Shown in pieces: positions 1-64,000 of a stretch of DNA of 64,000 nucleotides. Under the pieces are notes generated by a model that saw nothing but the letters and a program-made list of their open reading frames with translations, did no database searches and was not told the DNA's origin. Position 1 is the first letter of the stretch; every line of letters begins with the position of its first letter. Source of the stretch: Platanthera guangdongensis. Lineage: Eukaryota > Streptophyta > Magnoliopsida > Asparagales > Orchidaceae. Where the stretch lies: positions 122,695,900 to 122,759,899 of the forward strand of contig CM077158.1 of NCBI GenBank assembly GCA_039583875.1, written 5' to 3'. A program made the translations under genes and the position numbers.

Positions 1-294
1 TGTCGGGATCCTCGACACGCCCGTGTTCGTAGGCGTGTCACGCATAACCGCCACGGCAACGGACACGACCCATCAGGACACGGGTAGGGACACGGGTTGG
101 CACACGCCCGTGTCGGATGACACGCCCGTGTCATCCGGCCGTGTTCCTGGTCGTGTCCTTCTCGGGTTGGAAACGACCAAAAATCACAAGCCAGACACGG
201 CCTTGGACACGCCCGTGTCCTAGGCCGTGTACCCCTACAGGCACCAAAACTCTTTTTCCGCGACCGACTCGCACACAAAATTCGGGGCGTTACA
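1..294 (-). mobile_element. Gypsy K: start of an LTR (fragment)
   Basis: Read on the minus strand, this begins at 294 with TGTAACGCCCCG, the same kind of LTR start as elements A, E and H. The right flank (TATTG at 295) continues the LTR of element C, so K is inserted in C. The rest of K lies left of the window. No coding sequence is visible. The LTR is filled with inverted GACACG/CGTGTC words very like those in the LTR of H, so K and H are probably related families. Confidence 0.7.
30..235. repeat. Palindromic-word array, GACACG/CGTGTC type
   Basis: Repeated inverted half-sites GACACG and CGTGTC occur, often as the imperfect palindrome GACACGCCCGTGTC or GACACGGGCGTGTC, separated by 8-25 bp of unrelated sequence. 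The spacers are not alike, so the word and not a long unit is repeated. The array lies close to the LTR start (U3 side) of K. Confidence 0.85.
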
Positions 295-979
295 TATTGG
301 CCCTTTAGAGGTCACTTGACCCTTAAGTAGGGTACCTAGACTACTTTAGTGCTAGAGTTGACTTTGGTCAACTTAGCCTTTTTGGTTGGCCCCAATGGGT
401 CCTTGGTGACCCGTTGGCCTCTCACTATGGTTATGAAGGTATGTGTGGGGTCCACTTGGCTAAGGGGACTTCAATTGGCCCTTGTGTAGGCCAGTTTGAC
501 CCAATGTAGGCTAGGTTGACCCACTTAGGGTTAGAGTTGACTTTGGTCAACTTAGCCTCTTGGATGGACCCCAATGGGTCCTAGGTGACACCCATTGACC
601 TCACTCTAGGGTTAGGTGGGCTTGGGTGGGGTCCACTTAGCTTGGGGATGGTCAATTGACCCTAAGTAGGTTGGTTTGACCCATTTAGGGTTAGGGTTGA
701 CTTGGGTCAACTTAACCCTTTTGACTGCCCTCCATGGGTCCTTATTGATCTAATGGATCTTACCATGGTTTGATGAGAACATGGTGGGGTCTTGAAGTCT
801 TGGTGAAGCCCCATGGTTATCTTTAAACAAAGGTTCAGGAATTTACTATTTGCAGACCATAGTGGTCTCACCAACATTCTTAGGTTTCCTTGGTCTTCTT
901 GGGCTTCCTAGGGTTTGTTCATGACCTAGTCATGGACAATAACCACACTTAGGGGTCTAGTTGGAAATGGGATGTTACA
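295..979 (-). mobile_element. Gypsy C: 5' part of an LTR (fragment)
   Basis: On the minus strand the LTR starts at 979 with TTGTAACATCCC and reads into text homologous to the plus-strand LTR of J from 47498 (shared stretches around ACTAGACCCCTAAG and CCCTAGGAAGC). It is cut at 295 by the K insertion. The right flank at 980 resumes the LTR of A exactly where the second A LTR reads through (21440), so C is inserted in A's 5' LTR. Confidence 0.75.
310..735. repeat. Diverged tandem subrepeats rich in TTGAC cores
   Basis: Three diverged units of roughly 150-180 bp each contain an inverted GTTGAC...GTCAAC pair (near 358, 537 and 688), with further TTGACC or GGTCAA cores between them. I count about a dozen TTGAC cores on both strands. 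TTGAC[C/T] is the W-box bound by WRKY factors (known). Function here is inference. Confidence 0.7.
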
Positions 980-2205
980 ATTTCTGCATGCCGACTCTTG
1001 GGTTGGGGTAGGTGGTGGAGTTTTGGTGGCCTCTGGAGGGGTGGTTTTATGTGGAGAGCTGTGGCCACCATCTTTTGCCCCGGTTTGGGTTGGTGTGTGT
1101 GGGACCCTAAAGCTGCCACTGTTTGACCCCTTAGCCCTTTTTGGGTCTGATTTTGGTTATGTATTCAGATCCATGTTTTGACCAATGCCACTTGCTCACG
1201 TGTTAGGACTGTTAGTCCCTTTCCTGATTATGCTTTCCTTTCTTTTGGCATATGAATATGTCTTGATGCTATTGCAAGCTCTCTCTTGGTAAGGCATTTT
1301 GGTTTTATTGCTCGCACTTGGTGTGCTCTGCGGTGTTTTTGACAGCATTCTTTTCTTACTATCATCCCCTTTTCTTTTGCTTATTGCAGTTTGTTGCCGG
1401 GTTGGTAAACCCTTCTTCTTATTTTTGCTAATTAATTTATTGCTCTATTTTACCTCTTGATTGTTTCCTTGCTGAGGTGTTCCTTTCTTGAATGCCTCAG
1501 GTCCAGGTTCTAGCCAGTTCAGCGGCTAGTTCTTTTGGAGGGGCTGTTGGTGGCCTCTAGGGTTGCTGAGATAGCTGATCCCCGTTTTGTTGTGAGGTAG
1601 TTCCTTACTTTTCTGTATAGACATACATACTCGCCAGTGGGTTCGTGTCAGGTTGTTGATGCCCACTGGTGGCTCCTTATGATGCTGGATATGAAATTAA
1701 ACTGCTGATTTTGCCTTTTCGTGGCTGGTTACTTGCTTTTGGGAAGGATTTATGCTAGGTTGCATGTTAGATATTTTAAAACCTAAAAGTAATGCTATAT
1801 GTACTTCATGCATAACATGTTTTCTAAAACAATGACACTATTTTTCCTCAGCGTAAAACACTATCTTTTATACCTATAATATTCACCTTAGAGTCGTGCA
1901 TACCATGAGTCGTCCCCCCGAGGACTCTCGTGCTTATTTAGGGTGTCAATTTAATTGAACCAAAGTATTTTCTGCTGCGTATAGATATAATTTTACCTGT
2001 GGACTAGCTGATCCACTGTGCCGAGGGATGCGGCCATCCAACTTAACTGATTTTCTTTCATAATTAATCAACGTGTTTCCCTAAAATCTAAGTTATGGAG
2101 TTTGCCTGAGCGTGTGCAGTTATCCCCTGCACAACGTGGCATCACGGCACTTGTTTTCTCTTACTCTGATACGATTTTACCGTTGAGAAAATGCGGGTTG
2201 TGACA
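980..2205 (+). repeat. 5' LTR of gypsy A (3' 1.2 kb only)
   Basis: Nearly identical to 21440-22666 in direct orientation and ends in GGGTTGTGACA just before the PBS. The first 1.6 kb of the LTR, including the position of the GTGTCGACAC array, is missing because C is inserted at 979/980. ORFs in this stretch are not supported. Confidence 0.9.
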
Positions 2206-2207
2206 GT

Positions 2208-2218
2208 TGGTATCAGAG
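2208..2218 (+). other. Primer binding site of gypsy A (tRNA-Met type)
   Basis: TGGTATCAGAG lies two bases after the LTR end. It is the standard plant PBS complementary to the 3' end of initiator Met-tRNA. It fixes the LTR boundary and the plus orientation. Confidence 0.92.
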
Positions 2219-2362
2219 GGAGGTTGCTTGACAAATGGTTGGGCAACCTTTCCCTTGTCTGCTTTAGTAGTTGGCATCATACCATTCACACACCGATATG
2301 TCATCAGCACGTCTTGGCTGAAGCACGAACACTACACTCATGAGCATAAGAAGTATACAGGG

Positions 2363-2392
2363 CATATTATGTAGTATGGGATGCATAATATG
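2363..2392 (+). promoter_or_regulatory. Leader hairpin 1 of gypsy A
   Basis: The stem CATATTATG (2363-2371) pairs perfectly with CATAATATG (2384-2392) around the 12-nt loop TAGTATGGGATG. The same loop recurs in hairpins 2 and 3 with different but still complementary stems. A packaging, dimerisation or translation signal in the genomic RNA is inference. Confidence 0.75.
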
Positions 2393-2425
2393 TGTTGTAT
2401 ATGGATCCACCATAGGAGGCAACAT

Positions 2426-2460
2426 GTGAGGGTTATGTAGTATGGGATGCATAACCTCAC
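2426..2460 (+). promoter_or_regulatory. Leader hairpin 2 of gypsy A
   Basis: The stem GTGAGGGTTATG (2426-2437) pairs with CATAACCTCAC (2450-2460), 11 base pairs with one bulged G, around the identical loop TAGTATGGGATG. The outer stem differs from hairpin 1 yet pairing is kept. Confidence 0.75.
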
Positions 2461-2497
2461 CGCATGAATGCGGCTAGCACGTTTTCTTTTCTCATTA

Positions 2498-2539
2498 CAT
2501 GGGAATGTTATGTAGTATGGGATGCATAACATTTTCATG
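2498..2539 (+). promoter_or_regulatory. Leader hairpin 3 of gypsy A
   Basis: CATGGGAATGTTATG (2498-2512) pairs with CATAACATTTTCATG (2525-2539) around the loop TAGTATGGGATG. It gives 15 continuous pairs if two G-U wobbles are allowed, which favours an RNA rather than a DNA structure. Confidence 0.78.
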
Positions 2540-2889
2540 TGTACGCCGCCCATGGCATGCACTAAGGCCTTTTTAGAATGCATAGCACATCAGGCACAGC
2601 ATAACATTTCATAAGCACAACGTGTCAAGCTAAAGATTTACAAGATGACATATGTACACACATGGTTTTGAGTCAAAAAGAATACAAATACATGCATTCA
2701 TGGTCTAGGCACCTGAGTTAGTATGATGGTGGTGAACCATCTTAGGATAAGCATAACATCGTCATGGTAAAAACAACTCCCAGAGCAAGTTTTGTAGTTG
2801 AAGTTCATATTTAAGTGTGTTTGTCCGTACCGGGTAGTTTTGTTCTAGTTGATGGGCTGGGATTTGTCTAAAGCTTGTGCGATTCTAGT

Positions 2890-4161
2890 ATGGCAAGACG
2901 TCCTGCGACAAGATCGACCCCACAATCCGAGGGTGAGACATAAGGAGCCCAGAGCGATGCGTTGGTAGAAAGCCTGCGGCAGAGTAATGAGGAGTTATCG
3001 AGGCAGGTAGTGGCTATGCAGGCTCAGATTCAGTCCCTTGTAGCAGTGGTGGCGGAACAGACCCCGAGAGCTCAGAACCCCGCAGAGGGTGTAGCTGTTC
3101 CTGTCCCTCCTACTCCTCCCGTGCCTTTGGTTGTGGTGCCTCCGGAGATGGTGTTCATATCCCAGATTCAGCGGCTGAGACCCCCTACCTATGATGGGCA
3201 GGCAGATTTCATGATTTTGGACGACTGGATGATTACCATTGAGGAGATGTTCTCTTACTCAGGGATTACGGACGATCAGAGGGTGATGCTCGCTGCCTAC
3301 CATCTCAAGGGCTTAGAAAAGAATTGGTGGCTGAGAGAGAAAGAGAGCTTAGTGGCAGGTTGCACTTGGGAGTCATTTAAGGTGCTGTTGTTAAGTAATT
3401 TTCTGCCTTCAGTCGAACGGGACCGGCTAATGAATGACTTTCTTCACTTAAAGCAGAGGAAACTCACGGTTAGTGAGTATGAGATTGAGTTTAGTAAGTT
3501 GAGTCGGTTTGCTCCGGGTCTAGTGAGTGTTGAGGCAGACCGAGTTAAGCGATTTCTGTGTGGACTAAGAAGCGACATTCAGCAGTTAGCGAATGCCTAT
3601 GGAGCAGTCAGTTATGCCAGCGCGGTTGAAGCTGCTTTGAGAGTCGAGGCCATTGAGAATGCCAAGAATAGAGGCCAACAGTTAAGGAAGGATAAGGTGA
3701 AGTCTGGTGGAGGGAAGAGCCCTCAGGAACCTGATGCTGTCTCGAGAAAGAAGGTCAAAGAGATTTGTACCTTTTGTGGCCGGTCAGGCCACCCCTTTGA
3801 GAAGTGTTTCAAAAGGTTGGGAGCGCAGAAGAAGGAACAGGTGCACGCGATTCAGGGTGTTTCCAGGGGAGACGTGGTGTGTGCCTTATGTGGAAGGAAG
3901 GGGCATGAGGCTGCCCGTTGTTGGTTAAAATATAAGGTCTGTTTTTAGTGCGGCCAGAAGGGTCATCTCAAGACAAGGTGCCCTCAGACCCAGCCTATTT
4001 TGCAGCCAGTTCCCCTCCAGGCTTTGCCACCACCTCAGCAAATGGATAAAGGAAAGGGGAAGCTGAATGTGCTTTCGGCAGATGAAGCGCAGAACTCGAC
4101 CCAGGTTATCTCAGGTTCGACTCCTCCCCAGTCGTTTCGTTGCGTTTCTTTTTTATTGTAG
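2890..4161 (+). pseudogene. gag: gag of gypsy A (capsid/nucleocapsid), broken by stops
   Basis: Gag would form the cytoplasmic virus-like particle. The start ATG at 2890 (MARRPATRSTPQSEGE) is chosen because minus-strand element E has a matching N-terminus. A TAA at 2941 interrupts it, then the frame runs open from 2944 to 3945. It contains a short coiled-coil segment (SLRQSNEELSRQ), the capsid-type block with LRPPTYDG and LKGLEKNWW, and then zinc knuckles CTFCGRSGHPFEKC and CALCGRKGHEAARC. A TAG at 3946 falls inside a third knuckle (CF*CGQKGHLKTRC); the tail reads on in frame to a TAG at 4159. Both broken and intact parts share frame with PR. Confidence 0.88.
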
Positions 4162-4188
4162 TTTTCGTTTTAGCGCTTGTTGCCTTAG

Positions 4189-4566
4189 TTGCGTGTGAAA
4201 TTCGTAGGACGATTTAAGGTAAAGAACCGCTGGGCACGCGTTCTCTTCGATTCCGGCGCTACCCACTTGTTTGTGGCTAGAGCCTTCGTGGAGCGTTTCA
4301 GTTTGGGCCTAGATCATGTTGGTGGTGCCTTCTGCGTTAAGTTCCCCTTCGGTGACTCTGTGGTTACGGACCTGGGTGTCCTAGATTGTCCGATTTTGTT
4401 GGGAGATTTTCTAGTCAAGGCAGACTTGAAGGTGATTGACTTGGAGGACTTCGACGTTATTTTGGGCATGGACTGGTTGTCAAGGTACGATGTTGTGATC
4501 CAGTGCAAGGGTAAGTGCTTGGACTTTGTCAAAGACAACGGTCAGACAGGGAGCGTTTATGGATAG
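4189..4566 (+). pseudogene. Aspartic protease of gypsy A
   Basis: Retropepsin-type domain that would process Gag-Pol. The active-site motif LFDSGATH is intact at about residue 19-26, with flap and core segments including the conserved VILGMDWLSRYD. It lies in the same frame as gag but is separated by stops at 4159, 4564 and 4573, so no continuous polyprotein is possible. The domain itself is complete in length for this family. There is no independent start. Minus-strand E carries a homologous domain in which the DSG glycine is replaced. Confidence 0.88.
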
Positions 4567-4596
4567 TCTCTCTAGGAGTCTCCAATCATTTATGCG

Positions 4597-5331
4597 GTGC
4601 GTGCTCGGAAGTTGCTTGTTTCTGGATGTTTTGCCTGTGTGGTTTCCCTGGTAGGGTCGATTGTTAGTGAGCCCCGTTTGGAAGAGATTCCTGTGGTGTG
4701 TGACTTTTCTGATGTGTTTCCAGACGATCTTCCCGGTCTTCCACCCTACCGATATGTCGAGTTTGCCATAGAATTGGAGCCAGGTACGCGTCCTATCTTA
4801 AAGGCGCCGTACTGGATGGCCCCGCGAGAGCTGGAAGAGTTGCGAATTCAGCTGGATGAGTTATTGGCAAAAGGCTTTATAAGGCCGAGTTCTTCGCCTT
4901 GGGGTGCGCCAGTGCTATTCGTTAAAAAGAAGGATGGGTCGATGAGGTTATGCATCGACTATAGAGAGCTGAACAAGGTTACTATTAAGAACAGGTACCC
5001 TTTGCCGTGAATCGACGACTTGTTTGACCAACTGCGTGGTAGTGCCGTGTTTTCCAAGATAGATCTTCGTTCGGGCTATCACCAGTTGAGGATTCGGGAG
5101 TCAGATGTTCCGCGGACGGCGTTCCGCTCTCGTCATGGGCATTTTGAGTTTTTGGTTATGTCATTTGGTTTGACTAATGCGCCCTCAGCTTTTATGGACT
5201 TGATGAACAGAGTTTTCAAGGATTTTCTAGATAAGTTTGTGATTGTCTTTATAGACGATGTTTTGGTGTACTCTAAGGATGCGGAGGAGCATGATCAACA
5301 TTTGCGGCTGGTCTTGACGACTCTGAGAGAC
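4597..5331 (+). pseudogene. Reverse transcriptase of gypsy A, N-terminal part
   Basis: RT fingers and palm: the [21 protein letters not shown] segment, the [10 protein letters not shown] block and catalytic FIDD ([12 protein letters not shown]) are all visible. It shares frame with gag and PR. A TGA at 4990 follows RYPLP where family members have arginine; CGA to TGA is the simplest explanation. The domain is cut at 5331 by copia B. The sequence resumes at 17461, so the apparent ORF running to 5394 is a chimera ending in the B LTR. Confidence 0.92.
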
Positions 5332-6841
5332 TGTTGGAACACCCTATTACTAATTTGGGTCAGGATCACTATGTCTCTAGGAATCTTTTCTTGACCTTAT
5401 GTATAGCTTAATAGGTCAATTAGAATTGAGTCTAAGGGTTAGAAGTCTAGGATTGGAAGCTGCCCTGAAGACCAAGTTTTTCAGACTGGAGACTAAGTCT
5501 GATCGTCGAGCTCAGCACGACGATTTGTCGAACTCAGATCGACGATCGTCGAGCTCAACTTCGACAGATCGTCGAGCTCCACTTGATGATCGCTGAGCTC
5601 AACTTCATAATATCATCGAACTCCATTCGACGATCGGTGAGCTCAGTTCGACGATTTTGACTCTGCCTTGGATCTTTATCTATGAGCTCAGTTCGACGAT
5701 CTTTGAGCTCAGATCGACGATTATTTTGCTGCTTGAGTTTTCCAGTTCGCTGAGCTCAGCTCGACGATAGCAGAACTCAGTTCGACGATTTCAGATAACT
5801 TCCAGAATTCAAATTCAAATCAGACAGGAGTTATTATGCAATTAATTCAGAGATTTGCTAGCCGTTTTCATTTATTTCTGGACCAAGTTTCTAGGGATCT
5901 TTCAAGGAATAATTCTGTGGACTTTCCTCTAGAAGAGATTATGCAATTAAGGATGCAATCTATGCAGACCAACGGCTATCTTTGACAGAGAATGATATTC
6001 TATTCTGGAACAGAGAATAAAAGACAGAATGTTTTTTGAATCAACAGAGATTAACAAGAAGAGAACACACAATACAGAGTATAGAGACTCTTTCAAAATC
6101 TTCTGTCAAAAAGAATTCTGAAGAACACTCATCAAAAGATCAAGCTTTCAAAATCTCTTCATCTTTCAAAGTGTTCAAGGCCAACATCATTTCAAGACTC
6201 CAGACACTCAACATTTCAGCAATTGTTGAAACCATCTATTGCTGGAGTTCTACCTTTGAAGGCCTATCACCCTCAGCAAAGCTTTTCTTCCTGAAGATTT
6301 CAAGGATTCAGGGGGAGCTTTGACATCAATCCACATAGTCTTCTAAGTTGTTTGAGAAAGAGAAGACTGCCATCACTCTCTCACCCCCAGTTTGTAAAGG
6401 GTTTCTCAAACTCCCTTCAAAAGTTTGAATCTGGTTTTTGAGCACCTTGTCAAAAGCTCATTGGTGGCAAGACACCTGATCAAAAAATCTGCTTTGGTTT
6501 TTGAGCACCTTATCAAAAGCTCATTGGTGCCCAGGACACCTGATCAACTCATCCTGCAGTGGATTCCTACCTAGGGTGGTAGAAGAGTGGATGTACCCAA
6601 GTTTGGGGAACCACTATATTTCCTTGTGTCCTCTGGCACTGCTTGTTTACTTTTTGTTTCTGGCCTTGATTTCTCTGTGCTTAGTTTTTGCATATCTTAG
6701 TTCTGTGATTAGATTTATATTTTCTTCCCTGCTCACACTTATTACAACAATTGTTGTAAAAGTTTTTAAAAGTACTAAAACACCATATACTCTATTTCCC
6801 CCCCCCCCCTCTAGAGTATATCAGATCTAGTTGCACTTTCA
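5332..6841 (+). repeat. 5' LTR of copia B
   Basis: Begins TGTTGGAACACC and ends ACTTTCA before the PBS. Contains a palindromic-word array (5508-5790), only a weak TATA-like ATAAAAG near 6014, and the C-run just before CTCTAGAGTATA near the 3' end. Apparent ORFs (6036-6323, 6501-6830) recur unchanged in position in the 3' LTR and look non-coding. Confidence 0.95.
5508..5790. repeat. Palindromic-word array, ATCGTCGA/TCGACGAT type (B 5' LTR)
   Basis: About ten half-sites of GATCGTCGA, TCGACGAT or GTTCGACGA recur, many paired head to head across 7 bp such as GCTCAGC or ACTCAGA. The inner part often makes GAGCTC. The 3' LTR array differs at several positions inside the words (for example TTGATG versus TCGACG). 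Confidence 0.85.
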
Positions 6842-6855
6842 ATTGTTATCAGAGG
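6842..6855 (+). other. Primer binding site of copia B
   Basis: TTGTTATCAGAGG directly follows the LTR end. It matches the Met-tRNA type PBS with one change (TGGTATCAGAG to TTGTTATCAGAG), a variant also seen in gypsy E here. Confidence 0.85.
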
Positions 6856-6974
6856 GAGGTTGGTTAAACATACCATACCTGATTGGTTGTACAGGCTAAC
6901 ACCTGAACCCCAAGATCCTAAACTAGATCTGTTTTTCTTTTGTATTTTATTATTAGATTTTGTTTGCACAACTC

Positions 6975-9051
6975 ATGGCCCAAAACAAAGATTATGCTAG
7001 CACCAGACCTCCAGTGTGCAATCTTTCCAAGTTTTCACTTTGGAAAGCAAGGATTAGACTTTACATGAATTCTATTGACGAAGATATTTTCAATTCTGTT
7101 TTGACAGTGTGTCCAAGACCCCCAGAGAGCACAAGCACAAATGCTGTTCCACCTCCATCAGGAACAGATGCTGACATCAAAAAATGGAAAGTAGCTGATG
7201 CCAAGGCTATGAACATCCTAGCCCAGACAATGTCAGATGACATATTCCAAAAGGTAGCTGAATGCAACTCAGCCAAGGAGATTTGGGACAAGCTCTCAGA
7301 AATTGTCTCAGGCTCAGCTGATGAGAGAAAGGACAGAAGATCCCATCTCATCTCCCAATATGAGAACTTCAAGAAGGGAGAGACTGAGTCAGTGGGAGAC
7401 ATGTACAACAGATTGAGTCTAATTGTCAGTGAGCTAAGGACATTGGACAAAGAGATTTCTCTGACAGAACTTAATGACAAGATCCTAATGTGCTTCCCCA
7501 GCACTTGGGATTCAAGAATCTGGCCAATTAAGGATGCCAGAAGTCTAAATGAGATCACCACTGAAGCCTTGTTGGGTAAGCTCAAATCTTATGAGCTACT
7601 CATCAAGAATAGAGAGGAAGAACAGAAGGCTGCTTCACCAGCCACAAGGAAAGAGAAAACCATAGCCTTCAAGGCAACTGAGGATCTGCCTGAAGATAAG
7701 AGCACAGGACAATGATGAACTACTCAGCTTGTTGGCCAAAAGATTCTACAAGATGGCCAGAAAGGACTTCAGAAGAAGATCATACAAGGAGCAGGACAAG
7801 CCAAGGTATGACAAGTCCATTAGCAACAATAAAGACATTATCTGCTTTGGTTGCAGGAAACCAGGGCACATAGTTCCTGACTGTCCAGAGAACAAGACCA
7901 AGGACAGAAGGGACAGAAAAGAAAGAAGAAAGGAGAAAGACTCCAAAAGGAATGGAAATGGCAAGCCCTCTTCAAGCAAAAATAAGCATACAAGAAAAGG
8001 GTTTGTTGCTGAATCCTGGAGTGAGACAGAAGAGGAATCAGAAGCCTCATCCAGCTCTAGTGATGATGAGGATGATGCAGAAGAAAAGGAATTCTGCATG
8101 ATGGAAATTAATGCCTCGCAGCATAATTCAGAGGATGAAGAGTCAGAGTCAGACTCAGAAACCCAACCTGAAGAAGATCAGGTAATTAGCTCTTTTGATT
8201 TTACTTCAGAAGATTTTAAATCTGAATTTAAAGCACTGTGTTTAGACCTGCTAAAGTCTGAGAAAGAGATTATCTCTCTCAGAAATCAATTATCTGAACA
8301 CAATGGTTTAAAGTCAGAAAACCTCAAACTCTCTCAGGAGTTGGAGAACTGTAGGGAACAGATAGCTACACTGAAAAGTGAGCTCTCTGAGGCCAAGAAG
8401 CTTGAAGAATCCCTTAATGGGAGAAGCATCAAGCTGATGGACATCACAAGCACAGTGAACTCTAGATTCAACAGTACACTGGGCTTGGGTGCTTCATCCA
8501 GCCAACCTATAGTCCTAACAACTCCCATCAAGTTTATTTCTAACAAGGGAAAGGGAGTTGTAGAGGTTGCCAGGAAAAATTCTGATCTGCCTCAGAAAAC
8601 TGAGTCCCAGCAAAAATCGTCGAACGGAGATCGACGATCGCCGAATGAAGATCGACGATCGCCGAACACATATCGGCGATCTCAGGAAAAATCGTCGAAC
8701 GCAGATCGACGATCTCAGCCAAAGTCGTCGAACGCAGCTCGACGATCTCATATACCTGACCTCAGCCATAGTCGACCGTCGAACGGAGCTCGACGATCTA
8801 ACCCAAGATCGTCGAACGCAGCTCCAAGATCGTCGAACAGAGGTCAGAACTCTGGAAACTTTTTCAAAGGCAAATCAAAATTGAATCCTAAGGGTTCTTC
8901 ATCCCAAACCTTTAACCCTTATACTGAATGGATTTTACCTCCAAGGAGATATCATCCTGAAGGATATAAGAGTCAGCCAGGGATGTCTTTCATTTCTGAA
9001 TTTAGAGGTTATCAACCTAGGCCCAAGGTAAACTGGGTCAAAAACAAGTAA
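6975..9051 (+). pseudogene. gag: gag of copia B, one frameshift
   Basis: Gag polyprotein forming the particle. ATG at 6975 (MAQNKDYASTRPP) is chosen because the gag fragment of element G matches from the next residue. The copia UBN2-type capsid block (WKARIRLYMN, EIWDKLSE) runs to about 7700; a single-base shift near 7700-7712 moves the frame, and coding continues as DELLSLLAKRFYKMARKDF. A zinc knuckle CFGCRKPGHIVPDC follows (about 7843-7884), then an acidic Ser/Glu stretch, a leucine-rich coiled coil (8210-8420), and a region where the palindromic DNA array is translated as repeats of SSNxDRRS. It ends at TAA 9049, just before pol. Confidence 0.88.
8612..8848. repeat. Palindromic-word array inside gag coding sequence (B)
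   Basis: Eight or so copies of ATCGTCGAAC and AGATCGACGATC in the same word language as the B LTR, but here read in frame as SSNGDRRS, SPNEDRRS, SSNADRRS and similar. The array stays open in frame with no stop. It lies only 200 bp upstream of the pol start. Confidence 0.85.
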
Positions 9052-9052
9052 A

Positions 9053-12000
9053 TTGTTTTATGTGCAGATGAAGACCTATCCAACATCTAACCAGCAATGG
9101 TACTTGGATAGTGGGTGCTCTAAGCACATGACAGGGAATAAGGACAACCTCACATCCTTCAGAGCCAAGCTTGGACCCAAAGTTATCTTTGGGGATTCCA
9201 ACTTTGGACAGACTAAAGGATATGGTACAGTCCAGATTGGTTCAGTAACCTTCAAGAAGGTAGCATATGTGGAAGGACTGAAGCACAACCTAATCAGCAT
9301 CAGTCAGCTATGTGATGAAGGCTACCAGGTGACCTTCAGCAAAGCCTTATGCAAAATCAAGTCAGAGGACAACACAACTGTGTTGACAGGTATAAGGAAA
9401 GGTAACATCTACCTAGTAGACATTCTTTCAACTGATATAGATATTTGCTTGTTTAATTCAGTCTGTAGACCAAATGTTTTATGGCATAAGAGACTAGGAC
9501 ACCTAAACCTTAGAACTATTGCTAGGCTATCCAAGGACAACCTTGTTAGAGGACTACCTTCTGGCCCCTACAAGAAGGAAGGACTCTGCAAGGCCTGTCA
9601 ATTAGGCAAGCAAACTAAAAACAGTTTTAAGTCACTTAATAAGAGTGATTCACCTAGGATATTGTACCTGTTACACATGGATCTATTTGGACCCATCACA
9701 GTACAAAGCCTAGGAGGGAAATCCTACACTTTAGTAATTGTAGATGACTTCTCTAGATTCACTTGGGTGTTCTTTCTAAGGAAGAAGTCTGATAACTTTA
9801 AGTGTCTGACAGAGTTTCTCAAATGTATACAGATTGAGTTCAATACTCACATTGCCCTGATCAGAAGTGATCATGGGACAGAGTTTGATTCTCTTCTTAT
9901 GCAAGAGTTCTGTCAGAGTGAAGGGATCAGACATACTTTCTCAGCTCCTAGAACTCCTCAACAAAATGGGGTAGCTGAAAGGAAAAATAGAACCCTTATT
10001 GAATCTGCCACCACATTGTTGTCAGATGCTCATCTACCTCTATCCTTTTGGGCAGAGGCAGTGAACACCTCCAACTATGTGCTGAATAGAAGTCTGATAC
10101 ATAAACTGAAGGGAAAGACTCCCTATGAATTACTCAAAGGGAAGAAACCTAAAGTTGACTATTTTAGAATTTTTGGTTGCATTTGCTATATTCACAATAA
10201 TGACAAGAAATACCTAGCAAAATTTCAAGTCAAAGCTGATGAAGGAGTGTTTCTGGGATACTCCATGATCAGCAAGGCCTATAGGGTCTATAATAAATCA
10301 TATTTGAAAATTGAGGAATCTGTTCATATTTCATTTGATGAAACTAACATGTCTTTCAAGGAGAAGATTTCTTCTACCATAGAACCTTTGCAGGAACATT
10401 CTCTAGTTGAAGATATGAACAAGTTACAGGTTGCTCAAGAAGAAGAAAGCAGTGAAGATGAAAGCAATGCTCAACATATTGAACCACCACTTGAAGAGCC
10501 AGTTGTTGTACCACAAGAGGAAACAACAACACAGGTTGGTGAACAATCAACACCCCCTGTTGATTTAGTAACATCAAGAGACCATCCAATTACCCAAATA
10601 ATTGGAGAAATCTCAGCTGGTGTGCAAACCAGAAATCAGGTCAACCAAAACCTGTTGCACACCTGCTTCCTTTCTCAAATTGAACCTCAGTCCATTCAAG
10701 ATGCAGAGCAAGATCCACACTGGATCATTGCAATGCAAGAGGAGTTGCATCAATTTGAGAGGAACAAAGTATGGGAACTAGTGCCAAAGCCTAAGGATCA
10801 TTCCATTGTTGGAACAAAATGGGTATTCAGAAATAAACTGGATGATCAAGGAGTAATAATAAGGAACAAGGCAAGGCTAGTTGCCCAGGGATATTCTCAA
10901 GAAGAAGGAATTGACTACGACCAGACTTTTGCACCTGTTGCAAGATTGGAAGCCATCAGGATATTTCTAGCTTATGCAGCTCACAAAGGCTTCAAAGTCT
11001 ATCAGATGGATGTCAAAAGCGCTTTCTTGAATGGAGACATCAAAGAGGAAGTTTATGTCAGACAACCTCCAGGTTTTATCTCTCCAACTTATCCTGATTA
11101 TGTTTTTAGACTGAACAAAGCATTATATGGTCTCAAGCAAGCTCCTAGAGCATGGTATGAGACCCTAGCATGCTTTCTCTTGGAAAATGGTTTTATAAGG
11201 GGTAGAGTAGACCAAACTCTTTTTATTAGAACCCATAAGTCCCATACCCTACTAGTGGAAATTTATGTAGACGATATCATTTTTGGTTCTACTGACTCAA
11301 AATTGTGCAGAAGGTTTTCTAACCTGATGCATTCTAAATTTGAGATGAGTAGCATGGGTGAGCTATCCTTCTTCCTAGGATTGCAAGTCAAACAACATGC
11401 TGAAGGCATCTTTATTTCTCAAACCAAATATGCTAATGAACTGGTTAAGAAATTTGGTATGTCTGAGGCATCTTGTATGAAAACACCCATGCCTACCAAT
11501 GCTGTATTGGATGCTGATGAACATGGGAAACCTGTTGATCAGACAACATATAGAGCAATGATTGGCTCTTTACTGTATCTTACAGCTAGTAGACCAGATA
11601 TAATGTTTGCTACATGTATATGTGCTAGGTTTCAAGTAAGCCCTAGAGAGTCACACCTAACATTAGTAAAGAGGATTCTCAGGTATGTTAAAAGTTGTCC
11701 AAATCTAGGTCTCTGGTATCCAAAAGATTCAGCATTTGATTTAACTGGATTCTCTGATGCTGATTATGCTGGATGCAGAATTGACAGGAAAAGCACCAGT
11801 GGAACTTGTTAGTTCCTTGGTGACAGACTTGTCTCTTGGTTTTGTAAGAAACAAACATCTGTGTCAACCTCAACTGCTGAAGCTGAATATATGGCTGTAG
11901 GCAGTTGTTGTTCACAAATATTGTGGATTCAAAACCAACTCCTAGACTATGGTTACAACTTAGAGAAGTCTAAAATCTTTTGTGACAATATAAGTGCTAT

Positions 12001-12217
12001 TTCTATAGCTCAAAATCCAGTCCTCCATAGTAGGACCAAACACATAGAGATAAGGCATCATTTCTTAAGGGATAATGTTGAAAAACACAAAATTGAATTA
12101 CAATATATCCCAACTGATTTACAAAGGGGAGATATTTTCACCAAGCTTTTGGATGAAAAGAAACGCACCTTCTTCCTAAATCAGTTAGGAATGTTAGATG
12201 GAGGAAGCCTTAAATAA
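9053..12217 (+). pseudogene. pol: pol of copia B (PR-IN-RT-RH), one internal stop
   Basis: Copia-order polyprotein in +1 frame relative to gag. Visible in order: protease [11 protein letters not shown] (about residue 19), HHCC zinc domain (WHKRLGHLN...CKACQ), integrase core with D (LLHMDLFGP), D (RSDHGTEF, about residue 270) and E ([10 protein letters not shown], about 307), then RT with [11 protein letters not shown] and YVDD (about residue 737), then RNase H ([10 protein letters not shown] ... STAEAEYMA ... TKHIEIRHHFLRD). An in-frame TAG at 11810 cuts RNase H after KSTSGTC; the frame continues to TAA 12215. The first ATG is at 9068, so expression by frameshift or readthrough is likely but not shown. 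Apart from the TAG every catalytic residue I looked for is present. Confidence 0.93.
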
Positions 12218-12299
12218 TCTCCAAGATTTTGAAAGCTAAAAATTGACCAAGACTAGGCAAAAATTCTGATTTTTCTTAGTGACTAGAATTTTTCTGATC

Positions 12300-12560
12300 T
12301 CTGAACTACGCTCGACGATTTCCCCTAAGATCGTCGAACGGAGATCGACGATTTCCCGAATCGTCGAACTGAGTTCAGTGCCTCTCAGATAGTATGAACT
12401 ATCTCTTCCGGTCAACGATCGTCGAACGGCGCTCGACGATTATGTTCACTGAACGATCGTCGAACGGAGCTCGACGCTTTCCAAGATCGTCGAACGGAGA
12501 TCGACGATGTTGGAGTCTCTTCAGATTCCTTTAGAAGCCTCGATCGTCGAACTGAGTTCA
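12300..12560. repeat. Palindromic-word array between pol and ORF3 (B)
   Basis: At least seven copies of the 23-bp hairpin-like unit: ATCGTCGA, a 7-bp spacer (ACGGAGC, ACGGAGA or ACTGAGT), then TCGACGAT. Separators are 10-40 bp. The array ends about 30 bp before a TATA-like box and about 155 bp before the ORF3 ATG. Confidence 0.88.
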
Positions 12561-12591
12561 ACGATCTTTCCAATTCTGCGTCAAACCCTAA

Positions 12592-12600
12592 TATAAATTA
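12592..12600 (+). promoter_or_regulatory. TATA-like box upstream of ORF3 (copia B)
   Basis: TATAAATTA lies 116 bp before the ORF3 ATG and directly after the palindromic array. Element D has a better box (TATAAATAG) at a matching place. An internal promoter for ORF3 is inference. Confidence 0.5.
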
Positions 12601-12687
12601 AACTCATTTTTCGCCGTCGTTCTCTCTTGCGCTTTCGATTTCTCTGCAAGGATTTTCTTTCCCTCCAAACAGTTCTACGCTTGGTCA

Positions 12688-12710
12688 TTTTGTTTGTTGA
12701 ATTTTTGCAG
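12688..12710 (+). promoter_or_regulatory. Possible splice acceptor before ORF3 (copia B)
   Basis: A pyrimidine-rich tract ending TTTTTGCAG occurs five bases before the ORF3 ATG (ACAATGGC, a good plant start context). It would suit a spliced subgenomic ORF3 mRNA. The alternative is transcription from the TATA box at 12592. No donor was identified. Confidence 0.4.
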
Positions 12711-12715
12711 GTACA

Positions 12716-15700
12716 ATGGCTGTGTCAGTTGCAGTTCTAGCCGCCATGAAGTTCGATGCTGGATTCGACATTGATCTGGAATCTTTCAACACTACTGATC
12801 AAATATTCCAAGACATTCTGAGTTTATTCAAGGATCAGAACTTGTCTGCCCTCATGACCACCAGGATAAAGCTGGCCTCAGATGAAATCAAGGAATGGGT
12901 TTACACTGCTCATAATCTGGATAACTCTACAATAGTTGGGTCCATTGCTGGAACTCAGGTACCTCTGACCCCCACCATTTTAACAGAGGTTTTTGGACTA
13001 AGGAATGGAGAAGAATCTGCTGAGTTATCTGGGGAGGAGTTTTCTGACATACTTGCCAGGATGGGTCATCCAGAGGGAAACACTAGCAAGCTATTCAAGA
13101 GGAATCTATCTGTTGAATACAGATTCCTGGCCGATGTAGTAGGAAAAGTGCTGCTGGCAAAGCACTAAGCTCATGATACTATCTCCAGACATCAGCTCTA
13201 TCTCATGGGAGCTCTGGTGGATAAGAAAAGTTTGAACTGGGGAGAGGTCTCCTTTGACCTAATCAAGAAGAAAATCAACAAAAGCTTTGTTAATTTTGGA
13301 AGGATTCTTGGAGTCTTCCTGCAGACAAGGTGCCCTGCCTTGCTGGTCTCCTCTGGAGTTCACATTAATGCCTCCAAGAGACTTACCTGTGCCCTCTTTG
13401 GCAAGTGGGACAGGCAAATAAGCAAGCCCAGCAGACCCTCCTCTAGTGCTCCTTCAGGCACCAGGACTCATGAAGTCACTCCCCCACAGGTCTCTGCTCC
13501 TGCAGAAGACCTGGCTGCTGCTGTTGCTGCCTCTTCTCCTCCTCCTATTCCAACCCTACCTCTTCCATCCACCATTCCAGCTTCATCCCCCATTACCATA
13601 TCCAGCCCATCTCCAACCTCAACTCCATCTCCAGACCCAATTCTACCTCCACCTGCAGACCATTTCCACCCACTGTTCTCCTACCCTCCTCCAGATGTCA
13701 CTTCTTCTCCCTCCATTCCATCCTTCACTCTCTTGGATGACTCCTACATGGATGATTCCCCCTCATCTCCTCCTGAGTTACCCTCCTCCTCCACATCTTT
13801 TCAAGATCTCCTCCTCCACATCATTGACCAACCAACATTCACTCCATCCATATCCATCCCCTTGTCCTCCATCTCCACCATCCCCATACCTCAGCCATCC
13901 ATCCCTCCACTCTCCAGCCCTCCACTTCCAGCATCCTCAGCTATCCCTATTCCATCTACCTCTGCTCTTGTGGTTGAGCAAGTAGACCTCTCAGCCCTAG
14001 CTGACAGGTTGTATGAGCTAATTGCCCCCAGGCTCTCTCTATTATTAGAGACCTCCTTAGCTCCTCTACAACAGTCAGTGGCAGCTCTCTCTGCCAGGCT
14101 TTCCTCCCTCCTTCATCAGGCAGCACCTCCAGCAGTGTGCCTTGATACAGATGTATCTGCATATAGGCAGGGGGAGATGCCATATGAAGCAAGCTTTCAT
14201 GCTGTTGCTGCTGCTGTCTCTGCTCCTGCTGTTGATGATACTGCTGCTGCTGCTGATGTTTCTGTTTCTGCTACCTCTGCTCCTGCTGCTGTGCCTCCTA
14301 CTCCAGTTCTGGCACTAGACCTAAAGTCTTTGCTCTCAGCCTTTGATACTGCCTTTTTCAGTTGTTTGCCTAAGAGTAATGATGTCCAGCCCTCAGAAGA
14401 CCTGTCCAAGGCACTGGTGCCTTTCTCTGGCTGTGACCCCAGCATTATATCTTCTTTAGTACTCTCAGTAATTGCTGCTACTGCTGCTGTTGAAGAAAGG
14501 ACTGTTTTTGCTGCTGCTGAAAATATTCTTACTGCTGCTGAAATCCCAACTGCCTCTGATGAGCAGATATCCAAGGATTTTCTGATGACAGAGGCCACTG
14601 ATTTTGAGCCTGCTGCAGATTTTGTTGATGTTACTGAAGTTGCTGCTGCCATCACTCCTGCTGTTGCTGTTGTTGGTTCTGCTTCTCCTCCTATATCTGT
14701 TGCTGAATCTGCTGCTGTATTTGTTGCTGTCTCTGCTGCTATCCCTGCTGCTGCTATTTCAGCTTCTGTCTCTTCTGCCTCTGCTCAGCTGAAGAAAGAC
14801 TTGATGAAAAGAATAGATGCTTTATATGATGATCAGAGCTCTGAATCTGATGAATACAAAACAGACTCTGATGATTCATCTGCTACTATTGCCAGAAAAA
14901 GGAAAGCTAGGAGCAAGGCTATGAAAAGGGTTCCTCCTGCAAAAGTCAAGGATAATAATGATATTCCTTATTATATTCTGCATAACTGCCCCATCACAGA
15001 ACATTGGATGCAATATTCTAAAAATCAGCTCAAGGCCATGAAGAAGAAGAGAAAGTATGAAAAGGGCTCATCCCAGTTCCAGCACCCTCATCCTCCTCCA
15101 CCACCTCCTCCTGATGCAGGTGCAGGTGTCAGCTCTGCAAGTCAAGCCCCAGCTAGAAGCCAGGCTCCCTATCAACCCCATGCCAGATCCTACCAAAGGG
15201 AAAGCCAGTCTAGGGGTTCTTATTCTAGGAGAGGAGGATACAGGGGAAATCAGAGAGATTTTCAGGTTTATTCTAAAGGGCATTCCAGGCAGCACCCATA
15301 CTCTAGGGGAGGACATGTTTCATCTGATACTACTTCTGGTCCATTCCCATACAAGCTAAAAGAGACAGTGTCTGCCAGGCCTCCTCAAGACAATTCTTCC
15401 AACAGGTATGAGCCACCTGTACCATTTGAGGACCCTGAAAAGAATCCATCTGCTTGGACTGCTAGGATGAAGGAGTTGGCTGCACTAGATCAGATCAAGA
15501 AGGCCAGAGAGCAAGGCTTAGATTCTTCAAATATTTCTACAATGTCAGAGCAGAGACAGAAGGAACTAGAGAAATATGCCTCCAGTAAATTCTTTGATGC
15601 AGACAGATATATGGAATTGCATCCTGCTGCTGTGGTTCCCAGGTATTCAAAGCAAACCTATTTGGGTGCAGCAGATGACACCAGGTCCAACAAGGAAGCC

Positions 15701-15751
15701 CTAAACCCTAACAGAGAAATCAAGATGGTTAAAGGCAAAGAGAAGAAGTGA
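12716..15751 (+). pseudogene. Third ORF (SIRE 'env-like' ORF3) of copia B, one stop
   Basis: Protein of about 1011 codons downstream of pol; function unknown. ATG at 12716. Residues 1-235 form a folded-looking domain (EIKEWVYTAHNLDN, STIVGSIAGTQVPLT, NWGEVSFDLIKKKI) of the type found after pol in SIRE-lineage elements. TAA at 13166 interrupts it, in frame. Then come a Pro/Ser-rich stretch (13440-13980), alanine-rich GCT runs (14190-14780), a basic cluster RKRKARSKAMKR that could be a nuclear signal, seven prolines near 15095, an Arg/Gly-rich part (SYSRRGGYRG) and a conserved C-terminus (FFDADRYMELHPAAVVP) shared with element G. I see no transmembrane segment or signal peptide, so a true envelope is not supported. 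Confidence 0.8.
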
Positions 15752-15799
15752 CTTTGTAAGGTGACAATCTTTGGATTTTCTGACTGCTATCTGGATGCC

Positions 15800-15838
<39 letters not shown>

Positions 15839-15948
15839 TGATGTTTCTGCAATGTCTAGCTGTTGTTTTTATGCTTTTCTGATTGTATGTTGTTATTTGT
15901 TTTTTCCAAAGTCTGTAAATAGTAATCCTAACCCAAATAGGGGGAGAT
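15752..15948 (+). other. 3' untranslated region and PPT of copia B
   Basis: Contains a (TA)n microsatellite at 15806-15833 and ends in the polypurine tract AATAGGGGGAGAT (15936-15948) immediately before the 3' LTR. The same PPT text occurs in element G, and a close form (AATACGGGGAGAT) in D. Confidence 0.85.
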
Positions 15949-17455
15949 TGTTGGAACACCCTATTACTAATTTGGTTCAGGATCACTATGTCTCTAGGAA
16001 TCTTTTCTTGACCTTCTGTATAGCTTAATAGGTCAATTAGAATTGAGTCTAAGGGTTAGAAGTCTAGGATTGGAAGCTGCCCTAAAGACCAAGTTTTTCA
16101 GACTGGAGACTAAGTTTGATCGTCGAGCTCAGCACGACGATTCGTCGAACTCAGATCGACGATCGTCAAGCTCAACTTCGACAGATCGTCGAGCTCCACT
16201 CGACGATCGCTGAGCTCAACTTCATAATATCGTTGAACTCCATTCGACGATCGGTGAGCTCAGTTCGACGATTTTGAATCTGCCTTGGATCTTTATCTCT
16301 GAGCTCAGTTCGACGATCTTTGAGCTCAGATCGACGATTATTTTGCTGCTTGAGTTTTCCAGTTCGCTGAGCTCAGCTCGACGATAGCAGAACTCAGTTC
16401 CACGATTTCAGATAACTTCCAGAATTCAAATTCAAATCAGACAGGAGTTATTATGCAATTAATTCAGAGATTTGCTAGCCGTTTTCATTTATTTCTGGAC
16501 CAAGTTTCTAGGGATCTTTCAAGGAATAATTCTGTGGACTTTCCTCTAGAAGAGATTATGCAATTAAGGATGCAATCAATGCAGACCAACGGCTATCTTT
16601 GATAGAGAATGATATTCTATTCTGGAACAGAGAATAAAAGACAGAATGTTTTTTGAATCAACAGAGATTAACAAGAAGAGAACACACAATACAGAGTATA
16701 GAGACTCTTTCAAAATCTTCTGTCAAAAAGAATTCTGAAGAACACTCATCAAAGAGATCAAGCTTTCAAAATCTCTTCATCTTTCAAAGTGTTCAAGGCC
16801 AACATCATTTCAAGACTCCAAACACTCAACATTTCAGCCATTGCTGAAACCATCTATTGCTGGAGTTCTACCTTTGAAGGCCTATCACCCTCAGCAAAGC
16901 TTTTCTTCCTGAAGATTTCAAGGATTCAGGGGGAGCTTTGACATCAATCCACATAGTCTTCTCAGTTGTTTGAGAAAGAGAAGACTACCATCACTCTCTC
17001 ACCCCCAGTTTGTAAAGGGTTTCTCAAACTCCCTTCAAAAGTTTGAATCTGGTTTTTGAGCACCTTGTCAAAAGCTCATTGGTGGCAAGACACCTGATCA
17101 AAAAATCTGCTTTGGTTTTTGAGCACCTTATCAAAAGCTCATTGGTGCCCAGGACACCTGATCAACTCATCCTGCAGTGGATTCCTACATAGGGTGGTAG
17201 AAGAGTGGATGTACCCAAGTTTGGGGAACCACTATATTTCCTTGTGTCCTCTGGCTCTGCTTGTTTACTTTTTGTTTCTGGCCTTGATTTGTCTGTGCTT
17301 AGTTTTTGCATAGCTTAGTTCTGTGATTAGATTTATATTTGCTTCCCTGCTCACACTTATTACAAAAATTGTTGTAAAAGTTTTTAAAAGTACTAAAACA
17401 CCATATACTCTATTCACCCCCCCTCTAGAGTATATCAGATCTAGTTGCACTTTCA
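15949..17455 (+). repeat. 3' LTR of copia B
   Basis: Direct repeat of 5332-6841, ending ACTTTCA at 17455 and followed by the duplication GAGAC. Differences from the 5' LTR are mostly single substitutions, plus a shorter C-run near the 3' end (about 7 C versus about 13). Confidence 0.95.
16115..16405. repeat. Palindromic-word array, ATCGTCGA/TCGACGAT type (B 3' LTR)
   Basis: Counterpart of 5508-5790. About six of the by-eye LTR differences fall in the words, some restoring and some damaging complementarity (for example TTCGACG to TTCCACG near 16399). Confidence 0.85.
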
Positions 17456-17460
17456 GAGAC

Positions 17461-17757
17461 CATAAGCTATACGCCAAGCTGAGCAAATGTGAATTTTGGT
17501 TGCCTCAAGTTTCTTTTCTAGGCCACGTGATTAATAAGGAGGGAATATCGGTGGACCCAGAAAAGATCGCTGCTGTTATGGAATGGGCGAGACCTGTTAC
17601 CCCCAAAGAGATCAGAAGCTTCTTGGGTTTGGCTGGTTATTATAGAAGATTTGTAGAAGGTTTCTCTACCTTGTCCGCGTCGTTGACCAAGTTGACGCAG
17701 AAGAACGTAGCTTTTGTATGGGATGATAAGCGTGAGAAGCTTTTGAGGAACTAAAAA
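17461..17757 (+). pseudogene. Reverse transcriptase of gypsy A, C-terminal part
   Basis: Continues the RT interrupted at 5331: [13 protein letters not shown], the thumb [18 protein letters not shown] and [15 protein letters not shown] one-base loss near 17736 shifts the frame just before the RT/RNase H connection, giving a TAA at 17752. The 5' part of the apparent ORF here (from 17323) belongs to the B LTR. Confidence 0.9.
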
Positions 17758-19695
17758 GAAGGCTATGCTCGGCTCAAATTTTGTCTTTGCCTACAGAGGG
17801 TAGTGAGTACGATATATATGTGGATGCGTCGCATGTCGGTCTGGGCTGCGTTTTGATGCAGGGCGGGAAGGTGATTGCGTACGGGTCGAGGCAGCTAAAG
17901 ACTCACGAGAGGAAGTACCCTACGCATGACCTGGAGTTTGCAGCTGTGATCTATGCGTTGAAATTATGGAGGCATTTGCTATATGGTGCGCAGTGCAAGA
18001 TTTTCACGGATCATAAGAGTCTGAAGTATGTCTTCACTCAGAAAGAATTGAATCTGCGCCAGCGGCGGTGGTTGGAGTACGTGGCCGACTATGATGTTGA
18101 AATTCAGTATCATCCAGGCAAGGCAAATGTGGTGGCTGATGCCCTGAGTCGGAAGTCAGGTAAGATTTTTAATCTTTCCGCCGAGCGTCTAGTGGAAGAG
18201 TTTCTGTTGATGGACATTACTGTGGGAAGCTGTGATTCGCAGAGTTGCATAGCAGTAGCAGAACCTTCGTGGATTACGCTTACGAGACTGCAACAGAAGG
18301 ACGATCCCGATCTTCTGCATTTGTATCTACGAGCTGAGAAGGGTGAATTACCAGACTTCTCTATAGATGATGCGGGTACCTTGAAGTACCGTGGCAGGTT
18401 TTGCATCCCCGCAGTTGGAGATATCCGGGATATGGTGTGCAGAGACGCCCACGGATCTAGTGTTGCCTACCATCCAGGGTCTACCAAGATGTATCATGAT
18501 TTAAAACAGATTGCCTGGTGGTACGGGATGAAAAAGGACATAGCCAGATTTATTTCAGAGTGTTTCACTTGCAGGCGTGTGAAAGCCGACCATGGGAGGC
18601 CTGGTGGCAAGCTGACTCCCTTGGAGATTCCGATGTGGAAGTGGGAGAGTATCTCGATGGATTTCATTACCGGCTTACCGAGATCGCCTAAGGGGCATGA
18701 TTCAGTTTGGGTAATTGTAGACAGATTAACGAAAAGCGCTCATTTCGTACCATTTAAGATCGATTATCCGATGAGGAAGATAGCCGAGCTGTATTTGGAA
18801 GAGGTTATCAGATTTCATGGTGTACCCGTAAGTATCATATCAGATCGAGACTCCAGGTTCACGTCTCGTTTTTGGAAGAGCCTTCAAGAAGGGTTGGGTA
18901 CAGATTTGAGATATTCCACGGCTTATCATCCGCAGACCAATGGTCAGACAGAGCGAGTAAATCAGATTGTGGAAGATATGATCCGATGCTATATTCTGGA
19001 CCACGGAGGACCGTGGGACAAGCGCTTGCGGCTTATGGAATTCGCATACAACAACAGTTATCAAGAAAGCTTGCAAATGGCTCCCTTTGAAGCTTTGTAT
19101 GGGAGGCGCTGCAGGACTCCCTTGTTTTGGGCTGAGCTTGGCGAGGGACCTTTGTTGGGTCCAGAAGCGCTTGAGGAGATGGAAACCGTTGTGAAGCTTA
19201 TTCGGGAAAAGCTTCGGATAGCCCAGGAGAGATATGAGAAGAATGCCAATCGGCGTAGATCGGAATTGGAATTTGCTGTAGGGGACTCGGTGTTCTTAAA
19301 GGTATCCCCGTTGAATGGAGTCAAGCGGTTTGGCAAGAATAGGAAGTTGGACCCGAGGTACGTGGGGCCATTTCCGATTATTGAGCGGATTGGGGTATCA
19401 GCCTACAGGCTGGCTTTGCCCGTAAATTTCCCTGGCGTGCATGATGTCTTTCACGTCAGTCAGCTGCATAAATGTGTGATAAATGGCGGGCAGGTATTGG
19501 ATTCTGTGCCTCAGTTGGAGCCGAATCTTTCTTATGTGGAGGTGCCTGTTCGCATTTTGGATTCTCAAGTTCGGGCGTTGCGGAAGAAGACTATTCCTAT
19601 GGTTAAAGTTTTATGGACGAATTAGGATGTGGAGAGCGCGACTTGGGAGTTGGAGTCGGCTATGAGGGAGCCTCACCCTCGTCTGTTTCCTTGAT
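17758..19695 (+). pseudogene. RNase H and integrase of gypsy A
   Basis: RNase H: catalytic residues in YVDASHVGLG, LEFAAV and FTDHKSL. After a linker come the HHCC zinc finger (HGSSVAYHPGSTKMYHDL ... CFTCRRVK) and the integrase core with D (SMDFITGLP), D (ISDRDSRF) and E (GQTERVNQ), and then the C-terminal LDPRYVGPFPIIERIG and HDVFHVSQLHK blocks. The frame is open from 17781 to a TAG at 19623 after VKVLWTN, then continues in frame through VESATWELESAMRE to TGA near 19693. This tail is the chromodomain-like end seen in chromoviruses. This is the best-preserved part of A. Confidence 0.93.
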
Positions 19696-19805
19696 CTTGT
19701 GCCTGGTATGCTCTGTTCTGTTCTTATTTATTTGTAGCTCTTTCCTGGCTCTTTCTCTCTCCTACTTTTTAGGAGTGTTGTGAGTAAAGTTTCGAGGCGA
19801 AACTT

Positions 19806-19823
19806 TCTTTTAGGGGGAGTGGC
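19806..19823 (+). other. Polypurine tract of gypsy A
   Basis: CTTTTAGGGGGAGTGGC precedes the 3' LTR start TGTAACGCC. Minus-strand element E has the closely similar TTTTAGGGGAGGTGAC, supporting relatedness of A and E. Confidence 0.88.
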
Positions 19824-22666
19824 TGTAACGCCCCCGGTTTTTCAGTGCTTTGTTTGATCTTTGGCTTGCGTTACGATGGCGTATTTCCTGCTTTTTGTCG
19901 TTGTAGAGCGTGGTCTTAGCTCTTAGGGTTCCCTGTGTAGCCTGTTTGTAGCCTGTTAGCAAGATTCCCCAGCTAGCCGGAGTCCGTTTGATGACTCGGT
20001 TGGGCCTCTTAGGGAATTCTTGTGTTTTGGCTTCGGGAGGTGTTATCCCGGGTTTTGTTCGTCGAATGCTAATTTCGACTTCGTAGTTGTGTTCGTAGCG
20101 TGGTTTTTTAGCTGCGGCGTAAATTTCGTCTTTTTCCGAGAAGTTTCGGGTTTCGGGTTGTTTTGATATTGGGTGTAAATAATAATTATTATGTTGATTG
20201 TTTATTATTAAAACTGATATTTATAGTCTTGGGTCAGAATTAGGGCTGGGTTCCTTTTCTCCTTTTCCTGTGTCTCTTCTTGATAGAAGCCGCCGCCTGT
20301 GCGTGAGGAAGAGAACCGTCGGACTACCCTAGCCTTCGGACGCCGATTCCTGGAGATTTAGCGGTCGGAATTCAGTTTCGAGAGTGGATCTGGACTGCCC
20401 TCGCCGGGATCTGCATTCTTTCTGCTCCTCAGCTTGCTGCTCTGCGGCCAGAGCCGTGAGCGGGGGAGGCCGCCGACCAAGTTTTCTGGTATTTAGGCAA
20501 GTGATGCCCCCTCATCCTTGCCAAAGCTGATCTTTGTCTTTCTTTCGAATTAATTTTTATCTCTTTCTTGTTTGGATCTTAGGTGTAAGCTAGGGCTTGT
20601 TCCCGATTATACCGTGGTTAGTGTAGAAGGTTCCAGTTAAATCTCAATTTTCCTGAGGGGTTGTGTCTATTAGGGACAGTTTTGGTTCGGTCTAGGTCGA
20701 GTAGTTACCATTGCCGATGGAGGTTGTACTCGAGAGAGAGAGAGAATCCCCGTTCTCGTTTTTTGGTCGTTTGCTGGATCTGGCTCCTGTAGCCAGCTGG
20801 GGTGTCGACACTGTTGTGTCGACACCGGCCAGTCTTGGTCGACACCGGCCAGTCGTGGTGTCGACACTTGGTGTCGACACCAGCAGCGGTAGTGTCGACA
20901 CCATGTGTCGACACAGTCCGCAGTGGTGTCGACACTTGGTGTCGACACCAGCAGCGGCAGTGTCGACACCTTGTGTCGACACCGGCCGCAGTGGTGTCGA
21001 CACTTGGTGTCGACACCAGCAGCGGCAGTGTCGACACCGGCCGCAGTGGTTTCGACACTTGGTGTCGACACCAGCAACGGTAGTGTCGACACAAGGTGTC
21101 GACGCCGGCTGCAGAGGTGTCGACACTTGGTGTCGACACCAGCCGCGGCAGTGTCGACACCTTGTGTCGACACCGGCCGATGTGGTGTCGACACTTGGTG
21201 TCGACAACGGCCGCGGTTGTGTCGACACCTTGTGTCGACAACGGCTTGTCGTGGTGTCGACACATCGTGTCGACACTGGTGATGCGCTTGTTTTGGGGTC
21301 AGGTAGACTCGGGGTTGGTTCGGGTTAGGCGTGCAAGGCCGCGTCGGCTGGACCCGACGTTTTTTGTCTTGGGTTTGTGTGTTTCTTAGGATTGTTAGAG
21401 TGACTTTTTACCTAGGGGGAGGCATTGGGTGTTCGACTAATTTCTGCATACCGACTCTTGGGTTGTGGTAGGTGGTGGAGTTTTGGTGGCCTCTGGAGGG
21501 GTGGTTTTATGTGGAGAGCTGTGGCCACCACCTTTTGCCCCGGTTTGGGTTGGTGTGTGTGGGACCCTAAAGCTGCCACTGTTTGACCCCTTAGCCCTTT
21601 TTTGGTCTGATGTTGGTATTGTATTCAGATCCATGTTTTGACCACTGCCACTTGCCCACGTGTTAGGACTGTTAGTCCCTTTCCTGATTATGCTTTCCTT
21701 TCTTTTGGCATATGAATATGTCTTGATGCTATTGCAGGCTCTCTCTTGGTAAGGCATTTTGGTTTTATTGCTCGCACTTGGTGTGCTCTGCGGTGTTTTT
21801 GACAGCATTCTTTTCTTACTGTCATCCCCTTTTCTTTTGCTTATTGCAGTTTGTTGCCGGGTTTGTAAACCCTTCTTCTTATTTTTGCTAATTAATTTAT
21901 TGCTCTATTTTACCTCTTGATTGTTTCCTTGCTGAGGTGTTCCTTTCTTGAATGCCTCAGGTCCAGGTTCTAGCCAGTTCAGCGGCTAGTTCTTTTGGAG
22001 GGGTTGTTGGTGGCCTCTAGGGTTGCTGAGATAGCTGATCCCCGTTTTGTTGTGAGGTAGTTCCTTACTTTTCTGTATAGACATACATACTCGCTAGTAG
22101 GTTCGTGTCAGGTTATTGACGCCCGCTGGTGGCTCCTTGTGATGTTGGATATGAAATTAAACTGCTGATTTTGCCTTTTCGTGGCTGGTTACTTGCTTCT
22201 AGGAAGGATTTATGCTAGGTTGCATGTTAGATATTTTAAAACCTAAAAGTAATGCTATATGTACTTCATGCATAACATGTTTTCTAAAACAATTACACTA
22301 TTTTTCCTCAGCGTAAAACACTATCTTTTATACCTATAATATTCACCTTAGAGTCGTGCATACCATGAGTCGTCCCCCCGGGGACTCTGGTGCTTATTTA
22401 GGGTGTCAATTTAATTGAACCAAAGTATTTTCTGCTGCGTATAGATATAATTTTACCTGTGGACTAGCTGATCCACTGTGCGAAGGGATGCGGCCATCCA
22501 ACTTAACTGATTTTCTTTCATAATTAATCAACGTGTTTCCCTAAAATCTAAGGTTTGGAGTTTGCCTGAGCGTGTGCAGTTATCCCCTGCACAACGTGGC
22601 ATCACGGACACGTGTTATCTCTTACTCTGATACGATTTTATCGTTGAGAAAATGCGGGTTATGACA
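19824..22666 (+). repeat. 3' LTR of gypsy A, full length
   Basis: 2843 bp from TGTAACGCCCCC to GGGTTATGACA. The GTGTCGACAC array occupies 20802-21273, roughly 1.0-1.45 kb into the LTR. A TATA-like stretch (TATTTATAG near 20217) lies upstream of the array, so the array may be transcribed, unlike in other elements here. Followed at 22667 by the gag of copia D. Confidence 0.92.
20802..21273. repeat. GTGTCGACAC array with strict 13/21-bp alternation (gypsy A LTR)
   Basis: About 27 copies of the 10-bp perfect palindrome GTGTCGACAC. From 20858 the start positions run 20858, 20871, 20892, 20905, 20926, 20939, 20960, 20973, 20994, 21007, 21028: steps of 13 and 21 in alternation, a 34-bp module. The 3-bp spacer is TTG, CTT, CAT or AAG; the 11-bp spacer alternates mainly between CAGCAGCGGCA and CGGCCGCAGTG, giving a 68-bp higher-order unit. 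One 13-bp step is missing after 21028. Because the word is self-complementary, all frames on both strands translate as VDT, CRH or VST repeats. Confidence 0.95.
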
Positions 22667-23602
22667 ACTGCAGATAAGAAGAAGAGTCAACACCAAAGCA
22701 AGAAGGAGAAATCCTTTGTTGCTAAGAAGGAGAAGATCTTGTCAGACCAATCTACTTCAGAGTCAGAATCTAAAGCTGATGCCTACATTGGTCTATATGC
22801 AGCAGATGAATTAGAAGAGTTTCTCCAGGTGCTGAACTCTATATATGAACAAGAAGACCATCAGTACAAGGGACTGATGGCTGTGTCAGAAGAAGACAAA
22901 TGACATGATCAGCCTGGTCCTAGTAAGGTACAATGTCTTTCAGATTGCAACACTGAGTCAGAGTCAACAACATCTGCATCTAGTGATGTGGATTGGTCTG
23001 AGTCTGAAGGTGATATTCATCAGCTGATAGATGAATATAGAGATTTATTGCAGGTACTTAAGAAGAGCAAAAATCTGGCCAAATCTCAGGCTAAGGAAAT
23101 TGCAGATCTTAATATGGCTGCATTAGATTCAGAGAAGTTGCTGGATCAAAAACTGAATGAGATTGACAGATTGAAAAACATAACTGTTATTCAAATGGGC
23201 ACAATCACATTCAAGAATGATCAGATTAGAAATCTGGAGGTTAGACTTCAGAAAGAGAAAGTGATTGTGGCTAGTTTTTCTAAGCCAAAATCTGTATTAC
23301 CCTTAATAGATGACTTTGTGTCACAAAAGGGTAAGGCTGGATTAGGGTTTAAGAAAACTGCCTGGACTACTAAGTCCAAATCTAAAGGCAAAGCCCCAGT
23401 ATAAAACAAGAAGCCTGCTGTAGAACATTCAGCTAGGGTTATACCTAAACAAAGGTATAACAAGTTTGAGTGCTGGTGTTGTGGCAAGGTATGCCACATT
23501 GCCTTAGATTGTTTGCACAATTCCAGTGTCAAGGAGAGTAGCAATCTGTCTGGTAGAAGAACTACAGGCAGATTTGTCAAATTTCAGACTAACATGAACT
23601 AA
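22667..23602 (+). pseudogene. gag: gag of copia D, C-terminal part, with stops
   Basis: The reading frame enters from the A LTR, so any ATG in that LTR is spurious. Lysine-rich and acidic stretches (DQSTSESESKADAYIG) lead to a TGA at 22901; the frame resumes with a coiled coil (SEKLLDQKLNEIDRLKN) to a TAA at 23402 and then a zinc knuckle CWCCGKVCHIALDC (about 23470-23511). It ends at TAA 23600. Same coiled-coil-rich design as B gag. Confidence 0.82.
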
Positions 23603-23650
23603 GGACCCAAAACTTATTTGGTTTCTAAGGTTAAGTAATCTTTATTACAG

Positions 23651-26345
23651 GTGAGTCCAAGTGGCCATGCCCCTATATGGTACTTGGACAGTGGATGTTT
23701 CAGGCACATGACTGGAACAAGGGGGTTGCTGAAGGACTACACACCTATCATGGATGGCCCTAACGTAACCTTTGGTGGTTCAGAAAAAGGAATCATCAAA
23801 GGATTTGGTAACATTTCTAATAATCAGATTACTATCTCTCAAGTGGCCTATGTGAAGGGTTTGAAACACAACCTTATAAGCATAAGTCAGTTGAGTGATT
23901 TAGGATATGATAGTTCATTTATTAAGAATGGATGTCATATCAAAAGGTCAGGTGATCAAAAGGTCATAATGACAGGATATAGAAAGAGAAATGTTTACTG
24001 TCTTAACTTTGTGCGTGAGAACAATGTTTCTCCTATTTGTCTTGTAGCTGATGAGAGAGCCTCTCATTGTGTTAAATGGCACAAGAGGCTGGCCCATCTT
24101 AACTATAAGACTATTGGTCAACTCTTTAGCAAAGAGTTAGTGAGGAATGGTCCTCAAGTTAAGTGTATAAAGGATGGGATATGCTCAGCTTGTCAAAAAG
24201 GCAAGCAGACAAAGTCCACCTTTCATAGCCTTGAAAACAAGGATTCAGTGAGGTGTCTTTACCTCTTGAATATGGATCTATTTGGTCCTATGCCAGTTCA
24301 TAGTCTAGGTAGGAAGGTCTACACATTTGTGGTGGTAGATGACTATTCTAGATATTCCTGGGTGTTCTTTCTAAGAAAAAAATCTGAAACCCCAACTGTC
24401 TTATATAGTTTTGTTAAAAAAATTCAGAATGAGTTGAACGGTACAGTGGTCAAAATCAGAAGTGACCATGGTACTAAATTTCAGTCTGAAAGAATGACAA
24501 GACTATGTGAAGAATTTGGGATTTTTCAAGAATTTTCCTCACCTAGAACACCACAGCAAAAAGGTATTGCTGAAAGGAAGAATAGAACATTGATAGAGGC
24601 TGGTAGAACTCTATTGATTGACACTTCTCTCCCAGAATATTTCTGGGTTGAGGCAGTAAACATTGCATGTCATGTGATCAATAGGTCTACTATCACCAAG
24701 ACCCACAAAATGACTCCCTATGAGATTGTGAAGGGTAGAAAACCAAACTTATCCTATTTTAGGATCTTTGGTTGCAAGTGCTATATACTTAACAATGACA
24801 AGTCTTATCTAACTAAGTTTGCTGCCAAATCCCAGGATGGGATCTTTGTTGGGTACAACAACAATATTAAGGCTTATAGGGTCTACAACTTGATTACTCA
24901 AGTTGTAGAAGAGTCTGTACATGTAGTGTTTGATGAAACAAGACTGATTAACTGTGAGTTGCCAAGTAGTGCTTGCAGTTCTACAGGTATAAATGAGAGA
25001 ATGGATAAGCTTACCATTACAAAAGATTTTACTGCGAATCAGGAAGTGAAAAATGGTGGCTGCTATCCAGGGGGAGTACAAGACTCTCCAGATGCTGAAG
25101 AAAACTAAGAGGTACATCTTAATGAAGAGCCTGGAGGTGTTCAACCTGAAGATAGACTACCTCCAGCTAATAGACATTTAAAGGATCATCCAGCAAATCA
25201 GATAATTGGTGATCCAAGACATGGAGTACAAACAAGGTGCAGGAATCTCAACGCAGTTCTTTGCTCTAGCTTTCTATCACAAGTGGAGTCAAAGAGATTT
25301 GAAGAAACTGTTCTAGACCCATATTGGATTGATGCCATGTAAGAGTAGCTGAATCAGTTCAGAAGGTGAAAGGTCTGGAAGTTAGTTCCAAAACCAAAAG
25401 ACTACAACATCATTGGAACAAAGTGGATCTTTAGGAACAAATTGGATGAGAATGGGATCATTGTGAAGAATAAAGCAAGACTTGTTGCAAAAGGATATAG
25501 GCAGGAAGAAGGTATTGACTTTGATCAAACCTTTACCCCAGTAGCAAGACTGGAAGCAATTAGGATGTTCCTTGCTTATGCAATATATCAAGGTTTCAAG
25601 GTATTCCAAATGGATGTAAAATCAGCATTCCTGAATGGAAATCTAAAAGAAGAAGTCTATATAGAGCAGCCCTCAGGTTTTGTTGATCCTCTTAAACCTG
25701 ATTATGTTTATATACTTAGGAAAGCATTATATGGGTTAAAGCAAGCCCCAAGGGCTCGGTATGAAACCCTGTCTAGTTTCCTCATTGAGAACAAATTCCC
25801 AAGGGGGAAAATAGACAAAACTCTATTTCTTAGGGAGTCCAAAGGAAAGATTATCCTAGTCCAATTATATGTAGATGATATCATATTTGGGTCTACTGAA
25901 AGTAATCTTTGCAGAAAGTTTGCAAAACTTATGCAAGGAAAATTTGAAATGAGCAGTATGGGAGAACTTAAGTTTTTCTTGGGTCTCCAAGTAATACAGA
26001 CTGAAGATGGCTTGTCCATAACTCAGTCTAAGTTCACCCTGGAGTTAATTAAAAAGTATGGTATGGAATCATCCACTACCATGAGAACTCCTATGGGGTC
26101 AAGTGTGTATCTTAGCAAAGATGATGCAGTGAAACCTGTAAATGAAACTTTGTATAGAGGGATAGTTGGCTCCCTCTTATATCTGACTGCTAGTAGACCA
26201 GATATCATGTATGCTACATGTGTCTGTGCTAGGTACCAAGCATGCCCAATAGAATCTCATCTGACTGCAGTCAAAAGAATTTTGAGATATCTTAAGGGCA
26301 CACCTTATCTAGGCCTTTGGTCCCTGGGAATGAAGATTCTCTACT
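23651..26345 (+). pseudogene. pol: pol of copia D (PR-IN-RT), broken
   Basis: In order: protease WYLDSGCFRHMTG; HHCC domain (WHKRLAHLNYKT ... CSACQKGK); integrase D (LLNMDLFGP), D (IRSDHGTKF) and E ([10 protein letters not shown]). TAA at 25106 ends this part. The linker to RT has stops at 25340, 25346 and 25367. RT then follows in the same frame ([33 protein letters not shown], catalytic YVDD near 25869) up to a stop at 26344. A frameshift near 26320 moves RNase H to another frame. Confidence 0.9.
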
Positions 26346-26811
26346 GACAGGCTATTCAGATGTAGATTTTGCAGGTTGCAAAGAAGATAGAAAAAGTACT
26401 ACAGGCACCTATCAATTTCTAGGTGGAAGACTAGTGTCTTGGTGCAGTAAGAAGCAGACCAGTGTGGCAATCTCCACAGCTGAGTCAGAATATGTTGCTG
26501 CAGGAAGCTACTGTGCACAACTTTTGTGGATTCAGCACCAGCTAGAAGACTATGGTATTCAAGTAAGTAGAACACCTTTGCTTTGTGAGTCTACAAGTGC
26601 TATTTCTATTGCAAATAATCATGTGACACATAGTAGGACTAAGCACATTGAAATTAGATACCATTTTCTTAGAGAACATGTAGAGAAAGAGGACATTTCA
26701 CTAGAATTTGTTAAAACAGATTTTCAAATTACAGATATGATTACTAAGGCTCTAGATGAAACTAAATTCAATAAGTTTAAAATTGAATTAGGAATGTTGA
26801 ACTTAGATTAG
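26317..26811 (+). pseudogene. RNase H of copia D
   Basis: Continues pol after the frameshift: GYSDVDFAGCKEDRKSTTG, AISTAESEYVAAGSYCAQ, SRTKHIEIRYHFLREHV and a terminal KIELGMLNLD. The catalytic D, E and D positions are present. Homologous to B residues after 11740. Confidence 0.88.
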
Positions 26812-26838
26812 TTTAACAAAATTGGCTAAGTAAAATGG

Positions 26839-27245
26839 TGTCGACATTCTAGAGAAATGATGTCGACACATCTAGTAAGTCAGTGTCGATACTTCAGAGA
26901 AGTAGTGTCGACACATCCAGAGTAGGTGTCGACACATCCAGAAGTGGTGTCGACAATTAGGTTCAACACAGATTTCGTCGAGTGGAGTATCGACTAATCG
27001 TCGAGCGCAGATGTATAAGTGTCGACACATAAGTTATGTCGACTATATTGGTGTCGACACATAGTAGTCAACACCATTGTCGAGACTTAAGTAGTCAGTA
27101 TCGACACTTTTCAACAGTGTCGACACATTTAGAGGAATTTGACGTGCCTTTTCACCTTCGTTTTTAGAAAGGTATAAATAGGTTCACAACATTGTCTGTC
27201 GACACGCTTTCTATAGTTTCGAGACTAAAACTTTGTGTCGACATA
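26839..27245. repeat. GTGTCGACAC array between pol and ORF3 (copia D)
   Basis: About 15 copies or near-copies of (G)TGTCGACA(C), irregularly spaced by 15-40 bp. Near 26975-27010 there is also TCGTCGAGTGGAGTATCGAC and TCGTCGAGCG, which are words of the B type. The array surrounds the TATA box at 27173 and continues to the ORF3 leader. Same location relative to pol and ORF3 as the B array. Confidence 0.88.
27173..27180 (+). promoter_or_regulatory. TATA box upstream of ORF3 (copia D)
   Basis: TATAAATAGG is a canonical plant TATA box 108 bp before the ORF3 ATG (27281), with the palindromic array immediately upstream. It supports an internal promoter for ORF3; no transcript data are available. 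Confidence 0.6.
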
Positions 27246-27280
27246 TCTCTCATCTAAATTCAAGATTTCACTTAACCCTA

Positions 27281-30045
27281 ATGGCACCCAAGCTTGAAGA
27301 GAATGTCAATGAAGGATATGAGCTACTACGCAACACATTTGACCATGCGGAACGAGAAATTAAGGATGTTGTAACCCTAATTACTGAGAATGGGTTGGAG
27401 TTTCTAGTTTCTGAACCAACAAAGATTTGGAAGAAGGAAATCCAAGAATTCTATGGCGCTGCAACTTTAGATTCAACTGGATTAAAGATCAAATCAGTAG
27501 TTCAGGGAACTAAAGTCAAACTTACTTTGAAGAGCTTGAGAAAAACTTTTCAACTTCCAAGAACTCAAGAAGATGAAGGTGTACCTGCATCTACAACAAG
27601 GGAAGCACTTCAATGGTGTGGATTGGATCCCACCTTGAAGATTAGAGCTGCCATGAACAGAAAAGGAATGAATCAGCAAGACAAATTTCTTTCAAAAATA
27701 GTTGGCAAAGTCATCCTCTGCAAGCCAGGGGGACATGATAGGATTTCTGCCTACATGTCCAGCCTGATGACAAGGATCATCTACAGACTCAACACTGATT
27801 GGTCAGCAGTGATTTTTGAAAAGATTAAGGAAGGTATTAAGAAGCCCAATCTGGGTAGAATTATGAGTCTGTACTTAGATGGAACTATTCCAGAAGTCAT
27901 GGAACAAGCAATTGGTTCTAAGATTAATCATATGAGGAGAATGGACATTTGGATTATCTCAAGATGGGATAGGGTCCTACCTAAGGACATGCCTGATGAG
28001 GAAAGGCAAGAGGTTCCTGAGAAATCTACAGCACAAGAAGTTCCTGCACAAGACCCTGCAGATGAAGCACAAGTGCAGGGGGAGCAACCATCTGCTAGCC
28101 CCATCCACCTGGATCCACTCCAGGGGGAGCCTCACCATGAGGAAGTGCCTACTCACTTGGACAGTCAAATGGCAACACAAACAATTCTTGATGTAATACA
28201 TGAAGTAAATCAAGCAAATTTCAATAATGAAGATGAACTGCTAACTGAATATTTGATTGATGTTGACCAGGCAACACAACTAAACAATCAAGCACAAGAT
28301 GTTATCTTGGAAGATACATCTATTGCTGCTGATGCTCCATAGATCACAGTACCTCAAGTTCCTACTCAACAAGAGTTTACCTTAGAAGAGCTGTTTCCTG
28401 ATATTGAGGGGGAGCATGCTGGTTTTGAGGCGGAGAAAACTGCTTTTGATGGAGAGCAAGCTAATCTTGAGGGGGAGCATGTGAGGTCTCATAGGGAGAC
28501 TGCAAGAAATGAGGAGGAGCAAATTAGAACTGAAACTGAGGAGCAAAGGACTCAGGGGGAGCTACCTAAGACTACACAAGAATTGTCATCTAGTCCAAAG
28601 GATAGAGTTGATATTGCTAGTACCTCAGATTCAGAGGATATAACTGAGGTTCAGGCCAAGAAAAGAAAGCTCATGGTCTTTAAAAGAAGGAGTCAAAGCT
28701 ACAAGAAGGCACTACAAACAGTTGCTCCACAGCCTGCCCAAACAATAGATTATAGTTCTTTGTTAGTATCCATGCAAGTGAAGTTGGATGAGCAAAGGAT
28801 TGCAATGGAGAAGTATATAGATGAAACACACAAAGATCTCCAATTCTCCTTGGTTCAAGACATCAAATCCATAATTTTTGAGGTGAATCAAAATAAGAAG
28901 GAAATGACTGATTGTTTCCACAAAGGAGGTAATGCAGTGGTTTTCCTAGCCACCCACCAAGAGAAAATCAAGACACAAGTTGATGATATAGCCCTTAAGC
29001 AAGGCTATGTCTTAGAAAATCGGATTAGGATGAATGATAATCTGACTGCATCCCATAATGCAATTATTACTGAACTAAAAAATGTTGCAACAGCCCAGCC
29101 TGCTGATAAGTCTAAAGCCAAGCCAGAGTTTGATAAGGAGAAGTTTGATAAGGACTTCCAGGAAGGCATAACTGCTGTCAGAACAGCTATTGAGCTGTCT
29201 CAAAAGACTATTTCTGGACTGTTGCTAAAGTTAAAAGGATTTTATAAGCATGGTGTTAATTTTCTGGATGAACAAATCAGATTTCAGAAGGATGATCTTA
29301 GGGATAATGTGGCCAGAGAAGTCATAAAGACGGAGAGAGTATAGGTCAAAGCTGGATCTGACCATGCTAAATGGATATCCAAAAGCATCAGAGCCACACT
29401 TGGATATACACCCATGTGTGATGATGACAATATGGCTGAATCTGGCATACATCCTGCTGTTTTTGGAGGTGAACAAGCTGAAGTTGCTCAAATAATTTAT
29501 CCTCCAGCAGATTTTGAGATGATACATCAAGAAGTACAATCAATGTATAGCCCTCCAGAGGGTAATAAAAATATTATCATTGAAAAAGTAGACAAGCCAG
29601 TGTCAGAGGCAGTTTTGAAGGAGCAAGAAGCTTTATTATCTAAAAGAGATTCAGAGAACATGCTGAGTTAAAGCCAGATTTTAAGCAGTGGACTCCTACT
29701 TCTAGAAATATTATACTAACTACTTGGAAAGCTGCAAAGGACAATACCCTAGAGAGGGGCAAATGGTACTCTGAACAAGAATGGAGAAAACATGAAGCCA
29801 TACAAGAAGCCATAGTTCAGTACAGAATAAAGGCAAAACTTGGGAAGCTACCTCCTAATGCACAGGAGCCTAGCAAATATTTCTCAAAGCCTTATCATTA
29901 TTTTGAAAGACAAAAGATAAGGGCTGAAGAGCTAAAGAAGAAAGATCAAAAGGGCAAGAAGCTAGTTGATGACACTAATGTTCCAGTTCAAGCCAAGATT
30001 CAATCAGGCAAGGGCATTGTCATCAAGGAGCCAGAGCAGCCTTAG
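27281..30045 (+). pseudogene. Third ORF (SIRE 'env-like' ORF3) of copia D, broken
   Basis: ATG at 27281 (MAPKLEENVNEGYEL) chosen over the non-ATG upstream extension into the array. The N-terminal 260 residues share the layout of B ORF3 (IKEFY-like segment, KIKSVVQGTKVKLT, SKIVGKVILCK) but diverge strongly. In-frame TAG at 28340 and 29342, and a frameshift near 29660, break it; coding text continues to TAG 30043. The middle is acidic, with several EGEQ/EGEP/EGEH repeats from AGGGGGAG tracts, then KAKKRK-type basic and long helical segments. No transmembrane segment seen. Function unknown. Confidence 0.75.
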
Positions 30046-30314
30046 ATTAGATTTACTAGATTTTATCACATTGTAAAATTTTAGTGTTTAAAATCTATGT
30101 AAACTTCTATTAAAGAAACTTTTGTAGTTGAAGCAAAACATGATTAATGCTTGTTCTGTGTTAGCATTATTATTATTCTGTGATGATTTGTTTTATATAT
30201 TTTGTTTAAGTAATTTCCCTGTCATATAATGCTGTTATACATCATATTGTGTATTTGTTATGTATGGTGTATATCATTGACTAAGGGTTATGACTTCTCC
30301 AAATACGGGGAGAT
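30046..30314 (+). other. 3' untranslated region and PPT of copia D
   Basis: AT-rich, no coding sequence; ends in AATACGGGGAGAT (30302-30314) just before the LTR start. Confidence 0.8.
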
Positions 30315-30458
30315 TGTTGGGTACATTGGAAAATGTGTACCTGATTTGAAGAAGCCTCACCCTACTCAATGATATGCATCAAGGTGTATTTGATGTGTTT
30401 TGAGTTTATATGTGCAGGTTAAGTAATTGCAGGAAATGCAGAAAAATTTCTAAGTCCA

Positions 30459-31060
30459 TGTGTCGACACCTAGAGAAGCAGTGTCGACACTTATGAAGGC
30501 CTGTGTCGACACTGGAGAAAAGCTGTGTCGACACTTGGAGTTAATTTTGTCGACACTTGGAAAGGCTGTGTCGACACCAGAATCAACTGTGTAGACACCC
30601 AGAGGCTGTGTCGACACATAGTGAAGCATTGTCAACATCAATTGTGTCGACACCAAGAGGCAGTGTCGACACACAGAAGACTTTGTCGACATCAACTGTG
30701 TCGACACACAGGACTTGTGTCGACACACATCAAAGGTTCAACAAAGTAAAAGAGAAGAAGTATTTGTGTCGACACACAGAGGCACTGTCGACACACAGAA
30801 GATCTTGTCGACATTAAATGTGTCGACACACAGGACTTGTGTCGACACATGACAGTATTTCAACAAAGTAAATTTGTATGAAGAAAAGAAGTGACTGTGT
30901 AGACACCACAAAGGCTTGTATCGACACATTCTACAGAAGGTTGTGTTGAGTAGTATTAACAACAACAAAGGAGCTGTGTCGACACCACTAAGGCATGTGT
31001 CGACACTTAGTTCACTTGTGTCGACACTTAGTCTACTTGTGTCGACACATAATGAAGTTC
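30459..31060. repeat. GTGTCGACAC array in copia D LTR
   Basis: Around 22 copies or one-mismatch copies of TGTCGACA with spacers of about 10-30 bp, clearly less regular than in gypsy A. Short phrases recur around them (CACAGAGGCA, CACAGGACTTG), showing local duplication of 60-100-bp blocks near 30660-30850. It ends about 145 bp before the TATA box. Confidence 0.9.
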
Positions 31061-31205
31061 AGTCTAGACACTTTTAGACAGAGACGCTATTTCAAGAAGT
31101 GACTGGATGACTTGACAGCTGCCATTTCTAACCAGTCTACTTCAACTGTCAAAGCTGTCAGAAGTTTGTTAGAAACCGGATCAGCCGGTTACCATGGAGG
31201 AAGAC

Positions 31206-31215
31206 TATATAAAGG
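31206..31215 (+). promoter_or_regulatory. TATA box of copia D LTR
   Basis: TATATAAAGG, a good plant TATA box, lies 0.9 kb into the LTR, downstream of the palindromic array. It is the likely U3 promoter of the element. Confidence 0.65.
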
Positions 31216-32090
31216 ATTTCTCCTTCAATAGAAGAAGTGATCGATCACAATTAATATTGAAGATCATATACAGATATCTAACAACAAGAAGAAGACCTTC
31301 GACAGAAGATCTAAGAAGTTGGAGAGAGAGAGATCCATCTAAGAAGTGTAGTTGCTGAACCAGGCTGCCAAGAAAGATTCAGATTGAGATCTAAATCTCA
31401 AGTCAGAAGCTGATTGAAGATCAACTTCTCAGGAGATTCAACCCTACTGAGTTCAGATTCAAGAAGTTTTGAAGAAAGTTAAGAGAGGTTGATCTCTGCC
31501 ATCAAGTTCTTCCAAGAACTGATCAAGAAGCCATCCATCCATTCTCTCTCTATCAGGGTGGTGGTTATTCACTTTGTTAAATCAAATTTTTGTAGGATAT
31601 TTATAGATCTGAGATCTGAGACTATAAGCCTGTTTTATAAAGGATGTGGGTAGGAGAGTAAATTCTCTGAGTGGTAGGCCTTGTTGAAGGCTGAGGTAGG
31701 GCTGTGAGCCTGAGTTGTAGGAGATTGTGATCTCTGAGTGTAGTCCTTGTTGAAGGCTGAGGTAGGGCAGTTTGCCTGAGTTGTAGGAGCCTTGTTTGGG
31801 TTTCTGAGTTATAAGATCTGAGGATCTGAGGTGAAATGCAGAAGTTAGGCCTAATCTAGTACACTGCTAGATAGGCGAATGGGGAAAGTGGATGTACCCA
31901 GACCTTGGTGAACCACTATAAAAACTGTGTGCACTCTGCGATTGATTGTTTCTGTGATTTCTGTGTTGTGTTAGCAATAGAATTTGCAGTTTATTATTAG
32001 TTAACTGAACAGCTTTTCTGCCTTAAAAGAAAATCAGGAATTACACCTATTCACCCCCCCCCCCTAGGTGGTTAGGCACTAATTCTTTCA

Positions 32091-33534
32091 TATATAAACA
32101 CTAACACGTCCAACAACGATAGACAAAACAACTTAATCCACCGATAAAACATTCTAAGGATGATTGAACGCACCTAGTCAAGATTGAAATTACCATGACT
32201 AGATTTTATAATTTTTTTGAGTGATCTACAAGGACTAAACATAACCATAGTTTGGAAAGACAACACAAAAAAGGCAAGAAAATTAAGGAACAAAGGCATA
32301 ACGGTTAGCATCAGACCGGACAAGAAACAACGAAGGAAAACCACCACTTGCCTTGGTTGTACCAAAAAAGGTACTCTGAATCGCTCCGCGTCGTAGATCG
32401 GGGCAAAAGAACACAGGAGAAGTTGATATCTAGACAAAAAATGGCGGAAAAGGGATTGGGCCGAAAAACCCTAACGAAAAAAACTCAACGAATGGGGAAG
32501 AAATTACCACGATAGCGTAGCTCTCGGCGAGAGCTTTCCGGATCTAAGTTTGGTTGAAGATTTCGAGCACCGGAGAACCGTCGGCGGCCACCGGAAGATT
32601 CACGAAAAAGAAACTCTCTCTCTCACTCGCTGCTCTAGTTCGGGAGAAAAATAACGGAGAAGATGAAGTTTGTTTCTAAAACCTAAGTCCAAGAATATAT
32701 ATATATATAATGTTTAAAAAAAGTTTTGTCAAAAACGGGTTATTTCGAGCGGTTTCGCGGGAACCCAAAATAGAGGTCAAGGATGACTTCAAATCAAAAA
32801 GTGTCCAGCATGAAAGTTGTAAATATCGTCGAGACGAACAAATTTTATGTTGACCTTGTTTTCGCATGATACAGTTTTGACCCTCAAAACGATGCCCGAA
32901 CTCAGACTGAAAAGAACCACTCGGGATGAATGAACGGGTACTCGAGAGAGAAAACACAGGTACTCGAGAGGAGAAAGCAGCTACTCGAGAGCAAAATACA
33001 GGTACTCGAGTCGAATTAGGTGGTACTCGAGAGAAGAAAACATTACCAGAGTAGATCCAGGATTCACTCGAGAAGAAGCAGAACGGCGAGCCGAATAAAA
33101 TGAAATAGGAGTTCAAAACGGAGGCCCGAAAGCGAGACGAATAAAATGAAATTTTCACCATAGGCGAACACTGACGCTACAAACGCAACGGCGAAGTCAA
33201 AATCAAAATCCGACGAGCCATTCCCGAGATATAAATTTTCCAAGTATGCGATGAACATAAATTAATCAAAACTTCAATCGCGCGCCGAGACTGCAAAAAT
33301 GCTCAGATTGCGATGAAACCTGACGTGCAAGTCCAAAATTACTCAACTTAAATCTCAAATGCAAAAATTGCCGATTACATTAGAAATTCAAGAAATCGGC
33401 CGACTCGACCGGAGAGACGCGAAAATGCTATAATGGCGTTGCGCCGCCAACTCGACGTTAAAAGTAACGTCAAGACGTCATAACTATGACGATACCAATC
33501 CAATAAAATCAGCGAAAAAAATAGGGGCGTTACA
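32091..33534 (-). repeat. 3' LTR of gypsy E (5' 1.4 kb only)
   Basis: Starts (minus) TGTAACGCCCC at 33534. Homologous to 45195-46704. Contains the CTCGAG array (32935-33070) and a short (AT)n at 32694-32710. The rest is displaced by copia D. Predicted minus-strand ORFs here are not supported. Confidence 0.88.
32935..33070. repeat. CTCGAG-word array (gypsy E 3' LTR)
   Basis: Seven copies of GTACTCGAGAG or its variants (TACTCGAGTCGAA, CACTCGAGAA), spaced about 20-30 bp apart. The core is the palindrome CTCGAG, often extended to ACTCGAGT. The matching array in the other LTR is at 46086-46245. Confidence 0.85.
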
Positions 33535-33552
33535 GTCACCTCCCCTAAAAGG
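33535..33552 (-). other. Polypurine tract of gypsy E
   Basis: Minus-strand TTTTAGGGGAGGTGAC immediately before the 3' LTR start; close to the A tract. Confidence 0.82.
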
Positions 33553-33830
33553 AAGTTTCATCCCGAAACTTATCACAACTCCAAAACCAAACTAAAAATG
33601 CGAAATTTAAACACAAACTAAAACATAGAGACATAACAGAACTAGAAGAAGAGGTGCGGATGAGATTCTCTCATCGCTGATTCCAATTCCCACGTCGCGC
33701 TCTCGACGTCCTAGTTTCTCCAAAGAACCTTGACCATAGGAATGGTCTTCCACCGCAACACTCGATCTAGAGATTCCAAAACGCGGACGGGCTCTTCCAC
33801 ATACGAAAGGTTGGGCTGAATCTGGGGAAC

Positions 33831-35099
33831 CTAGTCAAGAACTTGACGATCACTACGAACACACTTCCGCAACTGGCTCACATGGAACACATCGTGGACA
33901 CCAGGGAAGGTAGCGGGTAATTCCAGCCGATAAGCTAACACTTCGATGCGCTCTAGAATCTGAAAAGGTCCCACATATCGGGGGTCTAACTTGTGGTTCC
34001 TTCCAAATCTTTTTAAACCTAGCATCGGATAAACTTTCAGAAAAACCAAGTCCCCAATGGCAAACTCTAGATCAACCCTTCGTCGATTAGCATATTTCTC
34101 ATAACGCTCTTGTGCTACTCGGAGCTTCTCTCGAATATAAGTCACAGCATAATTCATCTCCTCAAGGGCTTCCAGACCAAGCAATGGTCTCTCACCAACC
34201 TCAGCCCAAAATAAAGGAGTCCTACAATGCCTCCCATACAAGGCCTCAAACTGGGCCATCTGCAAACTCTCTTGATAACTATTATTGTAAGCAAATTCCA
34301 TGAGTCTGAGACGTTCATCCCAAGCACAACCATGATCCAAAATATAACACCTGATCATATGCTCCACGATCTGATTAACTCGCTCTGTTTGGCCATTCGT
34401 TTGCGGATGATAGGCGGTGGAATACCTTAAATCGGTACCCAACCCCACTTGTAAACTCTTCCAAAAATGAGACGTAAATCTGGAGTCTCGATCTGATATG
34501 ATGCTGACAGGTACATCATGTAATCTGATGACCTCTTCAAGATACAGCTCAACTATCTTCTTCATGGAATACCCAATCTTAAAGGGCACAAAGTGAGCGC
34601 ACTTTGTCAATCTATCGATTATTACCCAAACAGAGTCATGCACACAGGGAGATTTTGGTAGACCTGTGATGAAATCCATTGAAATACTCTCCCACTTCCA
34701 CTGTGGAATATCTAGCGGTGTCAGTTTACCAACATGCCTTCTATGATCTGCTTTAACACGCTGACACGTGTAACATTCTGACACAAACTTTGCTATGTCA
34801 TTCTTCATTCCTGACCACCAAACAATTTGCTTTAGATCTTTATACATCTTGGTGGAACCAGGATGGTATGAAACATTGGAACCATGAGCTTGTTTACAAA
34901 TCTTAGCCCAAATGTCACCAATGGCAGGAATACAAAATCTACTCCGATATTTCAGAGTACCTAACTCGTCCAAAGAGAAATCAGGTAACTCTCCTTTCTC
35001 CGTTCTTTTCCAGAGGTGCAACAAATCAGGATCCTCCTTCTGGTGCACTCTGGTAAGGGAAATCCTAGAGGGCTCTTCTACTTCCAAACTAGCAGGCAT
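33831..35099 (-). pseudogene. Integrase of gypsy E
   Basis: A 422-codon open stretch: HHCC zinc finger (HGSNVSYHPGSTKMYKDL ... CYTCQRVK), catalytic D (SMDFITGLP), D (ISDRDSRF) and E (GQTERVNQ), then the C-terminal LDPRYVGPFQILERIE and HDVFHVSQLRK. A TAG after DRQVLD ends it; chromodomain-like text continues in other frames to about 33660. The N-terminal MPASLEVEEPSR lies exactly at the fusion with the protease, where about 1.6 kb of RT/RNase H present in A is absent. Confidence 0.92.
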
Positions 35100-35410
35100 C
35101 GGATGACTGAATCATACTTGGACAACCAGTCCATGCCCAAAATCACGTCAAAGTCTGCCGGATGCAATACCATCAGATCCGCAAAAGCTATGAAATCGCA
35201 TAGACAAATAGGGCATCCCTGAATTCCCCGATTTGATATCACCAGATCTCCAGAAGGAAGTTTGACGTTGAAGGAGTCCTCTAACTGAATCGCCTCCAAA
35301 CGATATCTATCTACGAAACTCCGCGCCACGAAAGAATGGGTGGCACTCGAATCAAAAAGGACGCGCGCCCACCTATTCCGCACCTTAAACTCCCCTAAAA
35401 CGTAACGCAC
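35078..35410 (-). pseudogene. Protease of gypsy E, active-site glycine changed
   Basis: Retropepsin-like domain with VILGMDWLSKYD conserved. The active-site motif reads LFDSSATHSF where gypsy A has LFDSGATH, so the catalytic DSG has become DSS. The frame runs into the deletion junction (YDSVIRC then LLVWK stop), overlapping the start of the integrase ORF in another frame. Confidence 0.85.
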
Positions 35411-35519
35411 ATAACTAAACGAACGAAACTAAAGCAAACAATGTAGGGTAAAAGAAAAACTAGAATCTGACCTGATATCACCTGGGTAGTGGTCTGAGCT
35501 TCATCTCTAGTCACCACAT

Positions 35520-36697
35520 TTAGCTTTCCTTTCCCTTATCCTGGGCTGGTGGCGGCGGCAGAGCTCTAAGTGGGGTAGGCTGCAGTGGGGACTGAGCCTG
35601 AGGGCATGAAGACTTCATGTGTCCCTTCTGCCCGCACTGGAAGCAAGTCTTTTCTTTGATCCAGCAACGATTCACATTATGCCCCTTCTTTGAATAGAAT
35701 GAGCACACCAGCTCTCTATTGGGTGCGCCTTTGATAGCGAGCACCTGCTGCTGCTTTAGGGTGGCGGTCCTCTTGAAACACCTTTCGTAAGAGTGGCTAG
35801 GTCGACCACAGAAGCAACAAATTCCCCCACCTTTCTTTTTCGAAGGAGGGCCGGATGCCCTAGAACTTCCATCCTCAACACCTTTCCTCTTATCGTTTCT
35901 CGCCACAGCACCTCGATTCTTGACATTTTCGATCGCCTCAACCTTCAGTGCGTCCTCTAATGCCTAAGCATAGACTTCTGCTCGATAAGCGCATGTCAAC
36001 TGCTGGACATCACTTCTTAATCCACCAAGAAAACGCTTCACTCTTCCCTCCTCCGAAGATACCAAATCAGGAGCAAATCTACTCAACTTGCTAAACTCAA
36101 TCTCGTACTCACTCACCGTGAGCTGTCTCTGCTTCAGATGCAGGAAGTTATTCATGAGACGGTCCTGCTCGACCGAGGGCAAAAACTTTTCAGCAGCATC
36201 TTCTTAAAAGAGTCCCAGGAACAGCCTTCCTTCATATTCTCCTTTTCACGAATCCACCAACTCTTTGCTAGGCCTTTTAACTGATAGGCTACAATCATAA
36301 CCATCTGGGGTTCTAAAATCCCGGAATACGAAAACAACTTTTCGATTGAGATGATCCAATCATCCAAAATCATAAAGTCGACACTCCTGTCGTAGGTGGG
36401 AGGTCTCAATCGTTGGAAGTGCGATAGGAAATTAATTTCTGGTGGTATCGCCATCGGGGGCACTAGAGGAGCAGGGGTATTGGGCACGGCTTGGCCCAAG
36501 GTAGGCTCTTACACTAAAGGTTGTTGCGCGAGAGCGGCAGACAACAGAGACTCAATTTGCGATTGCATCACAACCAATTGTCTCGACAGAGCCTCGTTGC
36601 TCTGACGCAAACTCTCAATAATCGCATCGCTTTGCGCACCTAATGACTCACCCTCCGACTGGGGAGTCGACCTCGTCGCAGGACGCTTTGGCGGCAT
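35520..36697 (-). pseudogene. gag: gag of gypsy E, several frameshifts and stops
   Basis: Start ATG at 36697 (MPPKRPATRSTPQSEGE), matching gypsy A. TAA near 36511, frameshift near 36180 (within the KSFLPSVEQDR region), TAG near 35966. Conserved blocks: coiled coil SLRQSNEALSRQ, LRPPTYDR, LKGLAKSWW, LTVSEYEIEFSKLSRFAP, zinc knuckles CCFCGRPSHSYERC and CFQCGQKGHMKSSC. The third knuckle is intact here but interrupted in A. Confidence 0.85.
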
Positions 36698-37358
36698 TTT
36701 TAAAGAGTAAACGAACAACTCATCAAAATCCTAGCTTACGACAAAACAATATGACTAGTTCAGACCATTATTAAAGATACTTGCTTATGCTGCAACTTGA
36801 TCTGGGATTTTATAATGATGCTATGTCCTACTTAGGATGATATCCTCTCATCCTATTGACTCTTGTGTCTATGACATGAATTCATGGGTTCTATATTCTT
36901 ATTTAAAATCAAGTGTGTACATGTGTCATCATGTAAACCTTAACTTAGCACGCGTGCTTATACGATGATATGCAATGTATGAAGTGTTATGCATTCTAAA
37001 AAAAAGGCCTTAAAGCATGCATGAGCGGCGTACACATGAAATGTTATGCATCCCATACTACATAACATCGCATGCAACGAGCAAAGAAAACGTGCTAATG
37101 GGCACTCATGTGATGGTGGTTATGCATCCCATACTACATAACCGTCGCATGTTGCCTCCTATGGTGGATCCATATACAAACACATATTATTCACCCCATA
37201 CTACATAATATGCCCCGTATACTTCTTATCATGCTATGAGTGCAGTGACTATGCTTTGGCTAAGATGTACTGATGACACATCGGTGTGTGCATGAAATGT
37301 CAATAAATAACTAACACTAACAAGGGAAGGTTGCCCGACCAATTGCCAAGCAACCTCC
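36698..37358 (-). other. Untranslated leader of gypsy E with three hairpins
   Basis: Holds minus-strand hairpins at 37183-37212, 37118-37143 and 37035-37074. The loop TAGTATGGGATG is conserved in two (TAGTATGGGGTG in the third). Stems: CATATTAT/ATAATATG; GGTTATG/CATAACC; ATGTTATG/CATAACAT extended by an outer CATG pair. Order and distance from the PBS match the leader of gypsy A. Confidence 0.75.
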
Positions 37359-37370
37359 CTCTGATAACAA
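37359..37370 (-). other. Primer binding site of gypsy E
   Basis: Minus-strand TTGTTATCAGAG follows the LTR end TGTGACA (37372). Met-tRNA type with one change, as in copia B. Confidence 0.82.
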
Positions 37371-37371
37371 C

Positions 37372-37429
37372 TGTCACAACCCGCATTTTCCCAATAATTT
37401 AATTATATCAGAGTACGGGAAAATACACG
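37372..37429 (-). repeat. 5' LTR of gypsy E, 3' end piece
   Basis: Minus-strand end of the LTR (GGGTTGTGACA), interrupted at 37429/37430 by F. The remainder is at 43950-46704; together about 2.81 kb, close to the 2.84 kb LTR of A. Confidence 0.88.
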
Positions 37430-37968
37430 TGATGACTAATTTTAGTCGTCGCTTTTTGGGTAGTTCAGTATTCATAAATATTAGGTTTTAATATAGTTTT
37501 ATCTATTTATATGCTTAATTATGTTGTTATTTTAATGTTTGATGTTATAATATAAAAATCTATAGTTTATTATATGTATTTTTGTAATATTATGTTATGT
37601 TTGTTGTATTATTTTATGTTATAAAAAAATAATAAAACTAACGTTTGTTTTGCTTTGTCGTTTGTAGGTTCAAGTCCGAGTAGCCCTCATCAAAGCCCAC
37701 ATGTTGCAGCCTAACTACAAGCCTACCCGAGCTTCAACATGCAACCCGAGCAGCCCACTTATTGATGCATGCCCGAGCCTTGATGATGCATGCATCCTGG
37801 TCACTCCACCATCAGCCCACTCCATGCAGCCCCCCTCAAAGTGCAGCAGCCCTTTACTTCAATTGAGCAGCCCATTTCAATGATGTAGCAGCCCGGCTCC
37901 TCTCCAAGCCCAAACCCGAGAAACCCATTACATGAAGCAACCCGAGTACATGAATCTCCCACCATACA

Positions 37969-38245
37969 AGGCCGGCCCACTTCAAAGATTCATGCATGGC
38001 CGGCCACATTCATGCATATCCTCTCTCTCTCCCATCCTCATTAATTTGCACATGCATGAATCTCCCATTCATGCTTGGCCGGCCCCTCTCTTTCCCCCCT
38101 CTTTATTCCTCATTCATCTCCCCCTCTCTATTTTATATTCTCTATTTTATTTCCATAAATTGCATGCAATGAATCCACCTTCCTCTCTCTCTCCTTCATT
38201 TAATGTCATGCATGAACATTTTCCCCTACACATGGCCGGCCACCC
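37969..38245. repeat. GGCCGGCC words upstream of the TATA box (element F)
   Basis: Four near-copies of the 8-bp palindrome (AAGGCCGGCCCA, ATGGCCGGCCAC twice, TTGGCCGGCCCC) with ATGCAT/CATGCATG palindromes between them. Looser than the other arrays but in the same place relative to TATA. The second LTR repeats it at 42680-42955. Confidence 0.6.
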
Positions 38246-38290
38246 CCTTTATCCCTTCATCTCCATTTTTCTAGAACCTTCCTCCTCTCC

Positions 38291-38299
38291 TATAAAAGG
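38291..38299 (+). promoter_or_regulatory. TATA box of element F LTR
   Basis: TATAAAAGG, a strong consensus, 0.86 kb into the LTR; repeated at 43000-43008 in the second LTR. Confidence 0.65.
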
Positions 38300-39245
38300 A
38301 AGTCCATGCCTCATGTTGAAAAAAAGGAAGAGAGAAGCTTGATGAGTTAGAAAGTTTTTGTTAGAGAATTTTTTGTTTAAGTTAGTTAAGATTTTGTTCT
38401 AATGCAAGTTTTCATTTCTTATTGTATTTCTCGTCTTATTGTAATCTTTCTTTTAGTAGAATAGTATTGTCTTGTCTTTATTATTATGTACCTCTTTTTA
38501 ACTTTTTAACGAAAAATTATTCTCTTTCTCTTATTCTTGTGATTTCCCTTTTTACTATGCGTAGCTAATTTTCCGTTAGCATTCGATCATGGGGATCCAT
38601 GAAATGAGATGAGGTTTTCTTTTGTTTCTTAGTTTTATTTTTGGTTAATTTTTATCGATCCTTCTTTGATTTTTATTTTATCGACTCCGTATTTCCGGTA
38701 TACGGTAGTAGGCTTGGGATCTCATATTTGAGTAGCCGAGAGGCTCGTGAATGTGAAAGATCACTCGAAGAAGGAAGGAGTTGAACGCAATCCTAGAGAT
38801 AGGATAACGTAAATCTTCCGGATTGGAGTCAAATCCAATAGTGTGGGTCACCTCGATAATGCGACTTTAAGCCTTTTTGACTTGAAAGAGATTTCGGTCA
38901 AAACGTCTATAAGTCAGGGGATTTAATGCTCTAGCGAGATTATTTCCTAATTTCTGATCCGTCACGGTCGAGTATGATTTGCAAATTTAAAACTATGCCT
39001 TTTCATCCCTCTCATTTCATTTTATGGTGAATCTTCGATTGAATGCTAACTTTCTATTATAAAGTTTTTCGTCTAAAACATTATCTTTCGTTTTAGTTTA
39101 AAAATTTTCAAAACTCATTTTATTTCGGTAGGATAATAGTTCAAGCGTGAGTAGCAGTATTTGACAACCCCGTGTTTAAATACGACCTTGATACTACAAT
39201 TTGATAGGTACACTTGCCTGTTCGGGTTTTAGCCCATCAAATTTT

Positions 39246-39263
39246 TGGCGCCGTTGCCGGGGA
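39246..39263 (+). other. Primer binding site of element F
   Basis: TGGCGCCGTTGCCGGGGA, seven bases after the LTR end. This PBS is characteristic of Athila/Tat-type and LARD elements (complementary to a tRNA other than Met, commonly given as tRNA-Asp). It sets F apart from all other elements in the window. Confidence 0.85.
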
Positions 39264-39361
39264 ACTTCTTCGTCAATATTTTGAAAATGCTTACGCTATT
39301 ACTGCTGCAAAAATAAAAAAAATTTAATTTTTCGCTTTCTTTTTTGTAACAGTTTTTCTTT

Positions 39362-39481
39362 ATGGAATCGTCTTATTTTGGCGCATTTTGTAATTTTTGC
39401 GGGTCGCATGACAACTTTTATTATCAATGTCTTTCGGGAATCCCTCCCTATTTTGATTTCAATTTTTCTGGGGCAGGTTAA
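39362..39481 (+). pseudogene. Short gag-like remnant with a zinc-knuckle-like motif (F)
   Basis: ATG at 39362 opens 39 codons: MESSYFGAFCNFCGSH, then DNFYYQC, then TAA at 39479. The CxxC...H...C pattern resembles, but does not match, a CCHC knuckle. Overlapping text in another frame reads FYPTWEMGNPSYFSY, recalling the gag tail found after this knuckle in LARD/Athila elements. Too short to be a working Gag. Confidence 0.5.
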
Positions 39482-39525
39482 AGTGGCCAATTTGACCCTT
39501 ACTCCAATTTTATCCTACTTGGGAG

Positions 39526-40047
39526 ATGGGGAACCCGTCTTATTTTTCTTATGCTTTTGCCCCGCAAAGCGCCGCGCCTCTAAATTTTAATTCAATCGAT
39601 TATGGGTATTTTGAATTGCAAACTTATATTGATAATATTAATTCGCATTTAAAGACCATTATCGATTATTTTTCTCGTGAGGCCGCTTCGTTTTCTTCGT
39701 CTTCTTCTCCGTCTCCTTCAATTTCTTCATGTAATGAGTCACCGGATATCCCGGCGGGCCTTTTTCCTCTCGAGGAGGATAACTATTTGGATATTCCGGA
39801 TTGTTTCCTTCCTCCTTTGGATGACACCTCTATGGATATTCCGGCATGCTTCTTACCCGTTGAGGATGACGAGACGTCTCTTATTTCTTCTTCTGAAGAC
39901 GTTTGTGATTCCATTTTCATTTTAACTTCCACTGTTCCAAATTTTCCTATTTTTAGCGAATCTTCTTCTTTTATTTTAGATACTTCTTCTTTAGTTCTTT
40001 CTACCCCCTCCTCCCAAAATTTCCCAAGATTCTCCTTCTCCATGTGA
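39526..40047 (+). CDS. Possible remnant ORF of element F, unknown function
   Basis: 173 codons, Ser/Asp/Pro-rich, starting MGNPSYFSYAFAP. Three repeats of a short unit are visible: DIPAGLFPLEEDN, DIPDCFLPPLDD and DIPACFLPVEDDE. No known domain. Its start overlaps the gag-like text in frame with FYPTWEMGNPSYFSY, so it may be the C-terminal remainder of the same protein after a frameshift. Codon use is T-rich like the surrounding DNA, so coding status is doubtful. Confidence 0.35.
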   Translation: MGNPSYFSYAFAPQSAAPLNFNSIDYGYFELQTYIDNINSHLKTIIDYFSREAASFSSSSSPSPSISSCNESPDIPAGLFPLEEDNYLDIPDCFLPPLDDTSMDIPACFLPVEDDETSLISSSEDVCDSIFILTSTVPNFPIFSESSSFILDTSSLVLSTPSSQNFPRFSFSM

Positions 40048-42102
40048 AATTTTCTTTAATGAAACCTCTTTTTCACCTTCTTTTATTCCTCTTTCTATTT
40101 CTTCTTCTTTTTTCTCTTCTCCTGTTGACGACCCCTTCTTATTTACAGCAGAGTTCTTCTATAACTCCATCTGTTCCTTTTTGGGCGTCATTCCCTTGAA
40201 GATTCCACCGCAGTCGGTGCGATTCTTCACTTTTTCCTTTTTTTAATTTACTCTCCTAAGCGCATACTTAGGGAGTTACCACTGCACTGCACTTTTTATT
40301 TTCCATTTAGCTAACCAATAACGTCGGGCTCAACCGACGTTAAACAAAGAGCGCTCTTGGGAGGCACCCCTTGCTTATCCTTTTGCTATTTCTTTTTCTT
40401 TTTGTTTGCTTATTGTGTTTTGCAGGAATAAAACCTCCGGCGGTTCGTTTGGCTCAATCATTTTTTTTCTTCCTTAGGCCTGAGCCGGTGTCTAGCTTAC
40501 GCATGGGGAACGAAATCAGCATTCGGCCTTACGAATCCGGGGAAGTCGTTTTCTTTTTCAGTATTTACTTTATCGCACCCCCTCCCTTTTCGTCTACCTT
40601 TTTTCATTTTTTTCTCTTTTGAATTGAGGGCAATGCAAAACATAAGCATGGGGGAGGGTTTAGATTCTTTCTTTTTTTTCTTCTTTCCTTTAGAAAAAAA
40701 ATGCTTTAAAACAAAATTCAAAAAAAAATTAGTATTGTTATATTAAGCCTTTTTATTATTTTTATTTAACTATTTCAAAAATCCAAAAATAAAAATGCTA
40801 AAATATATTTGAAAAACAAAATCGAAAATTATTTTCATCTTTATTTTTATGTTTCTTCTATTGATGTGTAGGCCCGTGCGGTTCCTTAGTTCTATTTACA
40901 TTTCTTTGAAATAGTTTCCTAAATTTATCTGTTTAACATAGCTTAGTTTTACTAGTTTCTTTTTCTTAAATATATGCATCCGTTTTTTACGTTATAAGTT
41001 AGCAATTTGTAGTCATGCCTTTTTATTCGGTTAGTTGCTTACGAATGGTTGCTAGGTAATATTAGCTTTTTTTCATTTGTGGGGTAGTCTTTCTTGGTGT
41101 CTAGAACTTGTCCCTAGTGACTCTCGTAATATTTGCGTCGTTTTTATGTACTTTAGAAATGATTTAGGCCACCCTTTGACTAGTTTGAGCTTTTCTTGCC
41201 CACCAACAAATTTACCATTGCAAAACAATTTTTGGGCCTTTTTCCATGTTTCTTTGTTTTTAGCTCCATCTTTAATTTCATCATTTCACCAAAGCCAAAA
41301 TATCTTTCCTATTTCACACTAAACTTTGAGCTTAATTATCATTTTTTGTGAAGGGTTATATCTTTGAAATGAAAAGGAGTGTTTAAAGCTTATATTTGGA
41401 GCTTTCCTTAAAAAGTTATTAAAGAAGAAAAAATTATTATTATCAAATAAAATGTGAAATCAATGAAAAAGAAAAAAAATGAAGTTTATTTGTGCCCAAT
41501 TTATGAAAAGAAAAAAGTTCATGGCCTTTGTTTGTTAGTTTGAATTGAAGAATGATGTACTTGTCATTTCTCATTTCTCTTCATGTTTTTATTTTTGAGC
41601 TCAACCTTGGTTTAGTGTTTAAGCCCTCATATTTATCCTTGTTTTCATTTCCTAATCATTTACCAAAGCCAAGTTTTAACGCCTATAGAAGTCCTATTAA
41701 TCTTTAGAACATAAATTCACGTAGTGGAGAGAGTGTGAACGGACAAGCCTACGGCCACCATCATTGATGGATTTCTCTGGAGGTTATCTTGAGGTGATTT
41801 ATGGTTAATTGTTATTCTAGCAACCTAGTAGTTCATTAATGAGCTGTTTATTTAGAATTTCTACTCTTGTTTCTCTTATTTTCATTAATTTTGGATGCCT
41901 TGTTTTAAGATTTAGAAATGTGTCATTTTTCTTTATGTTCTAATGATATTTTTAGGTCTCCACTTTCAAGTTTTCTATTGTGCACTTCTAACCCCAATAA
42001 TTGTTAACATAGGAATTAGGATAGTTTAATTTTTCTTGTTTTGTTTTTCTTAATTATGAAATCTAAATTTGCTTTGTTTACTTTTCCCTAGTTTTCAATT
42101 CT
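40048..42102 (+). other. Internal non-coding region of element F
   Basis: About 2 kb of T-rich and A-rich DNA without recognisable protein sequence. Landmarks: the structured block at 40320-40370, a G-rich CATGGGGGAGGG at 40648, and long poly-pyrimidine stretches. This replaces the pol region of an autonomous relative. Confidence 0.75.
40320..40370 (+). promoter_or_regulatory. Double hairpin block of element F
   Basis: AACGTCGG (40320-40327) pairs with CCGACGTT (40334-40341), followed by TAAACA and the perfect 12-bp palindrome AAGAGCGCTCTT (40347-40358) and then GGGAGGCACCCC. I recall a similar TTAAACAAGCGC...GGGAGGCAACCC text in many Athila-type and LARD elements, not verified here. Role unknown. 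Confidence 0.6.
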
Positions 42103-42143
42103 ATTTGCTTGGGGGCAAGCAAATACTCTAGCATGGGGGAATT
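42103..42143 (+). other. Hairpin and polypurine tract of element F
   Basis: ATTTGCTTG (42103-42111), loop GGGG, CAAGCAAAT (42116-42124): a perfect 9-bp stem just before the polypurine tract GCATGGGGGAATT (42131-42143). The 3' LTR follows and itself begins with the perfect inverted repeat GATGACTAA/TTAGTCATC (42145-42164). Confidence 0.75.
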
Positions 42144-43949
42144 TGATGACTAATTTTAGTCATCGCTTTTTGGGTAGTTCAGTATTCATAAATATTAGGT
42201 TTTAATATAGTTTTATCTATTTATATGCTTAATTATGTTGTTATTTTAATGTTTGATGTTATAATATAAAAATCTATAGTTTATTATATGTATTTTTGTC
42301 ATATTATGTTATTTTGTTGTATTATTTTATGTTATAAAAAAATAATAAAACTAACATTTGTTTTGCTTTGTCGTTCGTAGGTTCAAGTCCGAGTAGCCCT
42401 CATCAAAGCCCACATGTTGCAGCCTAACTACAAGCCTACCTGAGCTTCAACATGCAACCCGAGCAGCCCACTTATTGATGCATGCCCGAGCCTTGATGAT
42501 GCATACAGCCCGGCCACTACACAATCAGCCCAGTCCATGCAGCCCCCCTCAAAGTGCAGCAGCCCTTTACTTCAATTGAGCAGCCCATTTCAATTATGTA
42601 GCAGCCCGGCTACTCTCCAAGCCCAAACCCGAGCAGCCCACTACATGAAGCAACCCGAGTACATGAATCTCCCACCATACAAGGCCGGCCCACTTCAAAG
42701 ATTCATGCATGGCCGGCCACATTCATGCATATCCTCTCTCTCCCATCCTCATTAATTTCCACATGCATGAATCTCCCATTCATGATTGGCCGGCCCCTCT
42801 CTTTCCCCCCTCTTTATTCCTCATTCATCTCCCCCTCTCTATTTTATATTCTCTATTTTATTTCCATAAATTGCATGCAATGAATCCACCTTCCTCTCTC
42901 TCCTTCATTTAATGTCATGCATGAACATTTTACCGTACACATGGCCGGCCACCCCCTTTATCCCTTCATCTCCATTTTTCTAGAACCTTCCTCCTCTCCT
43001 ATAAAAGGAAGCCCATTCCTCATGTTGAAAAAAAAGGAAGAGAGAAGCTTGATGAGTTAGAAAGTTTTTGTTAGAGAAGTTTTTGTTTAAGTTAGTTAAG
43101 ATTTTGTTCTAATGCAAGTTTTCATTTCTTGTTGTATTTCTCTTCTTATTGTAATCTTTCTTTTAGTAGAATAGTATTGTCTTGTCTTTATTATTATGTA
43201 CCTCTTTTTAACTTTTTAATGAAAAATTATTCTCTTTCTCTTATTCTTGCGATTTCCCTTTTTACTATGCGTAGCTAATTTTCCGTTAGCATTCGATCAT
43301 GGGGATCCATGAAATGAGATGAGGTTTTCTTTTGTTTCATAGTTTTATTTTTGGTTAATTTTTCTAGATCCTTCTTTGATTTTTATTTTGTCGACTCCGT
43401 ATTTCCGGTATACGGTATTAGGCTTGGGATCTCATATTTTAGTAGCCGAGAGGCTCGTGATTGTGAAAGATCACTCAAAGAAGGAAGGAGTTGAACGCAA
43501 TCCTAGAGATAGGATGACGTAAATCTTCCGGATTGGAGTCAAATCCAATAGTGCGGGTCATCTCGATAATGCGACTTTAGGCCTTTTTGACTTGAAAGAG
43601 ATTTCGGTCAAAACGTCTATAAGTCAGGGGATTTAATGCTCTAGCGAGATTATTTCCTAATTTCCGATCCGTCACGGTTGAGTATGATTTGCAAATTTAA
43701 AACTATGCCTTTTCATCCCTCTCATTTCATTTTATGGTGAATCTTCGATCGAATGCTAACTTTCTATTATAAAGTTTTTCGTCTAAAAAATTATCTTTCG
43801 TTTTAGTTTAAAAATTTTCAAAACTCATTTTCTTTCGGTAGGATAATAGTTCAAACGTGAGTAGCAGTATTTGACAACCACGTGTTTAAATACGACCTTG
43901 ATACTACAATTCGACAGGTACACTTGCCTGTTCGGGTTTTAGCCCATCA
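42144..43949 (+). repeat. 3' LTR of element F
   Basis: Direct repeat of 37430-39239; ends GCCCATCA at 43949. The E LTR resumes at 43950. Confidence 0.92.
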
Positions 43950-45801
43950 ACGCGCTGTGATGCCACTCCGTGTAGGGGATAATTGCAGACGCTCAGGCAA
44001 GACTCCGAACTCTACAGTTTAAAAGAAAACATAAGTTATTATGACTGAAATCCAGTTTAAACTAAGAAGGTAGTCATATCCCTCGTCTCAGTAGATCATC
44101 TAGTCCACGATTCAAAAATATAATTTATACGCTTGCGGAAGATACTTGTTTTTAATTGACTCTAACATCCTACATGAGTATAAATATCCCCCAGGAACAA
44201 CTCAAGCTAAGCAGACTCTATATTTATAATAAGTATGAGAAAAAGTCTTTACGCTGACCAGGAAATTAGTGACTTAGTTTTAAAAGAGGTTGCATGAGTG
44301 CTTTACTAATAATAAGTTTTTTATAAGCTTAAAAATATCTAACATGCAGTCCTAGCAATAAATCATCCCAGAGAGCAAGTAATCCAAATCAAAGAAGAAG
44401 AAAACCACATCAGCTAGCAAGTGGCAACATCAACCACTCTGTGGGCGTCAACAATCTGACACGAACCCACAGTAAAACAGTATGTCTGAACTAGGAAAAA
44501 GAAAAAAACTGAACGACAACTACCTCGCTACGGCGAGGTGCAAAACCACCACTGACACTGCCGCTAAGAGAGTCCAAAGCTAGCTCCACTACCTTCTACG
44601 GCTCTGAACCTAAGGCATTCCAAAAAAAAACAGAACGCCTCAGCAAGTAGGTACAAATGGTGGCAGAAAAATTAAGCAAAGGTAAACAAAGGTCAAAAGG
44701 GGTACCAACCCAAGAACAAAAATACTGACATAAAGTACAAAGTAAGCATCAAACAGAAAAGGAACACTTACCTGAATCATCATGTACAATGCAAACACAC
44801 CATATGCACAAGGCAATAAGGTGACGAACATGAGTAAATCATAAGAAAGAAAATCCATAACCTTTATTAACAACTTGTGGTCACTTTACCTAAAAACACG
44901 GGCGAGATGGTCACTTAGCTGGACACACCCCTCACGAATATTAAATCCGTTTAACTGCGGGAGAGATTCATACACTCCACCATACACCGCAGATGCCCAA
45001 AACACCGATAGAGTTCCAAAAGGTACTAATAAAGGAAACAACCTTACGGAGGCGGTCATGCCCACTAACTCCTGAAACCAAGGAAAAAACCATAGAAACC
45101 ACAACACCAACATCTCGGGAATTGGCACATCGGATTCTACATGACATTTATAGATTAAAGATACGGTCAATCAACCTTTAGAAACAATTCACAATCCTAT
45201 ATAGACACTAACACGTCCAACAACGATAGACGAAACAATTTAATTCACCGATAAAACATTCTAAGGACGATTGAACGCACCTAGTCAAGATTGAAATTAC
45301 CTCGACTAGATTTTATAATATTTTTGAGTGATCTACAGGAAGGACTAAACATAACCATAGTTTGGAAAGACAACACAAAAAGGCAAGAAAATTAAGGAAC
45401 AATGGCTTAATGGTTAGCATCAAATCAGAAAAGAAACAACGAAGGAAAACCATCACTTGCCTTGGTTGTACCGGAAAAGGCTCTCCGAATTTCTCCGCGT
45501 CGTAGATCGGGGAAAAAGAACACGGGAGAAGTTGAGATCTAGACAAAAAATGGTGGAAAAGGGATTAGGGCCGAAAAACCCTAACGAAATAACTCAAGGA
45601 ATGGGGAAGAAATTACCACGATAGCGTAGCTCTCGGCGAGAGCTTTCCGGATCTAAGTTCGGTTGAAGATTTCGAGCACCGGAGAACCGTCGGCGGCCAC
45701 CGGAAGATTCACGAAAAAGAAACTCTCTCTATCGCTCGCTGCTCTGGTTCAGGAGAAAAATAACGGAGAAGATGAAGTTTGGTTCTAAAATCTAAGTCCA
45801 A

Positions 45802-45803
<2 letters not shown>

Positions 45804-45879
<76 letters not shown>
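45804..45879. repeat. Expanded (AT)n microsatellite in gypsy E LTR
   Basis: About 76 bp of uninterrupted AT repeats. The same position in the other LTR (32694-32710) has only about 17 bp. On the minus strand it lies roughly 200 bp downstream of the CTCGAG array, where a TATA box would be expected. Confidence 0.9.
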
Positions 45880-45880
<1 letters not shown>

Positions 45881-46085
45881 GTTTATAAAAAGTTTTGTCA
45901 AAAACGGGTTATTTCGAGCAGTTTTGCGGCAATCCAAAATAGAGGTCTAGGATTACTTCAAATCAAAGAGTGTCCAACATGAAAGTTGTAGATCTCGTCG
46001 AGATGAACAAAGTTCTTGTTGACCGGTTTTTTGCATGACCCCGTTTTGACCCTCAAAACAATGCCCGAACTCAGACTGAAAAGAA

Positions 46086-46245
46086 CCACTCGAGATGAAT
46101 GAACGGGTACTCGAGAGAGAAAACACAGGTACTCGAGAGGAGAAAGAAGCTACTCGAGAGGAAAATACAGGTACTCGAGTCGAATTAGGCGGTACTTGAG
46201 AGAAGAAAACGTTACTAGAGTAGATCCAGGATTCACTCGAGAGGA
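46086..46245. repeat. CTCGAG-word array (gypsy E 5' LTR)
   Basis: Copies of GTACTCGAGAG and ACTCGAGT spaced about 20-30 bp apart, matching 32935-33070; one word has decayed (GTACTTGAGAG near 46192). Confidence 0.85.
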
Positions 46246-46704
46246 AGCAGAACGGCGAGCCGAATAAAATGAAACACGAGTTCAAAACGGAGGCCCGAAC
46301 GCGAGCCGAATAAAATGAAATTTTCACCGTAGGCGAACACTGACGCTACGAACGCAACGGCGAAGTCAAAATCAAAATCCGACGAGCCATTCCCGAGATA
46401 TAAATTTTCCAAGTATGCGATGAACATAAATTAATCAAAACTTCAATCGCACGCCGAGACTCCAAAAATGCTCGGATTGCGATGAAACTTGACCTGCAAG
46501 TCCAAAATTACTCAACTTAAATCTCAAATGCAAAAAATTGCCGATTACATCAGAAATTCAAGAAATCGGCCGACTCGACCGGAAAGACGCGAAAATGCTA
46601 TAACGGTGTTGCGCCGCCAACTCGACGTTAAAAGTAACGCCAAGACGTCATAACTATGACGATACCAATCCAATAAAATCAGCGAAAAAAACAAGGGCGT
46701 TACA

Positions 46705-47497
46705 ATGGGAGAGACTTTTGCTGCTGATCAAGCTCTCTTATAATCACAATCATATGTCTAGTATATGCATGACCCTCATGATACATTATACGGACGGAGG
46801 TGCAGGATTTCACTGTATTGGATCTATAATGAGGATCCAAAGGCACTCGGCTCAGAATTTGTGGAGAACCTAAATACCCAGGTGTTACTGATTTGGGATA
46901 GGATGCTGGAGGCCCAGTGCAGACCGGACAAATATCACGATGTGCGGCATTGCCAAGTGTAGTTTTAGGATGGAGAGCATGGGTTGCTAAAGATACATTC
47001 GATGCATGTAATCTCGCGGATACGCAGGCGGAAGAAGCTCAGTCCAAGATATAGGTGCCCTATAGGATCCTGGAGCAGATCAGCCCATTGGTTTACCGAC
47101 AGGAGCTATCGCAGGAGTTAGCGGGTTTACACGATGTCTTCCACGTCTCCTCTCTTAGGAAGGCTCCACTACAGCCAGAGCAGCAGGTTAGTAGTTTAGA
47201 TGCCTCAGCATCTTCAGATCGATCGTTCCGCTTAGAGCCAGTCAGGATAGATGATACGGCAGTGCGAGTCTTACGGCGCGAGAAGGTTCCGGTGGTCAAG
47301 ATCATGTGGGCAAATCATGGAGAGGAGCAGCATACATGTGACCCACTAGATCTGATGTAGAAGAAGTACATGGAGCTCTTTGCATCAGATATAACTTCAA
47401 TTTTTGAGGGATGTTACATTCAGTTACTCTCAGTAGAAAACCCGCAGGCCTAACCATAATTTTGGGGACGAAATTATTATTTTTGTTTATTGGGATT
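46705..47497 (+). pseudogene. Gypsy J: integrase C-terminus, heavily decayed
   Basis: Fragments TLYGRRCRISLYWIY and PYRILEQISPLVYRQELSQELAGLHDVFHVSSLRK correspond to the ALYGRRCRTP and GPFPIIERIG...HDVFHVSQLHK blocks of A. A chromodomain-like end follows (VKIMWANHGEEQHTCDP, to about 47350). Many stops and frameshifts. Before the LTR stands GGGGACGAAATTATTATTTTTG, the usual pre-LTR text of plant chromoviruses. The 5' part lies beyond E. J and C belong to the same LTR family. Confidence 0.82.
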
Positions 47498-50400
47498 TGT
47501 AACATCCCTCAAACAACTAGACCCCTAAGAGTGGTTTTGTCATCACTAGGTCATGACAAAACCCTAGGAAGCTCAAGAAGACCGGGTGAACTAAGGCATG
47601 AAGGTGGAAGATCAACACGGTCTACAAATAACACTTTTCAATTACCTAACCTATGGTCTGACTTTAAGATCTCAACTTGACTCTTTTACCCCACCATAAC
47701 CTCCCTAGCCCAAAAAGGGGCCCATTGAGCCACTAAGGGCCCATTGAGGTCAACTAAAGAGGTCAAGTTGACCAAAGTCAACCCTAACCCTATAATGGTC
47801 AAAGTAGCGTATCTAGGGCCAGAAGACCTTCCATTAGCCAATTTGTACCCACCTAAACCTCCCTAGCCTTAAAAAGGTCTCCTTGGGTCACTAAGGACCC
47901 ATTGGGGTCAACTAAAGAGGTCAAGTTGATGAAAGTCAACCATAGCCCCAAATTGGTTAAAGTGCCCTATTAAGGGTCAAGTGGCCTCCAAGGCGCCAAA
48001 CCAACCCTACCCAACCTTTCCTAAACATTAAGGAAGGTAAATGGGCCACCAAGGACCCATTGGCGTCAACTAAAGAGGTCAAGTTGACAAAAAGTCAACC
48101 CTAACCCTAATGTGGTCAAAGTGCCCTATTAAGGGTCAAGTGGCCTCCAAGAAGCCAAACCAACCCTACCCAACCCTTACTAGAACTTAGTGGAGACCAA
48201 TGGGTTACTATGACCCATTGGGGTCAAACCAAAATGTCAAATTGACCAAAGTCAACTCAACCTTAGTTTAGGTCAAATTAGCTCAAGTTGACCCAACCTA
48301 GCCCAATCCACTTGGGTTAAGCCAAATTGGAGTGACCCACCAACCTTAGGGGCTGATATTTACCTAAAATGTCACTAAATTTCTGGAGGTGATTACTAGG
48401 AGAGAGAAAGCTCCATCTTCCTCATTAATAGAGGAGAGAAAGGAAGAGTTAAAAGTCGTTCCTGGCCAAGGGAGGCCAAAGTCCTCTCAACTCAATATTA
48501 ATGGCAGGATTCATCTTCCCTGGTTAATTAAGTGGTGTCAAACAGCCATAACCAACCTCCAGGTGGCTGGATTAAGAGGAATTCCCTTGGCCGAGAATGT
48601 CCCCTAATTGCCATTAATGGCATTGAAGCCATGACTCCTCCCCTCCCCAATTTGGTTATTTTAAAAGCTTCCCCAAGTTTAGAGGCGTCGTTCCCCCCAT
48701 TCACCTGAAGAAACCAAGACATTTGGCTGTACAATTGCAGAGCACCGAAAGCTCCACCGCCGGCCATGGCGCACCACCACCAAACTCATCGGCAAGCCCG
48801 ATTGAAGGTCCACTTCTCCTCCTCTCCCCTTATGTTAGCATCCTAGATCAATAGGATTTGAAATCGGCCCAATTGGGATGATTTCCATTTTCGAATTCCA
48901 TGAATTTTCATGGTTTTTGTTCCTTGTGACTTTGTTGGAAACCGCCCCTACGGCGGTCGTGCTGCCCTCCGGTGATAGCCACCTCCTCAACGGAGGTTGT
49001 GAAGGTGGTGATCGGTCGAGGCACGGACTAGGTGTCCTACAAATGGCCTTAGAAGTACCTCCAAGTCGAGCTAATCAGGGCCATCGGCTGGATGATGAAG
49101 ACAATGTTGTGGTCGTTGGATCTGATCGAAGTATGATATAGTTTTAATAAAAGTGTAATTTTACTCCCTTTACTGTGCACCATTTTAAAATAAATAAATT
49201 AGGCCTTAAGCGCTGAATCTTGAAACGTGGTCAACATGTACAGTGTATCCCTTGTAGTCTACTTAACTTTAAAATTTATTTCCATCCATTTGGATCAGTG
49301 GTCTGACCACAAGACTCAAAATGGTGCACTTTATACATAAGGGTAGTCAGAGACTAAATTGAGTGCACCCATCAATCCAACCATCCAATTGATTTGAAAT
49401 TTGGACTGGGGGTCACTCTTACCTATACCTCTTACATATACAAAAATGAGAATTTTTGGAAAATATTTTTCTATAACTTTTATAATCTATGTATGGTTTA
49501 ATTTTAGGACCTAATGACCTCATAATTCACCAAACTTTTGGTATATGGTCCTTAGGGTCATTATATATCACTGATAAAAATCTCAGCCCATTTGAGAATG
49601 ATTTTAATAGGGATTGGTGTGACTAATGTTTGGTCCCATAAGGGTAATTTAGGGCAAAATTGTGTTTGGGGCATGGAGGGGCCAATTCTCACTCAAAGGG
49701 GATGGGACTTTGGCCAGAGCTTCAAGGTCAGTTAAAACACCCTCACTTCAAGTTTGGGGTGGATTAGGGTGGATTTGCCCTAGGACCCTAGTTCAAACCA
49801 AAAGGTTGAACTTTGGTGGTTTGTGAAGGATATAGGGTGTTATGTCCTTGTATGTACTTGGAGTTTATTCCATGTGATCTTAGCGTGGGGAATAGCCTTT
49901 GAAAGAAATTTGGTGACATTTAGACTCATGACACAACTTTAATCAATTGGAAATTACTTAGGAGCAATTAGTGCACTTTTGATCTTGATTTTATTACCCA
50001 ATCATATGACCATGAATGATCTTGAAAGTTAGGTTCTGATCATATATTGTTTCTAGCAAGCTTTGGAATTTTTAGTGTAAATTTTGGGTTAGTTTTTATG
50101 GTACTTCCTTCACAAACCTAATAGTTTTCCTAATCACTTAAGAAAATATTATGAGTTGTTTATTCATTTTATATTCATGAAAACTTGGCCAGAGAACCTT
50201 TTAGGGCATATTAAAGCTTGGAAATTATTTCATGTTGTTTGGAAGAGATCACCAGTATGTTTATTCACAAAGTGCCCTATTAGGGATATAATTGAAGTAT
50301 TTTATGTATAGTTTACTTACCTTGGAATTGTATGTCAGTAATTTTTTATGATCATATTAAAGCTCTGGTAATTTTTGTGTAATTTTTGGATAATGTTTGG

Positions 50401-50737
50401 TGGTACTTCCTTCTTTTCCTTTTATTACTACAATTATAATGAATTAATTAATTAGGGGCTAATGCATGTATAAAATTTGTGAAACTTGGTATTCTCTTAT
50501 ATTTGGGCATCGTATAGTGTTCATAATTCTTGGGTGGCCATAACTTAAGGAATTCCAGTACTTCTTGTTCAAAACAACCCATGGTCTAATTTTGGGAAAA
50601 ATTTAATAAATGCCAAATTTATTTAGAAAATTACAAGTTCTTGGATTTAGTCTAAATATGTCATGATAGACCCCCACTAATAATTCTAGGATATTTGGAT
50701 GAATATTGGAAGGGGTCACCAATCATGCTCATGAAAT
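47498..50737 (+). repeat. Gypsy J 3' LTR, right end uncertain
   Basis: Starts TGTAACATCCCTC at 47498; the first 0.7 kb is homologous to C (979 down to 295). No convincing LTR end is seen before the junction with the G gag fragment at about 50737, so the full stretch may be LTR (about 3.2 kb) or LTR plus flank. The region 48350-50730 has no supported gene; short ORFs at 48389-49141 show no known domain. Confidence 0.6.
47690..48310. repeat. Tandem subrepeats rich in TTGAC cores (gypsy J LTR)
   Basis: Four diverged units of about 155-160 bp (landmarks near 47760, 47920, 48080, 48230), each with AGGTCAAGTTGACCAAAGTCAACC or a variant. GGTCAAGTTGACC is a 6+1+6 inverted repeat of two W-box cores. 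Same word content as C, in inverse orientation. Confidence 0.8.
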
Positions 50738-51019
50738 AGCCAAAATATTCATGGCTTTGGCATGTGCAATTTTCAGCTTCTTTTGAGCATCAGTCCACTC
50801 AGGTGGTGGAACAACACTTGTGCTTGTTGTTGCAGTTGGGGTAGGGGGGCCTGTCAAAATAGAATTGTATATGTCCTCATCAATAGAATTCATATAAAGT
50901 CTAATCCTTGCCTTCCAAAGTGCAAACTTATTTAGATTGTACAATGGAGGTCTGGTGCTTGAATACTCCTTATTTTGTACCATGATATTTAATACAACTA
51001 CAGTAGATAAGATCAAACC
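50738..51019 (-). pseudogene. gag: gag of copia G, N-terminal fragment
   Basis: VQNKEYSSTRPPLYNLNKF, WKARIRLYMNSIDED and AHAKAMNILA match the first 80 or so residues of B gag. Homology stops after NILA at about 50738, where J-related DNA begins. Confidence 0.85.
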
Positions 51020-51901
51020 AAGATCTTTTGGTTCAAGTGTTATCCTGTACAACCAAGTAACCTATTGCTCTGATACCAATTAAAAGTGATGCCTCAGAGA
51101 CTGAGGGATTGATCTAACTAACTCTAGAGGGGGAGAGGGTGAATAGAGTATTTTAAAAACTTGAGTTGTTTTTACAGTGAATTAAAATAGGTGATATATA
51201 TATATATGAGAAAGAAAATATATATCATAGTACAAAAAAATAAAAAGTAGAGCACAACCGGACGACACAAGGAAATTTATAGTGGTTCCCAAATAAACCA
51301 GGGTACATCCACTCTTCTACCACCCTGGTAGGAATCCAATATATATTTTTGATCAGGTACCCTGCCACCACAGGTTTTTGTTCAGTTGCCCTGTCACCAT
51401 AGATTTTTGATCAGGTGCCCTGTCACCACAAGATCTATTTTCAAGGGAGATCTAGCAACCCTTTGAGCTTTTGATCAGGTGCCCCAAAACCAAACCAAGT
51501 CTTTTGATCACGAGACTTGACAAATAAGCGATTAACTTTTGAAGGGAGTTGTAACCCTGTACACAGTTAGAAAATAAGATTGATATTGTCTTCTCTGTCT
51601 CAATCCTTTGAGAAGACTAGTGTATTTTATGATGTTGTTAAAGCTCCCCCTGAGTTATTGAAATCTGGTCAGGATTGGAGACATTGCTTCAGTGAGTAGG
51701 CCTTCAAGTATGAACACTTCTTATACATAAGGGATTGTGAAGTTGATCTCAGAATGATGATTATTTGCTGGAAGAAATGCTTGAAGAAGAAAAATGATGA
51801 ACATGATGTTCTGTGTCTCTGTTTCTTGTTCTTTGTTTGCAGATGTTTTCTTCTTCTTCATGACTGATTAATAATCTTCTTCGCAATCTTCTGAAAGTTT
51901 T

Positions 51902-51910
51902 CTTTATATA
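51902..51910 (-). promoter_or_regulatory. TATA box of copia G LTR
   Basis: Minus-strand TATATAAAG, about 250 bp downstream of the palindromic words. Confidence 0.55.
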
Positions 51911-52159
51911 TGATTACTGATTTGAAATTCAAAATCCTTAAAGTCCTCTACATATGTTCTGGAAATGGAACGGCTAATTTTGTCTTCAATGTATTTCTTC
52001 AACTGTTCCAGTAAATATGTTAAATAATAACTCTGTGAAATCACTAATTAATGCTGCTGGGAAATGACTATATTCTTGAGAATATAAGCATTAATTATCA
52101 GAGTATTACTTTCTTAATTATTGAAATTAAACTGACTTAGTTGTTCTGAGAACTGCAGA

Positions 52160-52490
52160 AAAGTTTAGTCGATCAAAACCTGGATGAAGTTAGTCGACCT
52201 CAGTAAAGCTTTCGTCGACCTAAGCACCAAGTTCATCGAGCTGATAATTCTTCTTCGTCGAGCTGAGCTCCAAAATTGACGAACAAAAAAATGTACTTGC
52301 CAAACTGAGCTCCAAGTTCATCGAGATTAGATGGCACTTGGTCGAGCTGAGGTTCTAATATAAGCTCACAGTTCATCAACCTGAGCTACACGTTCGTCGA
52401 GCTCAACTCATAGAAGGAACTCTGAGTTCGTTGAGCTGATTTCGACGATCGTCGAGATGATTTTAGATATCGTCGAACACATTTTCTGTA
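52160..52490. repeat. TCGTCGA-word array (copia G LTR), decayed
   Basis: Around 12 half-sites such as TCGTCGAGCTGA, GTTCATCGAGCT, TAGTCGACC and TTTCGACGATCGTCGAG, spaced 20-30 bp. Same language as B but with many mutated words, fitting an older element. Confidence 0.75.
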
Positions 52491-52844
52491 ATCTTCAAAA
52501 CTACCTTGTCTCATAAGTCTTGTGTTCTCTGAAGTCTACTAAAGGTAGGTCTCCGTGATCTAACCCTTAAGTGATTGACCTAAAACCTAAAACTAATATA
52601 TGACCCGAGACTATACAAGGTGGGTCATTAAACCTAATAGTAAACATAGCATAAATAACAATTAGGGTAACAACAATCTCCCCCTATTTGGGTGAGGTCA
52701 CTATGTAAAATAAAAATAAACTAAATCATAAAGCAATAAAAAATATCTGACAGAATTTTAAAAATGTTCAGCAGATATGAACAAAAGTGCCTTGTGAGTT
52801 TACATATAGCAAAATAAAATTCAAAATGCAAAATCAGAGAGTTA

Positions 52845-54529
52845 TCACTGTTTCTTTGAAGCATCTGAAGAGGAAGCAGGTTTTGTGAAAATCATCTTTC
52901 TTCTAGGATCCTCTACTTCTCTTTGGGTCATTTTTATGTCTTGAGCACCAAGAATCTTCACAGTTGCAGCTCTGGGCACTACAGTTTCTGGATGTAAATT
53001 CATATAAGTATCAATATTGAAAAGATTTTGTACCTTATATTTGTCCAGTTCTTTCTTCCTGTAAGATGACATAGTAGAGAATTGAGAAGAATCCTTTCCT
53101 TCTTCCCTGGCCTTCTTATCTGAGATAAAGCTATCATCTCATTAAGCCTGGCCATTCTAGAATTAGGATCCAACTCTGGATCATATGTTTGAGAGGGAGG
53201 TCTCTGAGGACTAGATTCTTCTTTTTCCTGGATACCTTATTCTATTAGCTGACTGCCTTGACTATCATGTTGTTGCTGCTGTTTTCTCTATTGGGTGCTA
53301 GATTGAGTGTCTGACCATGAACATCTTTGTTTGCTACTATGAGTTGGTCTTGATTGATAAGAAGCAGACCTATGAACTTGAGAAATATTTCCTGTTGATC
53401 CTGCTGCAGGAGGTGGAGGTCCTCTCCAAAAATTCTTAGGAGGAGAATTATATCTCTTCATTTTCTTTCTTCTCTTTTGTTCATTCTTAGAAAGTCTCAT
53501 CCAGTAAGGAGTATCTGGAGTGAGACTAATATTGTGTAGAATGTAGTAGGGAGTGTCTGCTATTGGACTTGGTTTTGTAGCAGCCTTTATTGGAGCCTTT
53601 CTCTTCTTAAACTTCCTTTCTTGGAACTGGAGTCATCTGACTCATAAGATTCATCATCGTCATCATCAGATTCATCAGCAGGGTTATCATAAAGAGCATT
53701 GATCTGTTTAAGCATTACCTCAGAAAGTACAAGATGAGCCTGTGGCTGTTCAGCTACAATTTCTTCCTCAGCCTGAGGCTGTACTTGAACTTCTAGCTCT
53801 ATATCTGCATTTATATCCTCAAACAAAAAATCATCAAAATTAGGCATGGGGGATTCAGCACATCCAAATGTTGGAGGAGAAACAACCTTTGGCTCTGGAG
53901 TAGTTATTCGCTCTATAATGTTTTCTTTAACAATAAAACTTGTCTTAATTTGTTCAAATACTTCAGGACTTATTGGTGCTATGTAGCAGATTATAGCTTT
54001 AGAGTAATTGGTAAAAACTAGTGAATTGTTATAAGTTGTATCAAAAGAATAAAGTAAAGAATGAATAACAACTGCGGGATTGATGATGAAATCACCAATA
54101 GTAATTATTTCATGAATGGAGAAATCTGTTTCTTCATCTTTTGTACAAACTTGAATCATTTCTGTATTAGTTTCTATAACTGCATCTGTTGCCGCTGGAA
54201 TTTCTGTAAGGACTTCTTCTTGAATTACTGGAGCTTCTTCATGAAACATCTCCCCCTGCCTGGTTTCAGAGAGTCCTGAACCCAGGCCCCCAGAAGAAGG
54301 GACAGTGTTGAAAGAAGCATGTTGTGAAGAGAGTTCAGAGATGGAAGCAGCAAGTGGAGAAATGGCTTCTGCTATCAGTTTCTTGAGGGTAGGGGTAATA
54401 AGCTCAAGAATGTTTGCTGATATTGAAGAAGAGGTCATGAAGCATGTGGATAGATGGTGAATTCTTGTGGCATGGAAGATGTTTGAATGTCTGTTGGAAT
54501 TTTGGGGGTTGTGACATCAGGGAGTATAG
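52845..54529 (-). pseudogene. Third ORF of copia G, C-terminal two thirds, frameshifted
   Basis: Open pieces at 54438-53587, 53500-53288 and 53072-52845 match B ORF3: RQGEMFHEEAP vs RQGEMPYEASF, LYSFDTTYNNS vs LSAFDTAFFSC, INALYDNPADESDDDDD vs IDALYDDQSSESDEYK, the RxKxxKRYNSPP region, and the C-terminal YMNLHPETVVPRA. Frameshifts separate the pieces. Upstream residues ILPDVTTPKIPTDIQ are fused to H LTR text at 54530, so ORFs crossing that point are artefacts. It lacks the alanine runs of B. Confidence 0.82.
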
Positions 54530-54574
54530 TGTAACACCCCAAAGTCAAATTGGGTTCAGGCATGGGTGATACGA

Positions 54575-55190
54575 CCTGGGATACGGGCGTGTCCCAGGGC
54601 GTGTCCTGCTCGGGTTGAGCAGATGGGCGCGTGGTCGACGAAATTCGTTCGATGAATTTTTGGGAGGTACACGCCGGTGACACGGACGTGTCAGGGGGCG
54701 TGACCTAGGGCATGTACTCCTTTAGTCTACACCATAGTTTTGGTCGACGAACTGCGCTTGACGATCGTCGAGTATGGGGTACACGGCCTGTGACACAGGC
54801 GTGTCACAGGGCGTGTCTCGCTGTGTCGAGATTTCGACACTTTTTCTCGAGTAAGTGGAAAATTACTCGAGTAAGACGGCGGTGACACTGGCGTGTCATC
54901 CGACACGGGCGTGTCCAATCCGAGTACTCGAGTAGTTGGTTTTCTCTTAAGTAAGTCCTCTCGAGTGGGTCTCGAGTGGGTGACACGGGCATGTCATAAC
55001 TAAAAACTCGAGTAGTCATCTCGAGTAGGTCGTGAATATGAATCGAGTGAGGTACATGCCCTATGTCACGGGCGTGACCTGGTTGTGACGGGCGTATGCC
55101 CTGGGCGTGACCTGTTTCGGGATAAGGCGGTTTGTGCACCGCTTAGAGAACACGACCTGTGACATGGGCGTGTCACAGGGCCTGTCGGAC
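54575..55190. repeat. Composite palindromic-word array (gypsy H LTR)
   Basis: Three word types in one array: GACACGGGCGTGTC and half-sites (many), ACTCGAGT/TACTCGAGTA (about eight, 54845-55035), and GTCGACGAA...GACGATCGTCGAG (54743-54775). The first type is shared with K, the second with E, the third with B and G. Confidence 0.88.
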
Positions 55191-55770
55191 TCGAAAAGTG
55201 ATTTGACAGCTTTTTCGTGGCCGTTCATTTTCTTCAGCTAGGATTTAAGGGCTGAGAGGCCTTCCTGCTTCCTTAAGGCCGTGGATCGAGATGAAAGAAC
55301 TCATTTTATGTTGGCCCTCATCTTTCTACAAATCTAGAGAGAGAAAGGGAAAGGAAGAAGGAGGAAGAAGAAGAGGGGCTGATCTCTTGATCTCTGGTGG
55401 AGCTTGAGGGTGTCAAGCGGAGATCTAAGGCCATCTTTGCGGAGAAAAAGTTGTTGCGGTTCTTGCTAGCCAGCTAGGAGTTCATGGCACAGAAGCGATC
55501 TTCAAGGGTAGCGACCTTTCTTCTTAGACATGTGAAGGCTTCCTTTTTGGCATATGCATGATTCCCCCACCAAAGGGTGGCTGATTTTGGGAGTCTTTTG
55601 GGTTGATTCATGAAATCCCCTTTCATATAGATCCGAAAATGGAGTACGGAATCGACATACTGTGTGAAGCCCATCTGGACAGGTTGGTCTGGATTGGTGA
55701 TGTTGCATATACGAACCGGAGAGGACTCCGTGATAAATGCGTAGTTTAGGAGTTGATGGGTTGGACCCAT

Positions 55771-56065
55771 GAAAGGAAGTAGCATGAAGTATTGGAGTGG
55801 TAGTACAGGAAAATACCCATAGAATGCTTGTGCTGTTGGGTTCTACCAATGAAAGGAAGTAACAGGAAGTACTGGATTGGATTTCCAGGAAATACCCTTT
55901 GTAATTCTTAATGTTCATAGGGAGTCCACCGGTGAAGAGAGTAACAGGAAGTACTGGCATGGTAGCCAGGAAAGACCCCTGACATTTGTGATATTTGCGG
56001 TGTCCACCTGCGAAGAGAGTAGCAGGAAGTACTGGTGTGCCTAGGAAAGACTCGCTGATGTGGTG
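55771..56065 (+). repeat. 80-bp tandem repeat, four copies (gypsy H LTR)
   Basis: Units begin at 55771, 55851, 55933 and 56012 with GAAAGGAAGTARCAGGAAGT or GAAGAGAGTARCAGGAAGT, followed by ACTGG and a later CAGGAAA; period 79-82 bp. Units have diverged considerably. Confidence 0.85.
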
Positions 56066-57076
56066 AAATGAAATGGGTGTTAGAGTTCTGCCCAGGATTG
56101 AATGCCAGAATATGATCGGTGAGACCTACCCACACCTTTATTTAGTCGTGAGTACGCCATACTCGGTGATGTCAAGGCGATTTGAGCAACGGGGGGTGGA
56201 GGATCCGACCTGCGTTATGTCTGTCCGACGTGAGACCGGAAGGTGCGGTCTATTGGAGTGCATATCAAGAGTCTTAGGCCTACGCGCAGTGATACGATGA
56301 GGGGCTACGGGCCAGTCCCGGTTCACTAAGACTATAAAACTCCGGCTGCACGCCATGGAGTAAATGCTCAAGTGAGTTGTCGTTGGGCTGTGACCCTGAT
56401 ACGATGGTGGGTAACTAGTTTGCTAGTACACCAAGAATGTGTCCTGAGTGCACGGACTGTCGGGCCGGGTGGCTGAAGGTTGTGATGGTATGTGTGCGTA
56501 AAAGCACATTATATGAGATATATATACATGCTTGTGATATGCTATGACTGCATGGAAGAATACCGCCGCCCTAAGAAAAGGGGTAGGGTCGTTATAATTT
56601 GTTCAGCTGAATGCTGACCATTGCCACTGTTTGCCACCCTTGGGTGGAATGTCCCTATGCAGGTGCTAGAGAGCCGAGCGGGACGCATAAGGGTTGAAGT
56701 CCATGCTGCATTTGCTGCTACCGTTGCTAGCCCTCGAAGGCTAAAAGAAATGAAAGTGTTATGTTTTCTTTTGATGTGGCCGGCCTGCGTGCCAATATTT
56801 GAGGGAACTGTTTGAAAGCTCTGTAAGGCCACAAGGCCAGCGACTTGGATGTGTAAGACATTCCTATAATGTATAAAATGTGAGTTTTTATATGTTGGAC
56901 ATTCAAGTATGGAGTTCAAGTGTAGTGTTATACGTTTCCGCTAGAATGCAATGTGTTAGGTGCGCTGCGCTACTCCGGTATCACTCCGTAGCTTCATCGT
57001 CTATTTTGTGGTGTATGTTGTGGGGCCCCGGTCGGACCTTCTATTATATATTATACGAACGGATGTGGTGGTTACA

Positions 57077-57275
57077 TTTTTGGTATCAGCTGTCTTGGTC
57101 TTTCCCTCTCGAAGTCGTTGTCAACTTCTTTTGTGGGGTGGTGAGCACGTGTCTGTGCGAACCAAGTTAACACAATTGAACTACTGAATGTCCATAGTAG
57201 GAATGCAAATACATGTGTTTGAGGAACCTGCGCGTTCCTATTTTGTTGTGATTGCTTGTGTCTGGTCGCTGATGT
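57077..57275 (+). other. PBS and leader of gypsy H
   Basis: TGGTATCAGC at 57081, four bases after the LTR end (shorter match to the Met-tRNA than in A). The following 190 bp has no recognised feature. Confidence 0.65.
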
Positions 57276-58350
57276 GTGTTTCTTGTCCACCTTTTGGTGA
57301 CGCGGAGTGGTGCGGGGCAATCGGAGCCCCAGCGGTCTGATGGAAGTACGACACCAGCTGAGGTGCCGACACCTCCACCATCTACAGAAACTATGCAACA
57401 AATTGCTGAGGCTTTGTTTGTTATGGTTCAAGGACAGCTGGTGGGGCAGGCGCAAGGGCAGGCGCAGTCGTCCGTGAGTCCAGAATAGGTGGAGGCGAGG
57501 CCAGAACCTGTTGTGGCTGTGACTCCTCGAGCCACTGAGAAGCAGTTGAAGCAATTTATGAGCTTTCATCCGCCTATGTTTTCGGGAGTGGGAGCTCCTG
57601 CACAGGTTGAGGATTGGTTATCGCTCATCAAGAGGATCATGACGGCGATTGGGACGGAGGAGCATCAAAAAGTCACCTTAGCCACCTTCTTGTTGGAAGG
57701 CGAGGTGCGGTTGTAGTGGGACGAGATGGAGCTGCATCATGTAGCGGGAATACGTTAACATAAGTGTCGATGGAGGAATTCTCTCGGCTCTTCTTGGTGA
57801 AGCACCTCCTGGCGACACAGCATATAGCCACGTAGAATGAATTCCAAAGGTTGACGCAAGGAGATGACAGTGTGGAAGCTTACCTGCATGAGTTTACACG
57901 CTTGGGGGGTATGCGGGTTCGATTTTGCTGATGAGCAGAGGAAGACGAATAGGTTCTATGAAGTTCTGCTGGAAGAGTTGAGATTCCTGCTTTCTAGTTC
58001 TGTGAACCAAGGCTTCCAAACGTTAGTTGGCACTGCTTGCGTGGTGGAAAACAATTTGAAGAGGGTGCAAGGGAAGAGGGCATTGGCTGTGACATAGCCA
58101 GAATTCAAGGAGCCCCGATCGACGAAGTCATTTTATAAGAAGAAATGGGGCAAGAGGCCCAAAACGGCTGGTCAAGCTCCTTTTTCAGTTGCATCGGGAG
58201 AAACGTCAGGGGCCACCTCAAAGCCGGATACTCGTACGTGCTTCAATTGTGTACAGGTGGGGCATATAGCTCGGGATTGTTGGGTGCCGACAAAGAGTGA
58301 AAAGAATGCGGGAGCTGTTGGGTTTCTCTATAAGGATGGCACAACATTTG
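57276..58350 (+). pseudogene. gag: gag of gypsy H, stops and frameshifts
   Basis: Gly/Gln-rich N-terminus, then MSFHPPMFSGVGAPAQVEDW and ATFLLEGEV (capsid block), with TAG at 57486 and 57714 in frame. Between about 57720 and 57930 the frame shifts twice (FQRLTQGDDSVEAYLHEFTRLGG lies in another frame; RKTNRFYEVL back in the first). A zinc knuckle CFNCVQVGHIARDC is at about 58239-58280. Cut at 58350 by copia I. The true start is uncertain. Confidence 0.8.
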
Positions 58351-58856
58351 TGCACGCAGCGGAAGAATAAAAACATCAAGAAAAACCCAAAAGAGATGGA
58401 ATCGGGCCATGGTAGTTGAATCAAGAAGTTAACATACAACTAGGCAAAAATTACCTCGGTGGCGTTGAGCCACAACTCAACGGAGATGCTCCAAGCTTCG
58501 TGTTCTTGCTGGTGGCGAGTTCTACGTGGAATGATATCCACGTCTCTGCAGAAATCCACACAAGCGGGAGAACACCAACTTTTCCGTCGCACGGATAATC
58601 GGGAAGGAGAATGACCACACCTTGCTTTTCCACGAACTGCTAGGTCCGCGCCAGGAATAGCAACACCAGCGACAATCGCCGGAGAGGAGGAGGTCGACGG
58701 AGCGAGCACGGCGGCGGAACAAGGGTCGTCGGCGTGATTCGGGATCGGCAGAACGAACGAAGAACGGCGGAACACTTCCGTCGCTTTCGTCTTGGTCAAA
58801 GGGCCGACAATCGCATCCGATTCGATCAGAGAGCATTCCCGAAAACCCTAAGTATC

Positions 58857-58864
58857 TATTTATA
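58857..58864 (-). promoter_or_regulatory. TATA box of copia I LTR
   Basis: Minus-strand GGTATAAATAGATAC, an excellent plant TATA box about 170 bp downstream of the GTCGAC words. Confidence 0.65.
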
Positions 58865-58928
58865 CCAAAGGCATAAACAGACTTAGGAATATCGCTATCC
58901 GCAGACCACCCAGAAAATTAGGGTTCCA

Positions 58929-59031
58929 GAATCGGCGAGAATCACCTAGCAGATTCGGTGAGAATCAATCGGCGAGAATCACCTAGGATTGGCGAGAATC
59001 AGTCGGCGAATATCAGTCGGCGAGAATCAGA
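58929..59031. repeat. TCGGCGAGAATCA direct repeats (copia I LTR)
   Basis: Six copies of (T)CGGCGAGAATCA or close variants in 100 bp, some followed by CCTAG. Not palindromic. They lie between the GTCGAC words and the TATA box on the minus strand. Confidence 0.8.
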
Positions 59032-59035
59032 GTAC

Positions 59036-59126
59036 AATACTCGACGATTCACGTCGAACGGGGGTCGACCATACTCGTCGACCCGCGGTCGACGATACTT
59101 GTCGACCCTCGGTCGACTATTCTTAC
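59036..59126. repeat. GTCGACC/GGTCGAC palindromic words (copia I LTR)
   Basis: ACTCGACGATTCACGTCGAAC, then GTCGACC-CGC-GGTCGAC and GTCGACC-CTC-GGTCGAC inverted pairs. A compact version of the arrays in B and G. Confidence 0.78.
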
Positions 59127-59339
59127 CAATCCTTCAAGGCAACATTTGCCCAACCCGACGATCCTTTAAGGCAACACTTTGCCCATAACCCCATTCAGGT
59201 CGGTGATTGGTAACCTTTACCAACATAGTCAATCATCCAACTTCTCCACATCTCTTATGTGCGACCCTGCAGGCTCATATCGCGTTGGCAGTGAGATTAC
59301 ATGTTTGACCACTTCTAGATCACCATGGTAACTCCAACA

Positions 59340-60309
59340 GTCTCCCACTTGATGTTGAAAGTATCAAACCAAAACCTCACAAACAATGAACGGGATCTAG
59401 CAATGCATCATTGCTCCCCAAGCAATAAGGGTTTATAACTCATAAGCCTTTATGACCAATGTATCAGCGTTGTCTTTGTCCCTTTGTCCCTTACATCTGG
59501 AAAGAACTAGAGGCATGGACCGTGTCACCCTCGTAATAGCTCAATCCAAGTTTCTTGATCCAGGACGGACTTCCAGAGAATGGTGAGTCCAATATCACAT
59601 ATTGACTCAACCAAGCATGACAATGCATTTCTCAGTCCAGTTCCATCAAGGGGCCCATGGATGCAACTCCTGTCATACAGGAGGACAAATCCCATATCTG
59701 ATCACACACAAATACCCAAATGATTCGTAACATGCCCAACAACCACCCTTATCATCAACCTTTCTCAAGGAAGACTTTAGATGGCATCAAAGCACGCTCT
59801 TCCTCACTTGATGAATGATGTGACTTCAGGTCAAAGGACCACAACACCATTGTCAATTGAGACCTACTCGTGACATGATTGGATGACAATCCACAGAGTA
59901 GTCTCAGGTTGGGTCTGTCCAGTACAACTTGTTCACTAACAAGTACCCACGTGATGACTTGATATCACAATATCATGACCTGTGAGAACCAGTCATCAGT
60001 CAACTCACGTGCTAGCCTTCATGTACCATCATCACCCTTAGCTTCTATGATGATACTCGACCAGAGAACTTTTAAGAATGAAGCATCAAATAAATCATAG
60101 GCTCTCACATTCAAGTCACGTACTTGATGTCCCATGGAAGCGAACATTCTAAGGGTATCTATTATGTTAACATTTAACTATAATATAGAAAAAAAACTCA
60201 TAATAAAAGAACTTGCCATTAATTGTAAGAGAAAAACTAGGTACACTGTTCATCATATGAACAAATGGCCAACAAAATACATGTTTACATGCAATCCACA
60301 AGATTCTCA
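59340..60309 (-). other. Polypurine tract and 3' untranslated region of copia I
   Basis: Minus-strand AACATCAAGTGGGAGAC precedes the LTR (59340-59356). The remaining 950 bp up to the pol stop has no ORF or repeat that I recognise; it is long for a copia 3' UTR. Confidence 0.7.
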
Positions 60310-63300
60310 CTAGAGTTGATCATTTAGGTATCGTATACCCATCGATCTAGTATGACCATCATGCTTTCTCTGCGCGAGAGGCTTTGTTAGTGGATCCGCA
60401 ATATTCTCCTCAGTCGGCACTCTGCAAATGTTCACATCTCCTCGTTCAATAATCTCACGAATAAGATGAAACCGCCGAAGTATGTGCTTGGAGCGCTGAT
60501 GGGATATAGGTTCCTTAGATTGTGCAATTGCACCATTGTTATCACAGTAGATAACTTCAGGACCAACAATACTAGGAACTACATCAAGCTCGCCGATGAT
60601 TTTCCCAATCCATACAGCCTCCTTCGCCGCATTAGCTGCGGCAATATACTCGGCCTCTATTGTTGAATCAGCAACTGTCTCTTGCTTGGAACTCTTCCAG
60701 CTCACAGCTCCTCCATTCAGGCAAAACACAAAACCTGACTGAGACTTGGAGTCGTCTCTATCAGTTTGGAAGCTAGCATCTGTGTAACCACTTACAACGA
60801 GCACTTCCTCTCCACCATACACCAAGAACACATCCTTAGTCCTTCTCAAGTACTTCAGGACATTCTTGACTGCAATCCAGTGACACTCACTGGGGTCTGA
60901 CTGATACCTGCTAGTCATGCTCAAAGAAAAGGAGACGTCGGGTCGAGTACATAACATCGCACACATGATTGATCCAATTACCGAAGCATATGGAATCAAA
61001 TTCATGCGGTCCTTATCTTCACAAGACTTTGGACACTGGTCCTTAGAGAGATTCACACCATGAGACATGTACAAAAATCCTTTCTTGGACTCAATCATGT
61101 TGAACCGCTTCAACACCTTTTCGATGTACGTACTCTAGGTCAAACCCAGCAACTTCTTTGATCTATCTCTATAGATCTTAATACCGAGTATATAAGTCGC
61201 TTCACCCAAATCCTTCATTGAAAAGCAGTTCCGTAGGTTGTTCTTAACAACTTTCAGGGTAGGAATGTCATTCCCAATCAACAGTATGTCATCTACATAC
61301 AATATCAGGAAGACAACAATGCTCCCACTGATTCGCTTGTAAACACAAGCCTCATCTTCATTCTTGATGAAACCAAACTCTTTGATTTTCTCATCAAAAC
61401 GAAGATTCCAACTTCGAGAGGCCTGTTTCATTCCATAGATGGACTTATTCAGCTTGCATATTTTAGTGGCTTCATCTGGGGATACAAAACCCTCGAGTTG
61501 TGTCATATACACTTCCTCAAGGAGGTTTCCATTAATGAAAGCCGTTTTGACATCCATCTGCCAGATCTCGTAGTCATAATACCCAGCAACAGCAAGAAAT
61601 ATCCTTATGGACTTTACCATGGCAATAGGGGAAAAGGTCTCATCATAGTCAATACCATGAATTTGCTTGAAACCCTTAGCCACCAGTCGCCCTTTGAATG
61701 TCTGTACATTCCCATCCATGTCGGTCTTCTTCTTGAAGACCCACTTGCACCATATGGGTCGTACCCCTTCAGGTGGTTCCACCAAGTTCCAAACTTGGTT
61801 TGCATACATGGAGACCATTTCGGATTTCATAGCCTCAAGCCATTTGTCGGAGTCCGGTCCATTCATAGCCTCTTGGTAGGTTGCTGGTTCATCATCATGA
61901 TCCATAAGTAACACATTACCAATTTGAGACACGAGAAATCCATATCTCTCAGGCTCAAACCTCGGTCTACCAGATCTACGTAGGACTTGTGTTCCTTGAG
62001 CAGGTTCTCTAGCTACAACATCTTGTAGTCCTGTCTCAGAATCCAATTCCGATTTATTCACTACATGTGGCTCTTGAACTTCTTCAAGCTCTACCTTTTC
62101 AGTCTTTTTTGATAAGAACTCTTTCTCCAAGAAGACACCAGTCCTTGCGACAAACACTTTGCCCTCAGATGGTAGGTAAAAGTAATACCCTTTCGTTTCC
62201 TTAGGATATCCCACCAGATAACATTTATCCGATTTGGGTTCCAGCTTGTCAGGCATTTGACGTCCCACGTATGCCTCACAGCCCCAAATTTTAATGAACG
62301 ACATACTAGGATGCTTCCCAATCCATATCTCATATAGTGTCTTCAGAACCATTTTCGTTGGAGCGCGATTCAATATCATTGCAGCAGTCTCTAAAGCAAA
62401 ACCCCAAAAGGAAGCATGCAAGTCTGCATGACTCATCATCGAATGTACCATGTCTAACAGAGTACGATTTCTCCTCTCAGACACACCATTATTTTGTGGT
62501 GTTCTAGGTGGAGTGAGCTGTGATACAATACCACACTCTTTCAGACGATCACAGAACTCATGACTCAGGTATTCGCCACCTCGATCAGATCGGAGTGCTT
62601 TAAGCCTTTTACCCAACTGGTTTTCTACTTCATTCTTGAACTCTTTGAACTTTTCAAAGGTCTCGGATTTGCACTTCATAAGATACACATATCCGTATCT
62701 ACTGAAATCATCAGTAAATGTAACAAAGTAGAAATACCCACCTCTAGCCATGGAACTCATGGGTCCGCATACATCACTATGTACAACACCCAAGAGGTCC
62801 TCAGCCCTCTCAATATAACCAGTGAAAGGAGTTTTAGTCATCTTGCCTAACAAACAAGATTCGCATCGCTCAAATGATTCATAATCAAATGAGTCCAAAA
62901 GTCCATCTCTATGGAGCTTGGATATGCGCTTCTTGTTGATATGGCCCAAACGACAATTCCAGAGAAATGTAGGGTTCGAGTCATTTGTTCTTAGTCTTTT
63001 ATTATTTTCTACATTACAGATCAGATGGTCCAAGTTCAAAACATAAAGACCATTAAACAATTGGGGTACAGCATAACAAACATCATTCTTAAATATAGAA
63101 CAACAGTTGTTCTTAATTATAAAAGAAAATCCAATCATGTCCAAACATGAAATAGATATAATGTTTCTAGTTATGGCCGGAACAAAATAACAATTATCTA
63201 GTTCTATTACAAGCCCACTGGGCAAAAAAAGACGGTAAACCCCTACGGCTACAACAGCAACTCTTGCTCCATTGCCGACGCGGATGTCCACCTCCCCTTT

Positions 63301-64000
63301 ACTCAGCAATCTTCTCCTTCCCAGTTCCTGCACATTTGTACAAATGTGAGAACCACATCCGGTATCCAATACCCAAGATGAAGGAGCAGAAAGGTTTATC
63401 TCTATAACGTGAACATTTGAAGCGGAAGTCATACCTCCCTTCATTTTCTGCAGACCTTCAATGTACGAATGACAGTTCCTCCTCCAATGACCAGCCTTGC
63501 CACAGTGGTGGCATTTCCCTTCCTTCACCGTGCTTTTCTTTTTCATCAGTGCAGAAGACTTGGGCTCAAGATATGACTTAGGTCCCACCTTCGTCTTCTT
63601 AGAGCCCTTGGCCTTGCCCTTGCCCTTATGCACCATCAGTATGGGGCTGGCAGGCTTGGCCTTCTTCATATTGATTTCGGCAGTTCTCAACATGCCTACG
63701 AGTTCGGGCAGTGTCTTGTCTATTTCATTCATGTTGTAGTTCAAGACAAACTGCTCATAACTGTCCGGCAATGATTGCAGGATCAAATTTGTGGCCAACT
63801 CTTGACCAAGGGGAAAACCCAGCCTTTCAAGGTTCTCTATATACCTAATCATCTTGAGTACGTGAGTCCCTACAGAGTCTCAAACTCCCATCTTGCACTG
63901 AAATAACGCTTTTGTGACGTCAAACCTCTCTTGACGAGCCTGCCCTTGAAAAATTTTCTTGAGATGCTCGTCAATCTCCTTGCACCCCATGTTCTCATGT
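60310..64000 (-). pseudogene. pol: gag-pol of copia I (C-terminal gag, PR, IN, RT, RH), two stops
   Basis: One frame throughout. gag end (IDEHLKKIFQGQARQERFD) with a TGA near 63883, then MIRYIENLERLGFPLGQELA and zinc knuckle CHHCGKAGHWRRNC (about residue 114 of the 905-codon open stretch 61135-63852). Protease WVLDTGCGSHIC (D162), HHCC domain (CRLGHINKKRI ... CESCLLGK), integrase D (HSDVCGP), D (RSDRGGEY), E (GVSERRNRTL), RT QMDVKTAFINGN and YVDD (about residue 850). TAG at 61135-61137 follows KKLLGLT; RNase H continues in frame (YTDASFQTDRDD, STIEAEYIAA, KHILRRFHLIREI) to 60310. Near-intact, thus probably recent. Confidence 0.92.

What the first reader, a model, noticed from the sequence alone, without database searches (positions are those of the whole stretch)
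1..59126. Unrelated retrotransposon families all carry dense arrays of short, family-specific palindromes
At least eight LTR-element families here (A, B, D, E, G, H, I, K) hold arrays of a 6-14-bp palindromic word with unrelated spacers. The words are GTGTCGACAC (A, D), ATCGTCGA/TCGACGAT (B, G), CTCGAG (E, H), GACACG/CGTGTC (H, K) and GTCGACC/GGTCGAC (I). Most share the core TCGA; GTGTCGACAC and the GACACG type share TGTC/GACA half-sites. The word, not a longer unit, is what is kept, which suggests selection for a dimeric protein site or local spread of the word. I know of enhancer repeats in the U3 of some plant copia elements (for example Tnt1), but not of such a shared palindrome vocabulary across superfamilies.
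Basis: partly seen in the sequence, partly recalled or inferred. Interest (0 to 1): 0.87.

Follow-up and report, generated by a model that had tools for sequence, protein, structure and literature searches.

The report
Shared regulatory word-arrays in plant retrotransposons
Jumping genes of different kinds sitting in one plant genome carry dense runs of the same few short DNA "words", often just before their on-switches; such runs are known for one group of these elements, but here they appear in other groups too, as if several use the same unidentified DNA-binding protein.

Summary
The arrays are real: each of the eight families has at least one window above the shuffle maximum (E and I only just). 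Premises need correction. The families fall into about three lineages: Sirevirus-type copia (B, D, G), Ty3/gypsy (A, E, H, probably K) and a classic copia (I). B, D and G fit the published Sirevirus "repeated motif" (RM) boxes (PMC2829016), apart from their core.

New relative to what I read:
(1) Similar arrays in gypsy and classic copia LTRs.
(2) Words cross superfamilies: TGTCGACA occurs only in the A (gypsy) and D (copia) arrays; B's dyad recurs in H (gypsy) and I.
(3) TCGA is 19-fold enriched in arrays; other CG-centred palindromes at most 1.5-fold.
(4) In A and D, words changed 7-10-fold less than spacers within arrays; two LTR pairs show no such sparing after insertion.
(5) Spacing near 21 bp in A, D, E and G, not in B, H, K, I.
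(6) B has an array inside gag.
(7) A TATA box lies between array and env ATG in B and D.

Best reading: binding-site clusters for a probably host-encoded factor. No genome-wide test was possible.

The parts
20801..21276 (+). Array A: 28 GTGTCGACAC-type words, mostly alternating 13 and 21 bp apart, 978-1452 bp into the 3' LTR of gypsy element A (LTR 19824-22668, start TGTAACGCCCC). The 5' LTR of A is truncated at 968 and lacks the array.
5501..5790 (+). Array B in the 5' LTR (5332-6841): dyads ATCGTCGA-N7-TCGACGAT, many with one decayed half
16118..16408 (+). Array B in the 3' LTR
8616..8851 (+). Array B inside the gag coding sequence (ORF 7666-9048): the same dyad read as SSN(G/A)DRRS-like peptides
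12312..12567 (+). Array B upstream of the env-like ORF; TATAAATT at 12592, ATG at 12716
12716..15748 (+). Env-like region of B, two ORFs (12701-13165 and 13169-15748) separated by one in-frame stop
26840..27126 (+). Array D upstream of the env-like ORF; TATAAATA at 27173, ATG at 27281; two more words (27198, 27237) lie after the TATA box
27281..28339 (+). Env-like ORF of D; weak sub-threshold match to PF20167 Transposase_32 (E 6e-5, 23.4 bits against cut-off 45)
30460..31069 (+). Array D in the 3' LTR (30315 to about 32090): 25 GTGTCGACAC-type words; TATATAAA at 31206
32925..33073 (-). Array E, 3' LTR copy: ACTCGAG words about 21 bp apart
46075..46242 (-). Array E, 5' LTR copy (LTR start 46704)
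52190..52475 (-). Array G in the LTR of a Sirevirus-type element (LTR start 52675): TCGACGAA words; TATATAAA at 51910
54588..55184 (+). Array H in a gypsy LTR (54530 to about 57080): three kinds of word, GACACGGGCGTGTC, ACTCGAGTA and two B-type dyads (54634, 54743)
58925..59122 (-). Array I in the LTR of a classic copia element (LTR start 59339): TCGTCGA-N7-TCGACGA-like dyads with GGTCGACC, and TCGGCGAGAATC words; TATAAATA at 58864
14..219 (-). Array K in the LTR of a probable gypsy element (LTR start 294): GACACGGGCGTGTC words

Best explanation
The arrays are homotypic clusters of binding sites (upstream activating or enhancer arrays) for one or a few sequence-specific DNA-binding proteins that recognise dyads, mostly with a TCGA core. 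They sit in the LTR, often upstream of a TATA box. In the env-bearing Sireviruses B and D a second cluster sits upstream of what looks like an internal env promoter. The binder is most likely a host factor, because gypsy, classic copia and Sirevirus elements without shared regulatory genes use the same words. Arrays grow by local duplication, and selection during the element's active life keeps the words while spacers drift. Shown here: clustering, word-only conservation (A and D), sharing between lineages, TATA adjacency at 6 of 9 sites, ~21-bp spacing in four families. Inferred: protein binding, activation, host origin of the binder, cooperative same-face binding.
For: Clustering beyond shuffles. 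Words against spacers within arrays: 2.7/1.9/2.1% against 19.4/16.4/21.3% different (A at two overlapping lags, D), upheld with one-sided conditioning. In the LTR pairs of B and E words are not spared (4.8/5.6% against 1.7/3.3%, p 0.19 and 0.47), so the constraint fits the active phase. TATAWAW within 250 nt downstream of 6 of 9 array sites (B env, D env, D LTR, E, G, I yes; A, B LTR, H no; the two LTR copies of B and of E counted once; the gag row, without TATA, left out; K not examined), background 13.4%, p 3e-4; with the gag row 6 of 10, p 7e-4. TCGA 33.4 per kb in arrays against 1.73 elsewhere; ACGT 1.1/1.27, CCGG 2.0/1.32, GCGC 1.1/0.88. A-D similarity is essentially the words. The B matrix (23 plus-strand B dyads) scores 25.8 in G, 25.2 in H, 17.4 in I; the maximum of 100 shuffles of non-B sequence is 18.0 (95th percentile 14.1), and 0 of 300 own shuffles reach it in each. 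Spacing 20-22 bp: A 14 of 27, D LTR 12 of 24, D env 6 of 13, E 6 of 6 and 3 of 4, G 5 of 8.
Against: No binding, expression or methylation data. A, B-LTR and H have no TATA box where expected, and E's is an AT microsatellite. Spacings of 20-22 bp are rare in B (3, 1 and 1 of 12), H (1 and 2 of 11), K (0 of 4) and I (0 of 4); the 13-bp (A) and 15-bp (D) spacings are off helical phase. K's word has no TCGA. By my own reasoning, A-D sharing of one palindrome is only moderately improbable if words must be palindromes with a TCGA core. In the 8-mer test B-H and B-I did not pass (only A-D, B-G, E-H, G-H, H-K, 5 of 28 pairs; control blocks 2 of 28). I's matrix score is below the highest of 100 shuffles. 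In the A lag-69 comparison 16 word and 12 spacer positions fell in gaps and were not counted. Word-guided template switching could also homogenise words. No factor was named.
Confidence: 0.6

Rival explanations
1. Element-encoded anti-silencing or transactivation, like VANC of VANDAL transposons: the env-like protein of the Sireviruses binds the words in LTR and env promoter, and gypsy and classic copia elements have acquired the words and exploit that protein in trans.
For: Arrays with the same word lie in the LTR and upstream of env in B and D. VANC targets are short motifs in tandem arrays in noncoding regions that vary between related elements, and the VANC6 motif also occurs in the unrelated AT9TSD1 (PMC5735166, passages).
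Against: No DNA-binding domain recognised in the env-like ORFs: only a sub-threshold Transposase_32 match in D and none in B. Both structure models were too poor to use (pLDDT 37 and 44). Element-specific factors would predict private words, whereas words are shared.
Confidence: 0.13
2. The arrays act at RNA level: palindromes fold the 3' U3 and linker RNA into hairpins that help the element or feed small-RNA production, as proposed for maize Sirevirus palindromes.
For: Predicted folding against dinucleotide shuffles, five arrays folded: A z -18.6, D LTR -10.2 (20 shuffles), D env -5.5, B env -3.5. Maize Sirevirus palindromes are small-RNA hotspots (PMC5311732 and PMC10760457, passages).
Against: The fifth, E, does not fold beyond shuffles (z -0.7, 44 of 200 shuffles as good). 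Any array of self-complementary words folds, so z is not independent evidence. RNA pairing does not explain TCGA specificity or sharing of exact words between superfamilies.
Confidence: 0.12
3. Mutational by-product: words are hotspots for slippage or template switching in reverse transcription, so copies join at words and words look conserved without any selection.
For: Arrays A and D have grown by local duplication (units of 34/68/123/191 bp and 122 bp). Word-to-word switching would homogenise words.
Against: Does not explain the same word in LTR, gag and env regions of B, TATA adjacency, or sharing across superfamilies with unrelated spacers. The codon skew in gag (Ser TCG 13 of 19 against 1 of 52; Arg CGA 12 of 16 against 0 of 26) is also compatible with common descent of the units.
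Confidence: 0.1
4. Nothing beyond published Sirevirus RM boxes: the gypsy and I arrays are unrelated enhancer repeats and the shared words are coincidence.
For: B, D and G fit the published RM topology. Short CG-rich words can coincide, and B-H and B-I fail the 8-mer test.
Against: B-matrix hits in H and I beat their own shuffles and the nine best non-B hits lie only in arrays; TGTCGACA occurs 56 of 56 times in A and D arrays.
Confidence: 0.05

Closest known systems
Sirevirus repeated motif (RM) boxes (Bousios et al. 2010, PMC2829016; section 9 read whole, other passages seen)
   [quoted passage not shown] CpG-rich; upstream of a TATA box in the LTR; divergent flanks. B, D and G fit (B's LTR has no TATA found).
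   Different: Core is TCGA, not CGG-CCG (though the paper's Vitis CGGTCGACCG and Tnd-1 ACAATCGATTGT come near). Arrays also occur in gypsy (A, E, H, probably K) and in a classic copia element (I); the paper states RMs are absent from classic (Ty1/copia) retrotransposons. B has an array inside gag. TATA boxes lie between array and env ATG in B and D; [quoted passage not shown]
Palindromes of maize Sirevirus LTRs as small-RNA hotspots (Bousios et al. 2016, PMC4728375, not held; seen only as described in PMC5311732 and PMC10760457 passages)
   Same: Clustered palindromes in the cis-regulatory part of the LTR. [quoted passage not shown]
   Different: Different word (CACCGGACNNNGTCCGGTG); no small-RNA data here.
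VANC / VANDAL anti-silencing targets in Arabidopsis (PMC5735166, PMC10398659; passages)
   Same: Short motif amplified as local tandem arrays in noncoding regions; change between related families; one motif also in an unrelated element.
   Different: The published VANC motifs shown (YAGTATTAY, AGTTGTCC/AGTTGTAC) are not palindromes and the binder is encoded by the transposon; no such gene was identified here.
Enhancer repeats in plant copia U3 (Tnt1, Tto1), recalled; Tnt1 box I symmetry and repeated LTR motifs are mentioned in PMC2829016 passages
   Same: Repeated cis-elements upstream of the LTR promoter
   Different: Fewer copies (arrays of two or three in PMC2829016), not known to be shared between superfamilies (recalled)

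Membership tests
Sirevirus (B, D, G) | Copia pol order (integrase before RVT_2) | tested here: met
   B and D: rve and RVT_2. G's pol is not in the window; G tested only through gag (66%) and env (29-48%) similarity to B.
Sirevirus (B, D, G) | PPT AGGGGGAG 10 bp before the 3' LTR with AT/TG junction | tested here: met
   B and G exact; D has one mismatch (ACGGGGAG) at the terminal PPT but five upstream AGGGGGAG copies.
Sirevirus (B, D, G) | Env-like ORF 3' of pol (present in many, not all, Sireviruses) | tested here: met
   B 12701-15748, D 27182-29341, G env-like remnant 53557-52881
Sirevirus (B, D, G) | RT phylogeny and long gag | not tested
   No reference set; gag length not compared
Sirevirus RM boxes | Palindromic high-copy word in the upper LTR and, with env, upstream of env | tested here: met
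   B and D both places; G in LTR only and mostly one-sided, its linker is only a remnant
Sirevirus RM boxes | CGG-CCG core | tested here: not met
   Words have a TCGA core; CCGG 2.0 per kb in arrays against 1.32 elsewhere. Tnd-1 is a published exception, so this is a variant.
Sirevirus RM boxes | Absent from classic (non-Sirevirus) copia elements | tested here: not met
   Array in I, a copia LTR with PPT AAGTGGGAGA and no AGGGGGAG after pol; further arrays in the gypsy elements A, E, H
Ty3/gypsy (A, E, H, K) | Gypsy gag/integrase domains | tested here: met
   A: Retrotrans_gag, Integrase_H2C2, SH3_Tf2-1; E: Integrase_H2C2, SH3_Tf2-1; H: gag match 27%, E 1e-5. K only by association: 158-bp repeats shared with 47.7-48.3 kb behind a gypsy integrase.
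Tekay clade of Ty3/gypsy (A, E, H, K) | RT phylogeny within Tekay; chromodomain | not tested
   LTR start TGTAACRCCC suggests it (recalled, no call); no reference set at hand
VANC-type anti-silencing system | Element-encoded protein that binds the motif and removes methylation | not testable with these tools
   No DNA-binding domain found by Pfam in the env-like ORFs; no methylation data

The most novel reading that the evidence does not exclude
LTR retrotransposons of different superfamilies in this genome (Sirevirus, other copia, gypsy) have converged on a small common vocabulary of mostly TCGA-core dyads read by the same trans-acting factor, either one host protein or a Sirevirus-encoded regulator exploited by the others. 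Words turn over within a lineage (A and E are related but use different words) yet are shared across lineages, and one family even writes the word into its gag gene. This would be a shared regulatory code among competing transposons.
Probability: 0.35. Interest if true: 0.78.

Novelty: new variant of a known kind. Interest (0 to 1): 0.55.

Why it matters
If unrelated retrotransposons use one factor's binding site, that factor is a common switch for much of a plant's repeat load. Its loss, induction or divergence could wake or silence several families at once, which would help explain shared bursts. It also makes two open questions testable: what binds Sirevirus RM boxes (left open in the 2010 paper read here), and whether the env-like gene has its own promoter. 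Within-array word/spacer divergence, compared with post-insertion LTR divergence, is a cheap selection test that can be run on any genome.

Tried and rejected
Rejected or led nowhere:
- Whole-genome test of the words in the host: 11 identical genome-search requests, none answered.
- Viral contigs for three GTGTCGACAC in a row: 0; for relatives of B's second env-like ORF: 12 stretches, none confirmed. That collection is of viral contigs, so this says little about plants.
- Fold of the D env-like domain with 7 and 11 sequences: pLDDT 37 and 44, so I ran no structure search.
- A and D arrays exchanged as one segment: not supported, spacers unrelated (A against D LTR 60 of 300 shuffles as high; A against D env 28 of 300).
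- Arrays as palindromic insertion targets: PMC6911290 passages (12 of 16 places shown) report only a slight palindrome preference at insertion sites, which would not create arrays.
- Literature. The exact words GACACGGGCGTGTC, ACACGGGCGTGT, CACGGGCGTGTC: 0 papers. GTGTCGACAC, TGTCGACA, ATCGTCGACGAT: 556 papers, and none of the 15 listed titles concerns plant LTR retrotransposons. Searches on palindromes and Sireviruses (20 of 90 listed), Tekay and palindromes (15 of 459), gypsy U3 palindromic enhancers (15 of 20), Sirevirus env promoters (15 of 158), Bousios with TCGA (8 of 8) and chromovirus binding arrays (12 of 31) listed no title on palindrome words shared across superfamilies. Only listings were seen, except the papers named in this report; most of the hits were not listed, and subscription papers are missing from the library. 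PMC3485330 (Retrosat2, passages for five terms) speaks of CTTTTT tandem repeats and multi-copy CCGTCC; I did not search it for palindromes.
- A CBF/DREB-type reader of GTCGAC is recalled from memory; the 10 listed of 21 papers settle nothing by title.

Full report
WHAT IS THERE. The window is a nest of plant LTR retrotransposons. The hits to D's env-like protein are all from the orchid genus Platanthera (5 of 5; 9 of 9 with an alignment). The best hit of B's gag is Platanthera too, the other 4 of 5 being unnamed. The host is therefore probably an orchid or close to one (inference). From Pfam domains, self-comparison, and PPT, PBS and LTR-start signals: B (LTRs 5332-6841 and 15949-17455), D (3' LTR from 30315) and G (LTR from 52675, minus) are Sirevirus-type copia. 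A (3' LTR 19824-22668), E (LTR starts 46704 and 33534, minus) and H (LTR 54530 to about 57080, gag at 57501) are Ty3/gypsy with LTRs starting TGTAACRCCC; K (LTR start 294, minus) is probably gypsy too. I is taken as the LTR (start 59339, minus) of a classic copia element whose pol is at 63879-61138; no second LTR of it is in the window. The clade name Tekay for A, E, H and K is a recalled guess from the LTR start and was not tested.

THE ARRAYS ARE REAL. Searches show local clusters above shuffles. One search examined 319 windows of 400 bp; 39 exceed the highest shuffled count (7). Of these 24 lie on the arrays of this report and 15 on other repeats (low-complexity coding, a 158-bp tandem repeat, parts of the F LTR and others). 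Each of the eight families has at least one; E and I reach only 8, and E's 3' LTR copy none. CpG observed/expected is 0.74-2.0 in the arrays against 0.48 elsewhere.

THE WORDS. A and D: GTGTCGACAC. B: a 23-bp dyad ATCGTCGA-N7-TCGACGAT; G: mostly the half-site TCGACGAA. E and part of H: ACTCGAGT. H and K: GACACGGGCGTGTC (2 exact copies in K, 1 in H, none elsewhere). I: TCGTCGA-N7-TCGACGA-like dyads that contain GTCGACC, and a second word TCGGCGAGAA. Because TCGTCGA and TCGACGA differ by one base, half-site direction is ambiguous where a mismatch is allowed. TCGA is 33.4 per kb in arrays against 1.73 elsewhere, while ACGT (1.1 against 1.27), CCGG (2.0 against 1.32) and GCGC (1.1 against 0.88) are not clearly raised. 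So this is not general CpG or palindrome enrichment. K's word lacks TCGA and is an exception.

WORDS CROSS LINEAGES. TGTCGACA occurs 56 times in the window, all in the arrays of A (gypsy) and D (copia). Between the A and D LTRs blastn finds similarity only over the arrays, and A's spacers are no more like D LTR spacers than shuffled ones (60 of 300) and only weakly like D env spacers (28 of 300), whereas D's own two arrays have related spacers (8 of 300). A matrix from 23 plus-strand B dyads was scanned over the window. Its nine best non-B hits lie in the arrays of G (best 25.8), H (25.2) and I (17.4); the tenth is in the D env array (10.3; 6 of 300 own shuffles as high), followed by scattered hits of 9.7 and less. 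Shuffled non-B sequence reached at most 18.0 in 100 trials, 95th percentile 14.1. I's score is thus above the 95th percentile but below the maximum; against its own shuffles it is 0 of 300, as for G and H. A, E, K and the D LTR have no B-type hit. In a blunter 8-mer test 5 of 28 family pairs stand out (A-D, B-G, E-H, G-H, H-K) against 2 of 28 for control blocks (B-G, D-G, related Sireviruses); B-H and B-I do not pass there. Conversely the related gypsy elements A and E (LTRs 65% alike over 800 aligned bp near their 3' ends) use different words. Words therefore turn over within a lineage and recur between lineages.

SELECTION. Where an array has duplicated part of itself, words differ by 2.7, 1.9 and 2.1% (A at two lags, D) and spacers by 19.4, 16.4 and 21.3%. 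Marking words in only one copy gives 1.5, 1.0 and 0.0% against 16.0, 10.1 and 15.6%. In the two LTR pairs that have diverged since insertion (B, E), words differ slightly more than spacers (4.8 and 5.6% against 1.7 and 3.3%, p 0.19 and 0.47). This fits a constraint that acted while the elements were active. Limits: the two A comparisons overlap; in one of them 16 word and 12 spacer positions fell in gaps and were not counted; only A and D were testable; the LTR pairs are of other families; word-to-word template switching could mimic part of this.

POSITION. Arrays begin 58-978 bp into the LTR. One search examined 12 rows. Counting the two LTR copies of B and of E once, and leaving out the gag array (no TATA), six of nine sites (B env, D env, D LTR, E, G, I) have TATAWAW within 250 nt, background 13.4% (p 3e-4; 6 of 10 with the gag row, p 7e-4). 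A, B-LTR and H do not, E's is an AT microsatellite, and K could not be examined. In B and D a TATA box lies between the env-upstream array and the env ATG (12592 to 12716; 27173 to 27281), although two further D words lie after it. [quoted passage not shown] these two elements show candidates.

SPACING. Neighbouring words are 20-22 bp apart in 14 of 27 (A), 12 of 24 (D LTR), 6 of 13 (D env), 6 of 6 and 3 of 4 (E), and 5 of 8 (G) spacings. In B (3, 1 and 1 of 12, half-sites), H (1 and 2 of 11), K (0 of 4) and I (0 of 4) they are not. About two helical turns would put sites on one face of the helix (inference). Shared duplication history inflates the counts; by family it is 4 of 8, rough p 0.006 under an assumed uniform range of 12-40 bp.

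A CODING ARRAY. B's gag carries the dyad about seven times in frame. Serine is TCG 13 of 19 times there against 1 of 52 elsewhere in that ORF, arginine CGA 12 of 16 against 0 of 26. Three relatives 41-45% identical over 67-97% of the query keep SSNGDRR-like units (P0006, P0007, P0008). The unit is therefore probably old. Whether DNA or protein is selected cannot be decided without the relatives' DNA, and common descent of the units explains part of the codon skew.

COMPARISON WITH THE KNOWN. B, D and G fit the published RM boxes except for the core. The paper says RMs are absent from classic retrotransposons; the I array contradicts that in this genome, and the gypsy arrays extend the pattern to another superfamily. 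The 2016 maize paper on palindromes and small RNAs is not held and is known here only through two later papers. VANC targets resemble these arrays in how they evolve, but no element-encoded binder could be shown.

LIMITS. One 64-kb window, one copy of most families, no binding, methylation, small-RNA or genome-wide data. Structure prediction of the env-like domain failed. Array limits and LTR starts used were set by me from the sequence.

Noticed in passing
296-756 and 47684-48277: A diverged ~158-bp tandem repeat rich in TTGACC/GGTCAA lies next to LTR K and, in the other orientation, behind a gypsy integrase fragment (46706-47315): probably the 3' internal region of one gypsy family.
   Followed up: partly
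12701-15748: B's env-like gene is broken by a single in-frame stop after 155 codons of the open frame; its second part is rich in proline, serine and alanine with CTG/CTC-type low-complexity repeats.
   Followed up: no
8616-8851: Regulatory-type dyads embedded in gag, read as SSNGDRRS-like repeats that three distant relatives also carry.
   Followed up: partly
54530-55184: LTR H mixes three words otherwise found in K, E and B/G, like a mosaic of vocabularies.
   Followed up: partly
22668 and 32090: D has no 5' LTR in the window: element A's 3' LTR appears to abut D's gag region directly, and D's 3' LTR ends against E's 3' LTR, so D was probably truncated by a rearrangement.
   Followed up: no
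26974-27010: D's env-upstream array contains one or two decayed B-type half-sites (ATCGTCGAGCGCAGATG), perhaps a relic of an older word replaced by GTGTCGACAC; the matrix score is marginal (6 of 300 shuffles).
   Followed up: partly
37430-39240 and 42144-43950: F, a short element with 1.8-kb LTRs 97% alike; its clustered words are not of the TCGA type, so it may serve as a negative control.
   Followed up: no
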